Origin: Actinoplanes octamycinicus
Lineage (GTDB): Bacteria > Actinomycetota > Actinomycetes > Mycobacteriales > Micromonosporaceae
DNA length: 64,000 bases
Assembly: GCF_014205225.1 (NCBI RefSeq)
Contig: NZ_JACHNB010000001.1
Location: forward strand, 4,755,501 to 4,819,500
Direction of reading: 5' to 3'
Within the stretch, counting starts at the first letter, position 1, and each line of letters starts with the position of its first letter. The position numbers and the translations under genes are program-made. Below are positions 1 through 64,000 of the stretch, one piece after another. Under the pieces are notes generated by a model. It did no database searches. It worked only from the letters and a program-made list of their open reading frames with translations, and was not told the origin of the DNA.

Positions 1-1386
1 AACAACCGGCAGAGCGAGTTGAAGGTCGACGCCTTCCGGTCAGCACTGGGTGACGACGTCAACGGGGATGCCAAGGACGACGTGCAGTCGTCGGTCGACG
101 CGTCCCAGGCGGTGCACGACTGCAACTTGCCGACGGCGGTCATCGAGCAGTTCGCCAGTTACAGCGGCGACTTCGAGGCCTTCAACACCTTCATCACGAA
201 GTTCGTCGCCGAGGGCGTCGCGGACCCGAAGTCGGTGCGCGGCCGGACCGGCGAGATCTCCGAGATGAACAACAAGACCGACGACGAGCTGGACGAGATC
301 ACCGAGGCGGTGACCGCCCGGGTCGAAGCCCAGCAGGCGCTGACCGCCCGGACGGTCGAGCAGACCCGCTGGATCGCCATTGTCGTGGTGATCGTCGGCC
401 TCGTCCTGCTGATCGGCATGGCGGTCCCGATGGTCCGCTCCATCCTGGGGCCGATCCGCCGGATCGGTGAGGTCATCGACGCGCTGGACAAGGGCGACCT
501 GACCGTGCGCAGCGGCATCACCAGCCGCGACGAGCTGGGCACCATGGCGCAGAGCCTGGACCGCACCCTGGACAAGCTGCGCGAGTCGATGGTCACCATC
601 GCCAAGGACTCGGACGCCCTGGCCACCGCGTCCACCGAGCTGGCCGCCGTGTCCGGCGAGATCGCCTCCGCGGTCGACAACACCGACCGGCAGAGCAGCT
701 CGGCCGCCACCGAGGCGGACGAGATCTCCCGCAACGTGCAGAGCGTCGCGGCCGGGTCCGAGGAGATGGGTCTGTCGATCCGGGAGATCTCCCGCAACGC
801 GGCGGACGCCGCGCAGGTCGCCTCGATCGCGGTCTCCGAGGCCGCGATGGCCACCGAGACCATCCGCAAGCTCGGCGAGTCGTCCGCCGAGATCGGCAAC
901 GTGATCAAGCTGATCACCAGCATCGCCGAGCAGACCAACCTGCTCGCCCTGAACGCCACCATCGAGGCGGCCCGGGCCGGCGACGCCGGCAAGGGTTTCG
1001 CGGTGGTCGCCAGCGAGGTCAAGGACCTGGCCCAGGAGACCGCCCGGGCCACCGAGGACATCGGCGCCCGGGTCACCGCGATCCAGCAGGACACCAGCGG
1101 CGCGGTCGAGGTGATCAACCGGATCTCCGAGGTGATCGCGCAGATCAACGACTTCCAGACCACGATCGCCTCGGCGGTGGAGGAGCAGACCGCCACCACC
1201 GGCGAGATGAGCCGCAGCATCGGTGAGGTGGCGGCCGGTTCCAGCCGGATCGCCGCGAACATCAACGACGTCTCGTCGGCCAGCCAGGCCACGGTCAGCG
1301 GCGTCAACCAGACCCGCGAGGCGAGCGAGGAGGTCTCCCGGACCGCCGAGGAGCTGCGCGCGCTGGTCGCCGGATTCCGGTTCTGA
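1..1386 (+). CDS. Methyl-accepting chemotaxis protein, 5' truncated
   Basis: The reading frame is open from the first base, so the N-terminus (first membrane segment and most of the sensor) lies outside the window. The visible 461 residues hold the end of an extracellular sensor region, a membrane segment at about residues 124-146, a HAMP linker to about 195, and a long helical signalling domain. The conserved hairpin tip that binds CheA/CheW is present (EQTNLLALNATIEAARAG, about residues 310-327). The role is to sense an external cue and control the chemotaxis kinase, which implies a motile organism. No CheB/CheR-docking pentapeptide is seen at the C-terminus, which ends in VAGFRF. An intrinsic terminator follows directly. 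The ligand cannot be told. Confidence 0.93.
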   Translation, partial: NNRQSELKVDAFRSALGDDVNGDAKDDVQSSVDASQAVHDCNLPTAVIEQFASYSGDFEAFNTFITKFVAEGVADPKSVRGRTGEISEMNNKTDDELDEITEAVTARVEAQQALTARTVEQTRWIAIVVVIVGLVLLIGMAVPMVRSILGPIRRIGEVIDALDKGDLTVRSGITSRDELGTMAQSLDRTLDKLRESMVTIAKDSDALATASTELAAVSGEIASAVDNTDRQSSSAATEADEISRNVQSVAAGSEEMGLSIREISRNAADAAQVASIAVSEAAMATETIRKLGESSAEIGNVIKLITSIAEQTNLLALNATIEAARAGDAGKGFAVVASEVKDLAQETARATEDIGARVTAIQQDTSGAVEVINRISEVIAQINDFQTTIASAVEEQTATTGEMSRSIGEVAAGSSRIAANINDVSSASQATVSGVNQTREASEEVSRTAEELRALVAGFRF

Positions 1387-1410
1387 GGTCGTACCGAAAA
1401 AGATCTGTGA

Positions 1411-1446
1411 AAGGGCCGGTCGCCGAGCGCGACCGGCCCTTCTCTC
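1411..1446 (+). terminator. Intrinsic terminator after the chemotaxis receptor gene
   Basis: A perfect 13-bp stem (AAGGGCCGGTCGC paired with 1429-1441) has a 5-base loop and is followed by a pyrimidine run (TTCTCTC). It sits 25 bases after the receptor stop codon. It also shows that the next gene does not start at upstream in-frame codons. Confidence 0.85.
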
Positions 1447-1478
1447 ATGTCCGGGCCCGGCCTGCCGATGAAGGTTCC

Positions 1479-2519
1479 ATGCGTGTGGCGTCGGATGGGT
1501 CCCTCCTGACACGTCGCCGGACGGTCGAGGCCTCCGCCCTGGTCAGCCGGGGACTCGGCTGGCTCGCCACGGTCGGCTACCTGGTGCAGGTCACCGCGGC
1601 CGGTCCGGTGCCGGCGCCGCTGGAACACAGCCTGTACGTCGGGATCGTCGCGATGGCGATCGCCAACCTGCTCGCTCTCGCCGGCTGGCGCCGGCCCGGT
1701 GGACGCTGGTACAGCGTGTACAGCGCCGGTCAGGTCGCGCTGGACAGCGTGGTGGTCGCCGGCCTGGTCGCCTTCTCCGAGGGCTACACCGGTCAGGTGA
1801 CCTGGCCGATCATGGCGGTTCCGGTGGTGGTCGCCGCGATCCGGCACCGGCTCGGTGGCGCGCTGCTGGTCTGGGCCTTCACCTCGGCGTGGTTCGGCCT
1901 GGTCGTGGGCTTCGGCTCCGGCTCGGCGCAGCCCCGGGACGCGATCTTCGCCACCCTGATCAACCTGCTGGTCGCGCTGGTCACCGGCACCCAGTCGACC
2001 GCGTTCGCGCGCCAGCTGGCCACCCTGAACCAGGTCCGCCGGGAACTGCAGCACCAGGCTACCCACGACTCGCTGACCGGCCTGCCGAACCGGGCCCAGC
2101 TCGCCGAGCGTGCCGCCCGCTCCGATGGCGACGGGCTCGCCGTGCTGCTCCTCGACCTGAACGGGTTCAAGCAGGTCAACGACACCTACGGGCACGCGGC
2201 CGGCGACGAGCTGCTGCATCAGGTCGCGCTGCGGCTGAGCGCCGTCATCGGCTCCGGCGACCTGGTCGGCCGGCTCGGCGGTGACGAGTTCCTGGTGCTG
2301 CTGCCGGACGCCGGCCCGGAGCGGGCGGCGCAGGTCGCGGACCGGATCCGTGAGCTGATCCGCCGGCCGGTCCGGATCGGTGACGGCCGCGAGGTGACCG
2401 TGGGGGTCAGCGTCGGCCAGGCGGTCCGCCCGGTGGGCGGGACGGCCGGCCTCGACACGCTGACCGCCGAGGCGGACGCCGCGATGTACCGCGAGAAACA
2501 CACCCGGCGAGCGGCATGA
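1479..2519 (+). CDS. Membrane-anchored diguanylate cyclase (GGDEF)
   Basis: A 346-residue protein that should make cyclic di-GMP from two GTP. The first half is hydrophobic with about five or six membrane segments and matches no sensor domain I can name. The second half is a GGDEF domain beginning at THDSLTGLPNR, with an exact GGDEF active-site motif at residues 267-271. The usual product-inhibition RxxD is replaced by GSGD just upstream, so feedback at the canonical I-site is unlikely. The ATG at 1479 is chosen because an AAGG ribosome site precedes it and the longer frame would run through the terminator at 1411-1446. It may be linked functionally to the EAL protein at 28462-30759. Confidence 0.9.
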   Translation: MRVASDGSLLTRRRTVEASALVSRGLGWLATVGYLVQVTAAGPVPAPLEHSLYVGIVAMAIANLLALAGWRRPGGRWYSVYSAGQVALDSVVVAGLVAFSEGYTGQVTWPIMAVPVVVAAIRHRLGGALLVWAFTSAWFGLVVGFGSGSAQPRDAIFATLINLLVALVTGTQSTAFARQLATLNQVRRELQHQATHDSLTGLPNRAQLAERAARSDGDGLAVLLLDLNGFKQVNDTYGHAAGDELLHQVALRLSAVIGSGDLVGRLGGDEFLVLLPDAGPERAAQVADRIRELIRRPVRIGDGREVTVGVSVGQAVRPVGGTAGLDTLTAEADAAMYREKHTRRAA

Positions 2520-2595
2520 TTCACCATCTGATGATCCGCGACATCGGCGCGACCAATCGTCCGCGCGCGCGTTGATCCCACGTCGCGCCACGAAC

Positions 2596-2639
2596 GCCGC
2601 CCAGCCGGGTCGGTCCGGCAAACGGTCCGGCTGGGCGGC
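2596..2639. terminator. Bidirectional terminator between convergent genes
   Basis: GCCGCCCAGCCGG (2596-2608) pairs perfectly with 2627-2639 around an 18-base loop. It lies between the convergent stops of the GGDEF gene and the CoA-transferase-family gene. Confidence 0.65.
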
Positions 2640-2645
2640 CCCCGC

Positions 2646-3728
2646 TCAGGACCAGGTGGCCAGGACGTCCGCCACGGTCGCGGTCCGGCTCGGTTGCGGC
2701 ACGTCTGCCGGGGTACGCCCGAAGCGGGGCGCCGGCGCCGGTTGCATCTGCCCGCCCACCTCGACGAACGCCGCCCGGGCCCGGTTGTGCGGATGCCCGG
2801 GCGCCTCGGCCGGGCTGAGCACCGGGCTCACGCAGGCGTCCAGCCCGTCGAAGACCTCGGCCCACTCGTCCCGCCCCCGGCTGAGGAACCGCTCGGTGAA
2901 GATCCGCCGCAGCTCCGGCCAGGCCCGCCGGTCGAACTGGGCCGGCAGGTCCGGGTCGTCGTCCAGCCCGAGCCCCTTGAGCAGCGCCGCGTAGAACTGC
3001 GGTTCGAGCGCGCCGACCGCGACGTAACCACCGTCGGCGGTCCGGTACGTGTCGTAGAACGGCGCCCCGCCGTCGAGCAGGTTCTCGCCCCGCCCGCCGG
3101 GCCACTGCCCGGCCCCGATCATCCCGTGCAGGAACGTGGTGAGCAGCGCCGACCCGTCGACCATCGCGGCGTCGACCACCTGGCCACGGCCGGACCGCTC
3201 GCGTTCCACCAGCGCGGCCAGGACGCCGACGGCGAGCAGCATGCCGCCGCCGGCGAAGTCGGCGAGCAGGTTGATCGGCGCGTGCGGCGGCTGACCGGCC
3301 CGGCCGAGCGGCTCCAGGGCGCCGGCGACCGCCAGGTAGTCGATGTCGTGCCCGGCCGCCGCGGCCAGCGGGCCGTCCTGACCCCAGCCGGTCATCCGGC
3401 CGTAGACCAGCCGCGGGTTCAGCTCCGCGCACCGCTCCGGGCCGAACCCGAGGCGCTCGGCGACCCCCGGGCGATAGCCCTCGACCAGCACGTCCGCCTT
3501 CGCGACCAGCCGGAGCAGGTCGGCCCGGCCGGCGTCACTCTTGAGGTCGAGGGTGACCGTGCGGCGGCCGCGCTGCAGCGGACCGGCCTGCGGAACGAGC
3601 GGTCCGGTCCCGCCGGGCCGGTCCACCAGCACCACGTCCGCGCCCAGGTCGGCGAGGACCATGCAGCCGAACGGGCCGGGCGCCAGCCCGGCCAGCTCGA
3701 CGACCCGGATCCCGGCGAGAGCGGTCAT
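2646..3728 (-). CDS. mcr: Alpha-methylacyl-CoA racemase / CaiB-BaiF family
   Basis: A 360-residue family III CoA-transferase-fold protein. Motifs typical of alpha-methylacyl-CoA racemase are visible: [11 protein letters not shown], whose His is a catalytic base, and [10 protein letters not shown], whose Asp is its partner. These favour a racemase interconverting (2R)- and (2S)-methylacyl-CoA over a true CoA transferase. That activity lets branched acyl chains enter beta-oxidation. It is the last gene of the operon, and its ATG overlaps the fadB stop as ATGA. Tight coupling to fadB, thiolase and an acyl-CoA dehydrogenase supports a role in branched-chain lipid catabolism. The substrate is inferred. 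Confidence 0.88.
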
Positions 3729-5755
3729 GCCGGGGCGAACCTTTCCCCGTAGCGCGCCGCCAGCTCGGTGGCCCGGCCCTTGAAGTCGGGGTGCTGCTCC
3801 ACGTAGCGGAGCACCCCGCCGGTCCAGGCCGGGAACCCGATCCCGAGGATCGAGCCGATGTTGCCGTCCGCGTCGGTGCGCAGCACACCCTCGGCCCGGC
3901 AGCGCAACGCGTCCAGCGCCTCGCTGAACAGCAGCCGCTCCTGCAGGTCGGCGAACGGGACCGCACGGCCCTCGTCGGTGGCCAGCTCCGCCAGACCCGC
4001 CCAGAGCCGGCCACGGCGGCCGTTCTCGTACGCGTAGAAACCGCGACCGGACGACCTGCCCGGCCGGTCGTGGGTCTCCAGCATCGCGGCGACCAGCGCG
4101 TGCGCCTTGTCGTAGCCGGCGTTCACGCCGGCCGCCAGGTACGCCTTGTGGATCTTCGCCATCAGCGTCAGGGTGACCTCGTCGGCCAGCGCGAGCGGCC
4201 CGGTCGGGTAGCCGGCCTGCAGCGCGGCCTGCTCCACCGACGCGGCCGGCACGCCCTCGGCGACCATGGTGACCGCCTCGTTGATGAACTGGCCGATCAC
4301 CCGGCTGGTGAAGAAGCCCCGGCCGTCGTTGACCACGATCGGCGTCTTGCCGATCGTGCGGCCCAGGTCGAAGGCGCGGGCGATCGCCGCGTCGCCGGTC
4401 TGCTCGCCGACCACGATCTCCAGCAGCGGCATCTTGCCGACCGGGGAGAAGAAGTGCATGCCGATGAAGTCGGCCGGCCGGCTGACCCCCTGGGCCAGGC
4501 CGGTGATCGGCAGTGTGGAGGTGTTCGAGGCGAGCAGCGCGCCGGGCGCCAGCACCGGCTCCACCTCGGCGAAGACCTGATGCTTGAGCTTCGGGTCCTC
4601 GAAGACCGCCTCGATCACCACGTCGCAGCCGCGCAGGTCCTCGACGTCGGCGGTCGGCTTGATCCGGGCCAGCACCGCCGGATCGCCCTCCTGCGTGGCG
4701 CGCGCCGCGGCCTCCGGGGTGACGTCCTTGACCACGACCTCCAGGCCGGCCCGGGCGCACGCGTACGCGATCCCGGCGCCCATCATCCCGGCGCCCAGCA
4801 CCGCGACCCTGGTGGCGGCCGGCACCTCGACCGCGGGCCGGGCCGCGCCGCCGTTAACCGCCTTCATGTCGAAGAAGAACGCGCCGATCATGTTCTTCGC
4901 GATCCGCCCGGTGAGCAGCGTGATCAGCTTCCGGCTCTCGATCTGGAACGCGGTCTCGATGTCGACCTGGGCGCCCTCGACCGCGGTCTCCAGGATCGCC
5001 TCCGGAGCCGGCATCCGGTTGCCCTTGAGCTGCTTGCGCAGGGTGGCCGGGAAGGCGGGCAGCTGCACGGCGAGCTTCGGGGTGGACGGCGAGCCGCCGG
5101 GGATCTTGTAGCCGGGCCGGTCCCACGGCTGGGCCGCGTCCGGGTTGGCGGCGATCCACGCCTTCGCGTGCGTGATCAGCTCCTCCGGGGAGCCGACCAC
5201 CTCGTCGATCATCCCGGCCTCCAGGGCGGCGGCCGGCTTCAGCCGCTTGCCGGTGAGCAGCCAGGTCATCAGCGCCGGGGCGATGCCGAGCATCCGGACC
5301 GTCCGGACCACCCCGCCCGCGCCGGGCAGCAGGCCCAGCGTCACCTCGGGGAAGCCGAGCCGGGTGCCCGGGGCGTCCAGCGCGATCCGGTGGTGGCAGG
5401 CGAGCGCGATCTCGAAGCCGCCGCCGAGCGCGGCGCCGTTGATCGCGGCGACCACCGGGCGGCCGTACGTCTCCAGCCGCCGCAGGTCCCGCTTGATCGT
5501 GCCGAGCAGCTCGAACAGCGCGGGCGCGTCCTCCGGCCGGGCCTGGCTCATCATCGGCAGGTCGCCGCCGGCGAAGAAGGTGTTCTTCGCGCTGGTCACG
5601 ATGACGCCGGTGACCTGCTCCTTCTCCGCCTCCAGCCGGTCCACGGCGGCGGTCATCGCGGCCACATAGGCGGCATTCATCGTGTTGGCCGATTGGTCCG
5701 GGTCATTCATCGTCAGCGTGACGATGCCGGCGTCGTCCTTCTCGTACGAGATCAC
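3725..5755 (-). CDS. fadB: Fatty-acid oxidation complex alpha subunit (enoyl-CoA hydratase / 3-hydroxyacyl-CoA dehydrogenase)
   Basis: A 676-residue fusion. The N-terminal crotonase domain (about 1-190) has the oxyanion-hole region NTFFAGGDL and the acid/base loop GAALGGGFE. After a linker comes an NAD-binding 3-hydroxyacyl-CoA dehydrogenase with the glycine motif [12 protein letters not shown] at about residue 319, then the C-terminal helical domains to about 670. It catalyses steps two and three of beta-oxidation. The GTG start overlaps the thiolase stop as GTGA, so translation is probably coupled. The length is slightly short of E. coli FadB (729 aa), as is usual in actinobacteria. Confidence 0.95.
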
Positions 5756-6981
5756 TTGGCGAACTCCGTAACGCGCTCGATGACGGTCGCGACGCCCATG
5801 CCGCCGCCGATGCAGAGGGTGACCACGGCCCGGTGCAGGTCGCGCCGCTCCAATTCGTCGACCACGGTGCCGACCAGCATCGCGCCGGTCGCGCCCAGGG
5901 GGTGGCCGAGGGCGATCGCGCCGCCGTTGACGTTCACCTTCTCCGGGTCGAGGTCCAGGTCCCGGATGTACTTCAGCACCACCGCGGCGAAGGCCTCGTT
6001 GATCTCGAAGAGGTCGATGTCCCTCGTGGTGAGGCCGGCGATCGACAGGGCCTTCTCGGTCGCGGGCGTCGGCCCGGTCAGCATCAGGGTGGGGTCGGCG
6101 CCGCTCACGGCCGCCCCGGCGATCCGCGCGCGGGGGGTGAGCCCGAGATCTCGGCCGGTCTGCTCCGAGCCGATCGCGACCAGCGCCGCCCCGTCCACGA
6201 TCCCGGACGAGTTGCCCGCGTGGTGGACGTGCTCGATCGCCTCCAGCCAGTGGTACTTCTGCAGCGCCACCGCGTCGAACCCGGCCTGCTCGCCGATCCC
6301 GGCGAAGGACGGGCGCAGCTTGCCCAGCCCGGCGCGGGTGGTGTCCGGCCGCGGGTGCTCGTCGACGGTCAGCACGTCCAGGCCGTTCGGGTCGCGGACC
6401 GGGACGATCGAGCGGCTGAACGCGCCGCCGGCGATCGCCTTGGCGGCCCGCTCCTGGGACTGGATCGCGTAGCCGTCCACGTCGTCGCGGGTGAAGCCCT
6501 CCAGGGTGGCGATCAGGTCGGCACTGATCCCCTGCGGGACGAAGCTGGTGGCCAGCGCGGTCTCCGGGTCGAGGAACCAGGCGCCGCCGTCCGAGCCCAT
6601 CGGGTTGCGCGACATCGACTCGACGCCGCCGGCCAGAATCAGGTGCTCCCAGCCGGACCGGATCCGGGACGCCGCCTGGTTGACCGCCTCCAGGCCGGAC
6701 GCGCAGAACCGGTTGAGCTGCACCCCGCCGGTGGTGTCCGGCAGGCCGGCCAGCAGCGCGGCCGCCCGGGCCAGGTCGCCGCCCTGCTCGCCGATCGGGG
6801 TGACGATGCCCAGCACCACGTCCTCGATCCGCTTCGGGTCGAGACCGGGATTCCTTGTCCGTACGGCGTCGATCAGGCCGGTCACCAGGGTGATCGGCTT
6901 CGTCCCGTGCAGGGAGCCGTTGTCCTTGCCGCGCCCTCGGGGCGTGCGGACCGCGTCGTAGATGTAGGCCTCAGAGGGCAC
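5752..6981 (-). CDS. fadA: Acetyl-CoA acyltransferase (3-ketoacyl-CoA thiolase)
   Basis: A 409-residue thiolase that cleaves 3-ketoacyl-CoA with CoA to release acetyl-CoA. The nucleophilic cysteine lies in [13 protein letters not shown] (about residue 90). The His of GHPLGATGA and the second Cys of TLCIGGGMG complete the active site. The GTG start is inside the last codons of the acyl-CoA dehydrogenase gene (11-base overlap). With fadB next door it forms the usual alpha2beta2 complex. No unusual features. Confidence 0.95.
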
Positions 6982-8143
6982 GGGCGATCAGCTCCTTCAT
7001 GATCTCGTTGGTGCCGCCGTAGATCTTCTGGACCCGGGCGTCGGCGTACATCCGGGCGATCGGGTACTCGGTGGTGTAGCCGTACCCGCCGAAGATCTGC
7101 AGGCAGCGGTCGACGACCTCGCACTGGCCCTCGGTCAGGTAGAGCTTGGCCATCGCGGCGGTCGCCACGTCCAGTTCACCCCGATGATGCCGGGCGATGC
7201 AGTCGTCCAGGAAAACTCGTGACGCGCGCGTGCGGGTGGCGCACTCGGCGAGCACCATGCGGGTGTTCTGGTGACCGACCAGCGGCTTCCCGAAAGCCTT
7301 TCGCTCCTTCGCGTACGCGGTGGCCAGCTCGACCGCGCGCTGCATGGCGGCCACCGCGCCCACCCCGATCACCAGCCGTTCCTGCGGCAGCTGCTGCATC
7401 AGCTGGTAGAAGCCGGTGTTCTCGGCCTCCGCCCCGCCCAGGATGTTGCCGGCCGGCACCCGGAACTCGTCGAAGAACAGCTCCGCGGTGTCGTTCGCGT
7501 GCAGCCCGATCTTCTCCAAGTTGCGCCCGCGCCGGAAGCCCGGCGCGTCGTCGTCCAGCTCGCAGATCAGCAGCGAGATGCCGTGCGCCTTGGCGGACTG
7601 ATCGGTCTTCACCGCCAGGACCAATAAGTCCGCCAAATACCCGTTGGTGATGAAGGTCTTGGAACCGCTCACCAGGAAGTCCTCGCCGGTCCGGACCGCA
7701 CGGGTCCGGATCGCCTGGACGTCGGAGCCGCCGTCCGGCTCGGTCATCGCGATCGCGCCGATCATCTCGCCGCTGCACAGCCGGGGCAGCCAACGCTGCT
7801 TCTGCTCCTCGGTCCCGTAGGCGGCGAGGTAGCCGGTGACGATCCCGCTGTGCACGGCCAGGCCGAGGCTGCCCTCGCCGGCCTGGGCCTGCTCGTGCAG
7901 CAGCACCGCCTCGTGGGTGAAGTCACCGCCCCCGCCGCCGTACTCCTCCGGCACCGACAGGCCGAGCAGGCCCAGCTCGCCGGCTCGCAGGTAGTGCTCG
8001 CGGTCGGGGTGGCCCTGCTGCTCGAGGCGGGCGGCGTGCGGCACCACCTCCTTGAGGAAGAAGGTCCGGGCCATCTCGGCCAGGTCGTCGTGTTCCGGCT
8101 TGCGCCACGGCTCGGCGTAGCCCTCCAGTCCAGGCGTCGGCAT
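6971..8143 (-). CDS. Acyl-CoA dehydrogenase
   Basis: A 390-residue FAD enzyme that makes the first, alpha-beta double bond of beta-oxidation. The C-terminus [14 protein letters not shown] and the helix LPQERLVIG match long-chain and isovaleryl-type dehydrogenases, whose base is the Glu of LPQER and not the later Glu of the medium-chain enzymes. ATG at 8143 is preferred over an in-frame start 60 bases upstream because a GAGGG ribosome site precedes it and the longer start would cover the palindrome at 8164-8178. First gene of the operon acd-fadA-fadB-mcr; probably controlled by the divergent TetR. Confidence 0.93.
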
Positions 8144-8163
8144 CGATACACCCTCGATCACTA

Positions 8164-8178
8164 TTGACGCTGTGTCAA
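8164..8178. promoter_or_regulatory. Candidate TetR operator between acd and tetR
   Basis: TTGAC-GCTGT-GTCAA, a perfect 5-bp inverted repeat, lies 20 bases upstream of the acyl-CoA dehydrogenase start in the divergent gap. Its position fits a repressor site for the neighbouring TetR protein. The arms are short, so chance is possible. The rest of the 8144-8390 gap shows no gene. Confidence 0.45.
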
Positions 8179-8390
8179 CAAGGGTGTGATGAATTGGCGG
8201 CATCCATCTGACGAGACGATCGAAACATAGACGAAACGCCCATCTCGCCAGCCGATGAATCGACGTGCCGTAAGGTCACCGCTGTGCCATCACCAGCCAG
8301 CCCACCTATCGGGCCCGCTCAGCGCCCGCGGCCTCTCGCCACGGTCGCCCTCCGCCGGCCGCTGGTGCTCCTGTTACCACCGAGGCCACG

Positions 8391-9086
8391 GTGAACAGGG
8401 AGGATAGCGGCACGGTCGCGATCAGCGAAGCGGCCCCCGCGGCCCCTGCCACGTCTGCTGCCGCCGCGCCGGGAGCGGTGCGTGCGCCGGTGATCCGTCG
8501 GCGGCGGCTGGAGCCGGACGCCCGGCGCGAGCAGATCATGTCGGTCGCGGTGCGGCTGTTCGGCGAGCGCCCCTACGCGGAGGTCTCCACCACCGACGTG
8601 GCCCGCGGCGCCGGCGTGGCCCGCGGCCTGGTCAACCACTACTTCGGGACGAAGAAGGAGCTCTATCTGGAGGTGGTCCGCGTCATGCTGACCGTCCCCG
8701 AGGTGGCCCTGGAACGCCTGCCGACCGGCGGCCCCGCCGAGCGGGTGGACGCGATCGTCACCTGGTTCCTGGACGTGGTCTCCCGGCACAGCACGTCCTG
8801 GCTGGCCGCGATCACCGCCGGCGGCATGGCCGGTGACTCCGACGTCGACCAGGTCATCGCCGAAGCCATCGACGTAGCCGCCGACAGCGTCCTGGCCGCC
8901 GTAGGCGTGCCCGACCGCTCCGACGAGGCCCTCCGCGGCATGGCCCGCGCCTACGTCGGCATGTGCACCTACACCGCCCGGGAATGGCTCCAGCGCGACG
9001 CCCTCACCCGGGCCCAGGTCCACACCTTGCTCACCACCACCCTCCTCGCCATGGTCGAGAAGGTCTTCCCGCACCCCGCCGCCTGA
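8391..9086 (+). CDS. TetR-family transcriptional regulator
   Basis: A 231-residue regulator. An Ala/Pro-rich N-terminal extension of about 40 residues precedes the DNA-binding domain (about 45-95), with the signature VSTTDVARGAGVARGLVNHYFGTK-like recognition helix. The C-terminal half is a helical ligand-binding domain. It is divergent from the beta-oxidation operon and likely represses it, with an acyl-CoA as a plausible inducer by analogy with fatty-acid TetR regulators. The GTG start has a weak GAGG site; an internal GTG at about 8478 is possible and would remove the disordered tail. A 125-bp duplication begins at its stop codon. Confidence 0.85.
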   Translation: MNREDSGTVAISEAAPAAPATSAAAAPGAVRAPVIRRRRLEPDARREQIMSVAVRLFGERPYAEVSTTDVARGAGVARGLVNHYFGTKKELYLEVVRVMLTVPEVALERLPTGGPAERVDAIVTWFLDVVSRHSTSWLAAITAGGMAGDSDVDQVIAEAIDVAADSVLAAVGVPDRSDEALRGMARAYVGMCTYTAREWLQRDALTRAQVHTLLTTTLLAMVEKVFPHPAA

Positions 9087-9345
9087 CCTCACCCCGCCCG
9101 CGCGACTTCTCCGCCTCTTCGGCGCCCTCGCCTTCGGCCTCCCCGGCCTTCCCGCCTGCTGGACCGATCCGCCTCCTCGGCGCCCTCGCCTCCCGCCTTT
9201 TCGCCTCCCGTCTCTCGGCTTGACCTCACCCCGCCCGCGCGACTTCTCCGCCTCTTCGGCGCCCTCGCCTTCGGCCTCCCCGGCCTTCCCGCCTGCTGGA
9301 CCGATCCGCCTCCTCGGCGCCCTCGCCTCCCGCCTTTTCGCCTCC
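9084..9345. repeat. Tandem 137-bp duplication starting at the tetR stop codon
   Basis: Bases 9084-9208 are repeated exactly at 9221-9345 (125 identical bases, period 137). Each copy starts with the TGA and continues through CT-rich sequence. Perfect identity suggests a recent event. It has no coding potential that I trust. Confidence 0.9.
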
Positions 9346-9603
9346 TCGGCGCCTCCGCCGACTCGCCCCTGCCTTCCTGGCTCGCTGTTCGTTGGCCAGG
9401 TCGCGGCCGGTCGTTTGGGCACGGTTTTCCACAGTGGAAGCTTGTCCACAGGCCAACCGCCCTGCCGAAGCGAATTCCGCCACACTGTCCGAGGCGGCTC
9501 CCCCTAGGGAGGGCGGGCCGAGGAAACGGGCCGGGAGAGTGGACCGGGCGAGCATGCCGAAAGGGCGGCCTGACCCGCGCTGATCCAGGGGGCCGGGGCG
9601 GGT
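9346..9603. other. Non-coding stretch with two DnaA-box-like sequences
   Basis: No gene is seen between the duplicated block and the convergent membrane-protein gene. TTTTCCACA (9425-9433) and TTGTCCACA (9442-9450) resemble DnaA boxes. The second equals the sequence preferred by actinobacterial DnaA. They are 17 bases apart, start to start. Confidence 0.35.
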
Positions 9604-11088
9604 TCAGCCCGCGACCGGAGCCGTGATCACCCCGGGACGGGCATCACCCGGCTCGAGGTGCAACCCATCGGCCCGGAGCCGCCGGGCGAGCCGCCGCCCG
9701 GAGAGCACCATCAGCACGGCCAGGGTGATCAGGAACAGGCGGTCCGGCCACGAGTCCGCATTGGCGATCGTGCCGAAGATCGTGTGGCCGACGGTGGCGC
9801 CGATCGCGGCGGCGAGCAGGTGGAGCCGGGTCCAGGACGGGTGGGCGGACCAGCGCCGCAGGGTCACCGTGGTGGCCGCGGCGAGCAGGGCGGCGGCCGC
9901 CATCGGCAGCAGGGACCAGGCGCCGTGGGTGAAGAACGGCTGGTCGGCGCCGGCGAAGGGGAAGATCAGCGCGAGGAAGCCGAGGGCCGCGGCGCCGGCC
10001 GCGAGCCCGGTCAGCTCGGGGGAGGGAAGAGCACGCGGCGGAGCCGCCGGAGGCAGGTGCTTCCCGCGTACGGCAAAAGCCGCCGCCGTGACCAGCAGCG
10101 CGACCGTGACGATCAGCGCGGCCGCAACCGGGGGCAGAATGTAACCGGGGTCCTCGGACGGCGGGATGCTGACCCGCAGCAGCAGCGCCCCGAGCACCGC
10201 CACCGCACCGGTGGTGATCAGCCCGCCGCGCCGCAGGTAGGGCCGCTCGCCGTGCCCGGCGAAGAGCAGCTCGACCACGATGATCGGGATGGTGACGCTG
10301 AAGACGGGGTGGTAGACCAGGTTCAGTTCGGCGTAGGCGGTGTTCAGCCCGAACAGCCGCGGAGCCCAGCCGGCCGCGTCGTAGAGGTGCGGGCTGGTCA
10401 GGCCCTGCAGCACCAACCCTTCCTCGACGAGGCCGTAGGTGACGCCGAGCAGCAGCAGGCTGGGCAAGCCGCCGCCGAACCGCCGGACCACCTCGCGAAT
10501 CAGCAGCGCCCCGGCGCCGTAGAGCGGCACGAAGAACAGGAACGCCCAGGCCAGGCGGAGCGGCAGCAGACCCAGCGACAGTTCGGCGACCACCGGGGCG
10601 AGCAGCACCAGCGTCCACGCGCCCCGGCGGTTGCGCGGCCGGGGGTCGGCCGGGGCCGGCGCGTCGAAGGCGGACCGGACGGTCCGCAGGTTCGTGGTGA
10701 CCGCCAGCGCCGCCAGCAGCAGCACCTGCACCGCCTCGACGACCCGCAGCCAAGCGGGGTATTCCGCGCTGACCAGCAGCCAGCCGAGTCCGCCCAGGCC
10801 GAGGACGGCGACGATCCGGACCCGGCGCAGCGCCTTCGCGGTGCCGGCCCGGAGCTGCCGGACGATCCGGAGGTAGAGCAGGGCGACCAGGAAGACGGTG
10901 ACCGGCCGGGACCACAGGGTCCGGGCCAGTGCGTCCGGGTCGGCGTCCGGGTGGTGCTGCCGCTGGTAGGCCAGGACGGCGTCGTGGCCGGCCAGGGTGA
11001 GGACGGCGAAGAGCAGGCTGAGGGCGAGGTTCGCGAGGACCAGGGTGACTACGGCTCTGGTCGCCGCGGTGCGGGTCGTCGGGTTCAT
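9604..11088 (-). CDS. Polytopic membrane protein, unknown function
   Basis: A 494-residue protein with about twelve to fourteen hydrophobic segments covering most of its length, and a short charged loop near residues 140-160. A GLVEEGLVLQGL segment near residue 225 recalls the Glu-Glu motif of CPBP-type intramembrane proteases, but the Arg expected in EExxxR is absent. I therefore do not assign a protease role. It lies just downstream of a NarL-type two-component system on the same strand, 99 bases after the regulator stop, and could be its target or a sensor partner. No strong ribosome site is visible at the ATG. Confidence 0.75.
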   Translation of the reverse strand: MNPTTRTAATRAVVTLVLANLALSLLFAVLTLAGHDAVLAYQRQHHPDADPDALARTLWSRPVTVFLVALLYLRIVRQLRAGTAKALRRVRIVAVLGLGGLGWLLVSAEYPAWLRVVEAVQVLLLAALAVTTNLRTVRSAFDAPAPADPRPRNRRGAWTLVLLAPVVAELSLGLLPLRLAWAFLFFVPLYGAGALLIREVVRRFGGGLPSLLLLGVTYGLVEEGLVLQGLTSPHLYDAAGWAPRLFGLNTAYAELNLVYHPVFSVTIPIIVVELLFAGHGERPYLRRGGLITTGAVAVLGALLLRVSIPPSEDPGYILPPVAAALIVTVALLVTAAAFAVRGKHLPPAAPPRALPSPELTGLAAGAAALGFLALIFPFAGADQPFFTHGAWSLLPMAAAALLAAATTVTLRRWSAHPSWTRLHLLAAAIGATVGHTIFGTIANADSWPDRLFLITLAVLMVLSGRRLARRLRADGLHLEPGDARPGVITAPVAG

Positions 11089-11187
11089 ACCTGAGACGCT
11101 AGGAATTCCGGCGGCGCCGGACCTCCGGCCGAGGACGGGTCTTGCGTCTACGACTTGAGGATGAGGCGGGCTGTCCCCGGGGGCGGC

Positions 11188-11853
11188 TCAGGAGGAGGGC
11201 CGGGGGCGGACCACGCCGAGGTCGTAGGCCAGCACGACCGCCTGCACCCGGTCCCGGACGTCGAGTTTGCGCAGGATGGCGGAGACGTGCGTCTTCACGG
11301 TGGCCTCGGTGACGGTCATCCGGGTGGCGATCTCGGCGTTCGACGCGCCGCGGGCGAGCAGCTCCAGCACCTCGCGTTCCCGGCCGGTGAGCCGGTCCAG
11401 GCGGGTGTCCGCGCCGGGCGGGTTCAGGTCGGCGGCGACGAACCGGTCGAGCAGCCGCCGGGTCGCGGTCGGGGCCAGCAGCGCCTCGCCGCGCGCCACC
11501 ACCCGGATCGCCTCGACCAGGTCGCCGGGGCGGACGTCCTTGAGCAGGAAGCCGCTGGCCCCAGCGCGCAGCGCGGCGTAGAGCGACTCGTCCAGGTCGT
11601 AGGTGGTCAGCATGATCACCCGCGGCGCGTCCGGGCCGGTGGTCAGCCGCGCGGTCGCGGCCAGCCCGTCCATCCCGGGCATCCGGACGTCCATCAGCAC
11701 CACGTCCGGCCGGGTCTGCGCGGCCAGCCGGAGCGCCTGCTCGCCGTCCCCGGCCTCGCCGACCACTTCGAGGTCCTCGCGCGCCTCGATGATCATCCGG
11801 AAGCCGACCCGGACCAGCGCCTGGTCGTCGACGATCAGCACCCGCACGCTCAT
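11188..11853 (-). CDS. NarL/LuxR-type response regulator
   Basis: A 221-residue regulator. The receiver domain (1-120) has the acidic pair DD at 9-10, the phosphoacceptor Asp55 in LMDVRMPG, and a conserved Lys in FLLKD. The LuxR-type helix-turn-helix (about 155-215) begins LTGREREVLELLARG and contains the recognition helix EATVKTHVSAILRKL. It is the partner of the histidine kinase directly upstream. The ATG overlaps a TGA in a neighbouring frame, the relic of a translational coupling broken by a tandem repeat (11851-11938). Confidence 0.95.
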   Translation of the reverse strand: MSVRVLIVDDQALVRVGFRMIIEAREDLEVVGEAGDGEQALRLAAQTRPDVVLMDVRMPGMDGLAATARLTTGPDAPRVIMLTTYDLDESLYAALRAGASGFLLKDVRPGDLVEAIRVVARGEALLAPTATRRLLDRFVAADLNPPGADTRLDRLTGREREVLELLARGASNAEIATRMTVTEATVKTHVSAILRKLDVRDRVQAVVLAYDLGVVRPRPSS

Positions 11854-11938
11854 CCGGCCACCGGCCAGGGGAGAAGCGATCCGGCCACCGGCCAGGAGAG
11901 AGGCGCTCGCACGGTCATCCGGCCACCTGCCAGGGCAG
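11851..11938. repeat. Three degenerate copies of the kinase-regulator junction
   Basis: Copies of CATCCGGCCACCGGCCAGG start at 11851, 11878 (changed to GATCCGG) and 11916 (CATCCGGCCACCTGCCAGGG). The copy at 11916 carries the kinase stop, and the copy at 11851 carries the regulator ATG. The repeats separate two genes that normally overlap by ATGA. Confidence 0.85.
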
Positions 11939-13189
11939 CCGTGCCCGGACCAGGAAGCCGCCGCCCGGCGCCGGCCCGGCGGTCAGCTCCCCGCCGAGGA
12001 CGGCGACGCGTTCGCGCATCCCGGTGAGCCCGTTCCCGGGCACGGCGCCGGGCCGGCCGTGTCCGTGGTCGCGCACTTCGAGGTCCAGCTCCGTGCCGGC
12101 GACCCGGATCAGCACCTCGGCCGTCGCCGCCCCGGAGTGCCGCAACGTGTTGGTCAGCGCCTCCTGCACGATCCGGTAGGCGGACAGCTGCACCCCGGCG
12201 GGCGGCTCGGCGTCGCCCTCGCGGCGCAGGGTGACGGTGAGCCCGGAGCCGTTCATCGTCACCACGAGCCTCTCCACATCGGCCAGTGTCGGCTGCGGCG
12301 GAGCGTCGTGCCGCCCGGCCGGGTCCGCCTCCCGGCCCTGTCCGCTGAGCAAGGCAGTCTGTCGCAAAAGGTCCGTGTCCGGGTCCCGGTCGCCGGGCGA
12401 GGCGATCCCCCTGGCGAGGTCCGCTTCCCGGTCGCGGTCGCCGGGTGGGGTGGTCCGTCCGGCGAGGTCCGCTTCCCGGTCGCGGTGGTCTGCCGGTTCG
12501 CCGTCCCGCACGGTACGCAGGAAGGTGCGCAACTCCGCCAGCGCGTCCCGCCCGGCTGCCTCGGTCCGCCGGATCGCCTCGCGGGCCTGCCCGGGATCGT
12601 GGTCGAAGATGTCGTCCGCGGCCGCCGCCTGCACCACCATCACCGACACCGTGTGGGACAGCACGTCGTGCAGCTCCCGGGCGATCCGGCCGCGCTCCTC
12701 CAGCACCGCCTGCCGCCGCTCCGCCTCCCGCCGGGCGCCGCGGGCCCGGCCGAGCGCACCCCAGCTCCAGGCGAGCAGCGAAGCGCCGAACCACAGCCCG
12801 GCCGGCACCCACCGCTGCTGCGCCACGGCCGGCCCGCACACCGCCAGCACGGTCCCGCCGAGCGCCCAGAGACTCTCGCCGGCCGGCCGCGCCCAGGCGT
12901 AGGTGCACAGCACCACGAAGACCAACCCCGGCCCGAGCGACGGCACCACCAGCTGCAACGCGGCCGCGGCCAGCAGCACCACCGCGGTCACCCGCCGCGG
13001 CGCCCGGTCCAGCCACCAGAGCGCGAGCACCTGTCCGGCCGCCAGCCCGACGGCCAGCACCCGCCCGGCGACCGGCGGCAGTGCGGCCGTGGTCGCCAGC
13101 CACAGCGCGGGGGAGACCAGCGCCGCCGCCAGCAGGAGCAGCGCCCGCCGCCACTTCGGCACCAGCCGTGCCTCGTAGCCGTCCCCCAT
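11915..13189 (-). CDS. NarL-type sensor histidine kinase with a repeat insert
   Basis: A 424-residue kinase with about five membrane segments in the first 145 residues and no large sensor domain. A HisKA_3 dimerisation domain has phospho-acceptor His174 in ARELHDVLSHTVS. A HATPase domain ends the protein (N-box QEALTNTLRHSG, G-box GNGLTGMRERV). Between the two, residues 237-300 are four degenerate 16-residue repeats of the type DREADLxxxxxxxGDR, which the family does not normally have. ATG at 13189 is chosen as the Met preceding the first membrane segment. The signal is unknown. It is paired with the regulator at 11188-11853. Confidence 0.9.
   Translation of the reverse strand: MGDGYEARLVPKWRRALLLLAAALVSPALWLATTAALPPVAGRVLAVGLAAGQVLALWWLDRAPRRVTAVVLLAAAALQLVVPSLGPGLVFVVLCTYAWARPAGESLWALGGTVLAVCGPAVAQQRWVPAGLWFGASLLAWSWGALGRARGARREAERRQAVLEERGRIARELHDVLSHTVSVMVVQAAAADDIFDHDPGQAREAIRRTEAAGRDALAELRTFLRTVRDGEPADHRDREADLAGRTTPPGDRDREADLARGIASPGDRDPDTDLLRQTALLSGQGREADPAGRHDAPPQPTLADVERLVVTMNGSGLTVTLRREGDAEPPAGVQLSAYRIVQEALTNTLRHSGAATAEVLIRVAGTELDLEVRDHGHGRPGAVPGNGLTGMRERVAVLGGELTAGPAPGGGFLVRARLPWQVAG
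12290..12481 (-). repeat. Four 48-bp repeats inside the histidine kinase gene
   Basis: The repeats encode four 16-residue units (DREADLAGRTTPPGDR, DREADLARGIASPGDR, DPDTDLLRQTALLSGQ, GREADPAGRHDAPPQP). At DNA level GGCGAGGTCCGCTTCCCGGT recurs at 12413 and 12461, 48 bases apart. The unit is a multiple of three, so the frame is kept. Confidence 0.85.
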
Positions 13190-13547
13190 GCCCGGAACCC
13201 TAGTCCCGCCACCGCTGCGCCCGCCGCCCCGCGAGCATCGAGGCGTGCCCGGCGAGGTCGAAGCACCTCTGGGCGCCAGCTGGCTCGGCCAGACCGGTCC
13301 GCTGAGCGCCAGCCAGCCCCGGACAGGCCGGTCCGCTGAGGGCCAGCAGCCAGGACCGGCCGGTCCGCTGGGTGCCTGGCCGACTCGGGCTGGCCGCTGG
13401 CTCCGAGCGGGCGGAGGGCCGGAGGCCTGAAGGTGGTGCGGTGGGCGTACCGAAAGATCGTCCGCAGCGGCGCGGAACGGTAGGCAGGTGCCTAGCCTCC
13501 TAGGATGGCCTAGCGGGTGTGCCGGAACTTCCGGGGAGTGAACGAGG
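13190..13547. other. Divergent intergenic region with short repeats
   Basis: No gene is seen. CCGGTCCGCTGAG occurs at 13294 and 13328, with a variant at 13360, so the spacing is about 33 bases. A small palindrome CCTAG-CCTC-CTAGG lies at 13491-13504, 44 bases before the prpE start, and could be an operator. The region must hold promoters for both the kinase and prpE. Confidence 0.5.
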
Positions 13548-15470
13548 GTGGACAACCGGACACCGCGACGGCAGCGTCAGATCATGGCTGACTACCGGCA
13601 GACCTACCAGCGCAGCATCAGCGACCCCGACGGGTTCTGGCGGGAGGCCGCCGCCGCGATCGACTGGCACGTGGCGCCGACCCGGATCCTCGACGACAGC
13701 GAGGCGCCGATCTTCCGGTGGTTTCCCGACGCCGAGCTGAACACCTGCCACAACGCGCTGGACCGGCACGTCGACGCGGGGCACGGCGAGCGGACCGCGC
13801 TGGTCTACGACAGCCCGGTGACCGGCGTGACCAGGAGCTACTCCTATCGGCAGCTGCGCGACCAGGTGGCGGTCTTCGCCGGGGCGCTGCGGCGGCTCGG
13901 GGTGGACCGCGGCGACCGCGTGGTGATCTACATGGCGATGGTGCCGGAGACGGTGATCGCGATGCTGGCCTGTGCCCGGCTGGGCGCCGTGCACTCGGTG
14001 GTCTTCGGAGGGTTCGGGGCGCGCGAGCTGGCCGCCCGGATCGACGACGCCCGTCCGAAAGTGATCGTCGCGACGTCGTGCGGGGTGGAGGCCGGCCGGG
14101 TGGTGCCCTACCAGCCGATGCTGGAGGCCGCGCTGGGCCAGGCCGCGCACCGGCCGGACCGCTGCGTCATCCTGCAGCGCCCGGAGCAGCCGGTGGTGCT
14201 CGCCGAGCGCGATCTGACCTGGGCGGAAGCGGTCACCGACGCGGCGCCGGCGGAGTGTGTGCCGGTGCGGGCCACCGATCCGCTGTACATTTTGTACACC
14301 TCGGGGACGACCGGCCGGCCGAAGGGCGTGGTCCGGGACAACGGCGGGCACGCGGTCGCGCTGCGCTGGTCGATGGAGCACATCTTCGGGGTGCGGCCGG
14401 GGCAGGTGTTCTGGGCGGCGTCCGACGTCGGCTGGGTGGTCGGCCACTCGTACATCGTCTACGCGCCGCTGCTCACCGGCGCCACCACGATCCTCTACGA
14501 GGGCAAGCCGGTCGGCACCCCGGACGCCGGCGCCTTCTGGCGGGTGGCCGCGCAACACCGGGTGACCAGCATGTTCACTGCGCCGACCGCGTTGCGCGCG
14601 ATCCGCAAGGAGGACCCCGAGGGCAAGTTCCGATTCGCGTACGACCTGATCGCCCTGCGCCACCTCTTCCTCGCCGGCGAGCGCCTGGATCCGCAGACCT
14701 ACCGCTGGGCCGGGGACCTGCTCGGCGTCCCGGTGATCGACAACTGGTGGCAGACCGAGACGGGCTGGCCGATCGCGGCGAGCCCCCGGGGCATCGAGGA
14801 GCTGCCGACGAAGCCGGGTTCGCCGTCGCTGCCGATGCCGGGTTACCGGGTGCGGGTCGTCGACGAGTCCGGAAACGATCTGCCGGCCGGCGCCGAGGGG
14901 GCGATCGTGATCGGTCTGCCGCTGCCACCGGGCTGCCTGCCGACGTTGTGGCAGGACGACGAGCGGTACGTCCGCTCCTACCTGACCACGTTCCAGGGCA
15001 ACTACCTCACCGGCGACGGTGGCCGCTTCGACGAGGACGGCTACCTGTACGTCCTGGGCCGCACCGACGACGTGATCAACGTGGCCGGCCACCGCCTCTC
15101 CACCGGCGCCATGGAGGAGGTCCTGGCCGGGCATCCGGCGGTCGCCGAGTGCGCGGTGATCGGCGTCCACGACGCTCTGAAGGGCCAGTCGCCCCGGGCT
15201 TTCGTGGTGCTCAAGGCCGGCGCCGACCCGGACGGCGTGGCCGAGGAGCTGATCGCCCGGGTCCGTGCCCAGATCGGCCCGGTCGCCGCCCTGCGCCGGG
15301 TGGACGTGGTCCCGGCCCTGCCGAAGACCCGCTCCGGCAAGATCCTGCGCGGCACCATGCGGGGCATCGCGGACACCGGCGACGCCCCGGTCCCGTCCAC
15401 CATCGAGGACCCGGCGGTGCTGGAGGCCCTGCGTCCGGTGCTGCGTCCGGGGAGCGGCCGGTCAGTGTGA
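13548..15470 (+). CDS. prpE: Propionyl-CoA synthetase (propionate-CoA ligase)
   Basis: A 640-residue adenylate-forming acyl-CoA synthetase. It has the acetyl-CoA-synthetase N-terminal cap (about 15-70), the P-loop YILYTSGTTGRPKG (about 248-261), the acyl-binding NWWQTETGWPIA (about 400) and the C-terminal PKTRSGKILRG with the catalytic Lys. NWWQTETGWPIA and the overall pattern favour PrpE over Acs. It activates propionate to propionyl-CoA, or acetate less well. A GTG start at 13548 has GGGGAG nine bases before; an ATG at 13584 is the alternative but lacks a ribosome site. The 3' end overlaps the convergent gene by nine bases. Confidence 0.9.
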   Translation: MDNRTPRRQRQIMADYRQTYQRSISDPDGFWREAAAAIDWHVAPTRILDDSEAPIFRWFPDAELNTCHNALDRHVDAGHGERTALVYDSPVTGVTRSYSYRQLRDQVAVFAGALRRLGVDRGDRVVIYMAMVPETVIAMLACARLGAVHSVVFGGFGARELAARIDDARPKVIVATSCGVEAGRVVPYQPMLEAALGQAAHRPDRCVILQRPEQPVVLAERDLTWAEAVTDAAPAECVPVRATDPLYILYTSGTTGRPKGVVRDNGGHAVALRWSMEHIFGVRPGQVFWAASDVGWVVGHSYIVYAPLLTGATTILYEGKPVGTPDAGAFWRVAAQHRVTSMFTAPTALRAIRKEDPEGKFRFAYDLIALRHLFLAGERLDPQTYRWAGDLLGVPVIDNWWQTETGWPIAASPRGIEELPTKPGSPSLPMPGYRVRVVDESGNDLPAGAEGAIVIGLPLPPGCLPTLWQDDERYVRSYLTTFQGNYLTGDGGRFDEDGYLYVLGRTDDVINVAGHRLSTGAMEEVLAGHPAVAECAVIGVHDALKGQSPRAFVVLKAGADPDGVAEELIARVRAQIGPVAALRRVDVVPALPKTRSGKILRGTMRGIADTGDAPVPSTIEDPAVLEALRPVLRPGSGRSV

Positions 15471-17300
15471 CCCTTCACTCATCGCGCCGACGAACCGGTC
15501 GCGGAAGGTGTTCATCGGCCAGACCGGCGCGTCGGTGGCCGGCTTGATGCCGTCGGTCCAGTTCCAGCCGGCGATCCGGTCGAGCACCTTCGGGTCCTTG
15601 GCGACGATCGTGATCGGCACGTCGTGGCTGGCGTTGTCGCCGGTCACCACCGGGGACGGCTGGTGGTCGCCGAGGAAGACCATGACCAGGTTGTCGTTGC
15701 CGTAGGTGGTGATCCAGTCGACCAGCGTGGTGAGCGTGTACTGGATCGACTTGCCGTACTCCTGGCGGACCTTGGACGCGGCGGTCCAGATCTCCGCCTT
15801 GGTCGGCTGGTTGGCCACGATGCCGTTGTAGATCGAGCCGTCGCCGACCTGGTCCCAGTCCAGGAACTCGGGGATCGGCGCCCACGGGGTGTGGCTGGAG
15901 ACCAGCGGCATCTCGACGAAGAGCGGCTTGCGGCCGGCCTTGGCGTACTCGACGTCGGAGAACTTCTTCAGCGTGTACTGGTCGGGCATCGGCGCCCAGC
16001 TGAACTTGGGGCCGGCGTAGCCGAGGTTGCGGGAGTCCCAGATCCGGTTGAAGCCGTAGAAGTTGCCCTCCGGCCAGGCCCGGGTGGCGCCCGGCATGAC
16101 GCTGACCGTGTCCCAGCCGGCCGACCGGAACAGGCTGGGCAGGGTGAGCCGGCTGCTGGCGGTCAGGTTGCGGTACCGGCCCTGGTTGTTGATCCACAGG
16201 CCGGACATCGTGGTGGAGTGGGCCAGCCAGCTGCCGCCGCCGAAGGTGGGCGAGGTGAGCCAGCCGCTGCGGGCACTGAAACCGGCCGCCTTGAGTTTGG
16301 CGTTGCCGGCCTGCAGGACCGGGTCGACGCCGGGTGCCAGGTTGGCCGCCTCGACCGCGTTGCGGCCGTAGCTCTCGACGAAGGTGAGCATGACGTCCTT
16401 GCCGGTCAGCCCGGTGAGCAGCTGGTCCGGCGGGACGTTCTGGAAGGCGTCGACCTTGACCTCGCGGGCGAACGCGGCCTCGTTCTTCAGGCCGGCCCGG
16501 GCCTGGCCGGCCCGGTCCCAGGCGTAGCTGACCGTGGTCCGGGCGGCGAGCGGCACGTTCGGCATCAGGGTCGGGATGCCGAGGGCGAGGGAGAGGGCCC
16601 AGGCGGTGGCGATGCCCCCGGCGGTGAACGCGGATCTGCGCCGGTCCTGGCCGAGCAGCGCGGTGACCCGCAGGGTGGCCCAGGCGGTGACGCCGAGCAC
16701 CACGGCGACCAGCAGGACGATGGCGGCGATCGCGCCGTACGCGCCGGCCGGGCCGTAGGACTCGTGCACGAAGTCGTAGGCGTCGTCGAAGAGCACCCAG
16801 TCCAGGACCGGGTCGAACGGCCGGTTCAGCACCTGGAAGAAGCCCATGTCCAGGCACTTCTCCAGGACCACCAGGCCGAGCACGGTGCCGCCGAACGCGG
16901 CCAGGATCCGCCGGGGGCGGCCGGGGAGCACGATCAGCACGGCGATGCCGAGCGCCGCCTCGATCGGGATCCGGGTGAAGCTGCCCAGGGTGAGGCGCTT
17001 GAGCACGTTCGGGTAGAGCAGGGCGGCGAAGACGATCAGGCAGGCCAGCACGGTGAGGCCGCGGCTGATCCAGGTCCGCTGGAGGAAGGCCCGCACCCGT
17101 CCGGGCTGCTTCGGTCCGGGCTCCTCGGCGACCTCCGAGGACGACTCGGTGATCTCCGCGGACTCCTCGGCGACCTCCGAGGACGACTCGGTGATCTCCG
17201 CGGACTCCTCGGTGATCTCCTCGTCGGAGTGCTGCTCGTCGGCCAGTTCAGTCTCTTGCACGTCTGAGGGAACGCACGCCCGGCCCGGATGGTTCAACAT
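15462..17300 (-). CDS. Membrane sulfatase-fold enzyme (LTA-synthase-like / phosphotransferase)
   Basis: A 612-residue protein. An acidic cytosolic N-terminus (about 10-60) is rich in Glu/Ser, about five membrane segments fill residues 78-250, and an external alkaline-phosphatase-superfamily domain runs from about 290. LTFVESYGRN gives a metal-binding Glu, HSTTMSGL a candidate Thr/Ser nucleophile, SSHTPW a metal-ligand His and FLGDHQPSPV the Asp-His metal ligands. The architecture matches lipoteichoic-acid-synthase-like phosphoglycerol transferases, though the actual donor and acceptor are unknown. A GTG three bases upstream (17303) could also start it. The N-terminal Glu/Ser stretch is encoded by a 42-bp tandem repeat. 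Confidence 0.85.
   Translation of the reverse strand: MLNHPGRACVPSDVQETELADEQHSDEEITEESAEITESSSEVAEESAEITESSSEVAEEPGPKQPGRVRAFLQRTWISRGLTVLACLIVFAALLYPNVLKRLTLGSFTRIPIEAALGIAVLIVLPGRPRRILAAFGGTVLGLVVLEKCLDMGFFQVLNRPFDPVLDWVLFDDAYDFVHESYGPAGAYGAIAAIVLLVAVVLGVTAWATLRVTALLGQDRRRSAFTAGGIATAWALSLALGIPTLMPNVPLAARTTVSYAWDRAGQARAGLKNEAAFAREVKVDAFQNVPPDQLLTGLTGKDVMLTFVESYGRNAVEAANLAPGVDPVLQAGNAKLKAAGFSARSGWLTSPTFGGGSWLAHSTTMSGLWINNQGRYRNLTASSRLTLPSLFRSAGWDTVSVMPGATRAWPEGNFYGFNRIWDSRNLGYAGPKFSWAPMPDQYTLKKFSDVEYAKAGRKPLFVEMPLVSSHTPWAPIPEFLDWDQVGDGSIYNGIVANQPTKAEIWTAASKVRQEYGKSIQYTLTTLVDWITTYGNDNLVMVFLGDHQPSPVVTGDNASHDVPITIVAKDPKVLDRIAGWNWTDGIKPATDAPVWPMNTFRDRFVGAMSEGSH
17121..17219 (-). repeat. 42-bp tandem repeat coding the acidic N-terminus
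   Basis: Two identical 42-base units (17121-17162 and 17163-17204) are followed by a partial third. They encode 14-residue units of the form ESAEITESSSEVAE in the membrane sulfatase-fold protein. The unit preserves the frame, so copy number can vary without breaking the gene. Confidence 0.9.
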
Positions 17301-17325
17301 CACCTGCCCGGATCCCTTGCCAATC

Positions 17326-17344
17326 TCCTACGCAACCGATAGGA
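17326..17344. promoter_or_regulatory. Sulfur-regulon candidate operator, site 1
   Basis: TCCTACGCAACCGATAGGA is an imperfect inverted repeat, 26 bases upstream of the first flavin monooxygenase gene. Its right half CCGATAGGA matches the half-sites at 25496-25514 and 37262-37280. TTGCCA (17317-17322) and TAGGAA (17340-17345) lie 17 bases apart and could be the -35 and -10 of the same promoter, so the operator would overlap the promoter. Confidence 0.6.
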
Positions 17345-17370
17345 AAAAGAGGCAGGAGGGGAGGCCGCCG

Positions 17371-18645
17371 GTGCCCAAGCAGATCATCCTCGCCGCCCAC
17401 TTCCCGGGGGTGAACAACACCACGGTGTGGAGTGACCCGGCCGCGGGGAGTCAGATCGCGTTCGAGTCGTTCGAGCACCTGGCCCGCACCGCCGAGCGCG
17501 GGCGCTTCGACTTCTTCTTCCTGGCCGAGGGGCTACGACTGCGCGAGCAGCGCGGCCGGATCCACGACCTGGACGTGGTCGGCCGGCCGGACACGCTGAC
17601 CGTGCTCGCCGCGCTGGCCGCGGTGACCGAGCGCCTCGGCCTGGCCGGCACGCTGAACGCCACCTTCCACGAGCCGTACGAGCTGGCCCGCCAGCTCGCC
17701 ACCCTGGACCACCTCTCCGGCGGCCGGGCCGGGTGGAACGTGGTCACCTCGCACGGCGCGTTCTTCGGGGAGAACTTCCGGCGCGGCGGCTTCCTGGACC
17801 ACGCCGACCGCTACCGGCGGGCCGGCGAGTTCATCGAGGCGGCCCGCACGCTGTGGGACTCGGACGCCGGCGACTTCGAGGTGAGCAGCTCGCAGTTCGG
17901 CATCCGGGGCCGGTTCGGGGCGCCGCGCAGCCCGCAGGGCCGCCCGGTGATCATCCAGGCCGGCGACTCGTCCGAGGGCCGCGAGCTGGCCGCCCGGTAC
18001 GCCGACGCGATCTTCTCCCGGCACCACCGGCTCGACGACGCGCAGCGGTTCTACCGCGACGTGAAGGACCGGCTGGTCCGGTACGGCCGGGCCGAGCACG
18101 ACCTGAAGATCATCCCGGGGGTGTCCTACGTCCTGGGCGACACCGACGCGGACGCCCAGGAGCGGGCGCACCACATCCGGCGGCAGCAGGTCAGCCCGCA
18201 GACCGCGATCCTGCTGCTGGAGCAGCTGTGGAACCGGGATCTGTCCGGCTACGACCCGGACGGGCCGCTCCCCGAGGTGGACCCGCTGCTCGACGAGGAC
18301 GACACGATCATCAAGGGCCGGGCCGGGATGTACCCGGACCGGCTGCGCACCGCGGCCGAGTGGCGGGCGCTGGCCGAGGCGAAGAAGCTGTCGATCCGGG
18401 ACCTGATCATCGAGGTGACCGGCCGGCAGAACTTCATCGGCACCCCGGCGCGGGTCGCCGCCGAGCTCGACGCGTACGTGCAGGGCGACGCCTGCGACGG
18501 CTTCATCCTGGTGCCGCACCTGACCCCGACCGGACTCGACGACTTCGTCGACCGGGTCGTGCCCCTGCTGCAGGAGCGCGGGGTGTTCCGCACCGACTAC
18601 GAGACCACGACACTGCGGGGCCACCTCGGCCTCGGTGGGGACTGA
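17371..18645 (+). CDS. NtaA/SnaA/DszA-type flavin monooxygenase
   Basis: A 424-residue luciferase-like (TIM-barrel) reduced-flavin monooxygenase. Family hallmarks are ILAAHFPGVNNTTVW at the start, FDFFFLAEG near residue 50 and LDHLSGGRAGWNVVTS near 118. Relatives oxidise sulfones, sulfonates, nitrilotriacetate or pristinamycin precursors using FMNH2 from a separate reductase. The GTG at 17371 is chosen because AGGAGGGGAGG lies just before it, and longer starts would overlap the divergent gene. First gene of a three-monooxygenase operon behind operator site 1, which suggests use of organosulfur compounds. No flavin reductase gene is present in the window. Confidence 0.88.
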   Translation: MPKQIILAAHFPGVNNTTVWSDPAAGSQIAFESFEHLARTAERGRFDFFFLAEGLRLREQRGRIHDLDVVGRPDTLTVLAALAAVTERLGLAGTLNATFHEPYELARQLATLDHLSGGRAGWNVVTSHGAFFGENFRRGGFLDHADRYRRAGEFIEAARTLWDSDAGDFEVSSSQFGIRGRFGAPRSPQGRPVIIQAGDSSEGRELAARYADAIFSRHHRLDDAQRFYRDVKDRLVRYGRAEHDLKIIPGVSYVLGDTDADAQERAHHIRRQQVSPQTAILLLEQLWNRDLSGYDPDGPLPEVDPLLDEDDTIIKGRAGMYPDRLRTAAEWRALAEAKKLSIRDLIIEVTGRQNFIGTPARVAAELDAYVQGDACDGFILVPHLTPTGLDDFVDRVVPLLQERGVFRTDYETTTLRGHLGLGGD

Positions 18646-18647
18646 CC

Positions 18648-19745
18648 ATGGGCGTACCTCTCTCGGTTCTTGATCTGGCGCCGCTGGTGGCCGGCGGTGA
18701 CGTCGGCGACGCGCTGCGGCGCACGCTGGACCTGGCCCGGCGGGCCGAGCAGTTCGGCTACCACCGGTACTGGGTGGCCGAGCACCACTTCACGCCGGGC
18801 GTGGCGTCGGCTCAGCCGGCCCTGCTGCTCGGTCAGATCGCCGCGGTCACCGACCACATCCGGCTCGGGTCCGGCGCGGTGCAGACCGGCCACCAGACCG
18901 CGCTCTCCATCGTGGAGCAGTTCGGCCTGCTGGACGCGCTCTACCCGGGTCGCTTCGACCTGGGCCTGGGCCGTTCCGGACAGGCCAAGAGCGAGGCGTT
19001 GCGCCAGCAGCAGGCGGCGCAGCCGGCCGAGGCGCGTGAGGTCGGCGGCCTGCTGATCCCGAAGCACTTCTCCTGGGCGCCGATCTTCGCCTCCGACCGC
19101 AGCGCCCTGATCGGCCGCCTGCTGCAGCAGCCCGGCGCCGAGTCGCTGCCGCTCGGCGAGATCCTCGACCAGATCCAGGCGCTGCTGGCCGGGCCGTACT
19201 CGGACGGCAAGGGCAACGAGGTGACCGCGGTCCCCGGGGCCGGCGCCGACCTGCAGCTCTGGCTGCTGGGCAGCAGCGGCGGGGAGAGTGCGCGCACGGC
19301 CGGGGCACGGGGCCTGCCGTTCGTGGCGAACTACCACGTGGCGCCGGCCAAGGTGCTGGAGGCGGTGCAGGCGTACCGGTCGGCCGGCGGCAGGCACCTG
19401 ATGGTCTCGGCCGACGTGATCGTCGCCGAGGACGACGCGACCGCGCGGCGGCTGGCGCTGCCCTACGCGCTCTGGGTCCGCAGCATCCGGACCGGGCGCG
19501 GCGCGGTACCGTTCCCGACCATCGAGCAGGCGCTCTCGCACGAGTGGACGGACGCCGACCGGGCGCTGGTCGCCGACCGGGTGGACACCCAGTTCGCCGG
19601 GTCGCCGGCCACCGTCGCCGAGCGGCTGCGCACGCTGCGCGAGGTGACCGGCGCGGACGAGCTGCTGATCACCACGATCACCCATCGGCACAGCGACCGG
19701 GTCCGGTCGTTCGAGCTGCTGGCCAAGGAATGGGCGGTCCTCTGA
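18648..19745 (+). CDS. Luciferase-like flavin oxidoreductase, MsnO8-type
   Basis: A 365-residue luciferase-fold protein starting two bases after the previous stop. MGVPLSVLDLAPL and GYHRYWVAEHHFTPGVAS near residue 45, then IRLGSGAVQTGHQTA and YPGRFDLGLGR, are typical of the MsnO8-like branch of flavin-dependent oxidoreductases. The exact substrate is unknown. The position, between two other flavin monooxygenases, suggests successive or alternative oxidations of related organosulfur substrates. No visible defect in length or motifs. Confidence 0.87.
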   Translation: MGVPLSVLDLAPLVAGGDVGDALRRTLDLARRAEQFGYHRYWVAEHHFTPGVASAQPALLLGQIAAVTDHIRLGSGAVQTGHQTALSIVEQFGLLDALYPGRFDLGLGRSGQAKSEALRQQQAAQPAEAREVGGLLIPKHFSWAPIFASDRSALIGRLLQQPGAESLPLGEILDQIQALLAGPYSDGKGNEVTAVPGAGADLQLWLLGSSGGESARTAGARGLPFVANYHVAPAKVLEAVQAYRSAGGRHLMVSADVIVAEDDATARRLALPYALWVRSIRTGRGAVPFPTIEQALSHEWTDADRALVADRVDTQFAGSPATVAERLRTLREVTGADELLITTITHRHSDRVRSFELLAKEWAVL

Positions 19746-20623
19746 TGCTCCTGGCGATCGCCCTGGACGGCGCCTCGTTCGCCGCCGCCGACTGGGTCGG
19801 CGCGGTGCGCCAGGCCGACGAGGCCCGGATCGACCTGGTCACCTTCGACGACGACTTCGGCCGGCACGGCCCGGACGCAGTGCTGACCGCGGCCCGGGTG
19901 GCACCGCTGACCCGGCACGTCGGGCTGGTCCCGGTCGCCACCACCACGCACACCGAGCCGTTCCACCTGTCCACCGCGCTGGCCACCCTCGACCACGTCA
20001 GCCACGGCCGGGCCGGCTGGCAGGTCCGGGTCTCCGCCGACCCGGCCGAGGCGGCGCTGCTCGGCCGCCGGGCGCCGCTGGCCCGCGACGAGCTGTTCGC
20101 CGAGGCCGCCGACGCGATCGAGGTGGTCCGCCGGCTGTGGGACAGCTGGCAGCACGACGCGATCATCAAGGACGTGGCGACCGGCCGGTTCGTCGACCGG
20201 GACCGGCTGCACTACGCCGACTTCGCCGGGCGGTACTTCGCGGTCAAGGGCCCGTCGATCGTGCCGCGCCCGCCGCAGGGCAACCCGGTGGTGGCGGTGG
20301 CGCGGGGGGAGGCCCCGGACGACGCGGCCGACGTCGTGTTTGTCCCGGACGGCGAGGCCGGACCGCGGCCCGGCCGCAAGGTCTTCGCGGACTTGCCGGT
20401 CCGCGAGGGCGGCAATCGGGACGCGATGGTCCGGATCCTGGCCGCCGCGGAGCGCGGGGCGGACGGCGTGCGGCTGCGCGGCGACCCGCTCACGGTGATC
20501 CGTGACCTGGTCCCCGAGCTGCGCTGGCGCGGCCTGTTCCGCCCGTCCCGGGCCGCCACCCTGCGCGACCGCCTCGGTCTGCCGCCCGCCGTCAACCGCT
20601 ACGAGACGCCGATCCCGGCGTGA
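19745..20623 (+). CDS. Short luciferase-like monooxygenase
   Basis: A 292-residue protein whose ATG overlaps the previous stop as TGATG. LAIALDGASFAAADWVG at the start, FDDDFGRHGPDAV and LATLDHVSHGRAGWQVRVS place it in the luciferase-like family. It is about 70-130 residues shorter than its two operon partners, lacking much of the usual middle insertion. It ends LRDRLGLPPAVNRYE, a tail found in NtaA-like enzymes. It might be an accessory subunit or a minimal monooxygenase. It ends seven bases from a convergent gene. Confidence 0.82.
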   Translation: MLLAIALDGASFAAADWVGAVRQADEARIDLVTFDDDFGRHGPDAVLTAARVAPLTRHVGLVPVATTTHTEPFHLSTALATLDHVSHGRAGWQVRVSADPAEAALLGRRAPLARDELFAEAADAIEVVRRLWDSWQHDAIIKDVATGRFVDRDRLHYADFAGRYFAVKGPSIVPRPPQGNPVVAVARGEAPDDAADVVFVPDGEAGPRPGRKVFADLPVREGGNRDAMVRILAAAERGADGVRLRGDPLTVIRDLVPELRWRGLFRPSRAATLRDRLGLPPAVNRYETPIPA

Positions 20624-20630
20624 CGACCGG

Positions 20631-21572
20631 TCAGATCTCCAGGACCAGCTTGCCCCGGGTCCGGCCGGTGGCCAGCCGCCGGTGCGCCTCCCCGGCCTCG
20701 GCCAGGGGCAGCACCCCGGCCACCTCGACGTGCACCCGCCCGGCGTCGATCAGCGCGGCGATCTCGGCCAGCGCCGGCCCGTCCGGCTCGACCAGGAAGC
20801 CGATGGCCCGCACCCCGGCCTGCCCGGCCGCTTGGGACACCGCCGGCGAGACCCCGGACGGCACCGCGATCAGCAGCCCGCCGGGGGCCAGCGCGGCCAC
20901 CGAGCGCACCCCGGTGTCCTCGTCGCCGACCAGGTCGAGGACCACGTCGACGTCCTTGGCCACCTCCTCGAACCGGGTGGTGGTGTAGTCGACCAGCTCG
21001 TCCGCGCCGAGCGAGCGCAGCCATTCGTGCTTGTCCGCGCGGGCGGTCCCGATCACGTGTGCCCCGAGGTGCTTGGCGAACTGCACGGCGAAGTGCCCGA
21101 CCCCGCCGGCCGCCGCGTGCACCAGGACCCGCTGACCGGGACTGATCGTGGTGGCCGCGGTCAGCGCCTGCCACGCGGTGAGCGCCGCGAGGGGCACCGC
21201 CGCGGCAGCGGTGTGCCCGATGCCGGCCGGTTTGCGGGCGAAGTGCCGGGACGGCGCGGTCACGTACTCGGCGTAGCCGCCGGCCTGCCGGGGGAACCAC
21301 GGCATCCCGTAGACCTCGTCGCCGACGGCGAGGGTGTGCACGCCGAAGCCGACCTTCTCCACCACCCCGGACACGTCCCAGCCGAGGATGAACGGCGGCG
21401 CCCCGAGCACCCCGGCCATCCCGCCGCCTTCCCGGGTCTTGTGGTCCACCGGGTTGACGCCGGCGGCCACCACGCGGACCCGCACCTCGGTGGGCAGCGG
21501 CTCGGGGATCGGCACCTCGGCCACCCGGAGCACCTCGGGGCCGCCGAACTCCTGCTGTGTCACTGCTCGCAT
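20631..21572 (-). CDS. NADPH:quinone-type oxidoreductase (zinc-free MDR)
   Basis: A 313-residue medium-chain reductase. The N-terminal GroES-like domain has RVVAAGVNPVDHKTREG, and the Rossmann domain has the nucleotide motif HAAAGGVGHFAVQFAK near residue 150. Zinc-ligand cysteines are absent, so it is a quinone or enone reductase and not an alcohol dehydrogenase. ATG at 21572 is preferred; an in-frame GTG at 21584 is possible and neither has a clear ribosome site. It is divergent from an HxlR regulator, a common redox-stress pairing. Confidence 0.87.
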   Translation of the reverse strand: MRAVTQQEFGGPEVLRVAEVPIPEPLPTEVRVRVVAAGVNPVDHKTREGGGMAGVLGAPPFILGWDVSGVVEKVGFGVHTLAVGDEVYGMPWFPRQAGGYAEYVTAPSRHFARKPAGIGHTAAAAVPLAALTAWQALTAATTISPGQRVLVHAAAGGVGHFAVQFAKHLGAHVIGTARADKHEWLRSLGADELVDYTTTRFEEVAKDVDVVLDLVGDEDTGVRSVAALAPGGLLIAVPSGVSPAVSQAAGQAGVRAIGFLVEPDGPALAEIAALIDAGRVHVEVAGVLPLAEAGEAHRRLATGRTRGKLVLEI

Positions 21573-21658
21573 GTTGTTCTGCACGCCGCGAAAGCTATCC
21601 CCGAGGCGGTAGTTACCCGCAAGGGCGGCTACTATCTTTCGGTAACCAAGGAGGTCGG

Positions 21659-22018
21659 ATGACTGCGGTGTGCGCCACCGGCGAGCACGACAAGCACGAT
21701 GTCTACGCGGAGCTGTGCCCGTGCCGGGGTCTGCTCGACCTGATCGCGAACAAGTGGACCACCCTGGCGGTCGGCGCGCTGGAGGCCGGGCCGCTGCGCT
21801 TCGGCGCCCTGCAGCGGCACATGGAGGGGATCAGCCCGAAGGTGCTGACCCAGACCCTGCGCCGCCTGGAGGACGCCGGCCTGCTCACCCGCACGGTCTA
21901 CCCGGCGGTCCCGCTGCACGTGGAGTATGAGCTGACCCCGGTCGGCCGCAGCCTGACCGTCCCGCTGCGCGGCCTGCGCGAGTGGGCCGAGCGGCACCTC
22001 CACGAGCTGACCATCTAA
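21659..22018 (+). CDS. HxlR-family redox-type regulator
   Basis: A 119-residue winged-helix regulator with a strong AAGGAGG ribosome site five bases before the ATG. The HxlR core reads LLDLIANKWTTLAVGAL, then FGALQRHMEGISPKVLTQTLRRLEDAGL as the DNA-reading region. Cysteines at 5, 20 and 22 could sense electrophiles or oxidation, as in QorR- and HypR-like members. It is divergent from the quinone reductase, which it probably represses. GTAG-N16-CTAC and GGTAACC sequences between the two starts are possible binding sites. Confidence 0.88.
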   Translation: MTAVCATGEHDKHDVYAELCPCRGLLDLIANKWTTLAVGALEAGPLRFGALQRHMEGISPKVLTQTLRRLEDAGLLTRTVYPAVPLHVEYELTPVGRSLTVPLRGLREWAERHLHELTI

Positions 22019-22101
22019 AAGCGATTCTTTCGGTACGAGGTGAGCGTCCGCCTGCCGGCGCGGCCGGCCCGGCGAGCCGAGGAGAACCGTGGGTGCGCCG
22101 G

Positions 22102-23520
22102 TCACCGGTCGCTGCGGTAGGTGAAGGACACCAGGCGGGTCTCCGCCGGGCCGAGCGTGCCGATGCCCAGCAGGCGGCCGGTGAAGCCGCCGGCCACCTC
22201 GGTGGACAGGTAGCGGCCGTCCAGGCGGGCCAGCTCGACGTCGCCGGCGGACAGCACGATCTCGTCGGGGCCGGCGGCCGAGCCCGGGTTGTCGGCGCCG
22301 GCCGGGGCCACCGCGGCGAGGCCGAGCGGCCCGGCCGGCCCGGTGCCGACCACCTGCTCCAGGTCCCCGACCCGGGCGATCGCGGTGGCCACGCCGTCCG
22401 CGACGTGCAGCGCGTACCAGTGCCGGTGGTCCAGGCGCAGCACCAGCCGGCCCGGGCCGTCGAACTCCGCGGTGGCGCTCCACGCCTGGTCCCGGACGCG
22501 TACGCAGAGCAGGCCGGCGGACCGCAACCGCGCGCCGCCGTCCGGATGCGGCGCGGCGATCGCGGCCGGGTCGGCGCCCGGCGCCACCCACCGCTCGTCG
22601 AAGACCCCGTCGGTGACCGTGAACGAGTGGTCGACCGGCCCGCCCGGCCGGGACACCGTGGTCAGCGCCGGCCAGCCGTCCGTCCAGTCGACCCTGGCCA
22701 GGAAGGTCTCCCGCCCGAGCACGTGGAAGTGCGGCGTCGTCCCGCGCGGCCGTACCCCCAGGTGCACCGCCCACCAGCGGCCGTCGGCGGCCTGGACCAG
22801 GTCGGCGTGCCCGGTGTTCTGCACCGGGTGCCCGGTGCTGCGGTGGCTCAGGATCGGGTTGCCGGGGCAGGCGGTGAACGGCCCCTCGGGCGCCGGCCCG
22901 CGCGCGATGGTGACCGCGTGCCCGCGCTCGGTGCCGCCCTCGGCCAGCATCAGGTACCAGAGTCCGTCGATCCGGTAGAGGTGCGGGCCTTCGGGGTGGA
23001 CCAGCCCGGAACCCGGCCACACCGGGTAGTGGTCGCTGAGTTCGGTGCCGGTCGCCGGCAGGATCCGCACCTGGGTGATGCCGGCCGGGGCGGCCATCCC
23101 GTAACTGGCGTAGGTCAGGTAGCAGTTGCCGGCCTCGTCCCAGGCCAGGTCCGGGTCGATGCCGATCGCGCCGGACACGTGGACCGGGTCGCTCCACGGG
23201 CCGGCCGGGTCGGCGGCGTGCACGATGAGCTGCCCGGACATCATCCGGCTGGTGTTCGTGGTGACCATCCAGAAGCGGCCGCCGTGGTATCGCAGGGTGG
23301 GCGCGAAGATGCCCCGGGACGGGCTCAGCTCGTCCGGGTCGAGCTGCCCGGGACGGGTCAGGATGTGCCCGATCTGTCGCCACGACGCCAGGTCCCGGCT
23401 GTGGAAGAGCGGGACGCCCGGGACGTACTCGAAGGACGAGGTCGCCAGGTAGTAGTCGGCCCCGACCCGGCACACGGTCGGGTCGGGGTGGAAGCCGGCG
23501 ATGATCGGATCGAAGGACAT
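22102..23520 (-). CDS. Glycoside hydrolase family 43 (beta-xylosidase/arabinosidase-like)
   Basis: A 472-residue enzyme with an N-terminal five-bladed propeller and a C-terminal beta-sandwich (about 310-470). HPDPTVCRVGADYYL carries the catalytic-base Asp, GIDPDLAWDE the pKa-modulating Asp, and HPEGPHLYR the acid Glu. It probably removes xylose or arabinose from plant-derived oligosaccharides. There is no signal peptide, so it acts in the cytosol on imported sugars. ATG at 23520 has GGGG nearby and lies 14 bases after the aldo-keto reductase stop, so the two are likely co-transcribed. Confidence 0.9.
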   Translation of the reverse strand: MSFDPIIAGFHPDPTVCRVGADYYLATSSFEYVPGVPLFHSRDLASWRQIGHILTRPGQLDPDELSPSRGIFAPTLRYHGGRFWMVTTNTSRMMSGQLIVHAADPAGPWSDPVHVSGAIGIDPDLAWDEAGNCYLTYASYGMAAPAGITQVRILPATGTELSDHYPVWPGSGLVHPEGPHLYRIDGLWYLMLAEGGTERGHAVTIARGPAPEGPFTACPGNPILSHRSTGHPVQNTGHADLVQAADGRWWAVHLGVRPRGTTPHFHVLGRETFLARVDWTDGWPALTTVSRPGGPVDHSFTVTDGVFDERWVAPGADPAAIAAPHPDGGARLRSAGLLCVRVRDQAWSATAEFDGPGRLVLRLDHRHWYALHVADGVATAIARVGDLEQVVGTGPAGPLGLAAVAPAGADNPGSAAGPDEIVLSAGDVELARLDGRYLSTEVAGGFTGRLLGIGTLGPAETRLVSFTYRSDR

Positions 23521-23534
23521 GACCCCGATCTTGG

Positions 23535-24473
23535 CTATGCCGAGCGGGATGTTCCATAGGCGGCGAACGAGCGGCGGTCGCCCTGCCACGCCAGCCCGTC
23601 CAGAAAGGCCAGGTCGTCGGGGGTGAGGACGAGGTCGGCGGCGGCCGCGTTCTCGACGATCCGGGACGGGTTGCGGGTTCCCGGGATCGGGAGCACGTCG
23701 TCGCCGCGGGCGAGCAGCCAGGCCAGGGCGAGCTGGCCGGTGCTCACCCCGTACGCCGCCGCCTTGGACCGCACCGCGTCGACGACCGCGAGGTTGGCGG
23801 CGAGCGTCTCCCCGGCGAACCTGGGGTCGCCGGCCCGGAAGTCGCCGGGCCCGAAGGGCTCGGGCGGCAGCGCGCCGGTCAGCAACCCGCGGCCGAGTGG
23901 GCTGTAGGCGACGATCCCGGCCCCGCCCGCGCGCGCCGCCGGGATGATGTCGCCCTCCGGCTCCCGCCAGGCGAGCGACCACTCCAGCTGGACCGCGGCG
24001 ATCGGGTGCACCGCGCGGGCCGCGGCGAACTGGGCCGGGCTCACCTCGGAGAGCCCGAGCTGCCGCACCTTGCCGGCGGTGACCAGCGCGGCCATCGCGC
24101 CGACGGTGTCCTCGATCGGCACGGTCGGGTCGGCCCGGTGCAGGTAGTAGAGGTCGATCACGTCGACGCCGAGCCGCCGCAGCGAGGCGTCGCAGTAGTC
24201 GCGGACCCGGTCCGGGTGCGCGTCCAGGCGCACCCCCTCCGGCCCGCGCACGATGCCGAACTTGGTGGCCAGCACGGCGTCGTCGCGGCGTCCGGCGACG
24301 GCCCGGCCGACCAGTTCCTCGTTGTGGCCGCCGCCGTAGCTCATGGCGGTGTCCAGCAGTCGCACCCCGTGGTCCAGCGCCGCCCGTATGGTGAGGATCG
24401 ACTGGTCGTCGTCGGCCGGGCCGTACGCCTGGGAGAAACCCATGCAGCCGAGCCCGATGCGTGTGGAGAACAT
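23535..24473 (-). CDS. Aldo-keto reductase
   Basis: A 312-residue NADPH-dependent reductase of the AKR superfamily. The catalytic tetrad is visible: Asp in RLLDTAMSYG, Tyr in the same motif, Lys in VLATKFG and His in LYYLHRADP. The C-terminus keeps IPGTRNPSRIVEN for NADPH binding. ATG at 24473 follows GGGAGCAGG; an ATG 24 bases upstream lacks a ribosome site. It is divergent from a LysR regulator and upstream of GH43, and could reduce a sugar aldehyde, though the substrate is unknown. Confidence 0.9.
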   Translation of the reverse strand: MFSTRIGLGCMGFSQAYGPADDDQSILTIRAALDHGVRLLDTAMSYGGGHNEELVGRAVAGRRDDAVLATKFGIVRGPEGVRLDAHPDRVRDYCDASLRRLGVDVIDLYYLHRADPTVPIEDTVGAMAALVTAGKVRQLGLSEVSPAQFAAARAVHPIAAVQLEWSLAWREPEGDIIPAARAGGAGIVAYSPLGRGLLTGALPPEPFGPGDFRAGDPRFAGETLAANLAVVDAVRSKAAAYGVSTGQLALAWLLARGDDVLPIPGTRNPSRIVENAAAADLVLTPDDLAFLDGLAWQGDRRSFAAYGTSRSA

Positions 24474-24527
24474 GGCTTCAGCCTGCTCCCGGGGCATTGA
24501 TATGTCCAAGACACGTTCCCGATGGCA

Positions 24528-24548
24528 TTCATCGTGCGGCACGATGAA
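24528..24548. promoter_or_regulatory. LysR operator candidate (perfect 10-bp arms)
   Basis: TTCATCGTGC and GCACGATGAA form a perfect inverted repeat around a single G in the gap between the divergent aldo-keto reductase and lysR genes. It ends three bases before the proposed lysR GTG start. It also argues against the earlier ATG at 24522, which would put the site inside the gene. Confidence 0.7.
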
Positions 24549-24551
24549 CGG

Positions 24552-25436
24552 GTGGAGCTTCGACAACTCAGCTACGTGGAGGCGGTCGCCCGGTACGGCG
24601 GGTTCACCCGTGCCGCCGAGCGGCTGCACGTCGCCCAGTCGGCCGTCTCCGCACAGATCCGGGCGTTGGAGGCGGAGCTGGGCGTGACCCTGTTCGCCCG
24701 GACCACGCGGCGGGTGGCGCTGACCCCGGCCGGGGAGATGTTCGTGGCCCGGGCCCGCCGGGTGCTGGCCGAGCTGGACGGCGCCCGGCTGGAGATGGGT
24801 GAGATCACCGCGGTGGTGACCGGGCGGGTCACGGTCGGCGCGACCGCGGTGCTCGGGCCGTACGACCTGCCGAAGGCGCTGGCCCGGTTCCACGACCGGT
24901 TCCCCGGGATCGCGTTGCGGCTGCGGTCGGGGCTGATCACCGGGCTGCTCGGCGCGCTCGACGGCGGCGAGGTGGACCTGGTGATCGGCCCGGTGCACGC
25001 CGACCTGCCGGCCCGGTTCGAGGCGCTGCCCCTCGCGGACGAGCAGCTGGTGCTGGTGCTGCCGGTCGGGCATCCGCTGAGCGGGACCGGGCGGCTCACC
25101 CTCGGCGAGTTCCGCGACGAGGCGTTCGTCTGCCTGCCGGAGGGCAGCGGGCTGCGCTGGATCCTCGACGACGCGGCCCGGACCGCCGGGTTCGCGCCCC
25201 GGGTGCAGTTCGAGACGCACAGCCCGCAGAGCATCCGTGACCTGGTCGCGGCCGGGCTCGGGGTGGCGCTGCTGGCCCGGTCGGTGGCGGAGAGCCCGGA
25301 CGGGCCGGCGATCACCGTGCGGCAGCTGCACGCGCCGCCGGCGCACCCGCCGATCGGCATGATCCATCACCGGGACCGGCCGCTCACCCCGGCCGTGCAG
25401 GCCTGCCGGCACGTGATGACCTCCGACCTGTCCTGA
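24552..25436 (+). CDS. LysR-family transcriptional regulator
   Basis: A 294-residue regulator. The N-terminal winged helix (ELRQLSYVEAVARYGGFTRAAERLHVAQ-type, about 1-60) is followed by a periplasmic-binding-like effector domain from about 88. The GTG at 24552 matches the usual start point of the family (ELRQL). It probably controls the divergent aldo-keto reductase/GH43 pair and itself through the palindrome at 24528-24548. The sulfonate ABC operon starts 118 bases downstream, so regulation of that locus is also possible. The effector is unknown. Confidence 0.9.
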   Translation: MELRQLSYVEAVARYGGFTRAAERLHVAQSAVSAQIRALEAELGVTLFARTTRRVALTPAGEMFVARARRVLAELDGARLEMGEITAVVTGRVTVGATAVLGPYDLPKALARFHDRFPGIALRLRSGLITGLLGALDGGEVDLVIGPVHADLPARFEALPLADEQLVLVLPVGHPLSGTGRLTLGEFRDEAFVCLPEGSGLRWILDDAARTAGFAPRVQFETHSPQSIRDLVAAGLGVALLARSVAESPDGPAITVRQLHAPPAHPPIGMIHHRDRPLTPAVQACRHVMTSDLS

Positions 25437-25495
25437 CGCCGTTCACCGGGTTGTTCCAGGGAGCGGGACACCGGGCGCCCCCGTATTGCCATTAA

Positions 25496-25514
25496 CCCCA
25501 TCTGCACGATAGGA
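25496..25514. promoter_or_regulatory. Sulfur-regulon candidate operator, site 2
   Basis: CCCCATCTGCACGATAGGA is an imperfect inverted repeat 39 bases upstream of the sulfonate permease gene. The right half ACGATAGGA matches sites 1 and 3. TTGCCA (25486-25491) and TAGGAA (25510-25515), 18 bases apart, give the same promoter-like layout as at site 1. Confidence 0.6.
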
Positions 25515-25553
25515 ATACCAGGCATTCCGCGTACCCCCTGCCTGGAGTTCTCC

Positions 25554-26408
25554 GTGACCACCTTGCTTGCCCCGGCCTCCGCGCCGGAGAGCGCCGCCAA
25601 GCCGGCGCCGGCGCTCGCGCCCGGCGGCGGACTGCGCCGCCGGATCGCCCTGAGGCTGCTGGCGCTGCTCGCGCTGGGCGTTCTCTGGGAGCTCACGGCG
25701 CGGGCGCTGAACAACCCGGCCTTCATCCCGTCGCCCGGCGCGGTCTGGCGGCAGCTGATCCTCACCTCGACCACCCACGACGGCGTCCGCGGCTACAGCG
25801 GCCACCTGCTGATCGAGCACCTCGGGGTGAGCCTGCGCCGGATCGTGATCGGCTCGGCCATCGGCGTGGCCGGCGGCCTGGTCCTGGGCGTGCTGCTCGG
25901 CACGATCTCCTGGCTGCGGGTGATCGCCGAGCCGGTGGTCACCTTCGTCCGGGCGCTGCCCCCGCTGGCCTACTTCAGCCTGTTCATCATCTGGTTCGGC
26001 ATCGACGAGACCCCGAAGCTGTGGCTGCTCTCGATCGCCGCGCTGCCGCCGGTCGCGGTGGCCACCGCCGCCGCCGTGCACGGCGCGCCGTCCGGCCTGG
26101 TCGAGGCGGCCCGCGCGCTCGGCGCCGGCCGCTGGCAGACGATCCGCGACGTGGTGCTGCCCAGCGCGCTGCCGGAGATCTTCACCGGGGTCCGGCTCGC
26201 GGTCGGCGTCGCCTACTCGTCGGTGGTGGCCGCCGAGACGATCAACGGGGTGCCCGGGATCGGCGGCATGATCCGCGACGCGCAGCGCTACTCGCAGACC
26301 GACGTGGTCGTGCTCGGACTGTTCGCCATCGGCCTCTCCGGCCTGCTCATCGACGCCCTGCTGCGGATCGCTTCGGACAAGCTGATCCCGTGGCGCGGCA
26401 TTAGCTGA
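25554..26408 (+). CDS. ssuC: Sulfonate/taurine ABC transporter permease
   Basis: A 284-residue inner-membrane permease with about six membrane segments after a Pro/Ala-rich N-terminus. RALPPLAYFSLFIIWFG and the EAA loop EAARALGAGRWQTIRDVVLP (contacting the ATPase) are characteristic of the SsuC/TauC group. It imports aliphatic sulfonates or taurine; nitrate or cyanate relatives differ in these loops, but the substrate is inferred. GTG start. Order in the operon is permease, binding protein, ATPase, with short spacing or overlaps. Operator site 2 lies upstream. Confidence 0.85.
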   Translation: MTTLLAPASAPESAAKPAPALAPGGGLRRRIALRLLALLALGVLWELTARALNNPAFIPSPGAVWRQLILTSTTHDGVRGYSGHLLIEHLGVSLRRIVIGSAIGVAGGLVLGVLLGTISWLRVIAEPVVTFVRALPPLAYFSLFIIWFGIDETPKLWLLSIAALPPVAVATAAAVHGAPSGLVEAARALGAGRWQTIRDVVLPSALPEIFTGVRLAVGVAYSSVVAAETINGVPGIGGMIRDAQRYSQTDVVVLGLFAIGLSGLLIDALLRIASDKLIPWRGIS

Positions 26409-26418
26409 AAGAGTTGTT

Positions 26419-27438
26419 GTGAAAAAGCTGATCGCTGTCCTTTCCGTCCTCTTCCTCGCGGCCTGCGGCAACGGCGCCGCCGCCGGCGGGGGTGACGCCT
26501 CGAAGAAATCGATCCGGATCGCCTACCAGGCGTTCCCCAGCGGCGACCTGATCGTCAAGAACCAGGGGCTGCTGGAGAAGGCGCTGCCCGACTACAAGAT
26601 CACCTGGACCAAGTTCGACTCCGGCGCGTCGATCAACACGGCGTTCGTCGCGAAGAGCCTGGACATCGCGGCGATCGGCTCCAGCCCGGTGGCGCGCGGG
26701 CTGTCCGCGCCGCTCAACATCCCCTACCAGGTCGCCTTCGTGCTCGACGTGGCCGGGGACAACGAGGCGCTGGTCGCCCGCAACGGCAGCGGGGTCACCG
26801 ACATCGCCGGGCTCAAGGGCAAGAAGGTGGCCACGCCGTTCGCCTCGACCGCGCACTACAGCCTGCTCGCGGCGCTGGCCGGGGCCGGCGTCAAGGAGTC
26901 CGAGGTGAACATCGTCGACCTGGAGCCGCAGGACATCCAGGCGGCGTGGACCCGGGGGGACCTGGACGCGGCGTACACCTGGCTGCCCTCGCTCGACGAG
27001 CTGAAGAAGACCGGCAAGGTGCTGATCAGCAGCCGGCAGCTGGCCACCGCCGGCAAGCCCACCCTGGACCTGGGCGTGGTGGACACCGCGTTCGCGCAGG
27101 CGCACCCGGAGGCGGTCGACGCCTGGCGCAAGGCCGAGTCGCAGGCCCTGGACCTGATCGCGAACGACCCGGCGGCCGCGGCCAAGGCGGTCGGCGCCGA
27201 GCTCAACCTCTCCGCCGACGACGCGCTCAACCAGCTCAAGCAGGGCGTCTTCCTGAAGCCGGCGGACATCAGCTCGCCGGAGTGGCTGGGCACCGAGGGC
27301 AACGTCGGCAAGCTCGCCGACAACCTGGTCAGCGCGGCCGAGTTCCTCAAGTCGCAGCAGAAGATCGACGCGGTGCCGGCGCTCGCCGACGTGCAGAAGG
27401 CGATCTACGTGAAGGGCCTGCCCGGTGTCCTCGGCTGA
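26419..27438 (+). CDS. ssuA: Sulfonate/taurine ABC substrate-binding lipoprotein
   Basis: A 339-residue binding protein. A lipoprotein signal peptide MKKLIAVLSVLFLAAC gives lipidation at Cys16, followed by a flexible Gly/Ala linker. The mature part is a two-lobe SsuA/TauA fold: IRIAYQAFPSGDLIVKNQGL, IAAIGSSPVARGLSAP and the LKGKKVATPFAS region that lines the sulfonate pocket. It sits on the outer face of the membrane and delivers ligand to the permease. GTG start with no strong ribosome site, ten bases after ssuC. Taurine specificity is as likely as alkanesulfonate. Confidence 0.85.
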   Translation: MKKLIAVLSVLFLAACGNGAAAGGGDASKKSIRIAYQAFPSGDLIVKNQGLLEKALPDYKITWTKFDSGASINTAFVAKSLDIAAIGSSPVARGLSAPLNIPYQVAFVLDVAGDNEALVARNGSGVTDIAGLKGKKVATPFASTAHYSLLAALAGAGVKESEVNIVDLEPQDIQAAWTRGDLDAAYTWLPSLDELKKTGKVLISSRQLATAGKPTLDLGVVDTAFAQAHPEAVDAWRKAESQALDLIANDPAAAAKAVGAELNLSADDALNQLKQGVFLKPADISSPEWLGTEGNVGKLADNLVSAAEFLKSQQKIDAVPALADVQKAIYVKGLPGVLG

Positions 27439-28195
27439 GACCCCGGCGGACGCGGTCGTCCTGGACGCGGTGACGCACTCCTACGGGGACGTCACCGCGG
27501 TCGGGCCGGTCGATCTGACCGTGCCGGCCGGCGAGTTCCTGGTCCTGGTCGGCGCGTCCGGCTGCGGCAAGAGCACGCTGCTGCGCCTGATCGCCGGCTT
27601 CGAGCAGCCCACCTCGGGCACGGTGCGGACCGCCGGGTCCGCGCCGCTGCCCGGGCGCGGGGCCGGCCTGGTCTTCCAGCAGCCCCGGCTGTTCCCGTGG
27701 AAGACCGTCGGCGGCAACATCGAGCTGGCCCTGCGCTACGCCGGCCAGCCGGTCTCCCCGGCCCGGGTCGACGAGTTGCTCGCCCGGGTCGGCCTGCACG
27801 ACGTGGCCAAGCGCCGCACCTGGCAGATCTCCGGCGGTCAGCAGCAACGGGTGGCGATCGCCCGCGCCCTCGCCGTGGACAACCCGCTGCTGCTGCTCGA
27901 CGAGCCGTTCGCCGCGCTGGACGCGCTCACCCGGGAACGCCTGCAGGCCGACCTGCGCCAGGTCAGCGCCGCCTCCGGCCGCACCTGCGTGTTCGTCACG
28001 CACAGCGTCGACGAGGCGATCTTCCTGGGCAGCCGGGTCGTGGTGCTCACCCCGCGCCCCGGCACCATCGCCCTGGACCTGCCGATCGACCTGCCCCGCA
28101 CCGGCGTCCCGGCCGACGAACTGCGCGGCTCCGCCGAGTTCGCCGCCCTGCGCGCCGAGGTCGGCCACGCCATCCGGGACCGCGTCCCCACCTGA
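27425..28195 (+). CDS. ssuB: Sulfonate/taurine ABC transporter ATPase
   Basis: A 256-residue ATPase overlapping the binding-protein gene by 14 bases. Walker A is GASGCGKST, the signature is SGGQQQRVAIARAL, Walker B is LLLLDEPF and the switch His lies in VFVTHSVDEA. It powers import through SsuC. The spacing confirms a single ssuCAB-type transcription unit. No further gene follows on this strand before a large hairpin. Confidence 0.88.
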   Translation: MSSAETPADAVVLDAVTHSYGDVTAVGPVDLTVPAGEFLVLVGASGCGKSTLLRLIAGFEQPTSGTVRTAGSAPLPGRGAGLVFQQPRLFPWKTVGGNIELALRYAGQPVSPARVDELLARVGLHDVAKRRTWQISGGQQQRVAIARALAVDNPLLLLDEPFAALDALTRERLQADLRQVSAASGRTCVFVTHSVDEAIFLGSRVVVLTPRPGTIALDLPIDLPRTGVPADELRGSAEFAALRAEVGHAIRDRVPT

Positions 28196-28328
28196 CCGCC
28201 GCCCACCCCCGGTCCGCTTCCCGCGTTCCGGGTACGCCGGTACGCCCGTCCCGTCCGTGCCCGCCCGCGCCCGTCCGCGCCCGTCCGCGAGGCGGTCCCG
28301 GTGCGAGGTGGCCGCGCGCTCCCGGTCC

Positions 28329-28383
28329 CGGCTGGTCCTCACGGGTGTCTCGCCGACGGCGAGACACCCGTGAGGACCAGCCG
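28329..28383. terminator. 26-bp perfect hairpin between convergent genes
   Basis: Arms of 26 bp (28329-28354 and 28358-28383) surround the loop GAC. It lies between the convergent ssuB and GGDEF-EAL genes, so bidirectional termination is the simplest role. The core ACGGGTGTCTCG with its complement recurs in the hairpin at 59051-59103, which argues for a repeat family. The rest of 28196-28461 holds no gene. Confidence 0.75.
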
Positions 28384-28461
28384 AGGTTCGGTGGCGCGTC
28401 GCGGTCTCGCGCCGGGACCACCTCGCGTGAGGGTCTCGGGGATGGCGCTGGTGGCAGCCGG

Positions 28462-30759
28462 TCAGTCGATCACGACCGGCGCCTCCAGGGCCGCGTCGAT
28501 CAGGGCGGCCGGGCCGGGCTTGGCGAAGAAGTAGCCCTGCGCGTACCGGTAGCCGAGGGCTTCGAGGCGGGACGCCTGCGCCTGGGTCTCGACGCCCTCG
28601 GCCACCGCGCGCAGCCCGAGGGTGGCCGCGATGGTGCTCAGCGAGGTGGCGATCGCCTCCTGCTCGGCGGTGCCGTTCAGCTCGTCGATGAACGACTTGT
28701 CCACCTTGAGGGTGGTGACCGGGCAGGTGCGCAGCAGGGTCAGCGACGACTGGCCGGTGCCGAAGTCGTCCAGGGCCACCCCGACGCCGAGGTCGCGCAG
28801 GTCGTGGACGGTGTTCAGGGCCGCGCCGCCGCCGAAGACCGCGGTCTCGGTGATCTCCAGGGTGATCTTGTCCGGGTCCAGCCGGTACCGGGCGATGGTC
28901 GAGGCGACCTGGTCCGGCAGGTCCGGATCGAGCAGCTGCCGGGCCGAGACGTTGATGTTGACCCGGGGCGCGCCGGCGCCGTGCCGGTGCTGCCAGCGGG
29001 CCGCGTCCGCGCAGGCCGTCTCGATCACCCAGAGGCCGAGGTCGAGGATCAGCCCGGTCTGCTCGGCGACCGGGATGAACTCGGCCGGCGACACCGGCGG
29101 CCCGTCCGGCGGGTGCCAGCGGACCAGCGCCTCGACGCCGGTGATCCGGCCGCCGGGCAGTTCCACGATCGGCTGGTAGACCAGCCGGAACTCGCCCATG
29201 TCCAGGCCCCGGCGCAGCGCCGCGGCCAGGTCGGCGTCGTGCTGCGCGGTGCTGTCCATCTCGGCGGTGTGCTCGGTGTACCGGTTCGCGCCGGCCCGCT
29301 TGGCCGCCTTGAGCGCCAGTTCGGCGCGGCGCAGCAGGTCGGGCAGTGCCTCGTCGCGCCCGGCGGCCACCCCGACGGTGGCGGTGACCAGCAGGTCGTG
29401 GCCGTCCACCCGCAGCGGCGTCCGGAACGCCCGGACCAGCTGCTCGCCCAGGTGCTCCTGGTCGCCGTCGATCAGCACGCCGAACTCGTCGCCGAGCAGC
29501 CGGGCCACCACCGCGTCCGGGAACGTCTCGGTGATCCGGGCCGCGGCGGCACGCAGCAGCGCGTCGCCGCGCTCGTCGCCGAGCCGGTCGTTGAGGGTGC
29601 CGAAACCGTCCAGGTCGCCGACCGCGACCACCGCCGGGGCGGTGCGCTGCTGCAGGGTGGCGGCGAACGACCGGCGGTTCGGCAGGCCGGTCAGGTCGTC
29701 GTGGTTGGCCTGCTCCTCCAACTGGTCCAGCAGGTCGGTGTTGTCGGAGAGCGCGGCGATCTGCCGGATCACCACCAGGGTGATCAGCACGATCGAGCCG
29801 CCGGCCAGGCCGGGCGGCAGGAAGCCCAGGTGCAGGGTGACGGTGATCAGCATGCCGACGGTGATCGCGACGGCGGCGTACGGGACCACGCTGATCCGCC
29901 GCCACCGGCGCGCCCAGCGCAGGTTGACTCCTCGCGGCGGCTGCCCGCCGTGGCGGATCTGGGAACGCGCGGCCAGGGCGAACATCAGTCCGACCGGGGA
30001 CAGCGCCATGGCGGTGACGCTCAGGTGCGGGTGGTCCTTGACCGCCGGGTAGATCATCCAGGAGGCCGGGGCGAGCAGCCCGATCGGAGCCAGGTACCAC
30101 AGGGCCGGCCCGTGCAGCGGTCCGGCGCCGGTGATCCCGACCCGGATCACCGCGACCACCGCGGTGATCGCGGTGACCAGAACGATCATCGTCATTCCGG
30201 CGGCCAGCCCGGGCAGCGGGGCGCCGGGCGGCGGGGGCCCGGGCGGCGGCCCACCGGGACCGCTGGGCACCGGCACCGGGAACGACCAGAGGAAGTGGGT
30301 GATCACCAGCATGGCGGCCACCCCGACCACCGCGACGTCCAGATACATCGCCAGGCTGGCGCGCCACGACCGGGGCGGGTGCGGCAGGCGCAGCAACGCG
30401 TAGCCGGCCCCGGCCACCGCGCCCAGATAGCAGGCGGCGCTGAAGCCGCTCATCGAGGTGGGGTGACCGGCCAGGGCGGTCTGCGTGCCGTGGCTGAGGC
30501 CACCCACGGTGAGCACCGCGGCGGCTGCGGCCAGTCGCTGCCAGAACAGCCGGGCCACTCCCTCGCTGGCCGCGGCGGCGGCCAGGGCGGCCAGCACGGC
30601 GGTGGCGGCCGACCCGATCCCGGCCGGCCAGAGCAGCCAGGCGGGCGGCGCGTCACCGAGCAGGCCGGCGACCCCGAGCAGGACGCTCAGCACCGCCCAG
30701 ACGACCGCCAGGATGAGGATGCGCCCGGCCGTGCGGGCCGATCCGTCCACTGGTCGCAT
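28462..30759 (-). CDS. Membrane GGDEF-EAL protein, probable c-di-GMP phosphodiesterase
   Basis: A 765-residue protein with about ten membrane segments in the first 315 residues, then GGDEF (about 335-490) and EAL (about 510-755) domains. The cyclase motif is degenerate (LLGDEF where RLGGDEF is usual), so synthesis may be weak or lost. The phosphodiesterase side looks intact: GVEALVRW, NINVSARQL, ITETAVFG, LDDFGTG, KVDKSFID and EGVETQAQ are all present. It likely hydrolyses c-di-GMP with the GGDEF domain acting as a GTP sensor. The membrane region might be a sensor, unnamed. Confidence 0.9.
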   Translation of the reverse strand: MRPVDGSARTAGRILILAVVWAVLSVLLGVAGLLGDAPPAWLLWPAGIGSAATAVLAALAAAAASEGVARLFWQRLAAAAAVLTVGGLSHGTQTALAGHPTSMSGFSAACYLGAVAGAGYALLRLPHPPRSWRASLAMYLDVAVVGVAAMLVITHFLWSFPVPVPSGPGGPPPGPPPPGAPLPGLAAGMTMIVLVTAITAVVAVIRVGITGAGPLHGPALWYLAPIGLLAPASWMIYPAVKDHPHLSVTAMALSPVGLMFALAARSQIRHGGQPPRGVNLRWARRWRRISVVPYAAVAITVGMLITVTLHLGFLPPGLAGGSIVLITLVVIRQIAALSDNTDLLDQLEEQANHDDLTGLPNRRSFAATLQQRTAPAVVAVGDLDGFGTLNDRLGDERGDALLRAAAARITETFPDAVVARLLGDEFGVLIDGDQEHLGEQLVRAFRTPLRVDGHDLLVTATVGVAAGRDEALPDLLRRAELALKAAKRAGANRYTEHTAEMDSTAQHDADLAAALRRGLDMGEFRLVYQPIVELPGGRITGVEALVRWHPPDGPPVSPAEFIPVAEQTGLILDLGLWVIETACADAARWQHRHGAGAPRVNINVSARQLLDPDLPDQVASTIARYRLDPDKITLEITETAVFGGGAALNTVHDLRDLGVGVALDDFGTGQSSLTLLRTCPVTTLKVDKSFIDELNGTAEQEAIATSLSTIAATLGLRAVAEGVETQAQASRLEALGYRYAQGYFFAKPGPAALIDAALEAPVVID

Positions 30760-30820
30760 GCTCCACCGCCTTCAGGTCACCGTGCCTGATCGGTGGATGT
30801 GGACGGGATCTGAGAAAAAG

Positions 30821-30860
30821 TGCGGGCGTGACACGTCCCCCGGTCCGTGTCACGCCCGCA
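30821..30860 (-). terminator. Intrinsic terminator of the alpha-glucosidase gene
   Basis: A 15-bp perfect stem (30821-30835 and 30846-30860, TGCGGGCGTGACACG on one side) has a 10-base loop. Read on the minus strand it is followed by CTTTTTCTC, a strong termination signal. A second hairpin (CCCACCCGC with GCGGGTGGG) lies between it and the stop codon. Confidence 0.9.
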
Positions 30861-30902
30861 GCACCCGCCCACCCGCACCGTCCGCGGGTGGGTGGGACGG
30901 TT

Positions 30903-32582
30903 CTAGCTCGGGATGGACCACCAGACGGTGGTGTCCGGCGGCAGCACGACCTCGTCCGGGCCGCCCTCCACCGGGCCGCTGGCCAGCAGCAGCTCGCCCG
31001 GCCGGCCGACGCTGACCGGCTGGTCGCTCATGTTGACCGTGCAGCGGAAGACCGGCGCGCCCTCGACCTGCCGGTCGAAGGCCAGGATCCCGGCCGGGGC
31101 GGTCACCCAGCTCAGGTTCCCGGTGGGCTGCAGCGCCGGGTGGGTGCGCCGCACGGCGAGCGCCTTGCGGTACAGCTCCAGCGTCGAGTCCGGCACGTCG
31201 GCCTGCGCGGCCACGCTCAGCTTCGCCCACGACGCGGGCTGCGGGAGCCAGCTGCCGCCGCCCTCCGGGCCGAAGCCGTACGGCGCCTCGTCGCCGCTCC
31301 ACGGGATCGGCACCCGGCAGCCGTCGCGGTAGCCGTCCTGACCGGTCGCCCGGTGGAACGCCGGGTCCTGGCGCACCTCCGGCGGCAGGTCCAGCACCTC
31401 CGGCAGGCCGAGCTCCTCGCCCTGGTAGAGGTAGGCGGAACCGGGCAGCGCCAGCATCAGCGCGCTGGCCGCCCGGGCCCGGCGCAGCCCGGCCACCTCG
31501 TCGACGGCGACCGCCTTGCGGCCGGCCACCTCACCCTCGGCGGTCTGCATCAGCCGGGTGGTGTGCCGGACCACGTCGTGGTTGGAGAGCGTCCAGGTGG
31601 TCGGCGCGCCGACCGCGCTCATCGCGGCGAGCGAGTCGTCGATCATCTGACGCTGCTCGTGCACGTTCCAGGCGGTGCCCAGGTAGCTGAAGTTGAACGC
31701 CTGGTGCAGCTCGTCGTCGCGGACGTAGTGCGAGACCCGGGCCAGGTTCGGCGCCCACGCCTCGGCGACCGCGATCCGCTCGCCCGGGTACTCGTCGAGG
31801 ATCTGCCGCCAGGAGCGGTAGATCTCGTGCACGCCGTCCCGGTCGAAGCACGGGCTCTCGCCGACGCCGAGCAGGTGCCACTCGGCGTCCGCCCCGACGT
31901 CCGGCAGGCCCTCCTCCTTGACCAGGCCGTGCGCCACGTCCACCCGGAAGCCGTCGACGCCCAGGTCGAGCCAGAACCGCAGGATGGTCTTGAACTCGTC
32001 ACGGACCGCCGGGTGCTCCCAGTTGAAGTCCGGCTGCTCCGGGGCGAACAGGTGCAGGTACCACTCGCCGTCCTCGACCCGGGTCCAGGCCGGGCCGCCG
32101 AAGATCGACGGCCAGTCGTTCGGCGGCAGCTCGCCGTTCTCGCCCTTGCCGGGGCGGAAGTGGTAGCGCTCGCGGAACAGCGAGCCGGGGCCCTCGGCGA
32201 TCGCCTTCTGGAACCACTCGTGCTGGTCGGACGAGTGGTTGGGGACCAGGTCGACGATCACCCGCAGGCCGAGCGCGTGCGCTCCGGTGATCAGCTCGGA
32301 GGCGTCGGCGACGGTGCCGAAGATCGGGTCGACGGTCCGGTAGTCGGAGACGTCGTAACCCGCGTCCGCCTGCGGCGACGCGTAGAACGGGGAGAGCCAG
32401 ACCGCGTCCACGCCCAGGTCCTTGAGGTACGGCAGGCGGCTGCTGATGCCGGGCAGGTCACCGATGCCGTCGCCGTTCGAGTCGGCGAAGCTGCGCGGGT
32501 AGATCTGGTAGATGACCGCGTTGCGCCACCAGGAAGCCGGCGGCGCCTCGACGGTGGGCGGTGCGACCAATTGATCTGTCAT
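30903..32582 (-). CDS. Alpha-glucosidase (GH13)
   Basis: A 559-residue cytosolic glycosidase that should release glucose from maltose-type oligosaccharides. The GH13 regions are complete: AVIYQIYPRSFADSNGDGIG at about 23, DLVPNHSS at about 110, GFRVDVAHG with the nucleophile Asp, VAEAW with the acid/base Glu and TLSNHDVVRH with the third carboxylate. The length is typical of oligo-1,6- and alpha-1,4-glucosidases; the choice between them is uncertain. It is followed by a strong terminator and preceded by two candidate LacI operators. The LacI gene is immediately upstream on the same strand. Confidence 0.92.
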   Translation of the reverse strand: MTDQLVAPPTVEAPPASWWRNAVIYQIYPRSFADSNGDGIGDLPGISSRLPYLKDLGVDAVWLSPFYASPQADAGYDVSDYRTVDPIFGTVADASELITGAHALGLRVIVDLVPNHSSDQHEWFQKAIAEGPGSLFRERYHFRPGKGENGELPPNDWPSIFGGPAWTRVEDGEWYLHLFAPEQPDFNWEHPAVRDEFKTILRFWLDLGVDGFRVDVAHGLVKEEGLPDVGADAEWHLLGVGESPCFDRDGVHEIYRSWRQILDEYPGERIAVAEAWAPNLARVSHYVRDDELHQAFNFSYLGTAWNVHEQRQMIDDSLAAMSAVGAPTTWTLSNHDVVRHTTRLMQTAEGEVAGRKAVAVDEVAGLRRARAASALMLALPGSAYLYQGEELGLPEVLDLPPEVRQDPAFHRATGQDGYRDGCRVPIPWSGDEAPYGFGPEGGGSWLPQPASWAKLSVAAQADVPDSTLELYRKALAVRRTHPALQPTGNLSWVTAPAGILAFDRQVEGAPVFRCTVNMSDQPVSVGRPGELLLASGPVEGGPDEVVLPPDTTVWWSIPS

Positions 32583-32605
32583 GGCGAGGAACGGTAGCAG
32601 GCAAC

Positions 32606-32617
32606 TAACACGTGTTA
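32606..32617. promoter_or_regulatory. Perfect 12-bp palindrome upstream of alpha-glucosidase
   Basis: TAACACGTGTTA with a central CG, 24 bases before the alpha-glucosidase start, resembles a LacI-family half-site pair. It lies between the glucosidase and lacI genes. Confidence 0.5.
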
Positions 32618-32643
32618 CATAGTCTGACGGCTGCTTTCTTTCA

Positions 32644-32657
32644 GCAAGTTCTTGCAG
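32644..32657. promoter_or_regulatory. Maltose-type LacI operator candidate
   Basis: GCAAGTTCTTGCAG (CTGCAAGAACTTGC on the other strand) has GCAAG/CTTGC arms and lies 62 bases upstream of the alpha-glucosidase start. CTGCAAGAACTT recurs inside the start of the lacI gene at 33695-33706. The CTTGCAG element resembles sites described for Streptomyces maltose/starch regulators, as far as I recall. Confidence 0.55.
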
Positions 32658-32664
32658 AGCGGTC

Positions 32665-33744
32665 TTATGCCGGATTTGTAGCGGAATCCCGGACGATCAG
32701 CGAGGTGCCGAGCATCTGGTGCGGGTGCTGGTCCTCGCCCCGGATCGCGGAGATCAGGAAGTCGGCGGCGATCCGGCCCTTGGTCACGATCGGCTGCCGC
32801 ACGGTGGTCAGCCGGGGACGGAACCAGGCCGACTCGGCGAGGTCGTCGAAACCGGTCACCGAGACCTCGTCCGGCACGGCCACCCCCAGGTCCTGCAGGG
32901 CGTCCACGGCGCCGTAGGCCAGGACGTCGGAGAGGGCGAGGATGGCGCTCGGCGGCTCGCCGGACATCAGCTCCCGGGTCGCCTTGTAGCCGTCGGCGCG
33001 GGTCACCGGCACCTCGGCCACCCGCACGTCGTCGAGGGTCAGCCCCACCTCGGCGAGCGCGTCGGTGATCCCGGCCAGCCGCCGGGCGAGCGGTCCCCGA
33101 TGCCCCGGGTCCGCCGCCGGCCGCGGCCCGATGGACAGCACCGCGAGCCGCCGATGACCGAGCTCCAGCAGGTAGCGGGCCACGTCCCGGGCGCCGCCGC
33201 GGTCATCCACCTCGACGTGCGGCGCGCCCTCGTGCCGGTCCGAGTCGATCAGCACGAACGGGATGCCGCGCCGATCCAATTCGGCCACCTCGCCCCGGTC
33301 GATCTCCAGCCCGCAGACGATGAAGCCGTCCACCGCGGCGTACGGGATCGCCTTGAGCACCGAGTCCTGCAGCGGCGGGGTGAGCAGCAGCGTGTAGCCC
33401 TCCCGGTCGCACACCTGCCCGGCGCCCATCAGGAACCGCGAGTAGTACGGGTTCTCCAGGATCTGCGCCAGCCCCTGCGGCAGCAGCACCCCGATCGAGT
33501 TGGTGGTCCCGGCCTGCAGCATCCGGCCCAGCGTGTTCGGCGTGTAGCCGAGCTCCTCGGCGACCGCGAGGATCCGCTCCCTGGTCGCGGTGGAGATCCG
33601 CTGCGGGTTGTTGAACGCGAAGGAGACCGCCGAGCGGGACACCCCGGCGGCCGCCGCGACGTCGGTGGAGGTGGGCTTGCCGGGCTTGGTCTTGAAAGTT
33701 CTTGCAGGAGCCTTCGAGGCGCTGCTCGGCTTCCTCGGCGGCAT
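32665..33744 (-). CDS. LacI-family regulator of alpha-glucoside use
   Basis: A 359-residue repressor. A basic Lys/Pro/Ala-rich tail (1-25) precedes the helix-turn-helix TSTDVAAAAGVSRSAVSFAFN (about 25-48) and the hinge, then a sugar-binding domain to the end (IGVLLPQGL, DGFIVCGLE, VSVTGFDDLAES). It probably represses the downstream alpha-glucosidase and responds to a maltose-like sugar. ATG at 33744 has AGGGAG seven bases before. Codons 10-16 (GCT CCT GCA AGA ACT TTC AAG) are strikingly atypical for this genome and contain an operator-like sequence. Confidence 0.9.
   Translation of the reverse strand: MPPRKPSSASKAPARTFKTKPGKPTSTDVAAAAGVSRSAVSFAFNNPQRISTATRERILAVAEELGYTPNTLGRMLQAGTTNSIGVLLPQGLAQILENPYYSRFLMGAGQVCDREGYTLLLTPPLQDSVLKAIPYAAVDGFIVCGLEIDRGEVAELDRRGIPFVLIDSDRHEGAPHVEVDDRGGARDVARYLLELGHRRLAVLSIGPRPAADPGHRGPLARRLAGITDALAEVGLTLDDVRVAEVPVTRADGYKATRELMSGEPPSAILALSDVLAYGAVDALQDLGVAVPDEVSVTGFDDLAESAWFRPRLTTVRQPIVTKGRIAADFLISAIRGEDQHPHQMLGTSLIVRDSATNPA
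33691..33708. promoter_or_regulatory. Operator-like sequence inside the lacI coding start
   Basis: CTTGAAAGTTCTTGCAGG lies within codons 10-16 of lacI and shares AAGTTCTTGCAG with 32646-32657. The rare codons GCA, AGA and ACT found here suggest the DNA sequence, and not the protein sequence, is conserved. Autoregulation is the likely role. Confidence 0.5.
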
Positions 33745-33787
33745 GCACGCTCCCTGGGGTCGGCGCCCACCATAACCCAGGCCGGTA

Positions 33788-33812
33788 CGCACCCCCGGTG
33801 ACCGGGGGTGCG
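33788..33812 (-). terminator. Hairpin after the GH15 gene
   Basis: CGCACCCCCGGT pairs with ACCGGGGGTGCG around one base, seven bases past the GH15 stop on the minus strand. A T-run is lacking, so it may act as a GC-type terminator. Confidence 0.6.
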
Positions 33813-33818
33813 GCGCGC

Positions 33819-35702
33819 TCAGGCGCCGGGCGACGGTGGCAGCACGGTGTGCCGCCGGGCCGCGGCTCGCGGATAGCGGTCCAGCTGCCGGTCCAGGGTG
33901 ACCGCGGCGTCGATCAGCGACAGGTGGGTGAACGCCTGCGGGAAGTTGCCCAGCTGCTCGCCGGTCAGCCCGATCTCCTCCGAGTAGAGGCCGAGGTGGT
34001 TGGCGTAGGTCAGCATCTTCTCGAAGGTCACCCGCGCCTTGTCCAGCTCGCCGGCGCCGGCCAGCGCGGTCACGTACGCGAACGTGCACAGCGAGAAGGT
34101 GCCCTCCGAGCCGCGCAGGCCGTCCGGCGACGCGGCCGGGTCGTACCGGTAGACCAGGCTGTCGGTGACCAGCTCGCTCTCCATGGCCCGCAGGGTGGAG
34201 AGCCACCGCGGGTCGTGCGGCGTGACGAACCCGACGGTCGGCATCCGCAGCAGCGACGAGTCCAGCACGTTGGTGTCGTAGTGCTGGCGGAACGCCTGCC
34301 GGGCCGGGCTCCAGCCACGCTCCATGATCTCGGTGTAGATCGCGTCGCGCTGCCGGCGCCACTCGTCCAGCGGGGCCGGGCGGCCGTGCTCGGCGGCGAT
34401 CCGCAGTCCGCGGTCCAGGGCCACCCAGCACATCAGCCGGCCGTAGGTGAAGTCCTGCCGCCCGCCTCGGGTCTCCCAGATGCCCTCCTCCGGCTGCGCC
34501 CAGTTGGCCGCCACCCAGTCGAGCATGTGCCGGATCGCCTGCCAGCCCTCGTGCCCGGGGACGATCCCGTGGCGCTGGCCGACGTAGATGCTGTCCATCG
34601 CCTCGCCGTAGATGTCCAGCTGCAGTTGCCCGGCGGCGCCGTTGCCGATCCGCACCGGGCTCGAGCCGCGGTAGCCGGACCAGTGCGGCAGCGTCTCCTC
34701 GATCAGGTCGCTCGACCCGTCCACCCGGTACATGATCTGCAGCGGGCCGGTCGGATCCTTCTCGGCCTGCTCGAACACCCGGTCGCGCAGCCAGCGGCCG
34801 AGCGCCGCCGCCTCGTCGCTGAAGCCCAGCGACAGCAGCGAGTACACCGAGAACGAGGCGTCGCGCACCCAGGTGTAGCGGTAGTCCCAGTTGCGCTCGC
34901 CGCCGACCTGCTCGGGCAGCGCCGCGGTGGGCGCCGCGACCAGCCCGCCGGTCGGCGCGTAGGTCATCAGCTTGATCGTGATCGCCGCCCGGTGGACCAT
35001 CTCGCGCCAGCGCCCCTGGTAGGTGCAGCCGCTCAGCCAGGACTCCCAGAAGTCCACCGTCTCGTCGAGCAGCCGCAGCGCCTCGGTCAGCGGGAACTGG
35101 GTCAGCGGGGCGGCCGGCCCAATCTCCAGCACCAGCCCGCGCCGCTGGCCGGCCCGCAGCTGCAGCTCGGCCCGCACGTCGCCGTCGCTGTCCACCCAGG
35201 ACCGGCCGGGCTCCTCGAACGGCTCGCGGATCAGGCGTACGGTAAGCGCCTCCTTGTCGGTCTCGAAGAGCACCGCCTGGTCGGTCGCGCGGGTCCGGAA
35301 CGGGTCCCGGCCGTAACCGAAGCGCGGCGCGATGTGCACCGCGAAGGTCATCTCGCCGCGCACGCAGCGCACCAGCCGGACCAGCCGGTGCCGGTCGGTC
35401 GCCGTGGTGCTGTCCGAGATCGGCATGAAGTCGACGATCTCGCCGACCCCGGTGTCGGTCATGAACCGGGTGACCAGCACCGCGCTGTCCGGCAGGTAGA
35501 GCTGCTTGGCGGTGAACGCCTCGGTGGCCGGTCGGGTGATCAGATGACCGCCGCGCCCGGCGTCCAGCAGCGCCCCGAAGACGCTGGGCGAGTCGAAGCG
35601 CGGCGCGCAGAACCAGTCGACGGTGCCGTCGGTGGCGACCAGCGCAGCGGTCTGCAGGTCACCGATCAGCCCGTGTTCGGCGATGGGTGGGAAGTCCGGC
35701 AT
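33819..35702 (-). CDS. Glycoside hydrolase family 15 (trehalase/glucoamylase-like)
   Basis: A 627-residue enzyme with the N-terminal beta-sandwich (ALVATDGTVDWFCAPRFDSPS near residue 20) and the (alpha/alpha)6 barrel from about 230. WDYRYTWVRDASFSVYSLL and the catalytic-type Glu regions GIWETRGG and YSEEIG are visible. Actinobacterial members include trehalases, so trehalose or maltooligosaccharide may be the substrate. ATG at 35702 is chosen because the 57 bases upstream, although open, have AT-rich third positions unlike the gene. No signal peptide. It lies beside a maltose-type locus and may share its metabolism. Confidence 0.85.
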   Translation of the reverse strand: MPDFPPIAEHGLIGDLQTAALVATDGTVDWFCAPRFDSPSVFGALLDAGRGGHLITRPATEAFTAKQLYLPDSAVLVTRFMTDTGVGEIVDFMPISDSTTATDRHRLVRLVRCVRGEMTFAVHIAPRFGYGRDPFRTRATDQAVLFETDKEALTVRLIREPFEEPGRSWVDSDGDVRAELQLRAGQRRGLVLEIGPAAPLTQFPLTEALRLLDETVDFWESWLSGCTYQGRWREMVHRAAITIKLMTYAPTGGLVAAPTAALPEQVGGERNWDYRYTWVRDASFSVYSLLSLGFSDEAAALGRWLRDRVFEQAEKDPTGPLQIMYRVDGSSDLIEETLPHWSGYRGSSPVRIGNGAAGQLQLDIYGEAMDSIYVGQRHGIVPGHEGWQAIRHMLDWVAANWAQPEEGIWETRGGRQDFTYGRLMCWVALDRGLRIAAEHGRPAPLDEWRRQRDAIYTEIMERGWSPARQAFRQHYDTNVLDSSLLRMPTVGFVTPHDPRWLSTLRAMESELVTDSLVYRYDPAASPDGLRGSEGTFSLCTFAYVTALAGAGELDKARVTFEKMLTYANHLGLYSEEIGLTGEQLGNFPQAFTHLSLIDAAVTLDRQLDRYPRAAARRHTVLPPSPGA

Positions 35703-35742
35703 GGGGTCAGCATCCGGTGTGACGACCGATCCGGCCTCATGC

Positions 35743-35768
35743 GTTACGGATGAAGTCATCCCGGGTAT
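35743..35768 (+). promoter_or_regulatory. SigB-like stress promoter candidate for csbD
   Basis: GTTACG (35743-35748) and GGGTAT (35763-35768) are 14 bases apart. This resembles the GNNT...GGGTA(C/T) promoters of actinobacterial SigB-type stress sigma factors. It lies 42 bases before the csbD start and outside the GH15 gene on the other strand. Confidence 0.5.
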
Positions 35769-35810
35769 CAGCGAGGTCGAGAAGGACCACGATCCCCGCG
35801 GAGGTGTGCG

Positions 35811-35984
35811 ATGGCTTTCGATGACAAGGTCGACAACAAGGCCGAGGAAGTCGGCGGCAAGGTCAAGGAAGGCGTCGGCAAGGCCACCGATGACGAGCAG
35901 CTCGAGGCCGAGGGCAAGGCGGACCAGACCAGCGCCAACGTCAAGCAGGCCGGCGAGAAGATCAAGGACATCTTCAAGTCCTGA
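35811..35984 (+). CDS. CsbD-family stress protein
   Basis: A 57-residue highly charged protein, MAFDDKVDNKAEEVGGKV to the end EKIKDIFKS. The repeated Lys/Gly/Glu pattern (GGKVKEGVGKATDDEQLEAEG-type) is the CsbD signature. It is probably soluble and partly disordered. Its role is unknown beyond general stress in relatives. GGAGGTG five bases before the ATG gives a strong start. A SigB-like promoter precedes it and a clear terminator follows, so it is a single-gene unit. Confidence 0.88.
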   Translation: MAFDDKVDNKAEEVGGKVKEGVGKATDDEQLEAEGKADQTSANVKQAGEKIKDIFKS

Positions 35985-35999
35985 TCGGATGCGTGGAGC

Positions 36000-36030
36000 C
36001 GGGCCGGGGCGATGCGCCCCGGCCCGTTCT
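36000..36030 (+). terminator. Terminator after csbD
   Basis: CGGGCCGGGGC (36000-36010) pairs with GCCCCGGCCCG (36016-36026) around GATGC, followed by TTCTCAT. It lies between convergent genes. Confidence 0.85.
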
Positions 36031-37253
36031 CATGCGGCGGTGACCGGCACCCGGACCACGGCGTCGAACAGGTAGCCCAGGGTGTTGTACCGGGCCACCT
36101 CGGGCTGGGTGGCGCCGTGCACGTCGGTGGCCCGGGCCAGCAGCTCGTGGGCGCCCGCGGCCGGCCGCCAGTCCAGCGCCCACTGCTGCCAGGCGCCGTC
36201 CCGGGACGGCCCGGTGAACCGGGCGCGCCGCCACGTCGCCCCGCCGTCGGTGCTCACCTCGACCGTGCGGATCCGCCCGCCGGCCGACCAGGACCGGCCG
36301 GTCAGCGTCACCCGGCGCCCGGCAGCGACCGTGGCCCCCGGGTCCAGCTCGAACGCGCTCTTGATCACCTGGCGGTCGAACGGCTGCCCCTCGGCCGGGA
36401 AGTCCGGCCCGAACAGCCGGTACCACTGGGTGTTCCACGGCGAGAAGAGCGGCTCGGCGGAGACCTCGATCCGCCCGACCCACTTGATGTTGGCGATGCC
36501 GATCCAGTGCGGGACGATCACCCGGACCGGGTGGCCGTGGTCGGCGGGCAGCGGCTCGCCGTTCATCTCGTAGGCCAGCAGCACGTCGTCGAAGGCCTTG
36601 GCGATCGGGAACGGGCGGCGCACCGGGCCCAGGTCGACGCCGCCGGTCACGTAGTTCGGATCCAGGCCGCTGGGCTGCACGTCGACCGCGTCCCGGCGGA
36701 CCCCGGCGCGGCGCAGCACGGTCGACAGCCGGACGCCACGCCAGCGGGCGACACCCACGCCGCCCAGGCCCCAGGCCGTACCGGAAACGGTCTGGCCCTG
36801 CTGCGAGCTGAAGTAGCCGCGGCCGTTGCCGGCGCACTCGACGGTGACCACCCGGGTCTCGGCCGGCAGGCGGCGCAGATCCCGGAGGCTGAAGTGCGCG
36901 GCGTCGCCGCGCAGACCGGAGCCGGACACCTCGAGGCTCCAGGACGCGGCGTCGATGACCGGCGTGCTGGTGTGGTTGCGCACGAAGAACCGGTCGATCG
37001 GGACCACGTAGCCCTGGTCCCTCAGCGCCGACCACCGGGTCTCCGCGTTGGTGCCGAGGACCCGGAACAGCTCCGGCGGCAGCGGCTTGACGATCGGCGC
37101 GCCGGCCGCCGCGGCCGGGGCGGACGGCAGGCCCGCGGCGCCCGCACCGACCGCCGCGGCCAGGGCGAACAGGTCGCGGCGGGAGAATCCCCGGGCCCGG
37201 CCGGCCAGGAGATCGCGCAGCCGGGTCGCGTCGTATGCAGCCTCATCGATCAT
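36030..37253 (-). CDS. Sulfite oxidase (molybdopterin), Tat-exported
   Basis: A 407-residue molybdenum enzyme that oxidises sulfite to sulfate. A twin-arginine signal (GFSRRDLFALAAAVGAGAAG, about 22-41) directs folded export. The Mo-ligand Cys is in VTVECAGNGRGYFSS (about residue 140). The domain order is Mo-cofactor domain (about 60-270) then dimerisation domain (about 290-400, with the usual WSAGGRIRTVEVSTDGG). It is divergent from ssuD with 47 bases between, sharing operator site 3. This fits removal of the sulfite set free by sulfonate cleavage. The electron acceptor is unknown. Confidence 0.9.
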   Translation of the reverse strand: MIDEAAYDATRLRDLLAGRARGFSRRDLFALAAAVGAGAAGLPSAPAAAAGAPIVKPLPPELFRVLGTNAETRWSALRDQGYVVPIDRFFVRNHTSTPVIDAASWSLEVSGSGLRGDAAHFSLRDLRRLPAETRVVTVECAGNGRGYFSSQQGQTVSGTAWGLGGVGVARWRGVRLSTVLRRAGVRRDAVDVQPSGLDPNYVTGGVDLGPVRRPFPIAKAFDDVLLAYEMNGEPLPADHGHPVRVIVPHWIGIANIKWVGRIEVSAEPLFSPWNTQWYRLFGPDFPAEGQPFDRQVIKSAFELDPGATVAAGRRVTLTGRSWSAGGRIRTVEVSTDGGATWRRARFTGPSRDGAWQQWALDWRPAAGAHELLARATDVHGATQPEVARYNTLGYLFDAVVRVPVTAA

Positions 37254-37261
37254 GGCAGGGA

Positions 37262-37280
37262 TCCTATCGAGCCGATGGGA
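37262..37280. promoter_or_regulatory. Sulfur-regulon candidate operator, site 3
   Basis: TCCTATCGAGCCGATGGGA is a near-perfect inverted repeat (TCCYATCG-AGC-CGATRGGA) in the 47-base gap between the divergent sulfite oxidase and ssuD genes. It is the most symmetrical of the three sites. Read toward the sulfite oxidase gene, its AGGA also lies where a ribosome site would be. Confidence 0.65.
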
Positions 37281-37300
37281 GTGGTGGGTAGGCTCCGCGC

Positions 37301-38446
37301 ATGGACTTCCACTGGTTTCTGCCTACCAACGGCGACAGCCGGGACATCGTCGGCGGCGGGCACGGCACGCCGTCCGGGTCGGCCGGCGGGGTGCGCCCGC
37401 TGACCATCGGCTACCTCGGTCAGATCGCGCGCAGCGCGGAGCAGCTCGGCTTCGTCGGCGCGCTCACCCCGACCGGCGCCTGGTGCGAGGACGCGTGGCT
37501 GACCACGGCGATGCTCACCGAGGTCACCGAGCGGCTGAAGTTCCTGGTCGCGTTCCGGCCCGGGCTGATCTCGCCGACCCTGGCGGCGCAGATGTCGTCG
37601 ACCTTCCAGCGGCTCTCCGGCGGGCGGCTGCTGCTCAACGTGGTGACCGGTGGCGAGTCCGGCGAGCAGCGCCAGTTCGGCGACTTCCTGGACAAGGACG
37701 CGCGCTACGCGCGGACCGCGGAATTCCTCACGGTGGTCCGTGGGTTGCTGCGCGGCGAGACCGTTTCGTACGCCGGGGAGCACCTGCGGGTCGAGAACGC
37801 CAAGCTCGCCCGGGTCCCGGAGGTCCCGCCGACGATCTACTTCGGTGGCTCCTCCCCGGCGGCCGGCCCGGTCGCCGCCGAGCACGCCGACGTCTACCTG
37901 ACCTGGGGCGAGCCGCCCGCCCAGGTGGCCGAGAAACTGGCCTGGATCCGCACCCTGAAGCCGGACATGACGTTCGGCATCCGGCTGCACGTGATCACCC
38001 GGGACACCGCGGAACAGGCCTGGGCGGAGGCGTCCCGGCTGCTGCGCAACGTCTCCGAGCAGGACATCGCGGCGGTCCAGGCCGGCCTGCGGCAGAGCGA
38101 GTCGGAGGGCCAGCGCCGGATGCTCGACCTGCACGGCGGCAGCCGGGACGGCCTGGTCGTCTCGCCGAACCTGTGGGCCGGCGTCGGCCTGGTCCGCGGC
38201 GGCGCCGGCACCGCCCTGGTCGGCAGCCACACCGAGGTCGCCGACCGGATCGAGGAGTACGCCTCGCTGGGCATCTCCGAGTTCATCCTCTCCGGGTACC
38301 CGCACCTGGAGGAGGCGTACTGGTTCGGCGAGGGGGTGCTGCCCGAGCTGCGCCGCCGGGGCCTGTGGCGGCACCCGGCGGGGGAGAAGGGGACCGCGCC
38401 GACCGCGATCCCCTTCGCCGGTGTGCCTCTGGAGAAAGCGAGCTGA
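37301..38446 (+). CDS. ssuD: FMNH2-dependent alkanesulfonate monooxygenase
   Basis: A 381-residue luciferase-fold enzyme that splits alkanesulfonates into an aldehyde and sulfite with FMNH2 and oxygen. Residues important in E. coli SsuD are in place: Cys in TGAWCEDAW (about 62), Arg and His in GIRLHVITRD (about 228), and Tyr in LEEAYWFGEGV near the C-terminus. The start DFHWFLPTNGDSR is typical. It is separated from its transporter by about 9 kb, which is unusual. No SsuE flavin reductase is seen in the window. Its 3' end abuts the convergent MMPL gene with no gap. Confidence 0.95.
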   Translation: MDFHWFLPTNGDSRDIVGGGHGTPSGSAGGVRPLTIGYLGQIARSAEQLGFVGALTPTGAWCEDAWLTTAMLTEVTERLKFLVAFRPGLISPTLAAQMSSTFQRLSGGRLLLNVVTGGESGEQRQFGDFLDKDARYARTAEFLTVVRGLLRGETVSYAGEHLRVENAKLARVPEVPPTIYFGGSSPAAGPVAAEHADVYLTWGEPPAQVAEKLAWIRTLKPDMTFGIRLHVITRDTAEQAWAEASRLLRNVSEQDIAAVQAGLRQSESEGQRRMLDLHGGSRDGLVVSPNLWAGVGLVRGGAGTALVGSHTEVADRIEEYASLGISEFILSGYPHLEEAYWFGEGVLPELRRRGLWRHPAGEKGTAPTAIPFAGVPLEKAS

Positions 38447-40450
38447 TCAGCTCCGCTCGGCCGCGACCGGCTCCCGATCCGGGGCCACGGCGCCACCCGG
38501 CGCCGTGACCTGCGGCCGGCCCGGCCACCAGAACCGGTCACCGAGGATGGTGGCCAGGGCCGGCACCAGCACCGTGCGGACCAGCAGGGTGTCCAGCAGC
38601 ACGCCGATCATCACGATCACGCCGATCTGGGTCAGCGTGATCACCGGCAGCACGCCGAGCACCGCGAAGACCGCGGCCAGCAGGATGCCGGCGCTGGTGA
38701 TCACCGCTCCGGTCACCGCGACGGCGTGCACCATGCCGTCCCGGGTGCCGCGCTTGCCGGCCTCCTCCCGGGCCCGGGTGACCAGGAAGATGTTGTAGTC
38801 CACGCCGAGCGCCACCAGGAACAGGAACGAGAAGAGCGGCACCTGGTTGTCCAGCGCGTGGTCGAACAGGAACGACCCGGCGCCGAGCGCGGCCAGGAAG
38901 CTGATGATCACCGTGCCGATCAGCAGCAGCGGGGCGACCAGCGACCGGAGCAGCACCACCAGCACCAGCAACACCACCAGCAGGATCACCGGGACGATCA
39001 CCCGCAGGTCGTGCCGGGTGGCGTCGCGGGTGTCCAGGCTGGTCGCCACGCTGCCGCCGACCAGCGCCTCGCCGTCCAGCCCGGCGCGCAGCGCGCGGAT
39101 CGCGTCGTAGGACTCGTCGGTGTCCGGCACGGCGTCCAGGATCACCTGGATGCTCGCCTGGTCGGTGGTCTGCTCGGCGATCCGGGCCTGCGCCACCCCC
39201 TCCGTCCCGGAGACCGTGGCCAGCACCGCCTCGGCCCGCTCCGGGCTGGTCAGCACCACGGTCGGGCTGGCCGCGCCGGCCGGGAAGTACTTCGACAGGG
39301 TCTCCAGGCCGGCCACCGACTCCGACTTCACCCGAAACTGCTCGGTCTGCGACAGGCCGAGCCGGGTGCCGAGCGCGCCGGCCGACAGCACCCCCAGGAT
39401 GATCATCGACGCGATGGTGACCGCGACCGGCTTGCGGGAGACCGCCCGGCCGACCCGGGCCCAGACGCCCTTCTCCGCCTCCACGCCGGCCTGGCCGACC
39501 CGCGGGACGAACGGCCAGAACAGCCCGCGCCCGCAGACCACCAGCGCGGCCGGCAGCACCAGCAGCGCGAACAGCGCGGCGACCGCGATCCCGGCGGCGG
39601 CCGTGACGCCCAGCGACACGTTGCTCTCCAGGCTGGCCAGCAGCAGGGTGAGCAGGCTCAGGATGACCGTGCCGGCGCTGGCCGCGATGGCCGGGCCGGC
39701 GCCGCGCAGCGCCCGCCGCATCGCCTCGAACCGGTCCTCGTGCCCGTGCAACTCCTCCCGGTAGCGGGAGATCAGCAGCAGCGCGTAGTCGGTGCCGGCG
39801 CCGAAGACCAGCACGGTCACGATGCCGGTGGTCGAGCCGCTCACCGGCAGGCTGGTGTGCTGCGAGATCAGCGCGATGATCCCGGTGCTGAGCCGGTCGG
39901 CGAGCCCGACCACGGCGAGCGGGACCAGCCAGAGCAGCGGACTGCGGTAGGTGACCAGCAGCAGCACCGCGACCACCACCACGGTGACCAGCAGCAGTCG
40001 CGTGTTCGCCCCGGTGAAGCTGTCGGCCAGGTCGGCGGTGAACCCGGCGCCGCCGGTGACCTGCGCGGTCACCCCGGCCGGCAGCCCGTCCCGGACCTCG
40101 GCCCGCAGGTCGGCGACCTGCTTGATCGCCTCGTCCGACGACAGGCCGGCCGGCAGCGGCACCGAGACGATCGCGGCCTTCCGGTCCTGGCTGAGGATCG
40201 GCCGGCCGAGCGGGGTGACGGTGGCGAGGTCGGCGTCGGTGAGCGCCCGGCCATCCTTGGCCACCACGATCAGGGCCGCGTTGGTGCGGCCGGAAGGCAG
40301 CTGTTTCTGCAGCTGGGCCACCCGGGTCGACTCGGCCGAGGAGGGCAGAGACGCGGTCGGTTCGTTGGTGACCCGGGTCGACCCGGAGAGGCCGATCACC
40401 AGGCCACCCAGCACCAGGGCCAGGAGCAGCGACGCCCATGCGCGTCTCAT
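38447..40450 (-). CDS. MMPL-family RND transporter
   Basis: A 667-residue exporter with about twelve membrane segments in two pseudo-symmetric halves and two outer loops (about 35-130 and 335-460). GTDYALLLISRYREEL and LGVDYNIFLVTRAREEAGK are the two paired transmembrane motifs with Asp residues used for proton transfer. The substrate (lipid, siderophore or drug) is unknown. It is divergent from a MarR regulator, with a 23-bp operator between them, pointing to induction by a small molecule. Confidence 0.92.
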   Translation of the reverse strand: MRRAWASLLLALVLGGLVIGLSGSTRVTNEPTASLPSSAESTRVAQLQKQLPSGRTNAALIVVAKDGRALTDADLATVTPLGRPILSQDRKAAIVSVPLPAGLSSDEAIKQVADLRAEVRDGLPAGVTAQVTGGAGFTADLADSFTGANTRLLLVTVVVVAVLLLVTYRSPLLWLVPLAVVGLADRLSTGIIALISQHTSLPVSGSTTGIVTVLVFGAGTDYALLLISRYREELHGHEDRFEAMRRALRGAGPAIAASAGTVILSLLTLLLASLESNVSLGVTAAAGIAVAALFALLVLPAALVVCGRGLFWPFVPRVGQAGVEAEKGVWARVGRAVSRKPVAVTIASMIILGVLSAGALGTRLGLSQTEQFRVKSESVAGLETLSKYFPAGAASPTVVLTSPERAEAVLATVSGTEGVAQARIAEQTTDQASIQVILDAVPDTDESYDAIRALRAGLDGEALVGGSVATSLDTRDATRHDLRVIVPVILLVVLLVLVVLLRSLVAPLLLIGTVIISFLAALGAGSFLFDHALDNQVPLFSFLFLVALGVDYNIFLVTRAREEAGKRGTRDGMVHAVAVTGAVITSAGILLAAVFAVLGVLPVITLTQIGVIVMIGVLLDTLLVRTVLVPALATILGDRFWWPGRPQVTAPGGAVAPDREPVAAERS

Positions 40451-40466
40451 GAATCCTCCAAGCTAA

Positions 40467-40489
40467 AGAATCTCGACGATCGAGATTCT
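40467..40489. promoter_or_regulatory. MarR operator candidate (10-bp perfect arms)
   Basis: AGAATCTCGA and TCGAGATTCT flank CGA as a perfect inverted repeat, 16 bases upstream of the MMPL start and 35 bases before the marR start. Length and position are classic for a MarR-type repressor. Confidence 0.8.
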
Positions 40490-40524
40490 CCATCCTCGCG
40501 GCAGGATCTGCAACACTTACCCTC

Positions 40525-41211
40525 GTGGAGGAAACGAAAGCCCTGGTAAGAGAAGCGGCATCACCCTCGGAGTCGGCCTTGACCTCGGCGTCGGCCGCGG
40601 CCGCGGCCGCGGATCCGCCTTCGGCCTCGGCTTCGGACCCGGCCTCGGCTCCGGCCCCGGTGGCGGCTTCGGCTTCGGGGCCCGCTTCGGTCTCGGTCCC
40701 GGCTTCGGGGCCGGCTTCGGTCTCGGTCCCGGCCTCCGGGGAGGCGGCGGAGCGGCAGCGGCTGCGCTCGCGGCTCGTCGATCTGCTCAACGCGTATGCC
40801 AGCGAGGCCAACCACATCGGGCACGCCTTCGCCGGGCGCAACCATCTGCACGGGCCCGACCTGCACGCGCTGCTCGCGGTGATGCACGCCGAGCGGGCCG
40901 GCGCGCCGCTCACCCCGGGCCGGCTGGGCGAGACGATGGGGCTCTCCTCCGGGGCCACCACCGCGATGATCGACCGCCTGGAACGGGCCGGGCACCTGCG
41001 CCGCTGCCGGGAGAGCACCGACCGCCGGGTGGTCCACCTGCGCTACGGCGACACCGGGATGGCCCTGGCGATGGCGTTCTTCACCCCGCTCGCGCCGCGC
41101 ACCGACGCGGTGATGGCCCGCTTCGAGGTGGCCGAGCTGCAGGTGGTGGAACGGTTCGTGCAGGGCATGGTGGAGTCGCTGACCAGCTACCGCGACGAGC
41201 TCCGCGACTGA
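40525..41211 (+). CDS. MarR-family regulator with a low-complexity tail
   Basis: A 228-residue regulator. Residues 10-75 are almost only Ala, Ser and Pro, encoded partly by a 30-bp tandem repeat at 40681-40740. The winged-helix core follows (LDLLNAYASEANHIGHAF-type helix, then RLGETMGLSSGATTAMIDRL as recognition region, STDRRVVHLRY wing). It probably represses itself and the divergent MMPL exporter. The GTG start has no clear ribosome site; no better start is seen before the core, so the tail appears to be translated. Confidence 0.83.
   Translation: MEETKALVREAASPSESALTSASAAAAAADPPSASASDPASAPAPVAASASGPASVSVPASGPASVSVPASGEAAERQRLRSRLVDLLNAYASEANHIGHAFAGRNHLHGPDLHALLAVMHAERAGAPLTPGRLGETMGLSSGATTAMIDRLERAGHLRRCRESTDRRVVHLRYGDTGMALAMAFFTPLAPRTDAVMARFEVAELQVVERFVQGMVESLTSYRDELRD
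40681..40740 (+). repeat. 30-bp tandem repeat in the marR tail
   Basis: Two near-identical 30-base units (40681-40710 and 40711-40740) encode repeated ASVSVPASGP residues. The surrounding sequence from about 40590 is degenerate C/G/T-rich repeat. Confidence 0.8.
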
Positions 41212-41220
41212 CCCGGGCCT

Positions 41221-41460
41221 GACACTCGCGGTCTGCCCGGGATCGGCCCGGCCGGTCGCGGTCGTCCCGGGATCGGCCCCGGCCGGTCGCGGTCTGCTCG
41301 GGGCCGGTGCGGCTGGTTGCGGTCTGGTCGGGGCCGGTGCGGCTGGTTGCGGTCTGGTCGGGGCCGGTGCGGCTGGTTGCGGTCTGGTCGGGGCCGGTGC
41401 GGCTGGTCGCGGTCTGGTCGGGGCCGGCGCGGCCGGTCGCGGTCTGGTCGGGATCGACGC
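41221..41460. repeat. 30-bp minisatellite, about seven copies
   Basis: Units of the type GGTTGCGGTCTGGTCGGGGC recur every 30 bases, nearly perfectly from 41281 to 41430 and more diverged on both sides. They fill the gap between marR and the TPR gene. All six frames stay open through it, which creates false reading frames. There are no spacers, so it is not a CRISPR array. Confidence 0.9.
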
Positions 41461-41520
41461 AACCGGGAAGCAACGTCCGAATCGCCAAAGTCGGGGCTAC
41501 CGGGGCCGATCAGCAGCCTC

Positions 41521-42375
41521 GTGCGAACCGAGCCCCTCCTTTCCCAGGCCGACGACCTGCTCGCCCGTGGTCGTGCGGAGAACGCCGCCCACCTGCTCGC
41601 GCCGATCGTCGGCCGGCAGCCGGAGAACGTCGAGGCGTGGCACCGGATGGCCCGGGCGCACCTGGACATGGGCGACCTGAACGGGGCGCTGCGGTCGGCC
41701 ACCGCGGCCTGGCAGCTCGACCCGCGCGGGCCGGAGACGCTGTTCTGGCTCAGCCGGGCCGCCACCGAGCTGGGCCGGCACCGCGAGGCGATCGACGCCG
41801 CGGCCGCCGCCTGCCGGGAGGATCCGGGCAACCCGCGGCTGCACAACCGGCTCGCCCACGCGCAGCTCGCGGCCGGCCGGGTCGGCGACGCCGTCGACGG
41901 CCTGAAGATCGCCATCGAGCTGGCCGGCTACGACGCCGACCTGCACGTCACCCTGGGCCGCGCGATGTTCGCCGCCGGCCGCCCGCTGAGCGCTCGCGAG
42001 TCGATCAACCGGGCGCTCAGCCTGGAGCCCGGGCACCAGGGCGCGCACCGGACCCTGGCCCTCTTCGAGATCGCCATGGAGTCCGTGGTGGACGCGTCGT
42101 CGCTGGCCCAGGCCGCCGACGAGTTCGCCGAATCGATGCGCGTCGGCCCGCACGGCCGCGTCGACGAACGCGCCATCCTGGCCCGAGACGCCTGCGCCTA
42201 CGCCGCCCGCGTCACCGTCACCTGGTGCCTCATCTTCCTGCTCGCCCTCGGCGTCCTCAGCGCCACCTCGCTGGTCGCCGTCCCCGCCGGCCTCTACCTG
42301 GCCCTGCTCGCCCTGGGCGCCTCCGCCGCCTGCGCCGCCGTCCTGTTCCGCCCCGCCCTCGGCCGCCGCTTCTAA
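41521..42375 (+). CDS. TPR-repeat protein with a C-terminal membrane anchor
   Basis: A 284-residue protein. About five tetratricopeptide-type helical pairs (residues 1-185; for example VEAWHRMARAHLDMGDLNGAL and PRLHNRLAHAQLAAGRVGDA) would bind partner proteins. Two membrane segments near 225-245 and 250-272 anchor it, leaving the TPR part in the cytosol. The function is unknown. GTG at 41521 is taken as the start because everything upstream is minisatellite; no ribosome site is clear. A long inverted repeat lies downstream. Confidence 0.7.
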   Translation: MRTEPLLSQADDLLARGRAENAAHLLAPIVGRQPENVEAWHRMARAHLDMGDLNGALRSATAAWQLDPRGPETLFWLSRAATELGRHREAIDAAAAACREDPGNPRLHNRLAHAQLAAGRVGDAVDGLKIAIELAGYDADLHVTLGRAMFAAGRPLSARESINRALSLEPGHQGAHRTLALFEIAMESVVDASSLAQAADEFAESMRVGPHGRVDERAILARDACAYAARVTVTWCLIFLLALGVLSATSLVAVPAGLYLALLALGASAACAAVLFRPALGRRF

Positions 42376-43013
42376 CCGCCCCACCAGCCCCCTGAGCGAC
42401 GCGGCCGCTTCTAACCTTTTCGCCGCGCCTCTACCGCTTCGGAATTACTGGGGCGGTTTATGCCGCTCCGTTTCGGCTCGGCCGCTGCTGACTGTTTCGG
42501 CAGACGCTCCCGGTCCGCCGTTGACGACCATCTCCGCTGCCGCGATGCCGCTCTCACCCTCGCGGATCATTTATCCGGTACGACTCGCAGTTCTGTGGCT
42601 GTCGGCCCGCGAGGTCCGCGCCACTCACGACCGCGGCGCGTGTCGTGCGGGCCCGCCGGCGCATCGCGATGCCCCGCCCGCTCACGACCGCGACGCGACT
42701 CAGGGTTCGTGCGGTCACCTGTGATCCCGGGTCGGTCCCGCGCCGTCTTCTGATCTGCTCGCCCACGGCGGACCCGGCGGCATGCGCCGCGGTCGCGCCA
42801 GGACGGCCATCGCGGGACGGCTGCCACGAGGGCTGTGGGGTGTGCCCGAAGCGGACCCGCATGACACGCGCTGCGGTCGTGTGGGGGACGGGCGTCGCGG
42901 GCCGACTGGCACGGGACGGCGAGTCGTACCGGATAAATGATCCGGAACGGGGAAGCGGCGTCGCGGCAGCGAGGATGGTCGTCAGAAGCGGCGGCTGGCG
43001 CTGGCGGGTGGGG
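42376..43013. other. Non-coding region holding a long inverted repeat
   Basis: No credible gene is seen. Most of the stretch is the inverted-repeat element at 42522-42984. The flanks are short CG-rich sequence. Open frames here mirror one another because of the palindrome. Confidence 0.6.
42522..42984. repeat. 463-bp imperfect inverted repeat
   Basis: Left arm 42522-42665 and right arm 42842-42984 are about 80 percent complementary, with a perfect 25-bp block at 42564-42588 / 42919-42943 (contains TTTATCCGGTACGACTCGC). The outer ends are TGACGACC and GGTCGTCA. About 175 bases lie between the arms. It carries no transposase. A miniature inverted-repeat element or remnant is possible; a target-site duplication is not evident. 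Confidence 0.75.
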
Positions 43014-43418
43014 TCAGGCGAGTTTGCGCAGGATGCGGGCCAGCTCGGTGCGGTCGTCGGCGGACAGCATGCTGAACAGGCGTTCGCTGGCGGCGGCCCG
43101 GGCCGTGCGGACGCCCTCGCCGGTGGACCGGCCCTGCTCGGTGAGGGCGACCAGCGTGGCGCGCCGGTCGGCCGGGTCCGGGCGGCGCTCGGCCAGGCCG
43201 CGCTGCTGCAGGTCGTCGACCACCTCGGTGGCTGAGCGCGGGGCGATCCGGAGGTGCTCGGCGAGCGTGCTGAGGCGCATCTCGCCGTGTCCGAGCAGCA
43301 CGTTCAGCGCGCGGAACTGGGACGGGGCGATGCCCCACGGCTCCATCTCGCGCCGGGCCTGCTCGCGCAACCGCCGGCTGACCGCCCAGAACGCCTCGTG
43401 CAACGACTCTTCCTCCAC
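43014..43418 (-). CDS. MarR-family regulator
   Basis: A 134-residue winged-helix regulator. FRALNVLLGHGEMRLSTLAEHLRIAP and RSATEVVDDLQQRGLAERRPDPADRRATLVALT cover the recognition helix and wing. It is divergent from an ABC exporter, with a 13-bp palindrome between, so it most likely controls that exporter in response to a drug or metabolite. The length is at the short end for the family, with compact dimerisation helices. Its 3' end lies 29 bases from the long inverted repeat. Confidence 0.9.
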   Translation of the reverse strand: MEEESLHEAFWAVSRRLREQARREMEPWGIAPSQFRALNVLLGHGEMRLSTLAEHLRIAPRSATEVVDDLQQRGLAERRPDPADRRATLVALTEQGRSTGEGVRTARAAASERLFSMLSADDRTELARILRKLA

Positions 43419-43457
43419 GGGAACAAACTATCAGCGATTACCGTTGCTCCCTCATGT

Positions 43458-43470
43458 TGAGGTAACCTCA
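43458..43470. promoter_or_regulatory. MarR operator candidate before the ABC exporter
   Basis: TGAGGT-A-ACCTCA, a perfect 6-bp inverted repeat, lies in the divergent gap between marR and the ABC exporter, 32 bases before the likely exporter start. Confidence 0.6.
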
Positions 43471-43502
43471 GCTTGTTCACGGAGGCGTACCGGGAAGGGT
43501 CG

Positions 43503-45290
43503 TTGAATTTGGCTGGAGGACAAGGCCGGGGCGCGGCACGGACCGTGACCCCCGCGGAGAGGGCGCAGGCCCGCTCCGTTTCGATGCGCCGCATCGGCGC
43601 GCTCTTCATCGGTCACCGCAAGCAGCTCGCGCTGGTGGTGGCGATCATCGTGGTGTCGTCCGTGCTGGGCATGGCGACGCCGTTCCTGCTCCGCGAGATC
43701 ATCGACGTCGCCCTGCCGCAGAGCGACCTGCGCCTGCTCGGCTGGCTGGTGGCCGGCATGATCGTGGTCGCCGCGATCACCTCGGTGCTCGGCGTGGTGC
43801 AGACCTGGATCTCGACCACCGTCGGCCAGCGGGTGATGCACCGGCTGCGCGTCGACGTCTTCCGGCACCTGCAGCGGCAGTCGGTCGGCTTCTTCACCCG
43901 GACCCGCACCGGCGAGGTGCAGTCCCGGATCACCAACGACATCGGCGGCATGCAGACCGTGGTCACCTCGACCGCGACCAGCATCGCGGCCAACCTCACC
44001 ACGGTGGTCGCCACGGTCGTCGCGATGGTCGCGCTGACCTGGCAGCTCACCCTGATCTCGCTGCTCGTGCTGCCGCCCGCGATCTACCTGACCCGGCGGG
44101 TCGCCCGGATGCGGCAGAAGATCACCGCCGAGCGGCAGCGCGAGCTGGCCGAGCTCAACGTGATCATCGAGGAGGGGCTGTCGATCAACGGGATCCAGCT
44201 CAGCAAGACGATGGGCGCGGGCGCGGCGCAGGTCGACCGGTTCACCGCCTCGTCGACCCGGCTGATCGACCTGGAGTTGCGTTCCGAGCTGGCCGGGCGC
44301 TGGCGGATGGCTGCGATGAGCGTGATCTTCGCGGTGATCCCGGCGACCATCTACCTGGCCGCCGGGCTGCCGTTCGCGGCCGGTGGGATGAGCATCGGCA
44401 CGCTGGTCGCCTTCACCGCGCTGCAGGGCAACCTGTTCCGCCCGCTGATGAGCCTGCTCGACGTGAGCGTGACGCTGACCAGCTCGCTCGCGCTGTTCGC
44501 CCGGATCTTCGAATACCTCGACCTGCCGGTCGAGATCTCCTCGCCGGCCCATCCGGTCCGTCTGGGCACGGTCCGCGGCCACTTGCGGTTCGAGGAGGTC
44601 AGTTTCCGGTACGACGACCGCTCGCCGGCTGCGCTCGACGGCGTGAACCTCGACGTGCCGGCCGGCAGTTCCCTCGCGTTGGTGGGGGAGACGGGCTCCG
44701 GCAAGAGCACGATCGCCGGCCTGATCGCGCGACTGCACGACCCCACGTCGGGGCGCGTGACGATCGACGGCGTCCCGTTGACCTCGCTCTCCTTGACCGA
44801 CTTGTCGGACATCGTGGGCGTGGTGAGTCAGGAGACCTACCTGCTGCACACCACGATCCGGGAGAACCTGCGCTACGCGAAGCCGACCGCCACCGACGAG
44901 GAGATCGTCGCGGCCGCCACCGCCGCGCAGATCCACCCCTTGATCGCGTCGCTGCCGGACGGCTACGACACCATGGTCGGTTCCCGCGGGCACCGCTTCT
45001 CCGGCGGTGAGAAACAGCGCATCGCGATCGCCCGCACGCTGCTGCGCGACCCGCGGATCCTGGTCCTGGACGAGGCGACCAGCGCGCTGGACACCGAGAC
45101 CGAGCGAGCGGTGCAGCAGGCCTTCGACGAGCTGGCCCGGGGCCGCACCACGGTGACCATCGCGCACCGGTTGTCCACGGTCCGCGATGCCGACCAGATC
45201 GTGGTCATCGACCACGGCCGGATCCTGGAGTCGGGCACCCACGCGACGCTCCTGTCCGAGGGCGGCCGTTACGCCACCCTCGCGACCTGA
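43503..45290 (+). CDS. ABC exporter half-transporter (fused membrane and ATPase domains)
   Basis: A protein of about 595 residues. Six membrane segments span about 35-330, then an ATPase domain with Walker A GETGSGKST, Q-loop VVSQETYLL, signature FSGGEKQRIAIAR, Walker B ILVLDEATSALD and switch His in TIAHRLSTV. It works as a homodimer exporting drugs or lipids. The TTG at 43503 is preferred, with GGGAAGGG just before; a TTG at 43473 or ATG at 43584 are alternatives. Control by the divergent MarR is likely. Confidence 0.9.
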   Translation: MNLAGGQGRGAARTVTPAERAQARSVSMRRIGALFIGHRKQLALVVAIIVVSSVLGMATPFLLREIIDVALPQSDLRLLGWLVAGMIVVAAITSVLGVVQTWISTTVGQRVMHRLRVDVFRHLQRQSVGFFTRTRTGEVQSRITNDIGGMQTVVTSTATSIAANLTTVVATVVAMVALTWQLTLISLLVLPPAIYLTRRVARMRQKITAERQRELAELNVIIEEGLSINGIQLSKTMGAGAAQVDRFTASSTRLIDLELRSELAGRWRMAAMSVIFAVIPATIYLAAGLPFAAGGMSIGTLVAFTALQGNLFRPLMSLLDVSVTLTSSLALFARIFEYLDLPVEISSPAHPVRLGTVRGHLRFEEVSFRYDDRSPAALDGVNLDVPAGSSLALVGETGSGKSTIAGLIARLHDPTSGRVTIDGVPLTSLSLTDLSDIVGVVSQETYLLHTTIRENLRYAKPTATDEEIVAAATAAQIHPLIASLPDGYDTMVGSRGHRFSGGEKQRIAIARTLLRDPRILVLDEATSALDTETERAVQQAFDELARGRTTVTIAHRLSTVRDADQIVVIDHGRILESGTHATLLSEGGRYATLAT

Positions 45291-45324
45291 GCGGCGACCG
45301 CTTCCGGCCCGCCCCGGCCCGCAG

Positions 45325-46104
45325 CTAGGCCGCCCTCCCTTCGCGGTGGGCGACCACCGCCCACACCCGGTGCGGGATGAGCAGCGGGTCGGTGGGGAAG
45401 TCGTCGGTCAACGTCTGCCGGAGGGCGGCCGAGAAGCGCTCGACCCCGGCGGGCGGGAGGCTGGCGGCGACGCCGGCGCTGGCCCGGATCCGGCCGGCCC
45501 AGTCCTCGTGGGTGTAGGGCACGTCGACGTCGTAGGAGAACGTCTCCACCCCGGTGAAACCGGCCGTGCGCAGATCGGTGAGCCAGCGGGGGTGCAGGCC
45601 GGTGCCGCCGGCCAGGGACCAGGCCGGGTTGTGGGCCAGGATCAGGCGCTCGGTGGCCTCCACCACGCTGCCCGGCAACGGCAGCCAGTCGAAGTGCGCG
45701 ATCACGATCCGGCCGCCCGGGCGGAGCAGGCGACCGGCCTCCGCGGCGGCCTCGGCGGCGCGGAACCAGTGCCAGCACTGGCCGGCGCTGACCACGTCGA
45801 AGGCGGCGTCCGGCAGGCCGGTCCGCTCGGCGGCGCCGACCACGTAGGTCACCTCGACGCCGGCCGCCCGGTCCAGCAGGCGAGCCTGCTCCAGCAGCGG
45901 CGCGGCCGGGTCCAGGCCGGTCACCGCCGCGCCGCGCAGCGCGAAGAGGCGGGCCAGGCTGCCGGTTCCGGTGCCGAGGTCGAGCACGGCCTGCCCGGGC
46001 GTGCCGATGCCGAAGCCGGCGAGGCGGTCCAGCAGGCTCGGCGGGAACCCGGCCCGGTGCCGGGCGTAGTCGGCCGCCGTCCGGCCGAAGTCGACAGTGC
46101 TCAT
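45325..46104 (-). CDS. Class I SAM-dependent methyltransferase
   Basis: A 259-residue methyltransferase. The SAM-binding motif [16 protein letters not shown] (about 40-55) is followed by [14 protein letters not shown] and the acidic motif [12 protein letters not shown], as in the UbiE/Methyltransf_11 group. The substrate is unknown. The ATG overlaps the citrate synthase stop as ATGA, so the two are co-translated. This pairing suggests a metabolic link that I cannot name. Confidence 0.88.
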
Positions 46105-47207
46105 CGGTTGCGCTCCACCGCGGCTGCCCAGCCGGGCAGGTCGGCGGCCTCGCGGGCGCCCGGGCCGACATAGTCCGCGGACGGGCGGATGATCTTCCCG
46201 AGGCGTTTCTGCTCCAGCACGTGCGCGCTCCACCCGGCGGTCCGCGCGCAGGTGAACAGCGAGGTGAACAGCTCGGCCGGGACGCCGGCGAAGTCCAGCA
46301 CCACGGCGGCCCAGAACTCCACGTTCGTCTCCAGCACCCGGTCCGGCTTGCGCTCGCGCAGCTCGGCCAGGGCGGCCAGCTCCAGCTCGCGGGCCACCTC
46401 GAAGCGTGGCGCGCCCAGCTCGAACGCCGCGTCGCGCAGGATCCGGGCGCGTGGGTCCTCGGCCCGGTAGACCGCGTGCCCGAAACCCATCAGCCGCTGC
46501 CCGGCGTCCAGCACGCTCCGCACGTAGGCGCGGGCGTCCCCGGCCCGCTCCACCGCCTCGATCATGCCGAGCACCCGGGCCGGCGCGCCGCCGTGCAGCG
46601 GGCCGGAGAGCGCCGCGACCGCCGCGGACAGGCAGGCCGGGACATCCGCGCCGGTGCTGGCGACGACCCGGGCGGTGAACGTGGACGCGTTCATGCCGTG
46701 CTCGGCGGCACAGATCCAATACCGGTCGAGGGCCGCGACGTGCCGCGGATCCGGCTCGCCCTGCCAGCGGATCATGAACTGCTCGGTGGCGTGCCGGCCC
46801 GCCTCGACCAGCCGCTGCGGGACCGGGGTGGCGGCGCCGCGGGCGGCCTGGGCGACGAACGAGAGCACCATCGCCGAGGTCCGGGCCAGGTCGTCCCGGG
46901 CCTGGGCGTCGTCGATGTCGATCAGCTGGCGCAGGCCCCAGCGCGGGGCGAGCAGCGCCACCGCGGCCTGCGCGTCGGCCCGGACGTCGCCGGAGCGGAC
47001 CGGGACGGGGAGCGGCTCGGCGGGCGGCAGCGGGTGGTCGAAGCCGCCGTCGGCGAGCAGCCCCCAGACGTCGGCGAAGGAGACCTGGCCGGCCAGGGAG
47101 CGGATGTCGACACCGCGGTAGCGGAGCGAGCCGCCGTCGCGGTCGGGTTCGGCGATCTCGGTGTCGAACGCGACGACACCGGCGAGTCCTGGGTTGACAG
47201 TCAACAT
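46101..47207 (-). CDS. Citrate synthase (type 2-like)
   Basis: A 368-residue citrate synthase condensing acetyl-CoA with oxaloacetate (or a 2-methylcitrate variant). Active-site regions are [29 protein letters not shown] (catalytic His) and [14 protein letters not shown] (second His and substrate Arg). In the position of the usual catalytic Asp of NVD it reads [12 protein letters not shown], so Glu replaces Asp. ATG at 47207 is preferred; upstream in-frame codons would cross the operator-rich gap. It is divergent from a DNA-binding citrate-synthase paralogue. Confidence 0.88.
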
Positions 47208-47260
47208 GACTCCACGATTCGACTTGATCGCATGGCGGTCAATGTTGATCCAGTCAACAT
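47194..47260. promoter_or_regulatory. TTGA/TCAA operator cluster between two citrate synthases
   Basis: TTGAC-A-GTCAA at 47194-47204 overlaps the first codons of the citrate synthase gene. ATGTTGA-TCCAG-TCAACAT at 47242-47260 lies nine bases before the paralogue. CAGTCAACATGA occurs at both. The helix-turn-helix of the paralogue is the natural candidate to bind. Confidence 0.65.
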
Positions 47261-47274
47261 GAGATGATGTGCAC

Positions 47275-48465
47275 ATGGTCGATCAGCTGCTCACCACGGA
47301 CCAGGTCGCCGAGCGGCTCGGGGTCAAACCGGCGACGGTCTACGCCTATGTGAGCCGCGGCCTGCTGCCCAGCCGGCGCAACGCGGCCGGCAAGGGCAGC
47401 CTGTTCGACAAGGCCGACGTGGACGCGATGATCGCCGGCCGCAAACGGGTCACGCCGAGCATCCAGACCGGGATCACCCTGATCCGCGACGGCGGGTTGT
47501 TCTACCGCGGGCGGGACGCCACCGAGCTGGCCCGGACCAGCACTTTCGAGGCCGTCGCCGGCCTGCTGTGGACGGGCGAGCCGGGCGCCGGGCCGTTCCC
47601 GCGCAACCCCGCCCAGGTGGCCCTGGCCCGCCGGATCGGCGCCGAGCTGCCCCCGGCCGCCCGCCTCGTCGACCGCCTCCGGGTCACCGTCGCGGCGATC
47701 GCCGCCGCCGACCCGCTCCGCTTCGACACCACCCCGGCCGCGGTCCTCACCACCGGCCGCACCCTGATCGCCACGATGGTCGACGCGCTCCCACGCCGCT
47801 CCCCGGAGCCGGACCCGGGCCCCGGGGACGGCGGGCCGGCGGCGATCGTCGAGTTGCTGTGGCCGCGGCTGACGGCGCAGCCGATCGACGAGGCGGGCCG
47901 GCGGATCCTGGAGGCGGCGCTGATCCTGCTCGCCGACCACGACATCGCCGCGTCCACGCTGGCCGCACGGGTGGCGGCGTCGACCCGGGCGCATCCGTAC
48001 GCGGTGGTCAGCGCCGGGCTCGCCGCGCTCGACGGGCCGCTGCACGGTGCGGCCAGCGAGCAGGTGCACCCGCTGCTGGCCGACGCGCTGACCGGCGCCG
48101 ACCCGATCGGGATCATCTCCGAGCGGCTGCGCACCAGCGGCGGGCTGCCCGGGTTCGGGCATCCGCTCTACCCGTCCGGGGATCCCCGGGCCGCCACGCT
48201 GTTCGACCTGCTCGGCGACCACCCGGTGAGGGACGCCGCCGCGCGTCTGGCGGCCGCCGTCCGTACCCGGTCGGGCATCCTGCCCAACATCGACCTCGCG
48301 CTGGCCGCCCTCACCCTCCGCCACCGCATGCCGGCGGATGCCGGCGAGGCGATCTTCGCCGTCGCCCGCACCGCCGGCTGGCTCGCCCACGCCCTCGAGG
48401 AGTATGCGAACCGCCCGGCCCGCTTCCGCCCCACCGGGCAGTACTCGGGCCGCCCGCCCGCCTGA
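47275..48465 (+). CDS. Citrate-synthase-like protein with MerR-type DNA-binding domain
   Basis: A 396-residue fusion. Residues 1-55 are a MerR/excisionase-type helix-turn-helix ([28 protein letters not shown]). The rest is citrate synthase, with catalytic residues still present: His in [10 protein letters not shown], His in [14 protein letters not shown] and Asp in [10 protein letters not shown]. It could act as an enzyme, a metabolite-sensing regulator, or both. Related pairs occur in Streptomyces. The ATG at 47275 is chosen; GTG at 47269 is in frame. It is divergent from the plain citrate synthase with shared TTGA/TCAA palindromes between. Confidence 0.88.
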
Positions 48466-48567
48466 CCGGAGGGTCCGCCTGGTGGCCGGCGTCAGTGATC
48501 ATGGAGACTCGGGGTCCGGGACAGCCCGGCGACCTGGGCGAACACCGAAAGACACGGGGGATCACCG

Positions 48568-49218
48568 ATGGACGAGACGACCACTGGCCGGGACCGGGAC
48601 GCGGGCCCGGCCGGCGCCGGGATCGGCCTGCTCGGCCTGGCCGTCGCTGGCGCCGGCTTCTGGCTCGCCCTGCGTGCCGGCACCGACCCGACCCGGGTGC
48701 TCTCGGTGGCCGGTTTCGCCGCCGGAGCCCTGGCCACCACCGCCGCCGTCCTCGGCGCGCTGCTCGCGCTGACCGGCCGCCGAGGCGTCGCGAGCACCGC
48801 CGTCGCCGGCGTCCTGAGCGTCTGCGGACTGCTCGCGGTCACCGTCGCCGGGCTGATCACCGCGACCGACCGGCCGGCGGCCACCACCCCGGACGGCCCG
48901 CAGATCAGCGCGCAGACCAGCGGTCAGGGCGGCGACCCCGGCACCGTGGCCATCCAGGTCGTGGTGCCCGGCCTGGAGCCCGGCCAGCCGCTGGACGTCG
49001 AGGTCACCGGCGGCTCGGCGGACGGCAGCCCGTTCCTGCTCGGCCGCTCGCTGACCCCGGCCGGCGCGGACGGCACGGCCCGGGCGGTGCTCGCGGTCAT
49101 CGCGGAGAACCCGCAGGTGACGGTTCAGGTGACCACCCCGGGCCGGATCTGCAGCCAGGACCTCCCGTTCAACGAGCTGAACGCCGCCATTCCAGCGATC
49201 CGGTGCCGCACCGCCTAA
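48568..49218 (+). CDS. Membrane protein with an external domain, unknown
   Basis: A 216-residue protein I do not recognise. Three membrane segments lie at about 16-37, 43-67 and 76-97. The remaining 115 residues, outside if the N-terminus is inside, have a beta-rich look (GTVAIQVVVPGLEPGQPLDVEVTG), and two late cysteines (ICSQ and IRCRTA) that could form a disulfide. The ATG has GGGGGATC just before. It ends four bases before the GH13 gene, so co-transcription is likely. Confidence 0.7.
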   Translation: MDETTTGRDRDAGPAGAGIGLLGLAVAGAGFWLALRAGTDPTRVLSVAGFAAGALATTAAVLGALLALTGRRGVASTAVAGVLSVCGLLAVTVAGLITATDRPAATTPDGPQISAQTSGQGGDPGTVAIQVVVPGLEPGQPLDVEVTGGSADGSPFLLGRSLTPAGADGTARAVLAVIAENPQVTVQVTTPGRICSQDLPFNELNAAIPAIRCRTA

Positions 49219-49222
49219 CATC

Positions 49223-50491
49223 ATGGCGATGACCGACTGGGTGGAGCACGTGATCTGGTGGCATGCCCACCCGCTGACGTTCACCGGCGCCGAGCGCACC
49301 GCGCTCCCGCCCGGCGCCGCGCCGGTGCCCCGGCTGCGCCGTTTCGAGCCGTGGCTGGACTACCTGGTCGAGCTCGGCTGCAACGGCCTGGCCCTGGGCC
49401 CGGTCTTCGCCTCGGCCAGCCACGGCTACGACACGGTCGACCACTACCGGGTCGATCCTCGGCTGGGCACCGAGGACGACCTGCGCCGGCTGCTCGACGA
49501 GTGTCACCGGCGCGGGGTCCGGGTGCTGTTCGACGGCGTGTTCAACCACGTCGGCCGGGACTTCGCGGCGTTCCGGGACGTGCTCGCGCACGGCCGGGAC
49601 TCGGCCTACGCCAGCTGGTTCCGGCTCAGCTTCCGCGACGACGGGAGCTTCGACTACGCCGACTTCGAGGGGCACCGGCACCTGGTCGCGCTGAACCACG
49701 ACGAGCCGGCCGTGGCCGACTACGTCGCCGGGGTGATGCGGCACTGGCTGGACTTCGGCGCCGACGGCTGGCGGCTGGACGCGGCGTACGCCGTCCCGCC
49801 GCCCTTCTGGCGGGACACGGTCACCCGGGCCCGCGCCGCGCACCCGGGCGCCTGGTTCGCCGGTGAGGTCATCCACGGCGACTACGAGTCGTGGCTGCAC
49901 GACGGCGCCCTCGACGCGGTCACCCAGTACGAGCTCTGGAAAGCGATCTGGAGCAGCCTCAACGACCGCAACTTCTACGAACTGGCCTGGGCCCTGGACC
50001 GGCACACCAAGCTGTCCAAGCCGCCGCTCACCTTCGTCGGCAACCACGACGTCACCCGCCTGGCCAGCGTCCTCACCGACCCGCGGCACCTGCCGCTGGC
50101 CCTGGTCGTGCTCTTCACCGTCGGCGGCGTGCCGAGTGTCTACGCCGGCGACGAGCAGGCCTTCACCGGCGTCAAACGGGACCGGGAGTTCGGCGACGAC
50201 GAGGTCCGCCCGCCGTTCCCGGACACGCCGGCCGGCCTGGTCCCCTACGGCCGGCCCACCTTCCACCTGCACCAGCAGCTGATCAGCCTGCGCCGCCGGC
50301 ACCCGTGGCTGCACCGCGCCACGATCACCCCGGTGCACCTGAGCAACGAGCAGTTCAGTTACGAGGCGGTGTCCGCCGACGGCGAGCACCGGCTGACCGT
50401 CACGCTCGACGCGTCAGCCCGCGAGGATCTCGGCGGCTCTGGCCGCGCGATCGCCTCCGGCCCGGGTTGGTCGATCCGCGAGCCCGGCTGA
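49223..50491 (+). CDS. Alpha-amylase family glycosidase (GH13)
   Basis: A 422-residue cytosolic GH13 enzyme. The four regions are present: DGVFNHVG, GWRLDAAYAV with the nucleophile Asp, FAGEVIHGDY with the acid/base Glu, and FVGNHDVTRL with the third carboxylate. It lacks the long B-domain and is shorter than typical alpha-glucosidases, with WVEHVIWWHAHPLTF at its N-terminus as in a small uncharacterised GH13 subgroup. The substrate is unknown, likely maltooligosaccharide. An ATG two codons later is also possible; neither has a good ribosome site. Confidence 0.88.
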   Translation: MAMTDWVEHVIWWHAHPLTFTGAERTALPPGAAPVPRLRRFEPWLDYLVELGCNGLALGPVFASASHGYDTVDHYRVDPRLGTEDDLRRLLDECHRRGVRVLFDGVFNHVGRDFAAFRDVLAHGRDSAYASWFRLSFRDDGSFDYADFEGHRHLVALNHDEPAVADYVAGVMRHWLDFGADGWRLDAAYAVPPPFWRDTVTRARAAHPGAWFAGEVIHGDYESWLHDGALDAVTQYELWKAIWSSLNDRNFYELAWALDRHTKLSKPPLTFVGNHDVTRLASVLTDPRHLPLALVVLFTVGGVPSVYAGDEQAFTGVKRDREFGDDEVRPPFPDTPAGLVPYGRPTFHLHQQLISLRRRHPWLHRATITPVHLSNEQFSYEAVSADGEHRLTVTLDASAREDLGGSGRAIASGPGWSIREPG

Positions 50492-50629
50492 GGACCCGGC
50501 GATCCGGCTGGTCGGCAGGGCCGCTCCGGTGTGGTGCCGCCCGGCCCGGCCACTCGCCAGTCCCCGCCCGCCCAGGGGGGCCGCCCCGAAGACAGTGTGA
50601 CGCGGAATCGGGATCTCGCGCGGCTGGGC

Positions 50630-50655
50630 TGTGGACAGCGCGCCGATGTGGACAA
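50630..50655 (-). other. Pair of DnaA-box-like sequences
   Basis: TGTGGACAG (50630-50638) and TGTGGACAA (50647-50655) are, on the minus strand, CTGTCCACA and TTGTCCACA. They have the same 17-base start-to-start spacing as the pair at 9425-9450. They sit in the 186-base gap between GH13 and nitroreductase. Confidence 0.35.
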
Positions 50656-50677
50656 CCGCCGCCCGATCCGGCCGGGG

Positions 50678-51316
50678 TCAGCGTTGCTCGAACTTCTCGA
50701 AGTACACGACCTCGTCCAGCGGCCGGCGCTTCGGCTGCGCCCAGCGGCCCTTCGCCGGGTAGCCGAGCGGCACGATCGCCATGGTCAGCGCGTCGTCCGG
50801 CAGCCCGAGCAGCTTGCGGACGTCCTCCTCGTGCCCGATGTGCAGGGTGGTCAGCGTGGACCCGATGCCGTAGGCCCGGGCGGCCAGCATCAGCTGCTGC
50901 ACCGCGCCGTAGATCGACGAGCCGAGCCGCGGGTTCTTCGACGTCGCCGCGCCGAGGATGACCGGGACGATCCAGACCGGCGCCTCCTCGATGTGGTTGG
51001 CGAGGTGGTCGGCGGCCAGGAAGCTGCGGCTGCTCATCGGCCCGTCCGCGGCGTTCAGGATCTCCTCGCGGCGGGAGCCGTAGTGCCGCTCCCAGCCCTC
51101 CCGGTACCACCCGGCGATCTGCTTCTTCACCGACGGATCGCGCACCACGATCCACGCCCAGAACTGCCCGTTCCCGGCGGACGGCCCGCGGATCGCGGCG
51201 TCCAGGATCGCCCGCACGATGTCGTCGTCGATCGGCTCGGTGGACAGGTAGCGACGGGCCGGGGTGGAGTGCAGCGCCTCCAGCAGGGGCAGGTCGTGCG
51301 GCGCGGGAGTGGTCAT
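50678..51316 (-). CDS. Nitroreductase-family FMN oxidoreductase
   Basis: A 212-residue flavoprotein. The N-terminal HSTPARRYLSTEPIDDDIV with an FMN-phosphate Arg, GPSAGNGQFWAWIVV, and ARAYGIGSTLTTLHIG are family marks. It would reduce nitro, quinone or similar substrates with NAD(P)H; relatives include enzymes that dehydrogenate F420 or flavin substrates. No partner gene is nearby on the same strand. The natural substrate is unknown. Confidence 0.9.
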   Translation of the reverse strand: MTTPAPHDLPLLEALHSTPARRYLSTEPIDDDIVRAILDAAIRGPSAGNGQFWAWIVVRDPSVKKQIAGWYREGWERHYGSRREEILNAADGPMSSRSFLAADHLANHIEEAPVWIVPVILGAATSKNPRLGSSIYGAVQQLMLAARAYGIGSTLTTLHIGHEEDVRKLLGLPDDALTMAIVPLGYPAKGRWAQPKRRPLDEVVYFEKFEQR

Positions 51317-51408
51317 GCCCGCAGCCTAGTGAGCCGCCCCGGCCGCCGCCCGCGAACCCTCCGGCCCGCGCGAGGCCGCTCCGGCATCAGACCGACATTT
51401 CCCGGTAC

Positions 51409-51495
51409 GCCGTGAGCCCCGCCGCGACCCGCCCCGCGAACGGCCGCCGTAAGCCCCGCCGTGACCCGCGCCCGGCGAACGGCCGCCGTGAGCCG
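51409..51495. repeat. 37-39-bp tandem repeat downstream of a lipoprotein gene
   Basis: GCCGTGAGCCCCGCCG-type units start at 51409, 51446 (GCCGTAAG) and 51485. They fill most of the 183-base gap between the lipoprotein stop and the nitroreductase start. Confidence 0.75.
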
Positions 51496-51499
51496 CCGC

Positions 51500-52039
51500 T
51501 CAGCGGGTCGCCCAGGCCAGCACCGCCCCGTCCGGCGCGCCGATCAGCACCTGGGCACCCGTCCCGACCCCCGCCCCGGCCGGATGCTCGAACGGCACGA
51601 GCCAGCTCCGGGTCACCCCGGCGTGCAGGGTCCGCGCCCCCGGCGTGCCGCCCCCGTCGACCGGCCCCTTCTCCGTCGCCCCGTCCGCGTAGCGCAGCCG
51701 GACCAGCCCCGGCCCGAACTCCCAGCTCCCACGGAGCACCCGCACGGTCACCTCGACCACGTACGCCGGGTCGCCCGCGCCACCCGCCGTCGCCGCCACG
51801 TCCCGCACGGTCACCCGGGCCGCGAGCTCCGTCGTACGGATGTCCTGTCCCGATCCGAGCGGCCGTGCCGCCCCGGCCGCGACCGTGGGCGAAGCGCTGC
51901 TGGGCGATCCACTTCCGGATCCGGCCGCCGCCGGCCCGGCGGGCGACGACGGCGCGGGGGAGCTCTTCACCGGCGGCGGTGGCGAGCCTCCGCAGCCGGC
52001 CAAGGTCACCGCGAGCAGTCCACTGATCACAACGCGCAT
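51500..52039 (-). CDS. Small lipoprotein, unknown function
   Basis: A 179-residue protein with a lipoprotein signal peptide (MRVVISGLLAVTLAGC, lipidation at Cys16), a Pro/Ser/Ala linker to about residue 65 and a compact beta-rich domain resembling a DUF4352/immunoglobulin-like fold (VTVRDVAATAGG, VEVTVRVLRGSWEFGP). It is held on the outer membrane face. The role is unknown. ATG at 52039 is chosen because the signal peptide starts there. Confidence 0.75.
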   Translation of the reverse strand: MRVVISGLLAVTLAGCGGSPPPPVKSSPAPSSPAGPAAAGSGSGSPSSASPTVAAGAARPLGSGQDIRTTELAARVTVRDVAATAGGAGDPAYVVEVTVRVLRGSWEFGPGLVRLRYADGATEKGPVDGGGTPGARTLHAGVTRSWLVPFEHPAGAGVGTGAQVLIGAPDGAVLAWATR

Positions 52040-52153
52040 GCGTCCATCCAACCTGGACAGCCCGGTTCCGCAACACCACCCGCGGGTGATCCGGGGAGCA
52101 CACCCCACTTGACCAGCGTCTGCCGGACGCCGATGTCGACATGCCGACTGGCG

Positions 52154-52191
52154 GGGGCCGGGCGGCGCCCCCTTATCCGCCGCCCGGCCCC
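52154..52191 (-). terminator. Terminator of the Baeyer-Villiger operon
   Basis: GGGGCCGGGCGGCG (52154-52167) pairs perfectly with 52178-52191 around a 10-base loop. It starts six bases past the hydrolase stop on the minus strand and is GC-only with no T-run. Confidence 0.65.
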
Positions 52192-52196
52192 GGCTC

Positions 52197-53036
52197 TCAG
52201 ACGGCCACCTCGGCGAGCATCGGCCGGACCATCCCGGCGAACTCGTCCGGCCGCTCGATCTGCGGCATGTGGCCGGTGTTCGGGAACATGTGCGACCGGG
52301 CGTGCGGGAAGGCCGTGCGGGCCGCCGCCATGTGGTGGCAGGGCAGGATCATGTCCCGGTCGCCCCAGAGGATCATGGTCGGCTTCTCCAGCGCGGTCAG
52401 CGACTCCAGCAGCGAGGTCCGCCAGGCCGGCGCGACCCCGCGGAAACCGCCCAGCGCCTTGGCGATCTCCAGGTAGACCGGCGCGAAGTCCGGCTGCTTG
52501 GCGATCTTGATGGCCATCGCCACCCGTTCCGGCGTGACCAGCGCCCGGTCCCGGAACAGGGTCCGTTCCACCCGCGGCGCGGACATCTTGTTGATGTTGC
52601 GCAGCATGGTCCGGCCCAGCCCGGGCAGCGCCAGCACGCGCAGCGCCCAGGTCACCTCCTTGCCGAACCCGGCGCTGTTCACCAGGGTCAGCGTCGACAC
52701 CCGCTCGGGCGCCGAGGCCAGCATGGTCATCGAGACCGCGCCGCCCAGCGAGTTGCCCATCAGGTGCACCGGCCGGGTCTCGCCGAGCGCGTCCAGCGTC
52801 GCCCACACCCCGTCGGCCAGCACCGGCAGCGTGGTCGGCGCCGGCATCCGCTGGGACAGCCCGAAACCGGGCATGTCCAGGCTGATCACCCGGTACTCGT
52901 CGTCGAACCGGGAGTGCTGCAACGACCAGTCCTCCAGGCTGCGGCCGATGCCGTGCAGCAGGAGCACCGGCGGGGCGGCCGGGTCACCGGTCTCGTGGAA
53001 GCGGATGCGGTTGCCGCGTACCGTCACGTAGTTCAT
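52197..53036 (-). CDS. Alpha/beta hydrolase (probable esterase of the Baeyer-Villiger set)
   Basis: A 279-residue serine hydrolase. VLLLHGIGRSLEDW gives the oxyanion hole, GNSLGG the nucleophile Ser (about 95), LWGDRDMI the Asp and NTGHMPQIE the His. It has no signal peptide. The ATG overlaps the SDR stop as ATGA. After a Baeyer-Villiger oxidation an ester remains, and this enzyme is the natural candidate to open it. Carbon-carbon bond hydrolases of aromatic pathways are relatives and cannot be excluded. Confidence 0.88.
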   Translation of the reverse strand: MNYVTVRGNRIRFHETGDPAAPPVLLLHGIGRSLEDWSLQHSRFDDEYRVISLDMPGFGLSQRMPAPTTLPVLADGVWATLDALGETRPVHLMGNSLGGAVSMTMLASAPERVSTLTLVNSAGFGKEVTWALRVLALPGLGRTMLRNINKMSAPRVERTLFRDRALVTPERVAMAIKIAKQPDFAPVYLEIAKALGGFRGVAPAWRTSLLESLTALEKPTMILWGDRDMILPCHHMAAARTAFPHARSHMFPNTGHMPQIERPDEFAGMVRPMLAEVAV

Positions 53037-53902
53037 CGCCCCGCACCCACCTTCTGCCGCGCCGCGGCCTTGACCGTGGCGGCGGTCAGCGACCGCAGCA
53101 CGTTGGCGGTGATGACCGGCGCGAGCCGGGCGAAGAGGTCCGGTCCCTTCGCGTTCGCCGCGATCAGCAGCCGGGCCTTGCGGCGCGCGACCGCCCGCAG
53201 GATCTGCTCGGCGGCCTTGTCGGCGGGGTAGCTGAGCAGCGAGGCGAACAGCTTGCGGGTCGGCGCGACGTCCGACTCGGGCACACCGGTGCCGATCAGC
53301 GCGCTCTCCGCGATCCGGGTCCGGATCCCGCCCGGGTGCACCGTGGTGACCCCGATCCCGTTCTCGAACAGCTCGCCGCGCAGCGACTCGCTCAGCCCGC
53401 GCAGCGCGAACTTGCTGGCGCAGTAGGCGCTCTGCCCGGGCGGCGCGATCAGCCCGAACAGGCTAGACACGTTCACCAGGTGACCGCCGGCGTCCAGGCT
53501 GGGCAGCAGCGCGTGGGTGAGCAGCAGCGGCGCCCGGAAGTTCACGTTCAGCACCTGCTCGAACTGCTCCATGCTGACCTGGTCGAAGCGGCCGCCGAGG
53601 GCGATCCCGGCGTTGTTGACCAGCAGGCCGATCGACGGGTGCTCGGCGCGGATCCGGGTGGCCAGCGCCTCCACGGTGGGCCGGTCGGCGAGGTCGGCGA
53701 CGATCGTCCGCACGTCGAGGCCGGGGTGCGCGCCGCGGATCCGGGACGCGACCGGGTCCAGCCGGGCCGCGTCGACGTCGACCAGGACGAGGTGGCTGCC
53801 GCGCTGGGCCAGGCCGTAGGCGAGCTGTTCGCCGATGCCGCTGGCCGCGCCGGTGAGCACGGCGGTGCGACCGGCGAACCGGTAGGGATCAAGACGGGTC
53901 AT
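53033..53902 (-). CDS. Short-chain dehydrogenase/reductase
   Basis: A 289-residue SDR with TGAASGIGEQLA for NAD(P) binding, LVNNAGIAL, and the catalytic Ser and YxxxK (NVSSLFGLIAPPGQSAYCASK). The Asp in LVLVDVD after the second strand suggests NAD as cofactor. It likely oxidises a secondary alcohol to the ketone used by the monooxygenase next to it. The ATG overlaps the monooxygenase stop as ATGA. The C-terminal extension is longer than in minimal SDRs. Confidence 0.9.
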   Translation of the reverse strand: MTRLDPYRFAGRTAVLTGAASGIGEQLAYGLAQRGSHLVLVDVDAARLDPVASRIRGAHPGLDVRTIVADLADRPTVEALATRIRAEHPSIGLLVNNAGIALGGRFDQVSMEQFEQVLNVNFRAPLLLTHALLPSLDAGGHLVNVSSLFGLIAPPGQSAYCASKFALRGLSESLRGELFENGIGVTTVHPGGIRTRIAESALIGTGVPESDVAPTRKLFASLLSYPADKAAEQILRAVARRKARLLIAANAKGPDLFARLAPVITANVLRSLTAATVKAAARQKVGAGR

Positions 53903-55359
53903 CGGACCACCTCGGTGTCGGGGACGGGAGTGGGAGCGGTGTGCCGGGCGAAGGTCATGTCCTGAGTGACGTCGGCGCGCGGGGTGGCGACCACGTCACG
54001 CAGGTAGTTCTGCCGGACCAGCCACGGGTCCCGGTCGCCCTGCCGGGGGAACTTGTCCAGCGCGCGCTGGACGTAGCCGGAGGAGAGGTCGAGCAGCGGG
54101 CGGCCGGAACCGGACGGCCGGGTCGGGGTCGCCACCGCGTAACCGTGGCGTTCCATGTGGTCGAGCAGTTTGAGCACGTACCGGGTGGAGAGGTCGGCGC
54201 GCAGCGTCCAGGACGCGTTGACGTAGCCGATGCAGTACGCCAGGTTCGGCACTCCGGAGAGCATCAGCCCGCGGTACGCGGAGAGCTGCCCCAGGTCGAC
54301 CGGGGTCCCGTCGACGCTGACCCGCACCCCGCCGACCGGCAGCAGCGACAGCCCGGTCGCCGAGACCACCACGTCCGCCTCCAGGACCCGGCCGGACCTG
54401 AGCCGGATGCCCTCCGGGACGAACGTGTCGATGTGGTCGGTCACCACCGACGCCCGGCCCTCGGTGATCACCTTGAACAGGTCGCCGTTCGGGATCACGC
54501 AGAGCCGCTGGTCCCACGGCTCGTAGTGGGGCTTGAAGTGCTCCTCGACGTAGCCCGGGTTCTTCAGGAACCGGCCGGCCAGGCCCTGCAGCACCTTGCG
54601 GACCTGCTTCGGGCGCTTCCGGGCGACCTGGTAGAAGACCTGGGTGACCAGCACGTTCTTGGCGCGGGCCACCCGGTTCGCGGCGCGGGCCGGCAGGACG
54701 CGGCGGGCCACGTTCGCGATCAGGTCCTTGTTCGGCAGCGGGATCACGTAGGTGGGGGAGCGCTGCAGCATGGTGACGTGGGCGGCGTCGGCGGCCATCG
54801 CCGGGACCAGGGTGACGGCGGTGGCGCCGCTGCCGATCACGACGACGCGCTTGCCGGTGTAGTCCAGGTCGGCCGGCCAGAACTGCGGGTGGACGAGGCG
54901 CCCGGTGAAGTCGTTCAGTCCCGGGAAGTCGGGCTGATAGCCCTCGGCGTAGCTGTAGTAGCCGGCGCAGGCGTACACGAACTTGGCCGTGAAGATCTCG
55001 CCGTCAGCGGTCGTGAGCGTCCATCGATCGGCCGCCCAGTCGGCACTGACGACCTTCTTCCCGAACCGGATGTTCCGCGAGATACCCGCCTCGGCCGCCG
55101 TCTCCTCGATGTACCGGCGGATCTTCTCGCCGGACGCCAGGGACTCCGGCTCCCGCCACGGCCGGAACGGATACGACAGCGTGAACATGTCCGAATCGGA
55201 TCGCACCCCGGGATAGCGGAACAGGTCCCAGGTGCCGCCGATCGCGTCCCGCGCCTCGAGGATCGCGTAGCTGTCCCGCGGCCGCTGCTGCTGCAACCGC
55301 CACGCCGCGCCGATCCCGGACAGGCCGGCGCCGATGATCAGGACGTCGAAGTCAGGCAC
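53899..55359 (-). CDS. Type I Baeyer-Villiger monooxygenase
   Basis: A 486-residue FAD/NADPH enzyme. The FAD motif IIGAGLSGIGAAW (about 8), the NADPH motif VIGSGATAVTL (about 180), and between them the full Baeyer-Villiger fingerprint FTGRLVHPQFWP (FxGxxxHxxxWP) are visible. It would insert oxygen next to a ketone, giving an ester. EthA- and MymA-like enzymes are relatives. The GTG start overlaps the DUF4873 stop by eight bases. The gene order BVMO-SDR-hydrolase makes chemical sense as one pathway. Confidence 0.92.
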   Translation of the reverse strand: MPDFDVLIIGAGLSGIGAAWRLQQQRPRDSYAILEARDAIGGTWDLFRYPGVRSDSDMFTLSYPFRPWREPESLASGEKIRRYIEETAAEAGISRNIRFGKKVVSADWAADRWTLTTADGEIFTAKFVYACAGYYSYAEGYQPDFPGLNDFTGRLVHPQFWPADLDYTGKRVVVIGSGATAVTLVPAMAADAAHVTMLQRSPTYVIPLPNKDLIANVARRVLPARAANRVARAKNVLVTQVFYQVARKRPKQVRKVLQGLAGRFLKNPGYVEEHFKPHYEPWDQRLCVIPNGDLFKVITEGRASVVTDHIDTFVPEGIRLRSGRVLEADVVVSATGLSLLPVGGVRVSVDGTPVDLGQLSAYRGLMLSGVPNLAYCIGYVNASWTLRADLSTRYVLKLLDHMERHGYAVATPTRPSGSGRPLLDLSSGYVQRALDKFPRQGDRDPWLVRQNYLRDVVATPRADVTQDMTFARHTAPTPVPDTEVVR

Positions 55360-55654
55360 CGGCCACCTCCGGGAACCACGGGGGCGTGCCGGCCCCGGTG
55401 ATCCGGACGCCGCCCCACGGATCCGGCTCGCTCAGCTTGACCGCCGTCTCCGGTGCCCCGGGGATCGCGATGGTCGCCTTGCGCAGCCCGCCGCTGACAC
55501 GTTCCCGCAGGTCGTCGACCGGGTTGGTGCGACCGGCCCAGCGGAACCGGCCCTCGATCGGCTCGAAGTGCGCGGACATCCGCACCTCCACCGCGACCGG
55601 GCCGTCGTCCAGCATCAGCGTGGCCGGTCCCCGGTACTCCTCCTCATCCGTCAC
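55352..55654 (-). CDS. DUF4873 domain protein
   Basis: A 100-residue protein matching the DUF4873 pattern (EEYRGPATLMLDDGPVAVEV then RMSAHFEPIEGRFRWAGR). This domain often occurs beside or fused to flavin monooxygenases in actinobacteria. It may help substrate or flavin handling; no function is proven that I know. The GTG start overlaps the tetR stop as GTGA, and its end overlaps the monooxygenase gene. Confidence 0.83.
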   Translation of the reverse strand: MTDEEEYRGPATLMLDDGPVAVEVRMSAHFEPIEGRFRWAGRTNPVDDLRERVSGGLRKATIAIPGAPETAVKLSEPDPWGGVRITGAGTPPWFPEVAGA

Positions 55655-56334
55655 GCGCTTGCCCACCCTTCTTGTTGAGCCGCCAGGCCGCCGGGCATGT
55701 CCGCCGCGCGGCTGATGCCGGCGACGCCGCCCCAGAGGAACGTGGTCAGGTACTCGCCGAGCGCCTCGCGGCTGATCGGCTGCTGCTGCCGGAGCCACCA
55801 GTCGCCGACCGACTGGACGTAACCGACCACCCCGTAGGCCCACGGCAGCGAGGCGCCGGAGTCCAGCCCGCGGGCCCGCAGCCGGTCGCCGAAGATCCGG
55901 GCCAGGCCGCTGGCCACGGTGTCCATCACGTCGGCGACCACGTCCCGGCCCCGGGTGATGTCCGGCTGGTGCACCACGAACCGGTACAGGTTCAGGTCGG
56001 CCTCGATGTGCGCCAGGTAGACGTCGATGGCGGCGGCGATCGCGGCCCGCTCCTCGCGCACCGACGCGACCGCCGGGATCATCGCCTCCAGGACCATCGC
56101 CCCGGCCGCCTGCCCGACCGCCAGCCACAACTCGGACTTGTCGGCGAAGTACCGGTAGAGGATCGGCTTGCTGACGCCGGCGTGCGCCGCGATCGCCTCC
56201 ATGCCGATCTCCGGCCCGTGCTGCCGGATCGCCTCGATCGCGGCCGCGGTGAGTTCGGCGCGACGCTGCTCGCGATGGCCGTCCCATCGATTGCGGCGAC
56301 CGTCGGTGTTGACGGGGGGAGTGACCGAGTTCAT
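55651..56334 (-). CDS. TetR-family regulator of the Baeyer-Villiger cluster
   Basis: A 227-residue regulator. The DNA-binding domain (about 25-70) reads AAIEAIRQHGPEIGMEAIAAHAG then VSKPILYRYFADKSEL. The remainder is a helical ligand-binding domain. ATG at 56334 is chosen; a start 36 bases upstream would run into the palindrome. It is first in the operon tetR-DUF4873-BVMO-SDR-hydrolase and divergent from the diiron protein gene. The palindrome at 56351-56365 is its obvious operator, so both units are probably induced together. Confidence 0.9.
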   Translation of the reverse strand: MNSVTPPVNTDGRRNRWDGHREQRRAELTAAAIEAIRQHGPEIGMEAIAAHAGVSKPILYRYFADKSELWLAVGQAAGAMVLEAMIPAVASVREERAAIAAAIDVYLAHIEADLNLYRFVVHQPDITRGRDVVADVMDTVASGLARIFGDRLRARGLDSGASLPWAYGVVGYVQSVGDWWLRQQQPISREALGEYLTTFLWGGVAGISRAADMPGGLAAQQEGWASA

Positions 56335-56350
56335 AGTACTAGAAGTAACT

Positions 56351-56365
56351 GTTACCGCCGGTAAC
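56351..56365. promoter_or_regulatory. TetR operator candidate
   Basis: GTTACCG-C-CGGTAAC, a perfect 7-bp inverted repeat, lies 16 bases from the tetR start and 22 bases from the divergent diiron gene start. Size and symmetry are typical for TetR proteins. Confidence 0.8.
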
Positions 56366-56387
56366 GTCAAGCCTTTCGGAGGGCGCG

Positions 56388-57290
56388 ATGACGACTGTGA
56401 CCCCGCCTGACCGGGACCGCACCGCCACGAGGCTGCTGCGATCCTCGGCCGAGCATTCCTACGACCCGGAGATCGAGATCGACTGGGAGGCCCCGTTCGT
56501 CGAGGGGAAGTACTTCGTCCCGGCCCACCGCTCCAGCCTCTACGGCACCGCGCTCTGGGACCGGCTCACCGAGGAGCAGCGGATCGAGCTCACCAAGCAC
56601 GAGGTGGCCAGCATCGCCGGCCTCGGCGTCTGGTTCGAGACGATCCTGATGCAGCTGCTCATCCGCGGGTACTTCAAGCAGGACCCGACCGCCCCGCACG
56701 CGCAGTACGGGCTCACCGAGATCGCCGACGAGTGCCGGCACTCGATCATGTTCGGCAAGATGATCGCCCGGCTGGGCACCCCGGTCTACCGCCCGCACGG
56801 CATCGACCAGCTGCTCGGCAACTGGATCGCGCACACCGCCACCGGCCCGCGGATGTTCGCCGCCATCCTGATCGCCGAGGAGATCCTGGACACCCTGCAG
56901 CGCGAGGCGATGGCCGACGAGACCGTCCAGCCGCTGGTCCGGATGGTCTCCCGGATCCACGTGGTGGAGGAGGCCCGGCACGTCCGCTTCGCCCGCGAGG
57001 AGCTGGCCCGCCAGATCAAGGTCGCCGGCAAGTCCCGGCTCGCCTTCGACAAGCTGGTCATCGGCCGCGCCGCCTACCTGACCGGCACCCGCCTGGTCGA
57101 CCCGCGCGTCTACCGCGCCGTCGGCATCGACCCGGAGGAGGGCCGCCGGGCCGCCCGCGCCAACCCCTACCACCGCGAGACCATGCGCTGGGCCGGCGAA
57201 CGCATCGTCGCCTACCTGTCCGACCTGGACCTGATCGGCGGCGGCCCGGCCAAGACGCTCTGGAAGGCCAGCGGCCTCCTGTCCCGCTGA
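56388..57290 (+). CDS. AurF-like diiron oxygenase
   Basis: A 300-residue helical protein with the ligand set of AurF-type diiron oxygenases: KHEVASIAGLGVWFE (Glu), IADECRHSIMFGKM (Glu and His), LIAEEILDTLQ (Glu) and HVVEEARHVRFAREEL (Glu, His). Known members oxidise aryl amines to nitro groups; others act on unknown substrates. It is divergent from tetR and shares its operator, so it may provide an early oxidation for the Baeyer-Villiger route. No ferredoxin or reductase gene is adjacent. Confidence 0.85.
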   Translation: MTTVTPPDRDRTATRLLRSSAEHSYDPEIEIDWEAPFVEGKYFVPAHRSSLYGTALWDRLTEEQRIELTKHEVASIAGLGVWFETILMQLLIRGYFKQDPTAPHAQYGLTEIADECRHSIMFGKMIARLGTPVYRPHGIDQLLGNWIAHTATGPRMFAAILIAEEILDTLQREAMADETVQPLVRMVSRIHVVEEARHVRFAREELARQIKVAGKSRLAFDKLVIGRAAYLTGTRLVDPRVYRAVGIDPEEGRRAARANPYHRETMRWAGERIVAYLSDLDLIGGGPAKTLWKASGLLSR

Positions 57291-57583
57291 CCGTTCCCGC
57301 CGCTCTTCTCGGAGCGCGGCCCACTCACGGCCCGCGCTTGCTCCCGACGGCTTTCCCCGCCCTGATCGTCCCGGGTGACCGGTCCGGGGCGCGTCCGGCC
57401 CGCGTCCTCCGAAGGCGCGGGCCGGCGCTGTTCCCACCCCACGACCCATCTTCAGGTACGCGGGTCCGCTCGGGTGCGGACCGCATGCTCCCGCGCCGGC
57501 CTCGTCACGGTCCGCGTGTGGTCGCCGGCAACCGCCGGAAAATGGCGCGCGTCGCCGAGCCGCACCAGCCAAGATCCACGAGC

Positions 57584-58111
57584 ATGGAAGAGCTGACGTA
57601 CGGCCGGGCCGCGCTGCTCCACGCCTTCCTCGCCGCGGACGGCGGGAACGGGCTCGGCGACTACTCGTTCTGGTCGGGTGCCTACCACCGCGCGCTGCAG
57701 GCGCACCACCAGGCGATGCTCGGTGCTCTGCAGCGGCTCTTCGCGATCGAGCTGACCTTCGAGGGGATGCCGGACAGCTCGCGCCGGGCACTGTTCATGC
57801 TGGTCCGGTCCACGGCCGCCTCGCTGCACCAGCTGACCACGCCGTGGTCCGGCTACCGGGAAGCCGGGCTGCTTCTCCGGCATCTGGAGGAGACCGGCGA
57901 CGTCGGCGTCCGGGTTCACGAGGCGAGCCACCGGATCGCCACCCGCAACGACGAGAACCGGCAGGACCACCTGGCCATCCTCGACGACCTGCTCACCGTC
58001 ATCCTCGGCGACCGCGCCGAGTCCCGGTTCACCGAGGCCGACCTGCGCGCGCTCGGCGTCGATCCGGAACCGCCCAGCCTGGCCGACTTCGACGACCTTG
58101 ATGACTACTGA
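57584..58111 (+). CDS. Hypothetical protein (alpha-helical)
   Basis: A 175-residue protein I do not recognise. It is predicted mainly helical (YHRALQAHHQAMLGALQRLFAI, then two long helices) with an acidic C-terminus ending LADFDDLDDY. No signal peptide or membrane segment. Third codon positions are strongly G/C, supporting a real gene. ATG at 57584 is preferred as nothing coding-like precedes it. The 293 bases between it and the diiron gene hold no feature. It overlaps the next small gene by 11 bases. Confidence 0.65.
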   Translation: MEELTYGRAALLHAFLAADGGNGLGDYSFWSGAYHRALQAHHQAMLGALQRLFAIELTFEGMPDSSRRALFMLVRSTAASLHQLTTPWSGYREAGLLLRHLEETGDVGVRVHEASHRIATRNDENRQDHLAILDDLLTVILGDRAESRFTEADLRALGVDPEPPSLADFDDLDDY

Positions 58112-58304
58112 GCGGCCGGTCAGCGTCGGCAGCAGGTGGCTGGCGCGGTTGCTGGCGCATCGCGGGGTGGCGATGCCCGCCGAGGTGACCCCGGAGGAGC
58201 TGCGGCGGCTCGCGGCGGTGCCCGGGTGGCCGGCGGCGGATGCCGCTTCCTGCCCCCAGCGGATGGCCACCGTCGTGGACCCCGGACGGTCCGCGACCAC
58301 CTGA
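58101..58304 (+). CDS. Small hypothetical protein
   Basis: A 67-residue frame beginning MTTERPVSVGSRWLARLLAH and overlapping the previous gene by 11 bases. Codon use is typical of the genome up to the stop. PEELRRLAAVPGWPA suggests a short helical protein. No known family is recognised. The overlap and phase are typical of translationally coupled pairs, but a shadow frame cannot be excluded. Confidence 0.45.
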   Translation: MTTERPVSVGSRWLARLLAHRGVAMPAEVTPEELRRLAAVPGWPAADAASCPQRMATVVDPGRSATT

Positions 58305-58671
58305 TCACCACGATGGAGACCGGCCCCACCGTGCCCCGGATCTGCGCCGCCCGAGCCTGGCCGGGGATCCCCGGCGCCCCACCCGACGACCTGCTGGCCC
58401 GCTCAGCACCGCGCCGCTCGCCGGAGCGGACCGGCGTCGCCCGGCCGCTCGCCGGGGCTGACCCGCGCTGCCGAGCCCACCGCGGTCCACCGACGTGAGC
58501 GACGTCGCTCGGGTGCGGGACGGTTTCAGCTTGGTTGCCGGTTGGCGGCCGACGAGCGGAGGACCGGCCCCGGCCGACGGGCGGACCGAAGGGGGCCGAA
58601 GAGCGGTGGGCCGGGCGTGCGGCGGCGTGCGAGATTGTCGCCCGACGTATGCCGTACGGGGAGAGGGATCG
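58305..58671. other. Gap without a recognised gene
   Basis: About 370 bases with open frames in several phases but no start with a good ribosome site and no recognisable protein. I see no strong hairpin or repeat. It should hold the promoter of the following small gene. Confidence 0.4.
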
Positions 58672-58905
58672 ATGGACGACGCGCTGGTGGCCTACAACGC
58701 CGGACGGGTGGATGGCGCCGCCGGATTCCGCGACCCGCAGATCGCCGAGGACCCGGAGGTCGGCGCCGACTACCGGGTCGGCATCCTGGACGGCCGGATC
58801 GCCGCCTTCCACATGCTCAACGAACTCCGCGAAGTCCTCGGCGTCACCGGCCCCCTCTTCGACCACCCCACCGACCGAACCGAAAGCCCCGACGACCCGC
58901 GCTGA
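58672..58905 (+). CDS. Small hypothetical protein
   Basis: A 77-residue protein, MDDALVAYNAGRVDGAAGFR at the start, acidic and with a helical centre (GILDGRIAAFHMLNELREVLG). GGGGAGAGGG five bases before the ATG is a strong ribosome site. The family is not recognised. Its stop codon lies inside the first unit of a 26-bp tandem repeat, so the C-terminus PDDPR may be evolving with the repeat. Confidence 0.6.
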   Translation: MDDALVAYNAGRVDGAAGFRDPQIAEDPEVGADYRVGILDGRIAAFHMLNELREVLGVTGPLFDHPTDRTESPDDPR

Positions 58906-58985
58906 GCCGGCGGGCCGACGACCCGCGCCGAACCGGCGGGCCGACGATCCGCGCTGAACCGGCGAGCCGACGATCCGCGCCGAGC
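58897..58985. repeat. 26-bp tandem repeat over a stop codon
   Basis: Units CCGCGCTGAGCCGGCGGGCC plus GACGA(C/T) begin at 58897, 58923 and 58949, with a partial fourth at 58975. The first contains the TGA of the preceding gene. Confidence 0.88.
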
Positions 58986-59551
58986 CAATCGGTGTGCGGG
59001 CCAGGCCCCGGAGTCGCCCCGCACGGCTGCGGCCGCCGCTCACGGCCCGTGGCTGGCTTCCACGGGTGTCTCGAGGCTGTCGAGACACCCGTGGAAGCCA
59101 GCCGAGTACCTGGAGCCCGCGCTGAGGCCCGTTCAGGGCGGTCTCCTCGCCCTCGTCGTCCCGGAACGGCATGCGGTATTCGTACCGTTGCGGCCTCTCG
59201 CCGCAGAGGAGTCGGGCCGGCGCCCGGTCGCCGGCATCACCTGCCGCGCCGCGCGCCGGGCCGGCAGCAGCTCGGCCGGATCGGCCTCGCTGATGGCCAG
59301 CGCGCGTGCCGGGCCTGGGCGGGCCGTTGGGGGCGGGGCGTGGTTCACGTGTCTGGGCGGGGGTGGGGGAGGAGCATGGGGTGTGGCAAGGGCCACTGCT
59401 CAGGGGTGCCGAGCGGGAGATGATCTAGAAGCACACGGTCAGCGACGCGGAAGTGAGCGGCCGTTATCAGGCCGGAAACATTCGGGTGCCGGTCTTGAAA
59501 TCAGGTCTGGAGACTCTTGCAGCGGAAACGGTGACACAGGATGGAGACCGG
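58906..59551. other. Long leader region before nnaR
   Basis: No gene is seen in about 650 bases. It contains the 26-bp repeats, the hairpin at 59051-59103 and GC-rich sequence. GGAAAC appears at 59474 and 59524, but I could not build convincing GlnR boxes around it. The promoter of nnaR should be here. Confidence 0.45.
59051..59103. terminator. 24-bp perfect hairpin, second copy of a family
   Basis: Arms 59051-59074 and 59080-59103 (GGCTGGCTTCCACGGGTG at the start) flank the loop GGCTG. It shares GGCTGG and ACGGGTGTCTCG with the hairpin at 28329-28383, with paired changes elsewhere in the arms. It could terminate the small genes upstream or be a dispersed repeat. Confidence 0.7.
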
Positions 59552-60652
59552 ATGACCGAGGGTGCATTGGCCGGCTTCACCGTGGCGGTCACCGCGGAGC
59601 GGCGCCGCAGTGAGATGGCCGCGCTGCTGGAGCGGCGCGGCGCCCGCGTCATCAGCGCGCCGGCGATCACCATCGTGCCGCTGATCGACGACGAGGCGCT
59701 GCGCGCGGCCACCGAGGCCTGCATCGGGCTGGAGCCGCATCTGGTGGTCGCGACCACCGGGTTCGGGTTCCGCGGCTGGCTGGAGGCGGCCGAGGGCTGG
59801 GGCCTGGGTGACACGCTGCGCGCCTCGCTGCGCGGCGCGAAGATCATCGCCCGGGGGCCGAAGCCGTGCGGGGCGATCCGGGCGGCCGGGCTCACCGAGG
59901 ACTGGGCGGCCCAGACCGAGGCTTCCGAGGAGGTGCTGGAGCGGCTGCTCAGCGACGGCGTGGCCGGGCAGCGGATCGTGGTGCAGGAGCACGGCGAGCC
60001 GCAGACCGAGTTCGTGGCGGCGCTGCGCGCGGCCGGGGCCGCCGTGGTGGAGGTGCCGGTCTACCGCTGGGCGCTGCCGGCCGACGTCACCCCGGTGCGC
60101 CGGCTCACCGAGCAGGTCGCCGCCGGGCAGATCGACGCGGTCACCTTCACCAGCGCGCCCGCGGTGAAAGCGTTCCTGCAGATCGCCGCCGAGGTCGACG
60201 CCGACGTGACCGGCGCGTTCCGGGACCGGACCCTGGCCGCCTGCGTCGGGCCGGTGACCGCGGCGCCGCTGGCCGCCCTGGACGTCCCGGTGGTGATGCC
60301 GGAGCGGTTCCGGCTCGGCGCGCTGATCAAGACGGTCACCGACGAGCTGCCCCGGCGGGCGGTGAAGCTGGCCGTGGCCGGTTGCACGCTGGAGGTCCGC
60401 GGGCACGCGGTGCTGATCGACGGTGTCCCGCACGGGCTCGCGCCGGCCGCGATGGCGATCCTCACCTCGCTGGCCCGCCGGCCGGGCGCGGTGGTCTCCA
60501 AGGATCACCTGGCGGCCGCCCTGCCGCGCGGCAACGACGGGCACGCGGTGGATGTGGCGGTGGCCCGGCTGCGGGCCGCGCTCGGCTCCGGCAAGCACAT
60601 CGAGACGGTGATCAAACGCGGCTACCGCCTCCGGGTGGACGAGGCCGTCTGA
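59552..60652 (+). CDS. nnaR: NnaR-type nitrate regulator (HemD-like domain plus winged helix)
   Basis: A 366-residue protein. The first about 260 residues resemble uroporphyrinogen-III synthase (FTVAVTAERRRSEMAALLERRG, IDAVTFTSAPAVKAF). The last about 80 are an OmpR-type winged helix (LAPAAMAILTSLARRPGAVVS and HIETVIKRGYRLRV). This fusion, next to nitrate genes, matches NnaR of Streptomyces and mycobacteria, which activates nitrate/nitrite assimilation together with GlnR. The HemD part may sense a tetrapyrrole. ATG at 59552 follows GGATGGAG; a GTG at 59453 is less likely. Confidence 0.88.
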   Translation: MTEGALAGFTVAVTAERRRSEMAALLERRGARVISAPAITIVPLIDDEALRAATEACIGLEPHLVVATTGFGFRGWLEAAEGWGLGDTLRASLRGAKIIARGPKPCGAIRAAGLTEDWAAQTEASEEVLERLLSDGVAGQRIVVQEHGEPQTEFVAALRAAGAAVVEVPVYRWALPADVTPVRRLTEQVAAGQIDAVTFTSAPAVKAFLQIAAEVDADVTGAFRDRTLAACVGPVTAAPLAALDVPVVMPERFRLGALIKTVTDELPRRAVKLAVAGCTLEVRGHAVLIDGVPHGLAPAAMAILTSLARRPGAVVSKDHLAAALPRGNDGHAVDVAVARLRAALGSGKHIETVIKRGYRLRVDEAV

Positions 60653-60851
60653 CCGATCGCGCCGCGGGACGCTCTCCCGCGCCTTTCACGGCGGCGCCCC
60701 GATGACCATGCCGGGGCCGCCGGGACATACGGCGAGCCTGATGACCGATGCCGGGCCGCCGTTCCCCTCCGGCGACGAGGCCGGCCGCGCATTCCCGAGA
60801 AGCGCGAGAACCAGAAACCACAGGACCCTTTCCCGTACGAAGGAGAGCGCC

Positions 60852-61535
60852 GTGTCCGCACCCACTCTTGTCGCCGTCGCCCATGGCACCCGCTCGGCCA
60901 CCGGACGGCGGGAGTTGCAGGAGCTCGCCGCCGCGGTCGCGCGCCGCCGGCCCGGCCTGGACGTCCGGCTGTGTTACGTCGACGTGCAGGACCCGAAAGT
61001 CGCCGACGTCGTGCCGACCGTGTCCGACGCGGTCGTGGTGCCGCTGCTGCTGTCCTGCGGCTATCACGTCCGGGTGGACATCGCCGAGGCCGTGGCCGGC
61101 ACGGACATCCCGGTGACCGCCCCGCTCGGGCCGGACCCGGTGCTGCTCAGCAGCCTGATCCGGAATCTGCCGGAGGCCGACGCGGTGGTGCTGGCCGCCG
61201 CCGGTTCGTCCGACCCCGGATGGCGCGCCGATGTGGAGGGTGTCGCCGCGCGGCTGCCCGGCCGGGCCCGGGTCGGCTACGTCTCCGGCACCGGGCCACG
61301 CGTCCCGGACGTCGTCGCCGAGCTGCGGGCGGCCGGTGCGAAGCGGGTCGCGATCGCCGCTTACCTGCTGGCCGACGGGCTGTTCTACCGGTCCCTGCAG
61401 AACGCCGGCGCGGACTCGGTGACCCCGCCGCTGTGCCACGATGGCGCGGTCGCCGACCTGGTCCTGAGTCGGTTCGATGGCCAGTTGGTGAACGGCGGGA
61501 AACAGGTTCTCACAACCGCCGGTAGCGGTTTGTAG
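60852..61535 (+). CDS. Sirohydrochlorin chelatase-like (CbiX family)
   Basis: A 227-residue protein with two CbiX-like halves. LVAVAHGTRSATGRRELQEL contains the metal-binding His, and VVPLLLSCGYHVRVDI a second candidate His; VLAAAGSSDPGWR opens the second half. It would insert iron into sirohydrochlorin to give siroheme, needed by NirB. The GTG at 60852 follows AAGGAGAG. It lies 199 bases after nnaR and 95 before the nitrate reductase. Confidence 0.87.
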   Translation: MSAPTLVAVAHGTRSATGRRELQELAAAVARRRPGLDVRLCYVDVQDPKVADVVPTVSDAVVVPLLLSCGYHVRVDIAEAVAGTDIPVTAPLGPDPVLLSSLIRNLPEADAVVLAAAGSSDPGWRADVEGVAARLPGRARVGYVSGTGPRVPDVVAELRAAGAKRVAIAAYLLADGLFYRSLQNAGADSVTPPLCHDGAVADLVLSRFDGQLVNGGKQVLTTAGSGL

Positions 61536-61630
61536 TCACATCGGTGCCGATCCGGTTGTAGGGATTTCCGAACAACAGCGTCACCGCAAGTGGTCCTCCG
61601 GGTTAACGCCGGGCCGACAGAGTTCCTCTC

Positions 61631-63718
61631 GTGACGGCGACCCAGACGCATTGCCCCTACTGCGCTTTGCAGTGCGGGATGACGCTGACGCCCGGAATCC
61701 CCCGGGTGCGGCTCGAGCCGGCCGACTTCCCGGTCAACCGGGGCGGCCTGTGCGCCAAGGGCTTCACCGCGGCGGACCTGCTGGACCATCCGGACCGGCT
61801 GCTGACGCCGCTGGTCCGCAAGGAGCCCGGCAACCGGGAGTCGCCCCTGCGGGAGGCGTCCTGGGAGGAGGCGTATGACCGGATCGTCACGGCGATCCGG
61901 GACAGCCGGGACCGGTACGGCAACGACAGCGTCGGCGCCTTCGGCGGTGGCGGGCTGACCAACGAGAAGGCGTACGCGCTCGGCAAGTTCGTCCGGGTCG
62001 CGTTGCGCTCCTCGGCGATCGACTACAACGGCCGGTTCTGCATGTCGTCGGCGGCGACCGCGGCGAACCGGGCCTTCGGCATCGACCGCGGCCTGCCGTT
62101 CCCGCTGGAGGACCTGGCCGGGGCGCGGACCGTGCTGCTGGTCGGGGCAAACCCGGCGGACGCCATGCCGCCGTCGATGCAGTACCTGGACGCCGGCCGG
62201 GCGAACGGCGCCAAGCACATCGTGGTCGACCCGCGCCGCACGAACACGGCGAACGGCGCGCACCTGCACCTGCAGCCGCTGCCCGGCACGGATCTGGCGC
62301 TGGCGAACGGCCTGCTGCACATCGCGGTCCGTGCGGGACACCTCGACGAATCGTTCATCGCAAGCCGCACCGAGAACTTCGCGGCGGTCAGGGCGGCGGT
62401 CAACTCCTACTGGCCGGAGCGGGTCGAGCGGATGACCGGCGTCCCGGAGGCCCAGCTGCGGGAGACCGTGCGCCTGCTGGCCGACGGCCCGTCGATGATC
62501 CTGACCGCGCGCGGCACCGAGCAGCACAGCAACGGCACCAACACCGCGCAGGCCTGGATCAACCTGGCGCTCGCGCTCGGCCTGGTCGGCAAACCCTTCT
62601 CCGGGTACGGCACGATCACCGGCCAGGGCAACGGGCAGGGCGGCCGGGAGCACGGGCAGAAGGCCGACCAGCTGCCCGGATACCGGCGCCTCGACGATCC
62701 GGCGGCGCGGGCGCACGTCGCGGCGGTGTGGGGCGTGGACCCCGCGGAACTGCCGCAGCCGGGGCGTTCGGCGTACGAAATGATCTCCGCGATCGGCGAG
62801 GAGGGCGGCGTCCGGGTTCTCCTGGTGCTGGCCAGCAACCTGGTGGTGTCCGCCCCGCACACCGCCAACGTGGTGGACCGGCTGCGCGCCCTCGACTTCC
62901 TGGTGGTCTCGGACATCTTCCGGTCGGAGACCGCGGAGCTGGCCGACGTCGTCCTCCCCACCGCCCAGTGGGCGGAGGAGGAGGGCACGATGACCAACCT
63001 GGAGGGGCGGGTCATCCGGCGCACGAGGGCGCTGCCGCCGCCGCCGATGGTCAAGACCGACCTCACCGTGCTGACCGACCTCGCCGGGCTGCTCGGACGC
63101 GGCGAGTTCTTCACCGACCAGCCGCGCGCGGTCTTCGAGGAGCTGCGCCGCGCCAGCGCCGGCGGCGTCGCCGACTACGCCGGGATCAGCTACGAGCGGA
63201 TCGAGTCGGAGGACGGCGTCTTCTGGCCGTGCCCGAGCGAGGACCACCCGGGCACGCCCCGGCTGTTCACCGAGTCGTTCCCCACGGCCTCCGGCCGGGC
63301 CAGGTTCATCCGGGTCGATCACCGCGACCCGGCCGAGGTTCCGGACCAGGCTTTTCCGTACGTCCTGACCACCGGCCGCAACATGCAGCAGTACCAGAGC
63401 GGCAACCAGACCAGGCGGGTGAAGGCGCTCACCGTGGCGCTGCCCGAAGCCCGCGCCGAGATCCATCCCGACCTCGCCCGCCGGCACGGCATCGCCGACG
63501 GTGACCTGGTCGAGCTCCGCAGCCGCCGAGGCGCCGCGACGTTGCGCGCCCGGCTCTCCGACGGCATCCGCCCGGACACGGTCTTCGCGCCGTTCCACTG
63601 GCCCGGCGCGAACGCGCTGACCGATCCGGCTCTGGATCCGCACTCCAAGATGCCCGCTTTCAAGGTGTGCGCGGTGGCCATCGCGCGTGCCGGCACACCG
63701 GAAGGGACCGACCAGTGA
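61631..63718 (+). CDS. nasC: Assimilatory nitrate reductase (molybdopterin)
   Basis: A 695-residue molybdoenzyme reducing nitrate to nitrite in the cytosol. An N-terminal 4Fe-4S site is HCPYCALQC with a fourth Cys in GGLCAKG. The Mo ligand Cys is in NGRFCMSSAATA (about 137). Regions GANPADAMPPSMQYLDAG and GTNTAQAWINLALALGLVG are typical. There is no Tat signal, in keeping with an assimilatory role. The GTG start follows GTTCCTCTC without a strong ribosome site. The stop overlaps the nirB start as GTGA. Confidence 0.93.
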   Translation: MTATQTHCPYCALQCGMTLTPGIPRVRLEPADFPVNRGGLCAKGFTAADLLDHPDRLLTPLVRKEPGNRESPLREASWEEAYDRIVTAIRDSRDRYGNDSVGAFGGGGLTNEKAYALGKFVRVALRSSAIDYNGRFCMSSAATAANRAFGIDRGLPFPLEDLAGARTVLLVGANPADAMPPSMQYLDAGRANGAKHIVVDPRRTNTANGAHLHLQPLPGTDLALANGLLHIAVRAGHLDESFIASRTENFAAVRAAVNSYWPERVERMTGVPEAQLRETVRLLADGPSMILTARGTEQHSNGTNTAQAWINLALALGLVGKPFSGYGTITGQGNGQGGREHGQKADQLPGYRRLDDPAARAHVAAVWGVDPAELPQPGRSAYEMISAIGEEGGVRVLLVLASNLVVSAPHTANVVDRLRALDFLVVSDIFRSETAELADVVLPTAQWAEEEGTMTNLEGRVIRRTRALPPPPMVKTDLTVLTDLAGLLGRGEFFTDQPRAVFEELRRASAGGVADYAGISYERIESEDGVFWPCPSEDHPGTPRLFTESFPTASGRARFIRVDHRDPAEVPDQAFPYVLTTGRNMQQYQSGNQTRRVKALTVALPEARAEIHPDLARRHGIADGDLVELRSRRGAATLRARLSDGIRPDTVFAPFHWPGANALTDPALDPHSKMPAFKVCAVAIARAGTPEGTDQ

Positions 63719-64000
63719 CGCAGCGTCTAGTGGTAATCGGCAACGGCATGGCGGGCGCCCGCACGGTCGAGGAGATCCTCGCCCGCAACGGCGACTTCAC
63801 CGTGACGATGTTCGGTGACGAGCCGTACGGCAACTACAACCGGATCATGCTCTCCAACCTGCTCGCCGGGGTGGAGACCGAGGAGGGCATCTTCCTCAAC
63901 GATCTGGCCTGGTACCAGGAGAACGGCATCACGCTGAACGCCGGCGTCAAGGTGGAGCGGATCGACGCCCAGGCCAAGGTGGTGCACGACAGCACCGGGG
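63715..64000 (+). CDS. nirB: Nitrite reductase large subunit, 3' truncated by the window
   Basis: The first 95 residues are visible, from a GTG that overlaps the nitrate reductase stop as GTGA. QRLVVIGNGMAGARTVEEIL is the FAD-binding start, then FGDEPYGNYNRIMLSNLLAG, the NirB signature. The complete protein would hold FAD, a BFD-type 2Fe-2S centre and siroheme/4Fe-4S, and reduce nitrite to ammonium with NAD(P)H. Its siroheme would come from the CbiX-like protein two genes upstream. The right end of the window cuts the gene. Confidence 0.92.
   Translation, partial: MTQRLVVIGNGMAGARTVEEILARNGDFTVTMFGDEPYGNYNRIMLSNLLAGVETEEGIFLNDLAWYQENGITLNAGVKVERIDAQAKVVHDSTG

Follow-up and report, generated by a model that had tools for sequence, protein, structure and literature searches.

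Three loci with sulfur-related genes lie within a stretch of 64,000 nucleotides of the soil bacterium Actinoplanes octamycinicus (hereafter the window), and each is preceded by a similar palindrome. This raises the question of whether the three loci obey one regulator and, if so, which protein reads the site.

Three copies of one palindrome in the window

The earlier note had placed aligned 19-mers at the core positions given in Table 1 and had fitted four of the six half-sites to NCGATRGGA. The sequence agrees exactly on both counts, and all three sites represent a single imperfect palindrome of 25 bp, TAAnCCTATCnnnnnGATAGGAATT, whose dyad symmetry is 0.88 across 25 bp versus 0.58 for the best direct repeat. 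Using a matrix of 52 promoter sites from other genomes, with the own genome and its closest relative excluded, we found that the three sites are the top three scores in the window, the next being 12.7 bits; the reversed matrix reached 10.7 bits at best and 25 simulated windows stayed at or below 17.8 bits. Neither the word CGATRGGA (6 matches vs 3.99 expected) nor a loose palindrome with three mismatches (7 vs 4.09 expected) was rarer than chance in the 64-kb window. Since these counts are near chance, the window alone is no proof of a shared operator, and the proof is supplied by phylogeny.

The spacing of 17-18 bases reported between TTGCCA and TAGGAA was recovered at sites 1 and 2, and TTGCC together with ATAGGAA was found again in many promoters orthologous to that of site 2. 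Likewise, the arrangement TAGG(G/C)T-6 nt-ATG recurs in many ssuD-type orthologues. The units following the sites are also of the kind described before, namely three Bac_luciferase-family proteins (site 1), an ABC importer (site 2) and a divergent pair of sulfite-oxidase-family and ssuD-type genes (site 3). For the binding protein of the importer the best NCBIfam model was TIGR01729 with 223 bits, below its cut-off of 304; the names TauA, SsuD, SsuE, TauD, SorA and EgtA denote the best family only, with scores under the NCBIfam cut-offs.

Table 1. Operators, putative promoters and genes discussed in the text. Plain positions refer to the window; those prefixed G000:C1 lie elsewhere in the genome.
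Feature	Position	Strand	Basis
Operator 1 (25-bp dyad; core 17326-17344)	17323..17347	.	matrix 19.4 bits
Operator 2 (core 25496-25514)	25493..25517	.	matrix 28.8 bits; kept before permease orthologues
Operator 3 (core 37262-37280), common to divergent pair	37259..37283	.	matrix 24.8 bits; kept before ssuD orthologues
Putative monooxygenase-operon promoter	17317..17345	+	TTGCCA 17317-17322, TAGGAA 17340-17345, 17-bp spacer overlapped by operator 1; predicted from consensus
Putative importer promoter	25486..25515	+	TTGCCA 25486-25491, TAGGAA 25510-25515, 18-bp spacer over operator 2
Leaderless-type -10 TAGGCT (37289-37294)	37289..37301	+	sequence; 6 nt before ATG 37301
Putative leaderless-type -10 TAGGAT inside operator 3	37251..37266	-	7 nt before ATG 37253 of sulfite-oxidase-family gene
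Sulfatase-family gene diverging from operator 1	15462..17303	-	PF00884 32.5 bits (cut-off 25)
NtaA/DmoA-family FMN-dependent monooxygenase, first of three Bac_luciferase genes	17371..18645	+	PF00296; TIGR03860 379.8 bits, cut-off 279.7 passed
Two more luciferase-like monooxygenase genes	18642..20623 (about 18642-19745, about 19742-20623; starts approximate)	+	PF00296
Taurine/sulfonate-type ABC importer	25554..28195	+	permease 25554-26408, binding protein 26419-27438, ATPase 27425-28195; Pfam
Molybdopterin sulfite-oxidase-family protein	36030..37253	-	PF00174/PF03404; 192 bits with SorA model (cut-off 600 missed)
SsuD-type alkanesulfonate monooxygenase family	37301..38446	+	PF00296; TIGR03565 447 bits, below cut-off 518
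Cysteine-free Rrf2-family regulator, 137 residues, first gene of Rrf2-ssuABC operon	G000:C1:915823-916236		PF02082, TIGR00738
Rrf2 paralogue 2, widespread, 48% identical, without cysteine	G000:C1:10250446		
Orphan OmpR/PhoB-type gene, divergent from SsuE-like FMN reductase	G000:C1:10267594-10268229		no receiver domain found

Conservation of the motif in the genus and beyond

Loss of the motif from orthologous promoters, which the earlier note had named as grounds for abandoning the idea, was not observed for the permease and ssuD genes. Among the promoters fetched, 27/30 of the permease set carry a site of at least 19.6 bits and 29/30 of the ssuD set one of at least 22 bits, the same set having trained the matrix. 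No site was found near the match in L045, L048 and L049 of the permease set, L048 having one about 280 bp upstream, and in L100 of the ssuD set. The promoter of the first monooxygenase is conserved only in part: the site lies directly upstream in A. octamycinicus and its nearest relative, where the copy of operator 1 reaches 32.6 bits, but not in the other 27 of the 29 loci scanned (locus L078 was left out). In six more of these loci a site lies 1.0-1.23 kb upstream, and the remainder have none within 1.5 kb.

Throughout 40 genomes of the genus, a pattern allowing at most one mismatch, itself designed on such promoters, gave 82 forward and 87 reverse matches versus 2 and 3 for the backwards control. 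Model R1 and alignment A1 comprise 45 of 53 non-redundant sites, the eight omitted being five reverse readings of the same places and three single sites. When 40 regions with listed genus matches were chosen by hand, relatives of one or more of 28 own-genome proteins (E up to 1e-10), in part distant in sequence or position, were present in 33 and absent from seven. An order-wide search of 81 genomes yielded sites in 14, too sparse for deciding on the regulator. Family f13 has strong sites at sulfur-type genes, yet in the one genome of this family that was examined no site was found near its five Rrf2-like genes, which tells against an Rrf2 protein as reader of the site.

Members of the predicted regulon

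Random scatter of the hits relative to sulfur genes, the other outcome that would have spoken against a regulon, was not seen in the own genome. The model search returned nine distinct places, eight of them at sulfur-type genes, and the pattern with up to two mismatches returned 11 places, seven at sulfur-type genes; looser patterns gave only a mild excess over the backwards control (23/21 vs 13/12 with three mismatches, 51 vs 38 for another). The model search was a fast first look, whose list lacked site 1 and the site before the Rrf2 gene, and was complemented by patterns and fetched stretches. Out of 20 stretches chosen by hand and fetched, 14 contain sites scoring 19 bits or more; these stretches give 15 places of this strength outside the window, ten of them at sulfur-type genes. 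Four have no clear sulfur neighbour (8923477; 5270084, AHSA1/GntR; 1035644, with a Maf-like gene 1 kb away; 9211379, SBP_bac_5), and the fifth is the unannotated place 7222070. At an ssu-type locus at 5.73 Mb the site scores only 17.9 bits.

Elsewhere in the genome the site precedes a second sulfonate-type operon, a TauD-type gene, and genes for FMN reductase, sulfatase, cysteine dioxygenase and an EgtA-like protein; it also lies before the gene of an Rrf2-family regulator that heads its own ssuABC operon. The idea of a sulfonate regulon is supported, but the label is too narrow for a set that extends to sulfatase, cysteine dioxygenase, EgtA-like and flavin-reductase genes. Furthermore, the proteins of the predicted regulon are poor in cysteine and methionine, as expected for a sulfur-starvation regulon, with a median of 0.74 versus 2.10 Cys+Met per 100 residues within the own genome (27 vs 143 proteins, p 3.6e-7). 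The regulon list for this comparison was hand-picked from own-genome sites and kept one permease reading (L120) with an internal stop. Exceptions that are not sulfur-poor are the sulfatase of the window, SsuB and SsuC of the Rrf2 operon, and AHSA1.

An Rrf2-family protein as candidate regulator

For a motif to which no named regulator could be assigned before, genome context now suggests a candidate, the protein encoded by this Rrf2 gene. Its membership in the Rrf2 superfamily is supported by PF02082 (108.3 bits, cut-off 30) and TIGR00738 (108.8 bits, cut-off 73.3). Orthologues are present in 34/36 genus genomes searched, at 35 places with 77-99% identity, and in all 30 that were fetched a site scoring 19 bits or more lies 28-70 bp upstream, while the reversed matrix gave none at 15 bits; these promoters lay outside the training set of the matrix. 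A second Rrf2 copy, fetched later, has an upstream site of 20.2 bits. The same operator precedes the Rrf2 gene in 51 of 80 named loci (the best 80 of 104), a pattern that points to autoregulation. Again among the best 80 of 104, an SsuA-like gene follows downstream in 47 loci, every one of which carries a site scoring 18 bits or more. The Rrf2 loci of Micromonospora have a different gene context: 27 of 28 are without the site and without such an operon in the DNA seen (3 of the 27 have less than 0.3 kb downstream), and the 28th, from M. rosaria, has both site and operon. Where names are listed, these proteins are called only “Rrf2 family protein”, “Rrf2 family transcriptional regulator” or “putative transcriptional regulator”. 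No cysteine was found in the protein in ten aligned orthologues, so that it would hold no Cys-ligated cluster, as in a cluster-free sensor.

We therefore propose, with a probability of roughly 70%, that the 25-bp palindrome serves as operator for a sulfur-scavenging regulon found throughout the genus, and that it is most likely bound by an Rrf2 repressor that resembles CymR without being its orthologue and controls its own gene. We observe the motif with its conservation and genomic setting, the site in front of the Rrf2 gene and the sulfur-poor targets, and from them we infer the binding of Rrf2 to the site, the repression and the signal; the protein might also activate rather than repress. 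With ample sulfate or cysteine, an Rrf2 dimer would occupy the operator and block transcription, since the operator overlaps the -10/-35 region at sites 1 and 2 and a leaderless promoter at site 3. Upon sulfur starvation, a metabolite signal might free the operator, by analogy with CymR, where O-acetylserine rises and the CysK partner is lost. Genes for sulfonate and taurine import, FMNH2-dependent desulfonation, sulfatases, flavin reductase and the regulator's own operon would then be expressed.

Other explanations of the site

One observation against Rrf2 comes from a genus genome (G021) that has no Rrf2 orthologue, only a 47% identical paralogue, yet keeps the site before an OmpR-type gene and has a further one of 22.2 bits before an ssuD paralogue. 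This would suit the chief rival reading, binding of the operator by the orphan OmpR/PhoB-type winged-helix protein, with Rrf2 a mere member of the regulon. Sites scoring 17 bits or more lie within -400 to +150 of the match start in 27 of 30 fetched orthologues of that gene, three genomes of family f13 (L375, L376, L378) also have the site before such a gene, and the probable 170-aa reading of the protein contains no Cys and no internal Met. OmpR/PhoB proteins, however, characteristically bind direct repeats, and in this motif inverted symmetry prevails (0.88), direct repetition being weak (0.58). Moreover, the f13 proteins match across the common DNA-binding domain only, the control is less clean in that the reversed matrix also gives 17.2-20.5 bits at the same place in 10/30 loci, and the own-promoter sites of Rrf2 are at least as consistent (30/30). 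We hold this assignment to be unlikely.

The same genome could also be accommodated if the operator were an older sulfur box common to two cysteine-free Rrf2 paralogues, one ssu-linked and autoregulated, the other widespread and the sole reader of the box in G021 and in non-genus genomes. Homologues of 44-55% identity, putatively paralogue 2, occur in 13/24 non-genus genomes, including the site-bearing G036 (family f2) and G047 (family f13), the own-genome paralogue is also without cysteine, and in one genome (G116) about 0.8 kb separates a 24.6-bit site from an Rrf2 gene of 50% identity. In addition, a Rhodococcus protein of the Rrf2/CymR type has been proposed as a global sulfur regulator (PMC8557817). 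But no site lies near paralogue 2 of the own genome, and none lies upstream in the 14 non-genus Rrf2 regions scanned, where L279 offers only 12.4 bits about 1.6 kb away. In the small sample of 24 non-genus genomes, presence of the site and of the homologue are uncorrelated: sites occur in 2/13 with a good Rrf2 homologue versus 1/11 without, the latter with only 16.6 bits, so the two do not clearly track each other. An ancestral box shared in this way appears rather improbable.

It is very improbable that the sites are look-alike sigma-70-type promoter elements without a specific regulator. TAGGAA and TAGGAT do suit a -10 element, and CGATRGGA turns up in the window no less often than chance predicts. 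On the other hand, the dyad spans 25 bp and both of its half-sites carry information; it is found at variable distances from the starts, in both orientations and concentrated before sulfur genes, and the reversed matrix or pattern is almost absent. Reading the sites as the mark of a sigma factor was rejected because of the dyad symmetry and the variable placement. A LysR gene (24522-25436) that adjoins site 2 was also set aside: it appears to be divergent from an aldo/keto reductase gene, it passes no NCBIfam cut-off among the 25 families listed of 53, and in 9/30 permease loci the upstream region has instead a second site in the opposite orientation.

Relation to known sulfur regulators

Like the Actinoplanes candidate, CymR, the repressor of cysteine metabolism in Bacillus subtilis and Staphylococcus, belongs to the Rrf2 family. 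Its consensus is ATWGGAATT, which the half-site of the Actinoplanes operator seems to resemble, though with a spacing that appears wider. Motif searches predict an Actinoplanes regulon of cysteine and sulfur genes including ssu, the sulfur regulon of CymR is described as including ssu genes (PMC3828012), and the absence of Fe-S cysteine ligands from the Actinoplanes protein is a further likeness. However, the latter fails the NCBIfam CymR equivalog (65.1 bits vs cut-off 195), its PDB similarity to CymR (2.9e-12, 4.2e-11) is no better than to IscR (1.2e-12), and its regulon is one of organosulfur scavenging. IscR, NsrR, RirA and RsrR share the superfamily and inverted-repeat operators, that of the Streptomyces protein RsrR being an 11-3-11 inverted repeat, also of 25 bp (PMC5015018). 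They differ from the candidate, in which the cluster cysteines are absent, the IscR, RirA and NsrR equivalog cut-offs are missed and the gene set is another.

The CymR/Rrf2 protein IGTS8_peg394 of Rhodococcus qingshengii appeared only in cultures grown on organosulfur, in which Tau-type transporter parts, TauD, a sulfatase and EgtA were detected as well (PMC8557817). It is likened here at the family level, as an actinobacterial Rrf2 protein with a proposed sulfur role; in contrast to the candidate, its gene neighbourhood is without sulfur genes, and the available text of PMC8557817 gives neither an operator nor a motif-based regulon. Sulfonate and sulfur-assimilation genes are also controlled by SsuR, CysR and McbR in Corynebacterium glutamicum and by CysB and Cbl in enterobacteria. 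These are ROK, TetR and LysR proteins, not Rrf2. CysR is described in PMC2580772, and the CysB, Cbl and McbR types are named in PMC8557817.

The biodesulfurization genes of Rhodococcus are repressed by sulfate, methionine and cysteine by a mechanism that PMC9426449 presents as not settled. Tentatively, the palindrome might be the operator of a long-missing actinomycete sulfate/cysteine-starvation switch, in which a cysteine-free Rrf2 lineage, non-orthologous to CymR, independently took the CymR role. The second Actinoplanes copy would then have captured an ssuABC operon and come to autoregulate, the older paralogue would read the box outside this family, maybe also at the desulfurization genes of rhodococci that sulfate represses, and regulator and targets would have been purged of sulfur residues. 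We regard this wider scenario as doubtful, though conceivable.

A motif seen by eye in three places has been tied through comparative genomics alone to a candidate regulator, giving a concrete predicted operator, a regulon and a 137-residue protein. If true, this would add a sulfur role to the cysteine-free actinobacterial Rrf2 branch, and the motif could serve to find sulfur-scavenging genes of unknown function. As an addition to the genes listed in the earlier note, site 1 also has a divergent sulfatase-family gene (Table 1), and the site is upstream of its 67-68% identical relatives in L247 and L256 too.

Predicted operator sites in the window and in orthologous promoters

All three 19-mers that the earlier note had aligned as a palindrome before separate sulfur loci are present at its stated positions; its proposal of a sulfonate regulon was supported, widened and joined by a candidate regulator. 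Because the statistics of the 64-kb window by themselves gave the motif no significance, we gathered orthologous promoters of the permease (25554), first monooxygenase (17371) and ssuD-type (37301) genes, 30 loci per gene, in 60 genomes belonging to the genus and the order; these served to train a 25-column matrix. In a matrix scan of these training loci within about 230 bp, 27/30 permease promoters had a best site of at least 19.6 bits and 29/30 ssuD-type promoters one of at least 22 bits; the first-monooxygenase set had a site in 2/29 loci. Over the 363 kb that these loci span, the matrix matched 99 times at 16 bits or more, a site read in both orientations being counted twice; its reversed form gave no such match. 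A second matrix, whose training set excluded the own genome and its closest relative, ranked the three window sites highest (28.8, 24.8 and 19.4 bits for sites 2, 3 and 1; next match 12.7), against 10.7 bits for its reversed form and at most 17.8 bits in 25 simulated windows.

Judged from 181 unique strong sites, the palindrome is imperfect and 25 bp long, TAAnCCTATCnnnnnGATAGGAATT; its dyad correlation is 0.88, versus 0.58 for the best direct repeat. At sites 1 and 2 it occupies the TTGCCA-17/18-TAGGAA spacer. Site 3 lies 18-42 bp upstream of a leaderless-type ATG on one side (TAGGCT, 6 nt, ATG), and on the other TAGGAT lies inside the palindrome, 7 nt before the ATG of the other gene. This overlap with promoter elements would fit a repressor. 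Site 1 also stands in front of the divergent sulfatase-family gene, and a site again precedes sulfatase genes 67-68% identical to it in two relatives. In nine relatives (loci L022-L029 and L046) a second site, of the AACATATTAG..CGATAGGACTTGT type, lies 97-142 bp before the permease start and points towards a divergent gene; in locus L205 an SsuB-like ATPase gene lies that way.

Extent of the predicted regulon

A sequence-only covariance model found nine distinct places in the own genome, eight at sulfur-type genes, and the pattern with at most two mismatches found 11, seven of them at such genes. Loose matching in one genome gave only a mild excess (23/21 matches versus 13/12 for the backwards control at up to three mismatches; 51 versus 38 with a looser pattern). 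Among 20 own-genome stretches picked by the author, scored with the matrix and annotated with Pfam, 14 contained sites scoring 19 bits or more, at 15 places in all, 10 of which are at or just before sulfur-type genes; five have no clear sulfur neighbour or are unannotated (Table). At 5.73 Mb, the site of another ssu-type locus reaches no more than 17.9 bits. No sulfur link is evident at 5270084, and the clear palindromic site at 8923477 adjoins no recognisable gene start.

Table. Predicted operators and associated genes (sites 1-3, window positions; others, own-genome contig G000:C1; L-numbers, fetched loci)
Feature	Coordinates	Site score (bits)
Site 1, monooxygenase operon/sulfatase-family gene	17323-17347	
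Site 2, ABC importer	25493-25517	
Site 3, sulfite-oxidase-family/ssuD-type genes	37259-37283	
SsuA-permease-ATPase-monooxygenase operon	9145104	33.4
FMN reductase divergent from orphan OmpR-type gene	10268172	34.3
TauD-family gene	5895050	27.4
Sulfatase	8607232	27.5
Cysteine dioxygenase	2274133	26.6
EgtA-like ligase	4483656	28.2
SsuD paralogue divergent from nitroreductase	5274799	23.6
NMT1-type binding protein gene	4621292	23.7
Flavin reductase	8348553	22.9
Rrf2-family regulator, then SsuA, ATPase, permease genes	915763	26.9
AHSA1/GntR neighbours; between GntR-UTRA gene and AHSA1/ArsR-type pair	5270084 (L122:6084)	31.8
No clear sulfur neighbour or unannotated	8923477 (L127:5477)	
No clear sulfur neighbour or unannotated	1035644	
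SBP_bac_5 neighbour	9211379	
No clear sulfur neighbour or unannotated	7222070	
Orphan OmpR-type DNA-binding protein gene, no receiver domain, divergent from SsuE-like FMN reductase	10267594-10268229 (L121:5592-6230)	

Across 40 genomes of the genus, the pattern with at most one mismatch gave 82 forward and 87 reverse matches; the backwards control gave 2 and 3. Of 40 stretches chosen around such matches, 33 contain at least one relative of the own regulon genes, the recurring ones being EgtA-like, cysteine dioxygenase, FMN reductase with OmpR-type gene, sulfatases, sulfite oxidase family, Rrf2-ssuABC and monooxygenases. The order-wide search found a match in 14/81 genomes. Elsewhere in the order, two f2-family genomes have a site before an FMN reductase and one of family f10 has a site close to where a rhodanese gene starts; in one other family, f13, sites occur at a Cys/Met-metabolism PLP enzyme, luciferase-like monooxygenases, an OmpR-type gene and a ROK-family regulator adjoining TauD- and SsuA-like genes (L440), the last reminiscent of Corynebacterium ROK sulfur regulators. 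Perfect palindromes in a different genus of the own family (L443, L444) have a DegT-family aminotransferase and an MFS transporter as neighbours, with no obvious sulfur locus.

A candidate Rrf2-family regulator

The Rrf2 gene (G000:C1:915823-916236), left out of matrix training, heads an operon whose SsuA exceeds the NCBIfam SsuA-family cut-off (204 versus 163.5). Its orthologues (77-99% identity) occupy 35 places in 34/36 genus genomes; the site lies 28-70 bp upstream in 30/30 fetched orthologues and also in one further copy. In Actinoplanes sp. NBRC 103695 (L331, L340) the site accompanies each of two Rrf2 copies, of which one alone has SsuA-like genes downstream. Among 80 named Rrf2 loci, the best of 104, 51 carry a site scoring 18 bits or more; an SsuA-like gene follows at 47 loci, and the site is found in 47/47. 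Micromonospora accounts for 28 of these 80; 27 of them (65-74% identical, different gene context) lack both site and ssu operon, although for three of the 27, with less than 0.3 kb downstream, the operon is not judgeable; the 28th, M. rosaria, has both, and one Streptomyces locus has neither. In Plantactinospora endophytica and two Virgisporangium species the site is present and an SsuB-like gene follows; in a third Virgisporangium the site scores 17.0.

The Rrf2 protein contains no cysteine and passed the superfamily model alone in NCBIfam, falling below the cut-offs of the CymR (65 bits against 195) and IscR (73 against 207) models; where its relatives bear a name, it is generic. CymR of Bacillus, partnered by CysK, is a repressor of ssu and cysteine genes (PMC3828012), an Rrf2/CymR-type protein of Rhodococcus qingshengii IGTS8 was detected only in dibenzothiophene-grown cells and proposed as a global sulfur regulator (PMC8557817), and possible repression of dsz by a CymR homologue has been suggested (PMC9426449). 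Titles and abstract beginnings in the open-access literature yielded no description of the motif or of an Rrf2 sulfur regulon in Actinoplanes. The system is rated a putative Rrf2 sulfur switch, alike in kind to CymR but not orthologous, with an operator of its own.

Rrf2 is proposed to bind the site as a repressor that a sulfur-starvation signal would release, and in G021, a genome of the genus, or in family f13 the box may instead be read by a second regulator or by the paralogous Rrf2. The OmpR-type gene has a site in 27/30 fetched loci, nearly as regularly as Rrf2; at 10 of these loci the reversed matrix gives 17.2-20.5 bits in that position too. G021 has no Rrf2 orthologue, yet the site is present at its OmpR-type gene; f13 genomes carry sites, but the one genome checked has none near its Rrf2-like genes. 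Among 24 non-genus genomes, sites occur in 2/13 with a good Rrf2 homologue and 1/11 without. The OmpR-type protein, in its probable 170-aa reading, has no Cys and no internal Met.

Sulfur-poor proteins

Low Cys+Met content provides independent support for a starvation regulon: the median per 100 residues is 0.74 in 27 predicted regulon proteins, hand-picked by the author, versus 2.10 in 143 other called ORFs from the window and the same 20 stretches (Mann-Whitney p 3.6e-7). The window sulfatase, SsuB and SsuC of the Rrf2 operon, and AHSA1 are exceptions. In Rhodococcus, avoidance of sulfur-rich proteins under sulfate starvation was inferred (PMC8557817). The window TauA-like protein has one Cys/Met residue in 339. 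The importer (25554-28195) and monooxygenases (17371-20623) contain 0.3-0.8 Cys/Met per 100, and seven unrelated neighbours 0.9-3.1.
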